This document shows positions 1 to 26,110 of a stretch of DNA of 26,110 nt, piece by piece. The notes below the pieces were generated by a model that was not told the origin of the DNA, did no database searches, and saw nothing but the letters and a program-made list of their open reading frames with translations. Position numbers and translations under genes: made by a program. Within the stretch, counting starts at the first letter, position 1, and the number at the start of each line of letters is the position of its first letter. The stretch spans positions 1 through 26,110 of the forward strand of contig JACOWJ010000033.1 of the NCBI GenBank assembly GCA_016176845.1. The letters run 5' to 3'. This stretch comes from Nitrospinota bacterium. GTDB lineage: Bacteria > 2-12-FULL-45-22 > JACOWJ01.

Positions 1-186
1 GGGGCCTTTCTCGACTCTAGTGGCGGCAGCTATGGCGCTGGGACCCGTTGCGGCCAGAAACTCCATTACATGCAACTGGAGAACCTATGCGAAGTTTACA
101 AGAAAGAGGGGGTCGTGGTGATCTATGACTCCCGAGACCTGGCCTCTGAGCAGGACGTAGTCAAGCTGATCATGTTCTGCAATTAA
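1..186 (+). CDS. C-terminal end of an unidentified protein (partial)
   Basis: The first reading frame is open from the window edge to a TAA at 184-186 and gives the last 61 residues of a protein that begins outside. The tail is soluble-looking, with a glycine/serine-rich start, three cysteines and a beta-strand-like stretch EGVVVIYDSRD, and ends in FCN. I do not recognise the family. The open frame, the absence of a competing frame and the repeat-filled spacer after the stop support a real gene end, but function cannot be given from this fragment. Confidence 0.5.
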   Translation, partial: GAFLDSSGGSYGAGTRCGQKLHYMQLENLCEVYKKEGVVVIYDSRDLASEQDVVKLIMFCN

Positions 187-221
187 ATCCATCGGCAAAG
201 ATTTTCGGATAGGCTCTATTT

Positions 222-277
222 AGTTAGCTCATAGCTCATGGCTGATTTTGCTATGAACTATGAGCTGTGAGCTATCT
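222..277. repeat. Heptamer hairpin repeat R1 (AGCTCAT type)
   Basis: Degenerate seven-base units of the type TCATAGC run up to a short AT-rich loop near 250. They are followed by units of the type TATGAGC, which are the reverse complement, so the stretch folds into one long imperfect hairpin. It begins 36 bases after the stop of the partial plus-strand gene. It may act as a 3' stem-loop for that gene, but no U-run follows, so a classical terminator is not shown. Confidence 0.75.
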
Positions 278-280
278 AGA

Positions 281-347
281 TCGCATAGGAATTTCCATTT
301 TTAGGGTACAGATTATTGGGACCCTGTCCCCTGTTCCCTGTCCCCTA
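281..347. repeat. Composite repeat: CATAGGAATTTCC core plus CCCTGTC heptamers (copy 1)
   Basis: Positions 281-325 match 20463-20507 with one difference in 45 bases. The block carries the core CATAGGAATTTCC and runs directly into seven-base units of the type CCCTGTC (about 322-347). It sits between the converging partial plus-strand gene and the RNB exoribonuclease, ending 12 bases from the latter's stop. Read on the minus strand the heptamers are G-runs separated by three to four bases, a G-quadruplex-capable pattern. Confidence 0.8.
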
Positions 348-359
348 ATTTATTAGCCC

Positions 360-2366
360 TCAGGAAAGGAGGACCGCCGTGATCTTGCCCTGCAAGAGGT
401 CGATTCCCTCCAGCTTTACCTCGACCTCGGCTCCTTCCTCCAGCTTCAGAGGAGGGGGCCTCCATCGGTTTCCCAGCTGGCTTACGAGCGCCGGGACCTT
501 GCGGCCTTCGAGGTTGAGCTTGAGGTATTTGAGCAGCCAATAGTTCTCCAGGGCCCTCTCGGCCTTCTTGACCTCCCTTTGGCCGGCCTCCAGGGAGGGA
601 TAGAGCTCCTCCAACTCCTCGCGCGTGTAAGGGGCCTTCCCCTGGCGCAGGGTTCCCTGAAGCTGACGCAGGGCCAACAGGTCCACGTATCTCCGGATGG
701 GCGAGGTCACCTGGATGTAGGCCGGCACCCCCAACGAATAATGGGGTTCGGGATCCAGGCTGATCCTGGAGGCCGAGAGAAAACGGATGGCCCTCAGCGG
801 GAAAAGGGGATCGTCCCCGTTGAGCTTAGGGATCTCCCGGTTGGGAGACCCCTGAACCCGATAGAGGACCGGGATATTCTTCTCCCGACAGAAGGCCGCG
901 GCCAAATGGTTCATCAGGATCATGGTCTCGGAAACGATGAGGTGGCCCGGCGTATTGGATAGGACCTTTTTGACCTGCAGCTCTCCCCCGGGGCCACAGA
1001 AGATCTTCAACTCAGGCAGGTTGAACATCAGGGCGCCGGCCGCCGTCCTCTTCTCCCGCAAGGCCTGGGAGAGCTCCTGCAACAGGCAAAGAAGGGGTTC
1101 GCTTCCGGTCAACGCCCCAGCCTGCGGATAGGTCAGCCGCCTCTTAACGCGGATGACCGATTCCACCAGGCGGTATTCCAGCAAGTTGAAACTGTGGTCG
1201 AAGGTGGCCAGCAGGCTGAGGGCCAACCTCTCCTGGCCATGAGAGAGGCTCAGGTGCTCCGCGATCAGGCTGCGGGGAAGCATGTCCACCCGCCGGCCGG
1301 GCAGGTAGATCGTTTCGCCTCGCTTTAAGGCCTCTCGGTCCAGGGGAGAGCCGGGAGGAACGAAGGCCGCTGCATCGGCGATATGAACCCCCAAGAGGAA
1401 CCGGCCATCCTGCCGTTCCAGGGAAAGGGCATCGTCGAACACCTCCGTCATTTCATCGTCGATGGTGAAGGTCTCCCAGGAGGTGAGGTCCCACCGCTCT
1501 GCCCCCTTCAGGGGTTCATCCGCGAATTTCTCGGGCGCCGAGACGATAACCATCCGCAAGGGGGGCTCTCTCTCGGGTAGGAAGGACGACTCGGCCAGGA
1601 GCTCCGCCGACGGGGGGGCCTGAGGCAGCTGGAAGCGCTCCAGGAGGAACTCCTCCTCCCCTTCCCACTCCCCCACCTTGATCAGCAGGGCGATCAGCTC
1701 CAGCTCCTCCCTCAGGCCGATCCTTTCCATCAGGCCCTGGGCCTCCCGGGCTCGGCCGAGCTCCTCCCCGTAAAGGGCGAAGTTTCGGAGGACCGTCAAG
1801 GGGCCGCGGATGCCCTCCCGATCGATTCTCACCGGACCCGTCTCCTGCCATGCGCGGCTCAGCTCGTTGATGGCTCTTTCCCTCTCGGCCTCCTTCTCCT
1901 TGCCCTTGATCTCCGCCCGGAGGATACCTTCCACTTCCTCCTGCTTTCGAGGGACATACCCTTGAGCGCTCTTCTTAAAATAAGGGTTATGGTTTTCTAG
2001 TGCCCAAAAGAGATAGAATTTTTCCTCCGGAGAAGCGTTCCGTCCCAGGTAGGTCTCCGCCAGGAGATCGAAATCGAACCGCTCCCCTTCGCCCTGTAGG
2101 TATTCCCAGAGGCCGGACAGGTCAACCCTGCGCGCCTCCTCCTCGAAGAGGGCCCTCAGCCTCTTCATTTGCTCCTTCTTTTCCGGAACGGAGAGGGAAG
2201 GATCGATCCCTTTTCCCGTAGCCATGAGCACCTTATGGGGCTCCAGCTCCGTCTCCTTCCACTCCTCGGTGAAAAGGACGTAAAGATCTCCTTTCCCCCC
2301 TTGCAGGAGGCCTAAGACCAGATGTTTTCGTTGGTAAAAAGCCAGCAAATCGCCTTTTTTGGCCAC
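360..2366 (-). CDS. RNB-domain (RNase II/R family) 3'-5' exoribonuclease
   Basis: A 668-residue protein of the RNase II/R superfamily, which degrades RNA processively from the 3' end in the cytoplasm. A small N-terminal beta domain (residues 1-50) and a helical middle precede the RNB catalytic domain from about residue 295. The metal-binding motif reads TIDDEMTEVFDDAL near residues 298-311, and TSPIRRYVDL lies near 553. A short degenerate OB/S1-like tail ends the protein. It lacks the cold-shock domains and basic tail of true RNase R, so no rnr symbol is given. The start is GTG at 2366 with GAAGG six bases upstream. It is the last gene of the DUF151-gatB-lipoprotein-RNB run. Odd: one of the four conserved aspartates appears to be valine (see findings). 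Family assignment is firm; activity is not. Confidence 0.93.
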   Translation of the reverse strand: MAKKGDLLAFYQRKHLVLGLLQGGKGDLYVLFTEEWKETELEPHKVLMATGKGIDPSLSVPEKKEQMKRLRALFEEEARRVDLSGLWEYLQGEGERFDFDLLAETYLGRNASPEEKFYLFWALENHNPYFKKSAQGYVPRKQEEVEGILRAEIKGKEKEAERERAINELSRAWQETGPVRIDREGIRGPLTVLRNFALYGEELGRAREAQGLMERIGLREELELIALLIKVGEWEGEEEFLLERFQLPQAPPSAELLAESSFLPEREPPLRMVIVSAPEKFADEPLKGAERWDLTSWETFTIDDEMTEVFDDALSLERQDGRFLLGVHIADAAAFVPPGSPLDREALKRGETIYLPGRRVDMLPRSLIAEHLSLSHGQERLALSLLATFDHSFNLLEYRLVESVIRVKRRLTYPQAGALTGSEPLLCLLQELSQALREKRTAAGALMFNLPELKIFCGPGGELQVKKVLSNTPGHLIVSETMILMNHLAAAFCREKNIPVLYRVQGSPNREIPKLNGDDPLFPLRAIRFLSASRISLDPEPHYSLGVPAYIQVTSPIRRYVDLLALRQLQGTLRQGKAPYTREELEELYPSLEAGQREVKKAERALENYWLLKYLKLNLEGRKVPALVSQLGNRWRPPPLKLEEGAEVEVKLEGIDLLQGKITAVLLS

Positions 2367-2392
2367 GCCCTACCTTCTTCTTAGCTCATGTT

Positions 2393-2845
2393 TCAGGGCC
2401 GCTGTTGAGAGAGTTGTTGGGGGAGGCCTTTGTCGGCCTTTTGTGGGCGGGATCCGATCTCCTTCAAGGCCTTCTTCTCGAAATCTTTGTATTGGCCTTG
2501 TTTGACCTCTTCAGGCCGGCGGGTGCGCCGGGACTCGTCGTAAAGGGCCCAGGAGTTCCTCTCGGTGAAATGGCAAATCCAGCATTCAGCCGCAGTCTTA
2601 TAAGGGGGGCGATCGTAGAGGGCGGGCTTCTCCTCCAGGCATTGGTTCTGTGGGATGTCCTTATGGACATGGCAGTTTTGACAATAGGCCACGATGATCT
2701 GGTTGCCGTCCCGGGGACCGAGATCCCCTTTCCAGGCTTGATCCAGCAGGGATACCATGCACCCCCCTAGAAAGAAAACCAACAGCCCCACCAGGCCAAC
2801 CCTTCCCCCGATGCGTTTCCCCGATGTCCTTTCCGACCTTTTCAC
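2393..2845 (-). CDS. Small lipoprotein with two c-type heme motifs
   Basis: A 150-residue protein with a charged N-terminus, a hydrophobic segment (residues 16-28) and the lipobox-like FLGGC, so it is probably exported and lipidated at Cys29. Two CxxCH heme-attachment motifs follow, CQNCH at 55-59 and CWICH at 88-92, with an extra cysteine at 69. The C-terminal third is lysine-, arginine- and glutamine-rich and disordered-looking. A periplasmic electron-transfer role is the natural inference, but two CxxCH motifs in a short protein do not identify a family, and metal-only binding is possible. The start is GTG at 2845 with GGAAGG six bases before it. It lies 13 bases after gatB and 26 bases before the exoribonuclease, so it is co-transcribed with unrelated housekeeping genes. 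Confidence 0.85.
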   Translation of the reverse strand: MKRSERTSGKRIGGRVGLVGLLVFFLGGCMVSLLDQAWKGDLGPRDGNQIIVAYCQNCHVHKDIPQNQCLEEKPALYDRPPYKTAAECWICHFTERNSWALYDESRRTRRPEEVKQGQYKDFEKKALKEIGSRPQKADKGLPQQLSQQRP

Positions 2846-2858
2846 GCGTTTCCTTCCC

Positions 2859-4298
2859 TTATCTTTGGAGTTTTTCCCGCAAGAGCCGGTTGACCAGCTC
2901 CGGGTTAGCCCGGCCCCGGGTGGCCTTCATGATCTGCCCCACCAGGTAGCCAAAGAGCTTCTCCTTCCCCTGCAGGTAGGCGGATACATTCTCGGCATTG
3001 GCGGCCAGCACCTGATCGATAGCGGTTGAGAGCTCGTCCTGGTCGGAGATCTGCGTCATTCCCTTCTCCTGGATGATCTCCGGGGCCCTCTTTCCCGATC
3101 GGTACATCTCCTCGAAGACCGCCTTGGCGATCTTGCCGCTGATGACCCCCTGATCGATCAGGTTCAACAGCTCGGCGAGTTTCTCCGGATTGAGGGGACA
3201 CTGCTCGATCTCGACCGCCTCCCCTTTGAGCTCTCGCAGGAGCTCCACCATCACCCAATTGCTGACCGTCTTGGGCTTGGGATAAATCCGGACGCTCTCC
3301 TCAAAGTAGTTGGCGAGGGCCTTGGCGGCGGTCAAGACTCCCGCATCATAGGGGGGGATCCCATACTGTTCGATGAAGCGCTGTCTGCGGGCATCGGGCA
3401 GCTCGGGGAGGGTAACGTGGATCGCGTCGATCCACTCCTGGGCCACCCCGCAGGGGACCAGGTCAGGTTCCGGGAAGTAGCGATAATCGTGGGCTTCCTC
3501 CTTCCCCCGCATCGCGAGGGTGATCCCCTGGTTCGCGTCCCACAGCCGGGTCTCCTGGAGGACCTTTTCTCCCTCCTCCAAGAGCCGCGTCTGCCGTTGA
3601 ATCTCATACTCCAAGGCCCGCTGGACGTGCCGAAAGGAGTTCATATTCTTGATCTCGGCCTTGGTCCCCAAGGGTGAGGAGCCGGCTGGACGGATGGAGA
3701 CATTGGCATCACACCGGAGGCTGCCCTCTTCCATGTTGCCGTCGCAGACCTCCAGATACTGGAGGACGGTCCGCAGCCTCATCATGTATTCCTTGGCCTC
3801 CTCCGGCGTGCGGAGGTCGGGGGCGCTGACAATCTCGATCAGGGGAACCCCGCAGCGGTTCATATCCACGTAACTATACTCGCTCTGTCCCAGATCCTCA
3901 CCGTGAATCAGCTTTCCGGCATCCTCCTCCATGTGGATTCGGACAATGCCGATCCGCCTCCTTCTCCCTTCCACCTCGATCTCGACGGATCCGTTCGAGG
4001 ACAAGGGCAACTCGTATTGCGAGATCTGATACCCTTTCGGCAGGTCTGGATAGAAGTAGTTCTTGCGGGCGAACTTGCTGTGCGGTGCAATGGTACAGTT
4101 CATGGCCAGGGCCGTCTTGATGGCATATTCCACCGCCTTGCGATTCAAGACTGGCAGCACCCCCGGCATTCCCACACAGATGGGACAGGTATTTTCGTTG
4201 GGGGGAGCGCCAAACTCTGTGCTACAAGAACAGAAGAGCTTGGAATCGGTTAATAACTGGGCATGAACTTCCAATCCAATGACAGCTTCATATTCCAT
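2859..4298 (-). CDS. gatB: Asp-tRNA(Asn)/Glu-tRNA(Gln) amidotransferase subunit B
   Basis: A 479-residue, full-length GatB, the kinase/amidotransferase subunit that activates mischarged Glu-tRNA(Gln) or Asp-tRNA(Asn) for amidation by ammonia from GatA. Visible family marks are GLEVHAQL (8-15), the zinc cysteines C23, C25, C38 and C41, [10 protein letters not shown], the [13 protein letters not shown] signature, [13 protein letters not shown] and [12 protein letters not shown]. The C-terminal YqeY-like tRNA-binding domain ends in [13 protein letters not shown]. The start is ATG at 4298 with only a weak AGG upstream. No gatA or gatC is present, so the complex is encoded at more than one locus. 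The gene follows the DUF151 gene after 91 bases and is followed 13 bases later by the heme lipoprotein. Confidence 0.97.
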
Positions 4299-4389
4299 GC
4301 TTTAGACCTGGCAGCCTATCCGAAAACCTTCCCAAAGGCCTTCCTTAACCGAAAAATCAAAGGAGAAAGGGGAATTTCCAGATAGCTCG

Positions 4390-4992
4390 TTAAAGCTCCA
4401 GCTTGCGTTCGTCGGATGGAGAAGGTTTCAGCTCCTCCAGCCATTTCCGCCAGTCCTTATCCTCGTCCTTCAGCTTCTCTTTGGTCAACTCGATGGTCGT
4501 CGCGCCATCCATCACTTTGCGGGCGACATAAATCGGTGATTTGACCCGGATCGCCAAAGCAATCGCATCGCTCGGGCGGGAATCCAGATTGACCTCGGAG
4601 CCATTGAGCATCACCGAGATCACTGCATAGAAGGTCCCATCATGCAGGTCGTTGATGATGACCTTCCTGACCTTTGCCTTCAATCCCTCCAAGATGTTCT
4701 TCATCAGGTCATGCGTCTGAGGCCGATTGCCCGGCAGGGGCATATGCTCCATTTCTGCGGCAATCGCCCTGGCCTCGAACAGACCGATCCAGATCGGCAA
4801 TGCCTTCTTCTTATCTCTGTCCACCAGGAGCATCACCGGAGCGTTGGTCATCGGTTGAAGGGCTACTCCCTTCACCATCACCTCAATCAAGACGTTGATG
4901 TCCTTTTTCTCTTTTTCCTCAGCCAACAAGGCATCTCCCGCCAAGAGGAATGCCAGTCCCACGACGAACCCCCATCGAGCCTTGGCGTTCAT
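4390..4992 (-). CDS. Exported bifunctional nuclease (DUF151) family protein
   Basis: A 200-residue protein with a DUF151/BFN domain, recognised by the NAPVMLLVDRDKKKALPIWIG region, the central DLMKNILEGL and the conserved SRPSDAIALAIR. The domain is known from small cytoplasmic proteins of uncertain biochemistry; the 'bifunctional nuclease' name comes from the plant homologues. Here it is preceded by a clear signal peptide (K4-R6, a hydrophobic stretch, then a DALLA/E cleavage-like site near residue 24), implying periplasmic location. The start is ATG at 4992 with AGAGGGGG eight bases upstream. It is the first gene of the minus-strand run and has its own promoter candidate near 5094-5122. The C-terminal 45 residues are charged and probably helical. 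Confidence 0.88.
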   Translation of the reverse strand: MNAKARWGFVVGLAFLLAGDALLAEEKEKKDINVLIEVMVKGVALQPMTNAPVMLLVDRDKKKALPIWIGLFEARAIAAEMEHMPLPGNRPQTHDLMKNILEGLKAKVRKVIINDLHDGTFYAVISVMLNGSEVNLDSRPSDAIALAIRVKSPIYVARKVMDGATTIELTKEKLKDEDKDWRKWLEELKPSPSDERKLEL

Positions 4993-5047
4993 TTTACGAT
5001 CCCCCTCTTATGAAAAGGCGCCATCCTTGATGGACTGTTGAGCAAAA

Positions 5048-5055
5048 CACCTCCT
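5048..5055 (-). promoter_or_regulatory. Strong Shine-Dalgarno for a possible 18-residue leader peptide
   Basis: On the minus strand a perfect AGGAGGTG lies 56 bases before the DUF151 start. Four to five bases after it a TTG opens a short frame (5045 down to 4989) reading MLNSPSRMAPFHKRGIVK, whose TGA overlaps the ATG of the DUF151 gene. It may be a leader peptide giving translational coupling, or a chance purine run. The evidence is the Shine-Dalgarno strength and the ATGA overlap only. Confidence 0.3.
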
Positions 5056-5093
5056 TTTTCTCCCATCTTTCAGCGGAAAACTCTACCTCGTAA

Positions 5094-5122
5094 TTCTTAT
5101 CCCATTTTATCCAGAGGGTCAA
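5094..5122 (-). promoter_or_regulatory. Sigma70-like promoter for the DUF151-gatB block
   Basis: On the minus strand TTGACC (5117-5122) is followed after 17 bases by TAAGAA (5094-5099). The predicted transcript starts near 5087 and has a leader of about 95 bases before the DUF151 ATG. The -35 box is good and the -10 box only fair (three of six consensus bases). Confidence 0.4.
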
Positions 5123-5143
5123 GAACTTTTTGCTGCTCAAGCT

Positions 5144-5219
5144 GTCATGGCCCGGCAGAGCTGGCCACACCCGAGAATGAAAATGGGCTCCAGAGAGACG
5201 CTGGCATTTTCACGGTAAA
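5144..5219. repeat. 76-bp palindromic element, intergenic copy
   Basis: This stretch aligns without gaps to 9406-9481 inside the uracil-DNA glycosylase gene at roughly 80% identity. It contains TGAAAATG and CATTTTCA arms around an inner CCAG/CTGG pair, so it folds as a hairpin. In the plus-strand frame shared with the coding copy both read PAELA...NEN..LQ+D..I.TVK. Here it lies in the divergent spacer between the DUF151 gene and yicC, five bases upstream of a -35 box, with no gene of its own. Confidence 0.8.
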
Positions 5220-5224
5220 ACCTC

Positions 5225-5253
5225 TTGACTGAAGCTCCTGGTTCCGCTAAACT
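5225..5253 (+). promoter_or_regulatory. Sigma70-like promoter for the yicC-mnmA block
   Basis: TTGACT (5225-5230), a 17-base spacer and TAAACT (5248-5253) form a good sigma70-like promoter about 110 bases before yicC. It is the best match in the 373-base divergent spacer 4993-5365. The rest of that spacer holds the 76-bp palindromic element, the divergent promoter and a leader hairpin. Confidence 0.5.
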
Positions 5254-5321
5254 CTTGATCGATACGATGGGACTCTGTCTCAAGCCGTATCAGGAGCAGG
5301 CCCACTGAGGAGTGTAACCAT

Positions 5322-5344
5322 CCCGATCCCCTGAAGGGGATGGG
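5322..5344 (+). promoter_or_regulatory. Leader hairpin upstream of yicC
   Basis: ATCCCC and GGGGAT flank a TGAA loop, extended by CCC/GGG with one bulged G. The hairpin is in the predicted 5' leader and ends a few bases before the yicC ribosome-binding site. No U-run follows, so it is a structured leader rather than a terminator. Function unknown. Confidence 0.4.
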
Positions 5345-5365
5345 CTTTCTGGAAGAAGCTCACCT

Positions 5366-6244
5366 ATGACCCTGAGGAGCATGACCGGCTACGGCCGGGG
5401 GGAGGTCGGCGAAGACCGTGTCAACTGCATCCTGGAGATTCGCTCGGTCAACCACCGGTTTCTCGACATGATGATCAAGCTGCCCCGGCGCCTGGCCTCA
5501 TTGGAGCCCCAGGTGCGTCAGGAGATCCAAAAGAGGTTCTCGCGGGGCAGGTTCGAGCTCACCCTGATCTGGCAATCGGAGGAGGAAAAGGAGCTCAAGA
5601 TCGACCGCCACCTCGCAAGACAATACATCCTCGCCCTCCAGGAGCTCAAGGCGGAGCTCACCCTGGCAGGAGAGGTCAGGGCCGATACCCTCGCCCATTT
5701 TAAGGAGATCTTTCAGCCCGCGGAGAAGGACGAGGACCTGGAGAAGGCCTGGGGGATCGTCAAGAATGGCCTGGACCAGGCGCTCGATTCCCTGGATTCC
5801 TTAAGGAAGGCCGAGGGACAGGCCCTGAAGGAGGATATTCAAGGGCGGATCGATACCATCGAGCGCCATGTCCAGGGAATCCGGGCTCAATACCCTACGG
5901 CGTTGTCGGAATATCACGAAAGGCTCAAGGAGAGGGTCAGGAACCTGGTGCAGGACCTGGAGGTCGATCCCCAGCGCCTGGTCCAAGAGGTCGCCTTTTT
6001 CGCGGAAAGGAGCGATATCAGCGAGGAGCTCACTCGCCTTGACAGCCACCTCAAACAGTTTCCCATCTTCCTCTCCTCGGAGGAGATCTCGGTCGGCCGA
6101 ACCCTCGATTTTCTGTTGCAAGAGATCCATCGAGAGGTCAATACCCTCGGCACCAAGGCCGGCGATTTCAGGATATCCCAGTCGGTCATCGCCATCAAGG
6201 CGGAGCTGGAGAAGATCCGCGAGCAGGTCCAGAACATCGAATGA
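5366..6244 (+). CDS. yicC: YicC/YloC family endoribonuclease
   Basis: A 292-residue protein matching the YicC family end to end. It has the N-terminal SMTGYGRGE, the IRSVNHRFLD segment (about 26-35), a long coiled-coil middle, and the C-terminal DUF1732 signature TLGTKAGDFRISQ...ELEKIREQVQNIE. Family members are cytoplasmic ring-forming endoribonucleases that act on RNA, including small RNAs in E. coli. The start at ATG 5366 gives the usual family length, with TGGAAG about ten bases upstream. An internal ATG at 5381 with GAGGAGC before it is a weaker alternative. It leads the plus-strand block and is followed by remA and gmk, the order seen in many Firmicutes and Desulfobacterota. Confidence 0.96.
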   Translation: MTLRSMTGYGRGEVGEDRVNCILEIRSVNHRFLDMMIKLPRRLASLEPQVRQEIQKRFSRGRFELTLIWQSEEEKELKIDRHLARQYILALQELKAELTLAGEVRADTLAHFKEIFQPAEKDEDLEKAWGIVKNGLDQALDSLDSLRKAEGQALKEDIQGRIDTIERHVQGIRAQYPTALSEYHERLKERVRNLVQDLEVDPQRLVQEVAFFAERSDISEELTRLDSHLKQFPIFLSSEEISVGRTLDFLLQEIHREVNTLGTKAGDFRISQSVIAIKAELEKIREQVQNIE

Positions 6245-6293
6245 GGTCCCCGTTCGCCTGCAGAACGTCGCCTAACTTTGGAGGCCCACATCT

Positions 6294-6572
6294 ATGGATA
6301 CAAAGCTCATCAACGTAGGATTCGGGAATGTCTTGGTGGCGTCCAGGGTGATCGCTGTCCTGACTCCTGACTCCGCTCCCATGAAAAGGCTCAAAGAGGA
6401 GGCTCGCAAAAGCCACAAGCTGCTGGACGCCACGCATGGTCGTAAGACGAGAGCCATCATCATTACGGACAGCGACCACGTCGTACTCTCGGCGGTCCAA
6501 CCTGAGACGGTTGCCCAGCGGTTCATGGGAGGAACCTCCGACAATAAAGGCGACACTAAAAAGGGAGATTAG
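6294..6572 (+). CDS. remA: RemA-like (DUF370) DNA-binding regulator
   Basis: A 92-residue DUF370 protein. The family core is visible as [28 protein letters not shown], then [33 protein letters not shown]. In Bacillus subtilis RemA is an oligomeric DNA-binding activator of biofilm-matrix and osmoprotection genes; the targets in this organism are unknown. The start is ATG at 6294 with GGAGG nine bases upstream. It sits between yicC and gmk, the conserved position of the family. The last 14 residues are polar and probably disordered. A heptamer hairpin (R2) begins nine bases after its stop. Confidence 0.93.
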
Positions 6573-6581
6573 GGGCCAGAG

Positions 6582-6655
6582 AAAGGCAAAAGGCAAAATG
6601 AAAAACGATGAAAGGAATTTAATTTTGCATTTTGCAATTTTCAGTTTTCATTTTC
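6582..6655. repeat. Heptamer hairpin repeat R2 (AAAGGCA / TTTGCAT type)
   Basis: Seven-base units such as AAAGGCA and AAATGAA on the left face TTTGCAT and TTTTCAT on the right, giving an AT-rich inverted pair. It fills most of the remA-gmk spacer and starts nine bases after the remA stop. Confidence 0.75.
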
Positions 6656-6674
6656 CCATGGAGCGAAGCGACTA

Positions 6675-7316
6675 GTGGCAGAGAGCTCTGGGGAGAAGCG
6701 TAGCGAGTTGCGTGCGTATGGGCTCGGTGAAAGGCCCTCCCAAGGGTTGATGTTTGTGGTCTCAGCCCCCTCAGGGGCGGGCAAGACCTCGCTATGCACG
6801 AAGCTCATGGAGAGGGTTGCCGGTCTGGCCCGCTCCATCTCCTTTACGACCCGCCCCCTTCGCTCCGTGGAAGAGGATGGCCTGGACTATCATTTCATCA
6901 CGCCGGAAGAGTTTCGGGAGAGGATTATAAGGGGAGAGATGGCCGAGTGGGCCGAGGTGCATGGGGCCCTATACGGGACAGGATTGTCCGCCTTGGAAAA
7001 GGAGCGATCGGAGGGCAAGGATGTGCTCCTGGCGATCGATACTCAAGGGGCCCAGAGGGTCAAAGAGCGCTTTGGCCAGGAGGTCGTGACGATCTTCCTT
7101 TTCCCACCTTCGATGGAGATCCTGGAGCGGCGGCTGAGGGAAAGGGAGGCCGATCCCGAAGGGGAGATCCGCCGGCGCATGGCCGAGGCTGAAAGGGAGA
7201 TGCGCCAGTGGTCCCATTACGACTACGTGGTCGTCAACGACGATTTCGATGAGGCCCTGGAAAAGCTCCAGGCCATTATCCTGGCTGAGAGGTGCCGTAC
7301 TTCTCGCTTGAAATGA
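6675..7316 (+). CDS. gmk: Guanylate kinase
   Basis: Converts GMP and ATP to GDP and ADP. The P-loop SAPSGAGKTS is at residues 30-39 counted from GTG 6675. The GMP-binding part has SFTTRPLR and YHFITPEEF, and IDTQGAQRVKERF and the Arg-rich lid RRLRERE follow. The start is uncertain. GTG 6675 gives 213 residues with a 25-residue extension before the conserved core and a GGAG about 11 bases upstream. TTG 6747 or ATG 6750 would give a family-typical start (189 or 188 residues) but with poorly spaced AAGGG. The extension lies in a repeat-like stretch containing GCGAAGCGA and GCGTAGCGA, so it may be non-coding. The next gene is coaBC; rpoZ, often found between them, is absent here. Confidence 0.94.
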   Translation: MAESSGEKRSELRAYGLGERPSQGLMFVVSAPSGAGKTSLCTKLMERVAGLARSISFTTRPLRSVEEDGLDYHFITPEEFRERIIRGEMAEWAEVHGALYGTGLSALEKERSEGKDVLLAIDTQGAQRVKERFGQEVVTIFLFPPSMEILERRLREREADPEGEIRRRMAEAEREMRQWSHYDYVVVNDDFDEALEKLQAIILAERCRTSRLK

Positions 7317-7319
7317 ACC

Positions 7320-7375
7320 GTGGGCGGTGGGCAGGTGAAAGGTGGGCTGCTCACTGCTCACCGTCCACTGCTCAT
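7320..7375. repeat. Heptamer hairpin repeat R3 (GTGGGCA / TGCTCAC type)
   Basis: Eight seven-base units: four of the type GTGGGCG, then four of the type TGCTCAC, which pair with the first set if G-U pairs are allowed. It starts three bases after the gmk stop and ends just before the ribosome-binding site of coaBC. It therefore fills the place where rpoZ is often found. Confidence 0.8.
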
Positions 7376-7390
7376 GAGGGGAGAGATAGA

Positions 7391-8617
7391 GTGAGCCTGC
7401 AAGACCGAGAGATCGTCTTGGGGGTAACGGGAGGCATCGCGGCTTACAAGGCGGTAGAGGTGCTGCGACGGCTGGTGCAGCAGGGAGCGAATGTGCACGT
7501 GGTCATGACCCGGAGCGCTCAAGAGTTCGTGGGCCCTTTGACCTTTCAAACCCTTGCCCGCAACCCGGTGATCACCGAGATGTTTGCCCTTACCCAGGAG
7601 ACGGACATCCAACACATCTCTCTGGCCCGAAGGGCCGATCTGGTCTTGATCGCCCCGGCCACGGCCAACGTGATCGGCAAATTCGCTCACGGGATTGCCG
7701 ATGATTTCCTGACCACGCTGCTGTTGGCGACAAGGGCGCCGATCCTGATGGCCCCGGCGATGAACCCGGAGATGTATGCCAACGGAATCGTTCAGGACAA
7801 TATCGCTTCGCTCCGAGCCCGGCAGGTGAGGTTCATTCCCCCAGGGGCGGGAGAGACCGCCTGCAACGAGGTCGGCGTTGGCCGGCTGGCCGAGGTCTCG
7901 GCCATCGTGGAGGCCGTCGAAAGGTTCTTCCTCCAGGGCAGGGATCTGGTGGGCAAAAAGGTCTTGGTCACCGCGGGGCCCACGGAGGAGCCTTTGGATC
8001 CCGTCCGCTTCCTGAGCAATCCTTCCTCGGGCAAGATGGGCTATGCCCTGGCCGAGGCCTCTCAAAACCGGGGAGCTCAAGTGGTCCTGGTCAGCGGCCC
8101 TACCCTTCTGGCCCCTCCCCCCAATGTGGACTTCTATCCGATCAAGACGGCCTTGGAGATGCGCGCTACCGTGATGCGGGAGCTGGAGAGCTCGGATGTC
8201 GTGATCAAGGCGGCCGCGGTGGCCGACTATCGGCCCAAGACGATGTTCACCAGCAAGATTAAGAAGCGGGAGGGGGAACTGGTAGTCCAGCTGGAGAGGA
8301 ACCCGGACATCCTGGCCGAGATCGGCTCCCAAAAGAGACACCAGGTTCTGGTGGGTTTTGCCGCCGAGACGGATGACTTGCTGGCCAATGCCAGGGCCAA
8401 GGTCCTCCAGAAGAACCTGGATATGATCGTGGCCAACAACGTGCGATCCACCGAGATCGGGTTCAGGAGCAACGAGAACAAGGTCCTCCTCATTTATCCG
8501 GATGGCTCCATCGAGGACCTGCCTAAGATGTCCAAGCGGGAGGTGGCCGATGCCATCCTCGACCGGGTCGTGGAGCTGGTGAGGCGTAGGGCGGGGGCAG
8601 ATGGCACAAGACCGTGA
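7391..8617 (+). CDS. coaBC: Bifunctional phosphopantothenoylcysteine decarboxylase / phosphopantothenate-cysteine ligase
   Basis: Carries out two successive steps of coenzyme A synthesis. The N-terminal flavoprotein (CoaC) domain has GVTGGIAAYKA, His75, Asn125 in PAMN and Cys158 in TACNEVGVGR. These are the same numbers as the E. coli catalytic residues, which supports the GTG start at 7391 (GGGGAGAG five bases upstream). The C-terminal CoaB domain starts near residue 190 with VLVTAGPTEEPLDPVRFLSN and contains KAAAVADYRP, LERNPDILAEIG, VGFAAET and the NNV..TEIGF segment. The length of 408 residues is typical. It overlaps the next gene by 17 bases, so the two are probably translationally coupled. 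A longer frame back to 7292 would run through repeat R3 and is not used. Confidence 0.96.
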   Translation: MSLQDREIVLGVTGGIAAYKAVEVLRRLVQQGANVHVVMTRSAQEFVGPLTFQTLARNPVITEMFALTQETDIQHISLARRADLVLIAPATANVIGKFAHGIADDFLTTLLLATRAPILMAPAMNPEMYANGIVQDNIASLRARQVRFIPPGAGETACNEVGVGRLAEVSAIVEAVERFFLQGRDLVGKKVLVTAGPTEEPLDPVRFLSNPSSGKMGYALAEASQNRGAQVVLVSGPTLLAPPPNVDFYPIKTALEMRATVMRELESSDVVIKAAAVADYRPKTMFTSKIKKREGELVVQLERNPDILAEIGSQKRHQVLVGFAAETDDLLANARAKVLQKNLDMIVANNVRSTEIGFRSNENKVLLIYPDGSIEDLPKMSKREVADAILDRVVELVRRRAGADGTRP

Positions 8618-9602
8618 TGATCTATTCAAAGAGCTGAAGGAGATGGCCGCGGAACTGGCGGGCATCCTCCGGTACCAGGGGTTGTTGGGCGTGACCCATG
8701 TGGCCGTCGGGGATCAGGGATCGGGGAACAGGGGACAGGGGACAGGGAACAGGGGACAGGGAGCAGGGGACAGGGGGCAGGGATCGGGACGGCCATCCGC
8801 GGATCCCCGTCCATCGGTTCCCCCAGAAACCCCCTCGGCTTCGCTTCGTGGCAGGGAGCTTCCGCCCCGTTCGCTGGCGGCGGCCATGGGAAGAAAGGCC
8901 CCTTCTGGACCCTCGACGGCCCAACCCCGGCGGCCCGCGGATTCGGGGGGGCGGCTAAACCCCGCCCTGGCCTCTACCCGAGAGGAGGCTTTGAGCTGCA
9001 CCCGGTGTCCTCTCCATCGGACCCGAACCCAGGTGGTCTTTGGCGCTGGGAGCGAGTACGCCTCCCTGGTCTTCATCGGAGAGGGCCCGGGTGCCGATGA
9101 AGACCTCCAGGGGAAGCCCTTCGTGGGTCGGGCCGGGCAGTTGCTCACGAGGCTGTTGCAGGAGATCGGCATCCAGCGAGAAGAGGTTTATATCACCAAC
9201 GTCGTGAAGTGTCGTCCCCCGAACAATCGCAACCCTCAACCCGATGAGATTGCCGCCTGCGAGCCTTACCTGATCAGGCAGAGGGAGATCATCCGGCCCA
9301 AGCTCATCTGCACCCTGGGAAGCTTCGCGGCTCAGACCCTCCTCAAGACCCAACAACCTATCTCTCGCTTGCGGGGAAGGCTTCATCCGCTTGGCGATCA
9401 AAACGGCCATGACCCTGCAGAGTTGGCCTCCCCCAAGAATGAAAATGTCCTTCAGAAAGACTCCAGCATTGTCACGGTAAAGGTGTTGCCGACGTATCAT
9501 CCGGCCTTTATCCTGAGATACCCTGCCCAACTCAAAGTCATCCAAGAAGATTTCCAACTGCTGAAGCGCGAATACGAAAAGGTCATGGAGGAGAAGGCAT
9601 GA
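8601..9602 (+). CDS. Family-4-type uracil-DNA glycosylase with two repeat-derived insertions
   Basis: A 333-residue iron-sulfur uracil-DNA glycosylase of the family 4/5 type, which removes uracil from DNA. The cluster cysteines are C133, C136, C204 and C220, with the 16-residue spacing of the last pair expected in this family. Motif 1 is GEGPGADED from residue 160 and motif 2 is TYHPA with His300. Residues 1-30 are helical, and residues 31-130 form a low-complexity linker. The part of the linker at 37-62 is a heptapeptide repeat (N/D-R-G-Q-G-x-G) encoded by an 11-unit seven-base array. Residues about 269-294, between LRGRLHPL and VLPTYHP, are encoded by a dispersed 76-bp palindromic element. 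Relatives normally go from RGR to the TYHP strand in a few residues. The catalytic core is intact, so the enzyme is probably functional. The start is ATG at 8601, inside the end of coaBC. Confidence 0.93.
   Translation: MAQDRDDLFKELKEMAAELAGILRYQGLLGVTHVAVGDQGSGNRGQGTGNRGQGAGDRGQGSGRPSADPRPSVPPETPSASLRGRELPPRSLAAAMGRKAPSGPSTAQPRRPADSGGRLNPALASTREEALSCTRCPLHRTRTQVVFGAGSEYASLVFIGEGPGADEDLQGKPFVGRAGQLLTRLLQEIGIQREEVYITNVVKCRPPNNRNPQPDEIAACEPYLIRQREIIRPKLICTLGSFAAQTLLKTQQPISRLRGRLHPLGDQNGHDPAELASPKNENVLQKDSSIVTVKVLPTYHPAFILRYPAQLKVIQEDFQLLKREYEKVMEEKA
8710..8786 (+). repeat. In-frame heptamer array (GGGGACA type), 11 units
   Basis: Eleven contiguous seven-base units vary around GGGGACA (GGGATCA, GGGAACA, GGGAGCA and others), covering 77 bases inside the uracil-DNA glycosylase gene. 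Three units make 21 bases, so the protein shows a seven-residue repeat. The complementary unit CCCTGTC forms the intergenic arrays near 322-347 and 20504-20538. The unit has no stop codon in any plus frame. The G-runs fit a G-quadruplex pattern on the coding strand. Confidence 0.9.
9406..9481 (+). repeat. 76-bp palindromic element inserted in frame in the uracil-DNA glycosylase gene
   Basis: Gap-free match (about 80%) to the intergenic copy at 5144-5219, including the arms TGAAAATG and CATTGTCA (one mismatch in the stem) and the shared AGAATGAAAATG and CACGGTAAA blocks. It adds about 26 residues between two conserved parts of the enzyme without breaking the frame. This resembles in principle the Rickettsia palindromic elements found inside genes. 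Confidence 0.85.
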
Positions 9603-10507
9603 GCTTACTGGTGGTGGGGTCCGTCGCTCTCGACTCGGTGAAGACCCCGTTTGGTCAAGTGGAAGAGGCCTTGGGAGGATCGGCCACTTATTTTTCTGTG
9701 GCAGCCAGTTACTTCAGTGAGGTGAACCTGGTGGCCGTCGTGGGATCGGATTTCCCCGATGAGCACCTGGAGCTCCTCCGCGAGCGGAGCGTGGACCTGG
9801 AAGGGCTGCAAAGGGTGGAGGGGAAGAGCTTTCGCTGGCGAGGAGAGTACGGCTACGATCTCAATGAGGCCAGGACGCTGGAGACCCAGTTGAACGTCTT
9901 CCAGTCCTTTAAGCCCGTCATTCCGGAGAAGTATCGGGATGCCAAATACGTCTTCCTGGCCAACATCGACCCGGACCTCCAGCGGGACGTGCTCGATCAG
10001 GTCCGAAACCCAGACCTGGTGGCCTGCGATACGATGAACTTTTGGATCGAAGGGAAGCCGGACTCTTTAAAAGAGACCTTGAAAAGGGTGGACATCCTGG
10101 TCATTAACGAGTCCGAGGTCCGCGAATTGGCCAAAGAGGCCAATATCGTCAAGGCGGCCAAGACGATCCTCTCCTGGGGTCCCAATACCCTGATCATCAA
10201 GCGAGGCGAATACGGGGCCCTGCGCTTCTCGAACCATGAGATCTTTTCCGCCCCGGGCTTTCCCCTGGAGCTGGTCTATGACCCCACGGGGGCAGGGGAT
10301 AGCTTTGCGGGGGGCTTTATGGGCTACCTGGCGAATGTCAAAGAGCTCAGCGAGGTCCATATCCGTCGGGCGATCATTTTCGGCAGCACCATGGCCTCCT
10401 TCAATGTCGAGGACTTTAGCCTCAACCGGCTCAAGGAGCTCACCCTGCCGGAGATCGAGAAGAGGTTCCGGGCCTTCAAAGGGCTGGCCCACTTCGAGGA
10501 CCTGTGA
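9599..10507 (+). CDS. PfkB-family sugar/nucleoside kinase
   Basis: A 302-residue ribokinase-fold (PfkB) kinase. The N-terminus LLVVGSVALDSVKTPFG and the LGGSATYFSVAASYF segment form the substrate side. NESEVRELA and IIKRGEYGALRF precede the signature DPTGAGDSFAGGFMGYL (about 228-244) with the catalytic aspartate and anion hole. The substrate cannot be read from sequence; adenosine, ribose or another sugar are possible. The start is ATG at 9599 in a 4-base ATGA overlap with the uracil-DNA glycosylase stop, with GGAGGAGAAGG upstream. It is followed eight bases later by rsmD. The tight spacing argues for coexpression, not for a shared pathway. Confidence 0.92.
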   Translation: MSLLVVGSVALDSVKTPFGQVEEALGGSATYFSVAASYFSEVNLVAVVGSDFPDEHLELLRERSVDLEGLQRVEGKSFRWRGEYGYDLNEARTLETQLNVFQSFKPVIPEKYRDAKYVFLANIDPDLQRDVLDQVRNPDLVACDTMNFWIEGKPDSLKETLKRVDILVINESEVRELAKEANIVKAAKTILSWGPNTLIIKRGEYGALRFSNHEIFSAPGFPLELVYDPTGAGDSFAGGFMGYLANVKELSEVHIRRAIIFGSTMASFNVEDFSLNRLKELTLPEIEKRFRAFKGLAHFEDL

Positions 10508-10514
10508 GAGATCT

Positions 10515-11084
10515 TTGATCCGGGTATTGGCCGGAGAGGCCCGGGGCAGATGGTTGAAGACGCCCAAGGGACAGCAGGTCCGGCCCACATCAGCCAAGTG
10601 CCGGGCCGCCCTATTTAACGTGTTGGGGGAGAGGCTTCGAGGGTCCTCTTTCCTGGATCTCTTCGCCGGAACGGGAAGCGTCGGCATTGAGGCCCTGAGC
10701 CAGGGAGCCGGGCGGGCCGTCTTCGTCGAACGCGACCCCCGGGTGGTCGCCTTGCTGAGGCAAAACCTGGCTTCCTGTCATCTCTCCGGGGAATGGCAGG
10801 TGATCCGGGAGGACGTCCTGGAGGCCTTAAAGACCTTACAGACCCAGGGAGAGCGGTTTGACTTCATCTTCCTCGATCCCCCCTACGAGAGAGGATGGGT
10901 GGAGAAGACGCTGCGATTTCTCGCCCACCCTCCCCTCCTCCTGGAGCCCATGGGCGAGGTGATTGTGCAACACTCTCCCCGCGAGGTCCCGTTGCCTGCC
11001 TACGGTCCCCTGCAAAGGGGAGTCCTGAAGAGATATGGGGATACCCAGCTTTCATTCTTGAGATTGGGTGAGTTGCGGTTGTAG
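10515..11084 (+). CDS. rsmD: 16S rRNA (guanine(966)-N2)-methyltransferase
   Basis: A 189-residue RsmD, which methylates G966 of 16S rRNA in the small subunit using S-adenosylmethionine. The N-terminus RVLAGEARGRWLKTPKG and RPTSAKCRAALFNVLG are typical. Motif I is FLDLFAGTGSVGIEALSQGA and motif IV is FLDPPYE. TTG at 10515 is preferred because it puts the usual IRVLAGEARGR at the very N-terminus and has GAGAG a few bases upstream. An upstream extension would lie inside the kinase gene. It follows the PfkB gene by seven bases. Confidence 0.94.
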   Translation: MIRVLAGEARGRWLKTPKGQQVRPTSAKCRAALFNVLGERLRGSSFLDLFAGTGSVGIEALSQGAGRAVFVERDPRVVALLRQNLASCHLSGEWQVIREDVLEALKTLQTQGERFDFIFLDPPYERGWVEKTLRFLAHPPLLLEPMGEVIVQHSPREVPLPAYGPLQRGVLKRYGDTQLSFLRLGELRL

Positions 11085-11151
11085 GATTCAACTTACCTTT
11101 CAGACATGTGACTGTTCTCCGAAGAAGAAAAAAGAGGAGGAGGAAACCACG

Positions 11152-11736
11152 ATGAAAAAGCCCTATACCCAGGCGTCGGCCCGGCAGGTCTACCGCTTCA
11201 AAGCGGCCCTGCGGCATCGGGCGGGGCTATGGCGCCGAATCGAGATTCAAGGTGGCCAATCCCTGGCCGACCTCGACGCCATCCTGCGCAAGGCCTTTCA
11301 CCATGACCCTGGTGATCACTTGAGCGGCTTCTGGAAACTGCCCAAGCAGGGCACAGGACAGCGCTTCCTTGAGGTCGAGCTGGGGGATATCGATCCCTTC
11401 GGCGGAGGCGCCGGTGCGGATCGGCAGATCGCCGGGTTGGGGCTGAAGCCGGGGGACGAGCTGAAGTACGTCTACGACTTTGGGGACTGGGTCGAGCACC
11501 GGATCACCCTGGCAGAGATCGTCGAGCCGGAGCCGAAGGGCAAGTATCCCCGAATCGTGGACCAAAGCCAGCCTCGGTACCGGTATTGCCAGGAATGCAA
11601 AGACAAAGGGCGCAAGACCCGGGCGACCTGGGTTTGCATCGACTGCTCCAACGCAGAGCAGCAGGTCGTGCGGGTCTGCGAGAAGTGCCTGGAAGCCGAG
11701 CACGAGGATCATCATGCGGAGGAGATTGTTTACTAA
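11152..11736 (+). CDS. Plasmid pRiA4b ORF-3-like protein with C-terminal zinc domain
   Basis: A 194-residue protein. Residues 12-130 match the pRiA4b ORF-3 family: YRFKAALRHRAGLWRRIEIQGGQSLADLDAIL, HLSGFW, and LKPGDELKYVYDFGDWVEHRITL. The C-terminal 50 residues carry three CxxC pairs (YCQEC, CIDC, CEKC) and a terminal His-rich EHEDHH, suggesting a small two-zinc module of B-box or treble-clef kind. No biochemical function is established for this family that I know of. The start is ATG at 11152, supported by a long GAGGAGGAGG Shine-Dalgarno. It lies between rsmD and mnmA and overlaps mnmA by 23 bases. A possible nucleic-acid-binding role is inference from the zinc module and neighbours. Confidence 0.85.
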   Translation: MKKPYTQASARQVYRFKAALRHRAGLWRRIEIQGGQSLADLDAILRKAFHHDPGDHLSGFWKLPKQGTGQRFLEVELGDIDPFGGGAGADRQIAGLGLKPGDELKYVYDFGDWVEHRITLAEIVEPEPKGKYPRIVDQSQPRYRYCQECKDKGRKTRATWVCIDCSNAEQQVVRVCEKCLEAEHEDHHAEEIVY

Positions 11737-12832
11737 GATTGTCCTCACCCGCATTGTGGTCGCGATGAGTGGAGGCGTGGACAGCGCGGTGGCCGCGGCC
11801 CTACTCAAAGGGCAGGGCCACGAGGTGATCGGCGTCACCATGCGCCTTCCCAGTTACTCGGCCGGCGGACAGCGGTCTCGAACCTGTTGCTCCCTGGAAG
11901 ACATCGCCGATGCTCGTCGCGTGGCCCAGATGCTGGGCCTGCCCTTTTATGTGAAGGACTGCGAGCGGGAGTTCGAGGCCGAGGTCATCGATTACTTCAT
12001 CGCGGAGTACCTCTCCGGAAGGACCCCCAATCCCTGTATCCCCTGTAATCAGAAGCTCAAGTTCCACTTCTTATGGGAGTGGGCCCAGGAGCTCGGGGCC
12101 TCCCGGCTGGCCACCGGTCATTACGCCCGGCTGGCCCACCTGCCCCCCGAGGGCAGAAGCGTGATCCGCCGGGGAGTAGATCCCTTCAAGGACCAGAGCT
12201 ACTTTCTCTTCAACCTGACCCAAAACCAGCTGCGAAGCACTCTTTTCCCTCTGGGGGGCTACACCAAAGAGGAGGTCCGGGGGATGGCCCAGGCTTTGGC
12301 ATTGCCGGTGGCCGACAAGGCCGAAAGCCAGGAGATCTGCTTCATTCCGGACCGCAACTATGCCGCCTTCCTCCAGGGCAGGGGCGGGGCCTCCCACGAG
12401 GCCATCCGGCCGGGGCCGATCTTGAACCGGCAAGGGGAGGTGCTGGGCCAACATAAGGGTCTCCCCTTTTACACCATCGGACAGCGAAAGGGGTTGGGAC
12501 TCTCGTCCCGAGAGCCCCTCTATGTGGTCGATCTCCTACCGGAACGAAACAGTTTGGTAGTGGGAGGAAAGGAGGAGCTGGCAGGGGATTGCTTCCTGGT
12601 CGAGCGGGTCAACTGGTCGGCCTTCTCGGAACCGCCTCAGACGCTGGAGGCCTCCGTCCAGATCCGGTATCGACACCCCGGAGCTGAGGCCACCATCACG
12701 CCCCTGGGGGGGGATCGGGCCTGGGTGGTCTTTCGACAACCCCAGAGGGCGATTACGCCGGGACAGGCAGCGGTCTTCTACCGAGGGGAGATGCTGATCG
12801 GGGGAGGGTGGATCGCAAGATCCGTTCGCTGA
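11714..12832 (+). CDS. mnmA: tRNA-specific 2-thiouridylase
   Basis: A 372-residue MnmA, which thiolates U34 at the wobble position of tRNA(Lys), tRNA(Glu) and tRNA(Gln) using ATP and a persulfide donor. The PP-loop AMSGGVDSAVAA comes first, then the tRNA-contact and catalytic segment TPNPCIPCNQKLKF with the nucleophilic cysteine, ATGHYAR, KDQSYFLF, and ESQEICFIPD with the second catalytic cysteine. The C-terminal beta-barrel ends with GEMLIGGGWI. The start chosen is ATG 11714 with GAGG six bases upstream, overlapping the previous gene. GTG 11756 would sit closer to the conserved core but has no visible ribosome-binding site. A heptamer hairpin starts four bases after the stop. Confidence 0.95.
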   Translation: MRRRLFTKIVLTRIVVAMSGGVDSAVAAALLKGQGHEVIGVTMRLPSYSAGGQRSRTCCSLEDIADARRVAQMLGLPFYVKDCEREFEAEVIDYFIAEYLSGRTPNPCIPCNQKLKFHFLWEWAQELGASRLATGHYARLAHLPPEGRSVIRRGVDPFKDQSYFLFNLTQNQLRSTLFPLGGYTKEEVRGMAQALALPVADKAESQEICFIPDRNYAAFLQGRGGASHEAIRPGPILNRQGEVLGQHKGLPFYTIGQRKGLGLSSREPLYVVDLLPERNSLVVGGKEELAGDCFLVERVNWSAFSEPPQTLEASVQIRYRHPGAEATITPLGGDRAWVVFRQPQRAITPGQAAVFYRGEMLIGGGWIARSVR

Positions 12833-12836
12833 TATT

Positions 12837-12892
12837 GTGCAGTGAGCAGTGGGCAGCACACCGCACACCGCACACTGCACACCGCTGTTAGC
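12837..12892. repeat. Heptamer hairpin repeat R4 (GCAGTGA / ACACTGC type)
   Basis: Eight seven-base units: GTGCAGT, GAGCAGT and GGGCAGC face ACACCGC and ACACTGC units. It begins four bases after the mnmA stop and may form a 3' stem-loop on the mnmA transcript. Confidence 0.75.
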
Positions 12893-12935
12893 ATTACAGC
12901 ACAAAGTTCGTTAGCACGAATAAGGATCGTGGACT

Positions 12936-13045
12936 AAATAACTTGCCCATTTGGTTCCCTGCAGAAAGTTTTAGGTTTTAGGTTTTAAGCCCTAAAACCT
13001 AAAACTTAAAACTTATTATCCCATTCGACCATGGGAAAGTTATTT
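12936..13045. repeat. Nested palindrome containing heptamer repeat R5 (GGTTTTA / AAACCTA type)
   Basis: The inner part, 12967-13015, is seven heptamers (AGTTTTA, GGTTTTA, then AAACCTA, AAACTTA), which fold into a hairpin. It is framed by an outer inverted pair, AAATAACTTGCCCAT at 12936-12950 and its near complement at 13031-13045. The element lies in the 352-base convergent spacer between mnmA and motB, which holds no gene. Confidence 0.75.
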
Positions 13046-13062
13046 GGTTGCCAGTCCTAAGC

Positions 13063-13121
13063 GTTGGGACGACCAATGGCAATGTAGGGGCGGGATTTAT
13101 CCCGCCCGCCTCTATCCCAAC
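13063..13121. repeat. GC-rich palindromic element between mnmA and motB
   Basis: An inner stem GGCGGGAT/ATCCCGCC with a two-base loop (about 13088-13109) is bracketed by GTTGGGA (13063-13069) and TCCCAAC (13115-13121). It could act as a two-way terminator-like structure between convergent genes, but there is no clear U-run on either strand. A similar GGGGCGGG...CCCGCCC motif is, from general experience, a common dispersed repeat. Confidence 0.6.
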
Positions 13122-13184
13122 GGTTTTTCGCGCCTATCAAAGCTCCTGCCTTGCGTTTAGCCCGCCGTTGCCTCTTCTGGTGGG

Positions 13185-14054
13185 TCATTGAGGAGGCACC
13201 CCACGCGAAAGGAAATCCTCCAGAAAGGCCCGGTCCTTAGGGGAATAAGCGGCAAGAGAGGGCACGAAGAACTCGGGGGACTCCGTCCCCAGTTCCTTCT
13301 GGCTCAGGACCACGATATCGATTCGCCGATTGGCCGCCCTTCCCTCCTCGGTGGTGTTGGAAGCCACCGGCTTGAACTCCGCATAGCCGGCCGCCGAGAG
13401 CCGGCCGGGAGGAAACTGCTGCTCCTCGATGAAAAACCGGACGAGGCGGACGGCCCGGGCCGTGGAAAGCTCCCAATTGGAGGGGTAAAAGGCGGTGTGG
13501 ATGGGAGCGCTATCGGTGTGCCCTTCGACCCGAACGAGGCGCGAGGTGGCCCGCAGGATCCGACCGACCCTATTGACAAGGGGCAGGATATCCGCTCGCA
13601 CTTCCGCCTGACCCGGGGGGAAGAGGTACTTGGCTGCCATGCTGATGACCAGTCCCCGGGACTCCACGTTCATCTTGATGAAATCGCCGCCCTTCTGCTC
13701 CTCTTCCAGGTTCAGGTTTTGCTGGCGCAAGGCTCCCGAGATCTGGGTCTGGATCATCTGCAGCTCTTCCGTGTCCGCGTTGTCCGACGAGGGGTCCGAG
13801 ATGACCGGTCCCATGATGTTGAGGCTCTTCTGAGAGGGGCCCGGCCAGATGGGGATCCGGTCGGATCCCCCTTTGCCATGGAAGCTAAAGGCCCAACGAA
13901 CCGAGCTGGCCATGTCCTTGAACTTACGAGCATCCACGGAGGAGACGGCGTACATCACCACAAAGAACGCGAAGAGCAGGGTGATAAAATCGGCGTAAGA
14001 GACCAGCCACCTCTCATGGTTCTCGTGCTCTTCTTCTTCCTTTCTCTTCGCCAC
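13185..14054 (-). CDS. motB: Flagellar motor stator protein MotB
   Basis: A 289-residue MotB, the peptidoglycan-anchored stator subunit that forms the ion channel with MotA. The single membrane segment WLVSYADFITLLFAFFVVMY carries the essential ion-binding Asp22. A linker of about 100 residues leads to the OmpA-like peptidoglycan-binding domain with VEGHTDSAPI and NWELSTARA. The start is GTG at 14054, one base after the motA stop, and the motA stop lies within its Shine-Dalgarno (GGAGGAGTAAG), so translation is coupled. Whether the ion is H+ or Na+ cannot be decided from sequence by eye. No other flagellar genes are in the window. Confidence 0.96.
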   Translation of the reverse strand: MAKRKEEEEHENHERWLVSYADFITLLFAFFVVMYAVSSVDARKFKDMASSVRWAFSFHGKGGSDRIPIWPGPSQKSLNIMGPVISDPSSDNADTEELQMIQTQISGALRQQNLNLEEEQKGGDFIKMNVESRGLVISMAAKYLFPPGQAEVRADILPLVNRVGRILRATSRLVRVEGHTDSAPIHTAFYPSNWELSTARAVRLVRFFIEEQQFPPGRLSAAGYAEFKPVASNTTEEGRAANRRIDIVVLSQKELGTESPEFFVPSLAAYSPKDRAFLEDFLSRGVPPQ

Positions 14055-14055
14055 C

Positions 14056-14823
14056 TTACTCCTCCTTCGAGCCCTTCGGCGCCTCCTCCAGGTAGGGATG
14101 GAGCTTGGCCTCGATGATGCGCGGGTGCAAGCCCTCTTGCAGCGCCAGGACCCCCTCGATGATCATGCTCTTGATGTTTCCTTCCTGTTTGATGCGGCGT
14201 TTGAGCTTATTGGCGATGGGAAGGAAGAGGAGGTTGGCCGAGCCTACCCCGTAGACGGTGGCCACGAAGGCTATCGCAATCCCTTCGCCGATCTTGCTGG
14301 GATCATCCAGTTGCTCCATCGTATGGATCAGGCCCAGCACCGCCCCCAGGATGCCGATGGTGGGGGCATACCCCCCCGCCGACTCAAAGACCCTCGCGGC
14401 GACGGTGGCCTGCTGTTCCTGGAGCTCATTGTCGTTTTCCAGCATGGCCCGAACCACGGGGGGATCGACCCCATCGATCATATGACGGAGCCCCTCGCTC
14501 ATAAGGGGATTATCCAGCTCACCGGCCTTCTTATCCAGGGCAATGAGGCCATCGCGCCGGGCCAGGTTGGCAAACTCCACGATCTGCTTGAGGATCTTCT
14601 GCGGCTCCTCCCGGGGCTCTCGGAAGATCATGAAGGCCGTCTTGAAGGCGCGGAGAATATCCTCCAGCGGATAGCTCAATAACGTGGCCCCAAAGGTGCC
14701 TCCAAAGACGATGATGGCCGCCGTAGGCTGGAAGATGGCCCCGAGGGACCCTCCTTCCAGCATCTGCCCCCCGACGATCGCGAAAAACCCCAAAAAGAGC
14801 CCGATCAGCGTGGTTTTATCCAT
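14056..14823 (-). CDS. motA: Flagellar motor stator protein MotA
   Basis: A 255-residue MotA/PomA-type protein with four membrane segments: residues 5-22, 30-51, about 150-170 and 180-205. Family marks are FGGTFGATLLSYP, ESAGGYAPTIGILGAVLGLIHTM with the channel-lining residues, and the conserved cytoplasmic loop between segments two and three. The start is ATG at 14823 with GAAGAGGAGAG just upstream. It is the first gene of a two-gene operon with motB. The 202 bases upstream hold a weak flagellar sigma28-like promoter and nothing else I can support. Confidence 0.95.
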   Translation of the reverse strand: MDKTTLIGLFLGFFAIVGGQMLEGGSLGAIFQPTAAIIVFGGTFGATLLSYPLEDILRAFKTAFMIFREPREEPQKILKQIVEFANLARRDGLIALDKKAGELDNPLMSEGLRHMIDGVDPPVVRAMLENDNELQEQQATVAARVFESAGGYAPTIGILGAVLGLIHTMEQLDDPSKIGEGIAIAFVATVYGVGSANLLFLPIANKLKRRIKQEGNIKSMIIEGVLALQEGLHPRIIEAKLHPYLEEAPKGSKEE

Positions 14824-14921
14824 CTCTCCTCTTCCGCGTCTCCCCTACCCTGCCCTGGCTCTCAACCCTCCTGGGCCTGGACGATTCACACCGATCCACA
14901 GACCTCCACGTTTTTCCTATT

Positions 14922-14949
14922 CTATCGGCTGAAGAAGGGAATGGCTTGA
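14922..14949 (-). promoter_or_regulatory. Possible sigma28 promoter for motAB
   Basis: On the minus strand GCCGATAG (14922-14929) differs by one base from the sigma28 -10 consensus GCCGATAA. TCAA (14946-14949) lies 16 bases upstream where TAAA is expected at about 15. This gives a leader of about 90 bases before motA. The -10 box is good and the -35 box weak. Confidence 0.3.
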
Positions 14950-15025
14950 GGCCCTTTTTCCTGGCCGCGAAGCAGATCACTTCGACTTAGGGAAAAAGAG
15001 AAAAAAGATCCCGGCGGAAGGGTTC

Positions 15026-15307
15026 TTATGAGGTAACCTGGAAGTTATCGCGTTCGGATTCGGCGCTTAACTGGATCACCTTGGAATCTTTCGATCCCAA
15101 AGGTTGCTTGATGCTAATGCACTCGAAGTCCTCGATAAATTGCTGAACAACGGCGATGATGTTGTCTAACTCCTCCTTGGGCAGCTCTACCACCCCGCCC
15201 TTGCTGTGGTTAATTCGTGTGGTCAAAAGGCTGATCACCACCTTGACCGGCCTCATCTTCTTGTTGATGAATTCCATTAACTCCGGGATCGTCACCGTCT
15301 TGTTCAT
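15026..15307 (-). CDS. Small conserved-looking protein of unknown function after hemC
   Basis: A 93-residue, soluble, charged protein starting MNKTVTIPELMEFINKK. It has a basic turn, an amphipathic helix (ELPKEELDNIIAVVQQFIEDF) and a polar tail. I do not recognise the family. ATG 15307 is preferred because GAGG lies eight bases upstream. An alternative ATG at 15382 would give 118 residues and overlap the hemC stop as ATGA, with GGAAGG further upstream, so coupling to hemC is possible either way. Good codon structure, the ribosome-binding site and the operon position support a real gene. Confidence 0.7.
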   Translation of the reverse strand: MNKTVTIPELMEFINKKMRPVKVVISLLTTRINHSKGGVVELPKEELDNIIAVVQQFIEDFECISIKQPLGSKDSKVIQLSAESERDNFQVTS

Positions 15308-15378
15308 TCTTTCTTCCTCTCGCACGTCTATAACGCCTTTTAACTGCCAACCTGGAAACTCCTCTCCCCTCTTGCCCT

Positions 15379-16332
15379 TCATTCAGGGTGAGGCCTTCCT
15401 GGAGGTTGCCGGATTGGCTCTAAGATGGCCTCGGCTCCTTCAGCCAGCAACCTTTCGGCCAACTTCCACCCCAACTCTTGGGCCTCCTCGACCCTCCCTT
15501 GCGTGCTCCCGCTTACCCAGCGATCCCCTTGAGGGCTGCAGACCAATCCTTTCAGGGACAGCTGACCTTCCCCTACCTCTGCCAGGGCAGCGATGGGGAC
15601 CTGACAACCTCCTTCGAGACGCTGCAAGAAGGCCCTCTCCGAGGTAACCGCCTGATAACTCGGGAGATGGTTCAGGAGGCCTAAAAAGGGCATCCGTTCC
15701 CCTGCATCCTGACAGACTTCGATCCCCAGCGCCCCCTGACCGATGGCCGGCAGGCAGACCTCCGCGGAGAGGACCTCCGTAACCCGGTCTGTCCATCCCA
15801 TTCTTGACAGGCCCGCCAATGCGAGCACGATTCCATCCAGGCCTTCTGAAGAGAGCTTCCTCAGCCGGGTATCCAGGTTGCCCCTCAGGGAGACGATCTG
15901 GAGGTCAGGCCTGCGGCGCAGAAGTTGAGCCTGACGCCTCAGGCTGCTCGTCCCGATCCGAGCTCCCGCCCTCAAACGGTCAAAGGGCAATCCTTCCCGA
16001 GAGATCAGGGCATCCCAAGGGACCTCTCGAAGAGGGACGGCCCCCAAAATAAGCCCTTCCGGCAGCTCGGCCGGCAGGTCCTTCACGCTGTGGACCGCCA
16101 GGTCCACCTGGCCCGAAAGCAAGGCCTCCTCGATCTCTTTTACGAAAAGGCCCTTCCCCCCAATCTTGGCCAAGGGGACATCCAGGATCTTATCCCCCGT
16201 GGTCTGGATCACGCGGATCTCCACCTCGAGGTCCGAGTCCAATTCCTTCAGTCTGGCCTCTACCCACCGCGCCTGCCAGAGGGCCAGCAAGCTGCCCCGG
16301 GTTCCGATAGATACCGTTTTCTTGTTCCGCAT
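15379..16332 (-). CDS. hemC: Porphobilinogen deaminase (hydroxymethylbilane synthase)
   Basis: A 317-residue HemC, which polymerises four porphobilinogens to hydroxymethylbilane. IGTRGSLLALWQA, IQTTGDKILDVPLAKIGGKGLFVKEIE and DLAVHSVKDLP form domain 1. GTSSLRRQAQL and LRGNLDTRLRKL bind substrate phosphates and acids. Cys243 in LEGGCQVP carries the dipyrromethane cofactor (Cys242 in E. coli). The start is ATG at 16332; the only purine run upstream is GGAAATTCC, part of a dispersed repeat. It follows hemA after 122 bases of repeats, so it may have separate expression control despite the shared direction. Confidence 0.96.
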   Translation of the reverse strand: MRNKKTVSIGTRGSLLALWQARWVEARLKELDSDLEVEIRVIQTTGDKILDVPLAKIGGKGLFVKEIEEALLSGQVDLAVHSVKDLPAELPEGLILGAVPLREVPWDALISREGLPFDRLRAGARIGTSSLRRQAQLLRRRPDLQIVSLRGNLDTRLRKLSSEGLDGIVLALAGLSRMGWTDRVTEVLSAEVCLPAIGQGALGIEVCQDAGERMPFLGLLNHLPSYQAVTSERAFLQRLEGGCQVPIAALAEVGEGQLSLKGLVCSPQGDRWVSGSTQGRVEEAQELGWKLAERLLAEGAEAILEPIRQPPGRPHPE

Positions 16333-16340
16333 AATATAAC

Positions 16341-16362
16341 CGTATAGGAATTTCCTTTTTTA
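16341..16362. repeat. TATAGGAATTTCC core repeat (copy upstream of hemC)
   Basis: Copy of the core CGTATAGGAATTTCC followed by a T-run. It ends nine bases before the hemC ATG when read on the minus strand (GGAAATTCCTATACGG). It is related to the copies at 281, 17807, 20463 and 25987. Confidence 0.7.
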
Positions 16363-16379
16363 GACAGGATTTACGGGAA

Positions 16380-16449
16380 AGTTTTAAGTTTCAGGTTTTA
16401 AGTGTTAAGCAAGAAACCTAAAACTTAACACCTAAAACTTAACACTTAA
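16380..16449. repeat. Heptamer hairpin repeat R6 (GGTTTTA / AACCTAA type)
   Basis: Ten seven-base units: AGTTTTA, AGTTTCA, GGTTTTA and AGTGTTA, then AACCTAA, AACTTAA, CACCTAA and CACTTAA. They fold as an AT-rich inverted pair. Read on the minus strand the array begins five bases after the hemA stop. Confidence 0.8.
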
Positions 16450-16454
16450 CTTGA

Positions 16455-17717
16455 TTACGACCTATCCAAATCAAAAAGCCGGCGAATGGTCTCCATGTTG
16501 AAGCCGTTCCGGGCATGGGCTTGCTCCCTGATATAGGAGATCGGCCCATGCAGAAGCTTGTTCACTATGGCGGCCGTCATGGCATTGATCGCTTCTCTCT
16601 CCTTGTCCGAGACGGAAACCCGGGAGAGCGTCTTCTCCATCTCCTGCATCCGGATCCTCTCGGCTTTCTCCCGAAGGGATTTTATGGTAGGCACCGCGTT
16701 CTGAGCCTCCAGCCAGCCCAGGAAATGCCAGGACTCTCTCTGGATTAGATCCTCAGCCTTCTGGGCCTCCCGCTCTCTCTCTTGCAGGTTGTTCTGTACG
16801 ATGACATGGAGGTCATCGATGTTGTAAAGATAGATGTTCTCGATCTCGTTAATTTGGGGGTCGATATCCCGGGGAACCGCGATATCGATCAGAAATATGG
16901 GCCGGTTCTTTCGCGCTCGGATGACCCCTTCCGCCTTCTGCCGGGTGAGGATATAATGAGGGGCGCCCGTGGAGCTGATCACGATATCGGCATGGATCAA
17001 CTCCTCCTCCAGGCGGGAGAAGTCTGCGGCCTTTCCCCCCAGGCTTTCAGCCAGGGCCACAGCGCGCTCATAGGTTCGATTGGCCACCACCACTGCCTTC
17101 ACCCCTTGAGTGAGCAGGTGGCGGGCGGCCAACTCCGACATCTCTCCAGCCCCAATCAGGAGGACGGACTTCCCCTCCAGCTTGTGGAAGATCTTCTTGG
17201 CCAATTCGACGGCGGCAAAACTCACCGAGACGGCATGTTCCCCCAGCTGGGTCTCCGTCCGCACCCGCTTGGCCACCGAAAAGGCCTTCTCGAAGAGCTG
17301 GTTGAGGATGAGGCCCGTAACCCCGGCCTCTTTGGCCAAGAAATAGGCCCCCTTCACCTGCCCCAGGATTTGAGGTTCCCCGACCACCATGGAATCCAGG
17401 CTGGAAGAAACCCGGAAGAGATGCTTGATCGCCTCTCCGTGTTGATAAACATAGAGATATTTCTCAAAATATTCCAGTGGAAATTGATGGTAGGAGGAGA
17501 GAAACCCCTTAATCTCGGAGACCCCATCCTCCGCTTCCCGGCCCTGGGCGTAAACTTCCACACGGTTACAGGTCGATAGGATAACCTTCTCCTCTAAAAA
17601 GGGAGAATCTGTCGTCCGGTCCAAAAAAGCCGAGAGATGCTTCTCCGAAAAAGCCAGCCTTTCTCTGACCTCGATCGGCGCCGTCTTATAACTGATCCCG
17701 ACTACGAAGATGCCCAT
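16455..17717 (-). CDS. hemA: Glutamyl-tRNA reductase
   Basis: A 420-residue HemA that reduces glutamyl-tRNA(Glu) to glutamate semialdehyde, the first step of C5 tetrapyrrole synthesis. The N-terminus MGIFVVGISYKTAPIEVRERLAF is typical. Cys50 in STCNRVEVYA is the nucleophile, GEPQILGQVKGAY is in the catalytic domain, and VLLIGAGEMSELAARHL is the NADPH site. The C-terminal dimerisation helices end in HARNGFNMETIRRLFDL. ATG 17717 is chosen over a longer frame to 17759, whose extra residues come from a dispersed repeat. GAGG is four bases upstream. It follows the ccsA/hemX gene, a common arrangement. Confidence 0.96.
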   Translation of the reverse strand: MGIFVVGISYKTAPIEVRERLAFSEKHLSAFLDRTTDSPFLEEKVILSTCNRVEVYAQGREAEDGVSEIKGFLSSYHQFPLEYFEKYLYVYQHGEAIKHLFRVSSSLDSMVVGEPQILGQVKGAYFLAKEAGVTGLILNQLFEKAFSVAKRVRTETQLGEHAVSVSFAAVELAKKIFHKLEGKSVLLIGAGEMSELAARHLLTQGVKAVVVANRTYERAVALAESLGGKAADFSRLEEELIHADIVISSTGAPHYILTRQKAEGVIRARKNRPIFLIDIAVPRDIDPQINEIENIYLYNIDDLHVIVQNNLQEREREAQKAEDLIQRESWHFLGWLEAQNAVPTIKSLREKAERIRMQEMEKTLSRVSVSDKEREAINAMTAAIVNKLLHGPISYIREQAHARNGFNMETIRRLFDLDRS

Positions 17718-17738
17718 AAAACCTCGGGGTGAACTTAG

Positions 17739-17804
17739 ATTGCTTCGCTTCGCTCGCAATGACTTTATCGTGTCATTGCGAGGAGCGCCAGCGACGAAGC
17801 AATC
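17739..17804. repeat. GATTGCTTCG palindromic repeat, copy 1
   Basis: A 66-bp imperfect palindrome begins GATTGCTTCG and ends CGAAGCAATC, with inner GCAATGA/TCATTGC arms around a ten-base loop. The right arm is about ten bases longer than the left. A second copy in the opposite orientation starts at 26047. It lies just upstream of hemA and would form part of its leader. There is no coding capacity, so this looks like a non-autonomous (REP/MITE-like) element. Confidence 0.85.
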
Positions 17805-17806
17805 CC

Positions 17807-17827
17807 AAAATGGAAATTCCTATACGG
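17807..17827. repeat. TATAGGAATTTCC core repeat (minus orientation, next to ccsA end)
   Basis: The reverse complement reads ACCGTATAGGAATTTCC followed by a T-run, closely matching the copy before hemC. It ends immediately next to the ccsA/hemX stop codon and abuts the GATTGCTTCG palindrome. Confidence 0.7.
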
Positions 17828-18622
17828 TCAAGAATAGGTATGAAGCCAATAAGATAGAGAGACCAGCACGAATCCGAAGACCGCCCCGCGGGCTGCCTTT
17901 CTCCCGCGCCACCATCCGTTCAGCCGACCCAGCAAAAGGATTCCGTAAATAGCCCAAGCGATCAGCAAAGGCCAGGTCTTGTGGGGATCCCAATCCCAGA
18001 AGGAGCCCTTGGCCGAGCGGATCCAAATGAAGCCGGCGACGAGACCCAGGGTAAGGAAGGGGAAACCCCAGGACAGGGCCTTATGGCTCAAATCATCCAA
18101 CATCTCCAAGGAAGGCAGGCGGTGATAAAAGACCCCTGGCCGCCTGGATTTCAGTTGCCCCTCTTGAAGGATATACATGACCCCTACTCCGAAGGTCAGC
18201 GTGAAAGCTGCCGTGCCCAAGAAGGCGAAGACCAGATGGATCAGGAACCAAAAATTCGCCATGACCGGGATGAGCGGGGTCCCCTCTCCCGGCAAAATAA
18301 GAGCAAGAAATATGCCAAAAAAGGCCACGGGCATCACAAAAGAACCCAGTGCAGAGATCCGGTATCTCCACTCGGCCAGGAGGTAAGCGAGGACCACCAC
18401 CCAGGAGGAGAAGGCCAAAGACTCGGAAAAATTGGCAAAGGGCAAACGGTGAGCCTGAACCGTCATGAGAATCAAGGTCACCGTATGGGAGAGGAAACCC
18501 AAGGCAACCGCCCCCATCGCGATCTTGAAGAGCAAAGGCCGCCGATGGATCAGGAAAAGGATATGTTTCAGCGTGGCAATAAAATAAATAAAGAGGGTCA
18601 GGTTAGAGAAAATGACGTTCAT
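17828..18622 (-). CDS. CcsA/HemX-like cytochrome c assembly membrane protein
   Basis: A 264-residue membrane protein with about eight hydrophobic segments. It has the family's tryptophan-rich loop KGSFWDWDPHKTWPLLIAWAIYG (near 206-228), and conserved histidines in LSHTV, FLIHLVF and the C-terminal WLHTYS. CcsA/CcmC relatives handle heme for c-type cytochrome maturation. The shorter homologue encoded before hemA is often called HemX and may influence glutamyl-tRNA reductase levels. Position directly upstream of hemA favours the HemX type, and the WDWDP motif shows a heme-handling relative. The start is ATG at 18622 with GTAAGGGA close upstream. The gene also fits the presence of a CxxCH lipoprotein in the window. 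Confidence 0.9.
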   Translation of the reverse strand: MNVIFSNLTLFIYFIATLKHILFLIHRRPLLFKIAMGAVALGFLSHTVTLILMTVQAHRLPFANFSESLAFSSWVVVLAYLLAEWRYRISALGSFVMPVAFFGIFLALILPGEGTPLIPVMANFWFLIHLVFAFLGTAAFTLTFGVGVMYILQEGQLKSRRPGVFYHRLPSLEMLDDLSHKALSWGFPFLTLGLVAGFIWIRSAKGSFWDWDPHKTWPLLIAWAIYGILLLGRLNGWWRGRKAARGAVFGFVLVSLSYWLHTYS

Positions 18623-18641
18623 TCCCTTACTCGCTTCGCTC

Positions 18642-18732
18642 GAATTGCAAAATGAAAATTGTACCTATCAAATTGCAAATCGATCTTCTTCCGTTTTTCA
18701 ATTTAAAATTTTCAATTTTCAATTTTCAATTC
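18642..18732. repeat. Heptamer hairpin repeat R7 (AAATTGC / TCAATTT type)
   Basis: Thirteen seven-base units, AT-rich: GAATTGC, AAAATGA and AAATTGC on the left and TCAATTT and TCAATTC on the right, folding as an inverted pair. The right end includes the last codons and TGA stop of the siroheme synthase gene at 18719-18732. Confidence 0.75.
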
Positions 18733-19360
18733 GCTCTTCAATAATGGCCCTCATCTTCTCCCGGGCCGGCTCTTTCTCTCCTTGTCGGAGAAGTTGGAGG
18801 ATATCTGAGGCCACCACAGCGCGAAAAGCGGCCTCCCTGGCCCGGGAATCTGGGATCCGGGCGATGACCTCTCCCCGAACCTCTCCTAGCAACTCCAACA
18901 ACTCCGCATATTCCTGACCGAACTGGATCTCCAGCTCTTCCCGGATCTTTCTGGCCAGGGCCGGACTCTTTCCGGCAGTGGAGATGGCGATGGTGAGATC
19001 TCCCCGGGAGATCCACGAAGGGACAATGAAGTCACTGCCCGCGGCATCGTCCACCAGGTTCACCAAGGCCTTTTGGCGGCGGGCCCAGGTGGATACGCGG
19101 AGGTTGAGCCGGGGATCATCGGTAGCCCCAATGACCAAGAAGAGCTCGGAGATATCCCGCTCCACGAACTCCTCCGCCCGGCACTCGATGACTCCTTTCT
19201 CCCATAAATCCCTCAAGGCAGGGGTAATCCGCGGGCTGATCACCAAGACGCGGGCCTGGGCCTCCAATAGGGAGCCGACCTTCCTCTCGGCCACCTCTCC
19301 CCCCCCCACCACCGCGCAAAGCTTTTCCTTCAAATCCAGGTAGAGAGGATAGTAGCGCAT
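18719..19360 (-). CDS. Precorrin-2 dehydrogenase / sirohydrochlorin ferrochelatase (CysG N-terminal/Met8p type)
   Basis: A 213-residue NAD-dependent enzyme that oxidises precorrin-2 and inserts iron to make siroheme. The Rossmann site is CAVVGGGEVAERKV (15-28). The signature NLVDDAAGSDFIVPSWISRGDLTIAISTAGKSPALARKIRE follows, and a helical dimerisation tail ends the protein. No uroporphyrinogen methyltransferase domain is fused. The start is ATG at 19360 in a TAATG overlap with the dehydrogenase upstream. Its last codons and stop lie inside heptamer repeat R7, so the native C-terminus may have been replaced by repeat sequence. Confidence 0.94.
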   Translation of the reverse strand: MRYYPLYLDLKEKLCAVVGGGEVAERKVGSLLEAQARVLVISPRITPALRDLWEKGVIECRAEEFVERDISELFLVIGATDDPRLNLRVSTWARRQKALVNLVDDAAGSDFIVPSWISRGDLTIAISTAGKSPALARKIREELEIQFGQEYAELLELLGEVRGEVIARIPDSRAREAAFRAVVASDILQLLRQGEKEPAREKMRAIIEERIEN

Positions 19361-20442
19361 TAGGGATGGCCCGGGTGGCTATGATAAATCTTTTTGATCT
19401 CTTTGATCATACGAATCCGCTCTTCCGCCATGCGATCGGCCGCCACATGAGTGGGGATTCGGTCCCGCTTGGAGATGGCGATCACTCGGGCCACGCTGTC
19501 GTGAATCTTGGAGGCGGTCTTCAATGCGCGGGACCGATTATATCCTTCCAACTCGTCGGCCACATTGATCAACCCTCCCGAGTTGATGACGTAGTCGGGG
19601 ATATAAAGGACCCCTCTCTTGTGAAGGACGATCCCATGCCGCTCCTCCAACAGTTGATTGTTGGCAGAGCCGGCCACGATTTTGCAACGCAGGCTTGGAA
19701 TGGTATCCTCGTTCAGGATCCCTCCCAGGGCACAGGGAGAGAAGATGTCGCAGGGGACCTCGTAGATCTCATCGGGGTTCACCGGGATCGCCCCAAACTG
19801 GTTCACCACCTTGCCCACCTTCTTATCGTCGATATCGGAGACGAAGATCTTGCCCTTTTCCTTAAAGATGAACTCGGCCAGATGATAGCCCACGTGGCCC
19901 GCCCCCTGGATAGACACCGTGTGGCCCTCGATGGAGCCATCGCCGAAGACCTCCTCCAGACAAGCCTTCATCCCCCGATAGACCCCATAGGCCGTTACCA
20001 AGGACGGATCGCCGCTGCCCCCCCGGGTGGTGGAGATCCCCGTCACGTAGCGGGTTTCCAGCCGAATGACCTCCATGTCCTCCACCGTCGTGCCCACGTC
20101 TTCGGCCGTAATGTAACGGCCGTTGAGGGCCTCAATATAGATGCCCAGGGTGCGGAAGAGGGCCTCGCTCTTGTCTTTCTTGGGGTCGCCGATAATGACC
20201 GTTTTGCCCCCGCCCAGGTTCAAGCCGGCCGCCGCAGCCTTATAGGTCATTCCCCTGGCCAATCTCAAGGCATCCTCGATCGCCTCCTCATCGGACTCGT
20301 AAGTCCACATCCGGCACCCACCCAACGCGGGTCCCAGGGTGGTATCGTGGATCGCGATGACTGCCCGCAAGCCCGCTTGTCTATTGCTGCAAAGGATCAA
20401 CTGTTCATGGTCATAGGCCTCTAGGCGCTCGAAAATGCCCAA
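19360..20442 (-). CDS. Leucine dehydrogenase-type Glu/Leu/Phe/Val dehydrogenase
   Basis: A 360-residue NAD-dependent amino-acid dehydrogenase that interconverts a branched-chain amino acid and its 2-oxo acid plus ammonia. From TTG 20442 it starts [14 protein letters not shown] and puts the catalytic lysines at K68 and K80 (GLNLGGGK), the same numbers as in Bacillus-type leucine dehydrogenase. That agreement, with AGGGG eight bases upstream, decides the start. Other marks are [23 protein letters not shown] and the NAD site GAGHVGYH. A longer in-frame reading to 20538 is repeat-derived. It heads the siroheme-heme gene run and is translationally coupled to the siroheme gene. Why an amino-acid dehydrogenase leads this run is unclear; ammonia or glutamate balance is a guess. 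Confidence 0.93.
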
Positions 20443-20462
20443 CTTCTTCACCCCTATTTCAA

Positions 20463-20538
20463 TCGCATAGGAATTTCCATTTTTAAGGTACAGATTATTG
20501 GGACCCTCTTCCCTGTCCCCTGTCCCCTGTCCCCTCAT
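20463..20538. repeat. Composite repeat: CATAGGAATTTCC core plus CCCTGTC heptamers (copy 2)
   Basis: Positions 20463-20507 match 281-325 with one difference, followed by CCCTGTC-type heptamers at about 20504-20538. It occupies most of the spacer between EF-G and the leucine dehydrogenase. On the minus strand it lies in the dehydrogenase leader, with four or more G-runs. Confidence 0.85.
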
Positions 20539-20569
20539 TTAAATGATTCGTTGAAACCATTTTAAATGG
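20536..20569. repeat. Pair of small perfect palindromes after the EF-G gene
   Basis: CATTTAAATG at 20536-20545 and CCATTTTAAATGG at 20557-20569 are each self-complementary and also pair with each other. They lie a few bases downstream of the EF-G stop on the minus strand. They may mark the transcript end, but no U-run follows. Confidence 0.4.
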
Positions 20570-20573
20570 GCCC

Positions 20574-22661
20574 TCATCTTTTTTCAACTCCTTTGTGAAG
20601 GGCCTCATCATAACGGAAGAAACGCATGGTAAAGGTCCCCCGACCCTGCGTGATGGAACGCAGATCCGTGGAGTAGCCGAACATGGCCGATAGGGGGACA
20701 AAGGCCTTCACCAAACGAACCGGCGGCCGCGAGGAGATCTCTTCGATCCTGCCCTTGCGGCTACCCAGGTCTTCGATAGCCGGCCCCAGGTACTCTTCCG
20801 GCACCACCACCTCCACCTCCATGATCGGCTCCAACAGGAGGGGATCGGCCTGGGCAAAGCCCTCTCGAAAGGACTGGCCGGCAGCGATCCTGTAGGCCTG
20901 CTCGGTGGATTCTCCCTCCCGAAAAACCGCTGAAACCAGGGCGACGCGGACGTCCGTGACGGGATAGCCGCTGATGACCCCGCCCTCCGCCGCATCTTTC
21001 AGGCCCTCTTCGATCGTCCCCACGAGCTCCGGGGAGAGAATGCCCGGGGCCAGCTCGGAAACGAGCTCGAACCCTGTTCCCCTTTCCTTGGGGGAGAGGG
21101 AGAGAGTCACCTGGGCAAAATGCTTCACTCCGCCGATCTCCCGGTCAAACCGGCCTTCGCGGAGGACAGGCCGGGAGATCGTCTCGCGGTAAACCACCTG
21201 GGGTTTGCCCACCCGAGCGTTCACCCCGAACTCCTCCGCCAGCCTCCGGGTCAGCACATCCAGATGGAGCTCGCCCATCCCCGAGATCAGGGTCTGCCCG
21301 GTTTCCTCGTTGAACCTCACCCGGAAGGTGGGATCCTCCGCCTGGAGCTTCTCCAGGGCCTCTTCCAATTTGCCTTGCTCCCCGATGCTCCTGGGCTCAA
21401 TGGCCACGGAGATGACCGGCTCGGGGAACTCCATCGGCTCGAAAGAGAGCGGGTGCTCGGGATCGCAGAGGGTATCTCCGGTAAACGTATCGGCCATCCC
21501 GGCGGCCGCCACGATCTCGCCGGCCGTCGCCTCCTCCAATCTCTCCTTCTTGTTGGCAACCATCCGGAAGAGGCGGGCCATGCGCTCCCTCTTCTTGCGT
21601 GTGGCGTTGTAAACCTGCGAGCCCACGGCCACCCGGCCGGAATAGATCCGGAAGTATGTGAGCTTGCGGCCCTGGTCGAGGGCGATCTTGAAGGCCAGCG
21701 CCGAGAAGGGGGCCTCCCGGCTGTGAGGCCTCTCCTCCGGTTGCCCGGTCAGGGGATGGATCCCCACCGCCGGCGGCAGGTCGCGGGGGGCCGGCAGGTA
21801 GTCCACGATACCATCCAGGAGCGGTTGGATGCCCTTGTTTTTCAGCCCCGAGCCGCACAGCACCGGCACCGCCTGGTAGTTCAGCGTGGCCTGGCGCAGG
21901 GCGGCCTTCAGCAACTCCTCCGAGATGGGCTCGTTCTCCAGGTAGGCCTTCAGCAAAGTCCCGAGCGCCCCCTCCGAGACATCCGCCTTCTCGGCCAGGG
22001 CCTCGATGAGGGCATCGCGATAAAGCAAGGCCTCCGCCTCCAATTCCTGCGGGACCTCTCCCTCTTCAAAGGTGACCCCCCAATCGTCGGTGTGCCAGGT
22101 GATCCCCTTCCCCCGGATCAGATCAACCACCCCCGCGAAGGTCTCTTCGCTGCCGATCGGGAGCTGGATGGGAAGCGGCTGACCGCTTAGCTTCGCCTTC
22201 ATATCCTCCAGGACGGCATAAAAGTCGGCTCCCACCCGGTCCATCTTGTTGACAAAGGCCAACCTCGGTACCCGGTACTTATCCGCCTGATGCCAAACGG
22301 CCTCCGATTGGGGCTCCACCCCCTCCACGGCGGAGAAGATGGCCACCGCTCCATCCAAGACCCTCAGGGACCTCTCCACCTCGATGGTAAAATCCACGTG
22401 GCCCGGGGTATCGATGAGGTTGATGGCATGGTTGCGCCACTTGCACATGATCGCCGCCGCAGTGATCGAGATGCCCCGCTCCTGCTCTTGGGGCATCCAG
22501 TCCGTGGTGGCCTCGCCCTCATGGACCTCCCCAATCTTATGGATCGTCCCCGTGTAATAAAGCATCCGCTCCGTCACGGTGGTCTTCCCCGCGTCGATGT
22601 GCGAGATGATGCCGATATTGCGGATCCGGTTAAGTGGGAAACCCTTGAACTCCTGCGACAT
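20574..22661 (-). CDS. Translation elongation factor G (probable second paralogue)
   Basis: A 695-residue EF-G with all five domains. The GTPase motifs are HIDAGKTT (21-28), the switch-[16 protein letters not shown] and NKMD. Domain II follows, and [11 protein letters not shown] and [10 protein letters not shown] begin the tail domains. The C-terminal fold has [26 protein letters not shown] drives ribosome translocation and, with ribosome-recycling factor, subunit splitting. The neighbours are a dehydrogenase and a SAM hydrolase, not rpsL, rpsG and tuf. The switch-I region reads ISIT where ITIT is usual, which suggests a second copy rather than the str-operon fusA. The start is ATG at 22661 with GGGAG six bases upstream. 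Confidence 0.93.
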
Positions 22662-22674
22662 TGTCGCTCCCTAA

Positions 22675-22723
22675 TTCAATGAAAAATGCAAAATGAAAAG
22701 TGCAAAATGAAAAATGAAATATT
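22675..22723. repeat. Heptamer repeat R8, left arm (CAAAATG type)
   Basis: Seven units of the type CAAAATG/AAAAATG beginning with TTCAATG, 14 bases upstream of the EF-G start. The matching arm is 22877-22911. The roughly 150 bases between the arms hold two further inverted pairs. Confidence 0.75.
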
Positions 22724-22740
22724 TAGAGCTCATAGACTGT

Positions 22741-22867
22741 ATTATTCATACGTGCTTTTTTGATTGTCATTCCGGGCTTGACCCGGAATCCAGTCTTTTA
22801 AACCTGGATTCCCGCTTTCGCGGGAATGACATTATCAAAGGTCAAAACAATCCAGGTTATGAATAAT
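22741..22867. repeat. Nested palindromic elements inside repeat R8
   Basis: ATTATTCATA (22741-22750) pairs perfectly with TATGAATAAT (22858-22867). Inside, TGATTGTCATTCC at 22761 faces GGAATGACATTATCA ending at 22837. Within that, GGAATCCAG pairs with CTGGATTCC, and two small hairpins form, CCGGG/CCCGG and CCCGC/GCGGG. The innermost CATTCC...GGAATGAC unit resembles a repeat I know to be widespread in bacterial genomes. The whole can form a branched cruciform. Confidence 0.75.
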
Positions 22868-22876
22868 TCAGGTTTA

Positions 22877-22911
22877 AAATTTGCATTTTGCATTTTGCAT
22901 TTTTCATTCAA
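22877..22911. repeat. Heptamer repeat R8, right arm (CATTTTG type)
   Basis: Five units of the type CATTTTG ending in CATTCAA, the reverse complement of the left arm. It contains the stop codon (22904-22906) and the preceding Glu codon of the SAM hydrolase family gene. Confidence 0.75.
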
Positions 22912-23719
22912 ATAGAACCCACAGCGCCTGCCCCTTCCCCATTCCCAGGGAATGGCGGGCGTTGCCCTGGTTCACATAGATCTCCAGGTATCCCCAGCTG
23001 TTCAAAATGGCGCCGGGCTCACCTGGGCGCCCCTCGCCATAAAAGCGGTGGATCCCTCGGATCTCTAAAAGTCCCAGGCGAATCCGCACCTTCTCCCTCC
23101 CCTCCGGGGAGAAGGGCCGGTGTCGAATCAGGGATTCCGGAATGTTCGACATCAGGTTGCCGAACCGGTCCACGTAGAGGACCTCCCCGCAAAGCTCCTT
23201 CTCCCCCGCCCAATGGGGCTCGGGGATAGTCAGTCGGACGTAATCCTGGATCTCCCCTCCCAGCACGGAAGGCTCCAGGCCGGAGGAGAGCCAGGCCGCC
23301 ACGGGCGCGAAGATGTCGCGGCCATGGAAGGTCGCGCTGACCTCCTCCAGAAAATATTGCCGCGCAGCGATCTCCCGCACCCCCTGGAGCTCTTTATCCC
23401 GATAGATCATCGATAGGACGCCGTTATCGGGGGCAATAAAATAGTGGCCCTGGGTCCAGGCCAGGATCGGGCGCCGGGGGCCTCCCACGCCCGGGTCCAC
23501 CACCACCAGATGGATGGTCCCGGCGGGATAATAGGGATAGAAGGCGTTGAGGACCAGTGCTGCCTCCATGACCTGATAGGGCCCGATCTGATGGGTGATG
23601 TCCACCAGTTGGAGGTGGGGATTGATCCGCAACATCACCCCCTTCATCGCCCCCACGAAGGGGTCCTGGAGGCCGAAATCGGTCGTCAAGGTGATGATCC
23701 GGGAGATGGGCTCACTCAC
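22904..23719 (-). CDS. SAM hydrolase / hydroxide adenosyltransferase (DUF62, chlorinase/fluorinase fold)
   Basis: A 271-residue member of the family that converts S-adenosylmethionine and water to adenosine and methionine; halogenases share the fold. Marks are ITLTTDFGLQDPFVGAMKGV (residues 9-28), VVVDPGVGGPRRP, the substrate loop FIAPDNGVLS, TFHGRDIFAPVAAWL, VLYVDRFGNLMSNI and the C-terminal NSWGYLEIYVNQGNA. No halide specificity should be inferred. The start is GTG at 23719 in a GTGA overlap with the mtaB stop, so it is translationally coupled. The last codon and stop fall inside heptamer repeat R8. Its link to MtaB, a SAM-using enzyme, could be disposal of SAM, but that is inference. Confidence 0.93.
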   Translation of the reverse strand: MSEPISRIITLTTDFGLQDPFVGAMKGVMLRINPHLQLVDITHQIGPYQVMEAALVLNAFYPYYPAGTIHLVVVDPGVGGPRRPILAWTQGHYFIAPDNGVLSMIYRDKELQGVREIAARQYFLEEVSATFHGRDIFAPVAAWLSSGLEPSVLGGEIQDYVRLTIPEPHWAGEKELCGEVLYVDRFGNLMSNIPESLIRHRPFSPEGREKVRIRLGLLEIRGIHRFYGEGRPGEPGAILNSWGYLEIYVNQGNARHSLGMGKGQALWVLFE

Positions 23720-25026
23720 GGCCGCTCTTCCCCGATAATCTTATCGCCCTTCATCTGCACCAACTTTACCTTTTTGTAGCTGCCGGCCAGGGCGGGGTCC
23801 ATCTGGGGAAGCAATACCTTCAAATAGTTCTCGGTGATCCCTTTCGGGCAACTGCTCTCCCTATCCGGGCTGCTCTCGACCAGGAGCTCCAACACCTTCC
23901 CCAGCTGGGCCCGCTTAAACTCCAGGGATTTCCGCTTTCCCAGGGCCATCAGCAGCCGGCTCCGCTCGCGCTTGACCTCTCCGGCCACCTGCCCCGGCAG
24001 GTTGGCGGCGATCGTCCCCGGACGGGGGGAAAAGCGGAAGACGTGGAGGTAGGTCAAGGGCAAGGCTTCGATCAGCGTATAGGTGTTCCGGAAATGGAGC
24101 TCCCCTTCCCCGGGGAAACCGACCATCACGTCGGCCCCCAGGCCCAGATCGGGCATCCGCTCCTTCAGCGTCTGAAGGAGCCCTCGATAGTAAGATGGAT
24201 CGTAATTGCGCCTCATGAGGCCTAAGATCTCCGGATCGCCACTCTGCAAGGGGATGTGAAGGTGCCGGCAGATCTTGGGGTTCGTGGCGACCTCCTCGAT
24301 CAGCTCTTCCGTAAACTCTCGCGGCTCAATCGAGCTCAAGCGCACCTTTTGGAGCCGGTCCACCCCGCGCAGGCGCCGCAGCAGACCGGCCAGATTCACC
24401 CCGTCGCCCAGATCGGCCCCATAGCTACCCAGGTGGACCCCCGTCAGGACAACCTCTGGGTAGCCCAGTTCGGCGAGCCTTTCGATCTGCTCCCAGACCA
24501 TTTCCGGCCTCTCGCTGCGATTCGGCCCTCGGGCCTTAGAGACCAGACAGAAGGCACAGGAAGCATCGCAACCATCCTGCACCTTCACGAAGGCCCGGGT
24601 GTAACCCTCGAAGGCCCCCACCCGATGAGAGGGGAAACCCTGGCTGCGATCGATCTCTCCCACGTGGATCTCGGGCTCGCCCTTCCCTTTCACCGCTTCG
24701 AGAAGGGAGGGAAGGCGGAATTTTTCCTCGTTTCCCAGGATCAGATCGACCCCCCGCAACCGGGCAACCTCCTGGGGGTTAACCTGCGCGTAGCAGCCTG
24801 CCACCACAATGGTCGCCCTCGGGTTGGCCTGGATAGCCCGGCGGATGGCCTGTCGAGATCGGTAATCGCTCTTTCCCGTCACGGTACAGGTATTGATGAT
24901 ATAAACATCGGCCAACTCCGAGAAAGAGATCACCTGATGGTCCCCACCCTCCAGGAGCTCCCTCATCACCTGCGTCTCGAACTGGTTGAGCTTGCAACCC
25001 AGGGTGGTAAACGCGACCTTTGCCAT
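23716..25026 (-). CDS. mtaB: tRNA (N6-threonylcarbamoyladenosine(37)-C2)-methylthiotransferase
   Basis: A 436-residue radical-SAM methylthiotransferase that converts t6A37 to ms2t6A in tRNAs. The N-terminal auxiliary cluster cysteines are C11 (TLGCKLNQFET), C47 (INTCTVT) and C78 (AGCYAQ). The radical-SAM triad is C153, C157 and C160 in DGCDASCAFC. HIPLQSGDPEIL, GADVMVGFPGE and HVFRFSPRPGT follow, and a TRAM-like tail ends the protein. TLGCKLNQFE and the RGPNRS segment favour MtaB over MiaB or RimO. The start is ATG at 25026, four bases after the upstream stop, with GAGAGG very close. It lies between cpoB/ybgF and the SAM hydrolase gene. Confidence 0.95.
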   Translation of the reverse strand: MAKVAFTTLGCKLNQFETQVMRELLEGGDHQVISFSELADVYIINTCTVTGKSDYRSRQAIRRAIQANPRATIVVAGCYAQVNPQEVARLRGVDLILGNEEKFRLPSLLEAVKGKGEPEIHVGEIDRSQGFPSHRVGAFEGYTRAFVKVQDGCDASCAFCLVSKARGPNRSERPEMVWEQIERLAELGYPEVVLTGVHLGSYGADLGDGVNLAGLLRRLRGVDRLQKVRLSSIEPREFTEELIEEVATNPKICRHLHIPLQSGDPEILGLMRRNYDPSYYRGLLQTLKERMPDLGLGADVMVGFPGEGELHFRNTYTLIEALPLTYLHVFRFSPRPGTIAANLPGQVAGEVKRERSRLLMALGKRKSLEFKRAQLGKVLELLVESSPDRESSCPKGITENYLKVLLPQMDPALAGSYKKVKLVQMKGDKIIGEERP

Positions 25027-25030
25027 CCTC

Positions 25031-25972
25031 TCAGCCCTTCTTCATCCCCGGCTTGGGCGCCGGACCCTTCCCCTTCGGCCTGGCCTTCAACCTCTCCCTG
25101 GCCTGTTTGGCCTCCTCGGAATCGGGATAGCTCTTGATCAGGTCGTTCAGCCGGGCAGTCGCCTCCGGCATGCGGTTGAGCTCCCACAAGGCATAACCGC
25201 TCTTCAGATAGGCGCCAGGGACGAAGGGACTTTGGGGATAAAGCCGGATCAGCTTATCGAGCTCGGTGACGGCATTCTCATGCTCTTTCATGCTGTAATA
25301 GCACTCCCCCAGGAGGTACTGGGCGTCTTCGGCCCGGGCCGATTGAGGATACTTGCCCAGGAAGTCTTTCAACCCCAGGATGGCCAGCGGATAGTTGCCC
25401 TTTTGGTAATCCTGGTAAGCCACCTGATAGACCTTGTTGGGGTCGATCGTCGCCACGATGGGAGGGGGAGGCGGCGGTGCGGGAGAGGCCTCCGGGGATG
25501 GGGCCCCTTTCTCGCCTTCGGGAGGCTTGGGCGGCTTTAAGGCGGAGAGCTTCGCATCGAAGGAGACCAGACGCGCCCCCAGGGCATCCAGCTTCTGGGA
25601 CAGCTCGGACATCCGATACTGTTGCCTCTCCACCTCACCCCGCGCCAGTTGCAGGCTATCCCTCAGCTCGTCGATCTTGACCATGATCTCCGCCTGGTTC
25701 CTCTTGGTCAGATCGAACTCTTTGGCAAAATCGAAGGGAGGCTTCTCCTCGAGGACTTTAACCGGCTTTCCCAACCCTCTTTCCACCCGTTCCATGTCCT
25801 TCCGCATCTTGTTGATCTTCTCCTCGATGCGGAAGAGGTCATCTTGCACCATCCGGATATCGTTGGTGGTGGCACAGCCAAAGGTGAAGGCCCACAGCAG
25901 GCCCAGGCACACTCCTATCCCCCACTTTCCAGCCGCTGATCTCACAAGAACGCTCCTTATCATGCGGGCCAT
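25031..25972 (-). CDS. ybgF: Tol-Pal accessory protein CpoB/YbgF
   Basis: A 313-residue envelope protein. The N-terminal hydrophobic stretch (17-31) ends in TFGC, an imperfect lipobox, so it may be lipidated at Cys33 or simply cleaved. Residues 38-135 form a coiled coil (trimerisation region), residues 136-170 a proline-rich linker, and residues about 175-295 hold TPR-like repeats (VYQVAYQDYQKGNYPLAI, AQYLLGECYYSMKEHENAV, AYLKSGYALWELN). Family members couple Tol-Pal to peptidoglycan synthesis during division. The tail is lysine- and proline-rich. The start is ATG at 25972 with GAGG five bases upstream; ATG 25963 is an alternative. pal and tolB would be expected upstream, beyond the window. 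Confidence 0.93.
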   Translation of the reverse strand: MARMIRSVLVRSAAGKWGIGVCLGLLWAFTFGCATTNDIRMVQDDLFRIEEKINKMRKDMERVERGLGKPVKVLEEKPPFDFAKEFDLTKRNQAEIMVKIDELRDSLQLARGEVERQQYRMSELSQKLDALGARLVSFDAKLSALKPPKPPEGEKGAPSPEASPAPPPPPPIVATIDPNKVYQVAYQDYQKGNYPLAILGLKDFLGKYPQSARAEDAQYLLGECYYSMKEHENAVTELDKLIRLYPQSPFVPGAYLKSGYALWELNRMPEATARLNDLIKSYPDSEEAKQARERLKARPKGKGPAPKPGMKKG

Positions 25973-25986
25973 CCCTACCTCGGTCC

Positions 25987-26005
25987 CATAGGAATTTCCA
26001 TTTTT
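25987..26005. repeat. CATAGGAATTTCC core repeat (upstream of ybgF)
   Basis: Copy of the core CATAGGAATTTCCATTTTT, 14 bases before the ybgF start, in the same relation to the gene as the copies before the leucine dehydrogenase and hemC genes. Confidence 0.75.
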
Positions 26006-26046
26006 GAGGGGCTAGTACACCTTGGCGCAAGTTTCTCGCTGGTTTA

Positions 26047-26110
26047 GATTGCTTCGTCGCTTGCGCTCCTCGCAATGACCTATCCCTGTCATTGCGAGCG
26101 TAGCGAAGCA
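26047..26110. repeat. GATTGCTTCG palindromic repeat, copy 2 (runs to window edge)
   Basis: Same palindrome family as 17739-17804 but in the opposite orientation: here the longer arm is on the left and the shorter on the right, around the GCAATGA/TCATTGC centre. The right end is cut by the window. Confidence 0.85.

Follow-up and report, generated by a model that had tools for sequence, protein, structure and literature searches.

Seven-base inverted arrays in a Nitrospinota genome: a recurrent frame and its hairpin payloads

Arrays and frames in the window

The window, by which is meant the whole 26,110-nt stretch of DNA analysed here (contig JACOWJ010000033.1 of a Nitrospinota bacterium), contains all the heptamer arrays of the original prediction, with the strict seven-base period claimed for them: Tandem Repeats Finder reports 0% indels in each period-7 row. 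Their units had been held to be unrelated; they fall into about five families. An AAAATGC/AAAATTG family is common to the arrays at 6582, 18642 and 22675/22877, a GGTTTTA/AAGTTTT family to those at 12967 and 16380, and GCAGTGR/GTGGGCA-type units to those at 7320 and 12837; the unit AAATTGC, formerly entered for the array at 16380, belongs to the one at 18642.

The arrays were folded as single-stranded DNA and the folds expressed as z-scores. Four pairs of arms, none with an assigned strand, fold as strong hairpins: GCTATGA/TCATAGC at 225-275 (folded segment 224-277, z -4.3), GTGGGCA/CTGCTCA at 7320-7374 (7316-7376, z -3.9), GGTTTTA/CCTAAAA at 12967-13015 (12966-13018, z -5.4) and the AT-rich AATTGCA/AAATGAA and TTTTCAA at 18642-18731 (18636-18733, z -5.0). 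Three folds are weaker: the strandless pairs AAAGGCA/AAAATGA with ATTTTGC/ATTTTCA at 6582-6654 (6576-6660, z -2.0) and GCAGTGA/GCAGTGG with GCACACC/GCACACT at 12838-12885 (12838-12886, z -1.8), and the plus-strand AAGTTTT/AAACCTA hairpin with a CTTGCTTAACAC-type loop at 16374-16456 (16374-16452, z -2.8). The notion of facing arms folding as long hairpins holds to this extent and fails for the GGGGACA arrays. The plus-strand GGGGACA/GGGAACA/GGGATCA array at 8709-8789 is a single arm with no inverted partner (z +0.7), lying in frame within the open reading frame 8601-9602, which we take, from its letters alone, to encode a uracil-DNA-glycosylase-like protein; the remaining GGGGACA arrays of the window are also one-armed in essence. 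The split pair 22675/22877 has its left arm (AATGAAA/AATGCAA, 22678-22719, plus strand) and its inverted right arm (TTTGCAT/TTTTCAT, 22880-22908, plus strand) ~160 bp apart. The ends of the strandless interval between them (22720-22879), ATTATTCATA ... TATGAATAAT, surround the palindromes GTCATTCCGGG..CCCGGAATCC and GGATTCCCGC..GCGGGAATGAC, and the inner palindrome is found again at L009:9166-9222 and L047:1677-1747.

Several arrays of the window are payloads of a conserved sequence, TAA-NTxN'-AT-CGYATAGGAATTTCCWTTTT, referred to here as the frame. A plus-strand copy at 273-301 (TATCTAGAT + CGCATAGGAATTTCCATTTT), whose flanking tetranucleotide CTAG fits N-T-x-N', carries a GGGGACA/GGGAACA array (as CCCTGTC; 306-355, plus strand) that ends with CCCCTAATTTA at the stop codon of an RNase R-like gene and whose flanks are found at 36 other places. 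The frame at 16332-16360 (TAATATAAC + CGTATAGGAATTTCCTTTTT, plus strand) carries the 16374-16456 hairpin, which ends with TTAACTTGAT at the hemA stop codon and has 23 flank matches; the frame element at 20455-20540 (TATTTCAAT + CGCATAGGAATTTCCATTTTT, plus strand, GGGGACA payload at 20504-20535) has flanks that recur at 33 other places. Two further copies have non-heptamer payloads: the GATTGCTTCG ... GAAGCAATCT palindrome at 17740-17835 on the minus strand, and a GATTGCTTCG-type palindrome at 25976-26110 on the plus strand, running off the window end. The 12967-13015 hairpin sits within a second dispersed repeat (CCATGGTCGAATGGGATAAT ... TTTCTGCAGGGAACCAAATGGGCAAG; 22 flank matches), and the flanks of 6582-6654 are unique (0 matches).

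Period seven in the host genome

Over 719 kb of host sequence (G000, a genome 68% complete), 181 segments match themselves at lag 7, against 5, 12 and 5 at lags 6, 8 and 9. The first 398-kb set had given 94, 2 and 3 segments at lags 7, 6 and 8; Markov-resampled sequence, its control, gave 0. An inverted partner lies no more than 120 bp away from 70 of the 181 arrays; swapped flanks yield 10, direct partners 4 and mirror partners 2. Thus the excess of period 7 over 6 and 8 and the excess of inverted arms, both of which the original prediction had staked on a genome-wide count, are borne out. The surplus over neighbouring unit lengths and the location of the arrays (151 of 174 placed are intergenic, while intergenic DNA makes up ~17% of bases) are those of heptanucleotide simple sequence repeats.

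A frame with interchangeable payloads

The frame precedes arrays of four unit families as well as non-heptamer palindromes. Its core, CGNATAGGAATTTCC, occurs 77 times in the host genome and 0 times in the reversed control; across 385 other genomes it occurs at most twice per genome. A second genome (G001) of the same order and a different family has 59 matches to the frame with one mismatch and a T-run (0 reversed). Heptamer arrays are carried by 62 of 89 host frames, the remainder having mostly other palindromes, and cassettes also occur in head-to-tail chains. For 50 of the 145 array groups the nearest frame is at most 150 bp away; for random intergenic points the share is 14.5%. No frame was found in viral contigs.

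In the sampled sequence the two genomes have 0 repeat units in common, yet the architecture and the frame are the same, and the frame copies of the second genome hold different payloads, other heptamer hairpins among them. At 21 orthologous gene pairs the elements are either not shared or are different hairpins in the same gap. A search for closer relatives through MnmA gave at best 55-56% identity, with Nitrospinota nearest and the placement unsupported.

The bases N and N' are complementary at 74 of 89 host sites on the left side (31.6 expected), at 36 of 37 on the right side, and at 34 of 39 sites in the second genome (14.5 expected); they form the top mutual-information pair of 780. CTTG or GTTC, the type of tetranucleotide beside which IS91-family elements insert, accounts for 32 of 103 host sites and 12 of 39 in the second genome, the general rule being N-T-x-N'. 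The two cassette ends differ, the frame being at one end only, and the terminal inverted repeats and target-site duplication that mark a MITE are not seen in combination. Left and right N agree in 17 of 37 cases (10.8 expected, p 0.014), a weak signal through which a short target duplication is possible; an exact 8-nt left-right match occurs in 5 of 37. The search for empty sites returned one weak paralogous candidate (78% identity), other matches being mostly chains or self-matches.

Origin of the arrays

Most arrays of the host belong, as copies, to a small number of dispersed families that have loops and flanks in common, and within a family copies vary by whole heptamers. With such families and one frame next to four unit families, element dispersal is a large part of the answer, and a local generating mechanism not the whole of it. 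The original prediction had favored a single generating mechanism over the spread of an element. Its shared period, inverted arms and common architecture stand; the exclusion of spread does not, given the few dispersed families and the shared frame. The cassettes look like tiny mobile DNA, not like repeats that arose separately at each site. That the arrays form the arms of short hairpin cassettes between genes, non-coding and non-autonomous, moved in an IS91-like manner and reshaped by 7-nt slippage, has in our judgment about an even chance of being correct. Two counts weigh against it: 95 of the 145 array groups are farther than 150 bp from any frame, and although flanks recur elsewhere for 94 of the 145, 99 of 300 random intergenic points match repeats as well.

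At least two processes would be at work, dispersal of cassettes and growth of their arms. Many cassettes comprise the frame as a constant end, a variable hairpin and a second TAA-NTxN'-A. Their movement would be one-ended and rolling-circle, of the IS91/Helitron type: replication would begin at the constant end beside the target tetranucleotide, copy whatever comes next, and halt near a hairpin at the following tetranucleotide. IS801, of the IS91 family, targets GAAC, GGAC, CAAG and CGAC and yields one-ended miniature products (PMC3189936); Helitron hairpins are termination signals whose loss leads to read-through (PMC4778049). The arms would gain and lose 7-nt steps through slippage, as copy-number differences suggest, so that unit sequences drift without loss of period or self-complementarity.

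The tetranucleotide flanks, the lack of clear target duplication, the chains and the IS91-type remnants together suggest such mobilisation. Remnants of PF04986 (IS91-type Y2 transposase) are present in both genomes as fragments only, and in 6 of 58 others; a PF14319 remnant in the second genome has a same-strand frame ~290 bp away, with a chance probability of a few per cent. Neither an intact transposase nor an autonomous frame-bearing copy was found, and the targets count against such mobilisation: they are G/C-type in that family, whereas TTTA, ATTT and TTCA are frequent in cassettes. Dispersal is the observed pattern; the enzyme is what we infer. A bolder and decidedly more tentative proposal is a rolling-circle mini-transposon with one fixed and one open end, for which any hairpin after the frame might serve as stop signal; the genome would then disperse unrelated hairpins in one frame, with arms evolving by 7-nt slippage and the target set by N-T-x-N' complementarity, not by a fixed word.

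Purely local generation, in which replication slippage preferring 7 nt acts in situ and fold-back template switching supplies the inverted arm, is possible but doubtful. Period 7 is mildly ahead in 60 unrelated genomes (17, against 9 each for periods 6 and 8), the units of the two genomes are wholly different, and a second, AT-rich family (AATTG/AAATGC arms), without a frame and often flanked by short GC hairpins, has unique loops and flanks, and each of its arms is slightly more similar to its partner than to the remaining arms (p 0.018). However, many loci have common loops, non-heptamer flanks and one frame, and in the AAACTTA family partner arms are no more alike than arms of different elements (p 0.91). 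Arm homogenisation was seen in the AT-rich family only.

Selection on transcripts, with the hairpins as terminators or mRNA stabilisers, is improbable. Arrays do peak in convergent gaps (2.2 per kb, against 1.5 in tandem and 0.6 in divergent gaps), and some outer GC hairpins start at a stop codon. This 3'-end enrichment, expected of intrinsic terminators, comes without a sense-strand wobble bias: on the transcribed strand of tandem-gap stems, G-T mismatches (78) are not in excess over A-C (75), and RNA-level selection is thereby unsupported. Frame orientation in tandem gaps is balanced (34 and 29), elements occur inside likely operons, and Rfam has 0 matches in the window.

Mobilisation of REP-like palindromes by a Y1 (IS200/RAYT) transposase is equally unlikely. 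Y1 enzymes, too, work on hairpins in single-stranded DNA and leave no target duplication, and Y1_Tnp genes occur in 10 of 10 other array-bearing genomes tested. They are also matched in 5 of 14 control genomes, so the family is simply common; of 24 Y1 loci in other genomes, only 2 have a heptamer array in the 2-3 kb around them, and PF01797, the gene expected of a REP/RAYT system, was not found in the host sequence (68% complete), which led us to reject this route. G-quadruplexes, conceivable in GGGGACA and GGGATTA arrays, cannot by this reasoning account for the AT-rich ones.

Relation to known repeats and elements

The original prediction knew of no inverted-pair version with varying units. 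For inverted pairs, Xanthomonas is a published precedent: its GGGAATC heptamers form many intergenic arrays, with 70-75 convergent pairs in inverted orientation that can fold into stem-loops (PMC4692102). Heptamer excess and inverted heptamer pairs, which the host genome shares, are therefore already known. Xanthomonas has one G-rich unit type per genome with no common frame described (PMC4692102); new here are several unit families, most of them not G-rich, a common frame and non-heptamer payloads.

The long simple sequence repeats of a 2007 survey (cited in PMC4679880), cyanobacterial STRRs and the TAACTGA heptanucleotide repeats of Beggiatoaceae (PMC4679880) are likewise of period 7 and intergenic, and they vary in unit number, as copies do within the host genome; they are mainly direct arrays and are not known to show hairpin pairing or a common frame. 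The survey, as cited in PMC4679880, raised the question of why bacteria prefer a seven-base tandem unit, to which the host genome contributes some hundreds of examples, of which many form hairpin pairs. A frame with interchangeable hairpin payloads and two-base complementarity suggests a class of mini-mobile element that has gone unrecognised and that, if real, would account for much of the repeated DNA between genes in uncultured bacteria of this kind.

IS91/IS801 (PMC3189936) and Helitrons (PMC4778049) resemble the cassettes, as interpreted above, in their single fixed end, in the tetranucleotide that bounds each side, in lacking terminal inverted repeats and in the variable DNA that they carry, and Helitrons have a hairpin close to the open end (PMC4778049). 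The cassettes differ in their size of 60-160 bp, their hairpin payloads, a transposase present as remnants only, and a tetranucleotide set by complementarity of its outer bases instead of fixed words. REP/BIME elements are also short multi-copy intergenic palindromes; the host genome is unlike them in that no Y1 transposase was found in its 68%-complete sequence and the arms are heptamer repeats. The BrickBuilt MITE of Porphyromonas gingivalis is, similarly, an intergenic miniature element whose tandem repeat is enclosed by a conserved leader and a conserved tail, but its single family has a 23-nt unit, direct repeats and small inverted-repeat ends (PMC4596501).

A seven-base period across the host contigs examined

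The host assembly (1.53 Mb in 61 contigs, 68% complete) encodes an MnmA whose closest relatives stand at 55-56% identity; the nearest is from Nitrospinota, with a tree placement that is not firm. We examined 719 kb, with genes called from codon usage. Contigs were chosen mostly for the presence of GGGGACA repeats or of the frame described below; this choice skews array density and leaves comparisons between periods unaffected.

The strict seven-base period originally predicted for arrays in the window extends well beyond it: the 719 kb contain 181 self-match segments at lag 7, against 5 at lag 6, 12 at lag 8 and 5 at lag 9. The first 398 kb yield 94, 2, 3 and 3 at lags 7, 6, 8 and 9, and Markov-resampled sequence yields none; Tandem Repeats Finder recovers the predicted window arrays at period 7, without indels. 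Elsewhere the lead is mild: 17 at period 7 versus 9 at period 6 and 9 at period 8 in 60 other genomes (one contig end each), and 17 versus 9 and 1 at 80 MnmA loci. The 7-nt preference is therefore general, and the host genome is extreme. Over-representation of heptamers among long simple repeats, and the idea of a polymerase contact, go back to a 2007 survey cited in PMC4679880 and PMC4692102. Hairpin arms GGGTTATT/GGGTCATT (stretches L284, L286 and L143) of G001, a genome of the same order but another family, seem to have an eight-base period.

The predicted excess of inverted arms is also real: 70 of the 181 host arrays have a partner in inverted orientation (score at least 14, distance at most 120 bp), versus 10 with swapped flanks, 4 in direct and 2 in mirror orientation. 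Folding, a check proposed with the prediction and run here on single-stranded DNA, gives four strong and three weaker hairpins among the window arrays; two GGGGACA arrays, at 8709 and 20490, fold no better than chance. Inverted heptamer pairs have already been described in Xanthomonas (PMC4692102).

Unit families and a common frame

The supposition that the units are unrelated fails. They group into a small number of families (GGGGACA/GGTTACA, TTAGGGA/GGGGCTA, AGTTTTA/GGTTTTA, GCTATGA, AATTGRA/AATGCAA and GCAGTGG), in several of which loop and outer flanks are identical across many loci; with heptamers masked, 94 of 145 array groups have flanks that match other loci. The same holds for 99 of 300 random intergenic positions, and intergenic DNA of this genome is therefore repetitive in general. 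Window arrays at 322, 12856-13015, 16414 and 20504 are members of dispersed repeats (22-36 flank matches); those at 6622, 8710, 18700 and 22678/22880 lie outside them (0-2 matches). The loop of this last, split pair holds two nested palindromes bounded by ATTATTCATA...TATGAATAAT (22743-22868), and only the inner palindrome recurs elsewhere in the examined sequence. G017, not a close relative but dense in heptamer arrays (L145-L154), has four unit classes in common with the host (GGGGACA, GGTTACA, GGGATTA and GGGATCA; 0.6 expected). Near-identical copies of AAATTCGAAATCCTAAATCCTAAAC in a Schekmanbacteria contig (L057:2462-2492) and in G001 (L137:4826-4857) hint that it spread laterally or was copied from a common template.

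Several families adjoin one constant sequence. The motif CGNATAGGAATTTCC has 77 copies in the host, none when reversed, and at most 2 in any of 385 other genomes; G001, the only same-order genome, has 2 exact copies. Alignment of 95 sites gives the frame consensus TAANTxN'AT-CGYATAGGAATTTCCWTTTT, where N and N' are the outer bases of a tetranucleotide. The frame adjoins arrays from four unit families, with a heptamer payload in 62 of 89 cases; other payloads are mainly palindromes (e.g., GATTGCTTCG...GAAGCAATC) or C/G runs. Cassettes (frame, variable hairpin and a second TAA-NTxN'-A) frequently form head-to-tail chains. If one mismatch is permitted and the T-run must be present, 59 frame copies are found in G001 versus 0 reversed. 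Their payloads include other heptamer hairpins (types CAGAAGT, AAATCCT and TCATTGA), the GATTGCTTCG palindrome also present in the host and, frequently, a CGCAGGCTTTAGCCTGCG hairpin. No doubled heptamer class is common to the two genomes in the sequence sampled, which includes only 9 classes from G001. The two genomes have no elements in common at 21 orthologous gene pairs, and one orthologous gap holds a different heptamer hairpin in each (L022:11126-11474 versus L276:15049-15202). Dispersal of the cassettes is well supported. In Porphyromonas a MITE carries an internal tandem repeat (PMC4596501); partial coverage of the literature turned up no frame common to several heptamer families and other hairpins.

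A two-base complementarity rule

Of the 9 bases preceding the host frame, those at -6 and -3 are Watson-Crick complements at 74 of 89 sites (31.6 expected) and form the top mutual-information pair of 780 tested. Many tetranucleotides contribute (CTTG, TTTA, ATTT, CTCG, TTCA, GTTC, TTGA, CTGG); examples are window 273-281 and 16332-16340 and, in G001, L135-L208. The rule is kept at 36 of 37 opposite cassette ends, though few tetranucleotide types dominate there, and at 34 of 39 sites in G001 (14.5 expected). The covariation is strict in both genomes, between two bases on either side of a dinucleotide. We know of no described site of the form N-T-x-N', nor of a structure that would account for a single base pair across a gap of two bases. 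No earlier description of the rule was found in a partial coverage of the literature, which does not prove novelty.

The anatomy of the cassettes is comparable to that of IS91-family elements and Helitrons. IS91-family elements are without inverted termini; replication begins at one end beside a target tetranucleotide and often terminates at another matching one, leaving miniature products and captured flanking DNA (PMC3189936). CTTG and GTTC beside the frame are reverse complements of CAAG and GAAC, two of the IS801 targets (GAAC, GGAC, CAAG, CGAC; PMC3189936). Helitrons terminate at a hairpin near the open end; when it is missing, transposition continues to new ends, which include CTTG (PMC4778049). 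PF04986 remnants occur in the host, in G001 and in 6 of 58 further genomes, whereas 14 control genomes have none; G001 also has PF14319 remnants, one of which has a frame ~290 bp away on its own strand. Because all are degraded, an IS91-like enzyme as mobiliser is a lead.

Arm variation and array location

Family copies differ in whole 7-nt units, which fits slippage. In the AAACTTA, GGGATTA and GCTATG families an arm is no closer to its own partner than to arms of other elements, as would be expected if all were copied from one template. In the AT-rich family there is some within-element similarity (p 0.018). Short GC hairpins abut the outer side of this family in 25 of 51 cases (10% at random positions), with differing stems and, counted by eye, ~17 TNC versus ~1 GNA triloops. 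Where AT-rich arms abut these mini-hairpins (TNC, or GNA on the other strand; L014, L018, L022, L035, L039, L041, L046 and L048), the hairpin often begins directly at a stop codon.

Arrays are intergenic in 151 of 174 cases, and densest in convergent gaps (2.2 per kb), followed by tandem (1.5) and divergent ones (0.6). Frames in tandem gaps have no preferred orientation to genes (34 versus 29), and stems no sense-strand wobble bias (78 versus 75). The pattern suggests insertions that are tolerated at a distance from promoters, and not a role in transcripts. One GGGGACA-type array (8709-8789) lies inside an ORF (8601-9602), where its predicted product is a repetitive Gly/Gln/Asn-rich linker (GDQGSGNRGQGTGNRGQGAGDRGQ).
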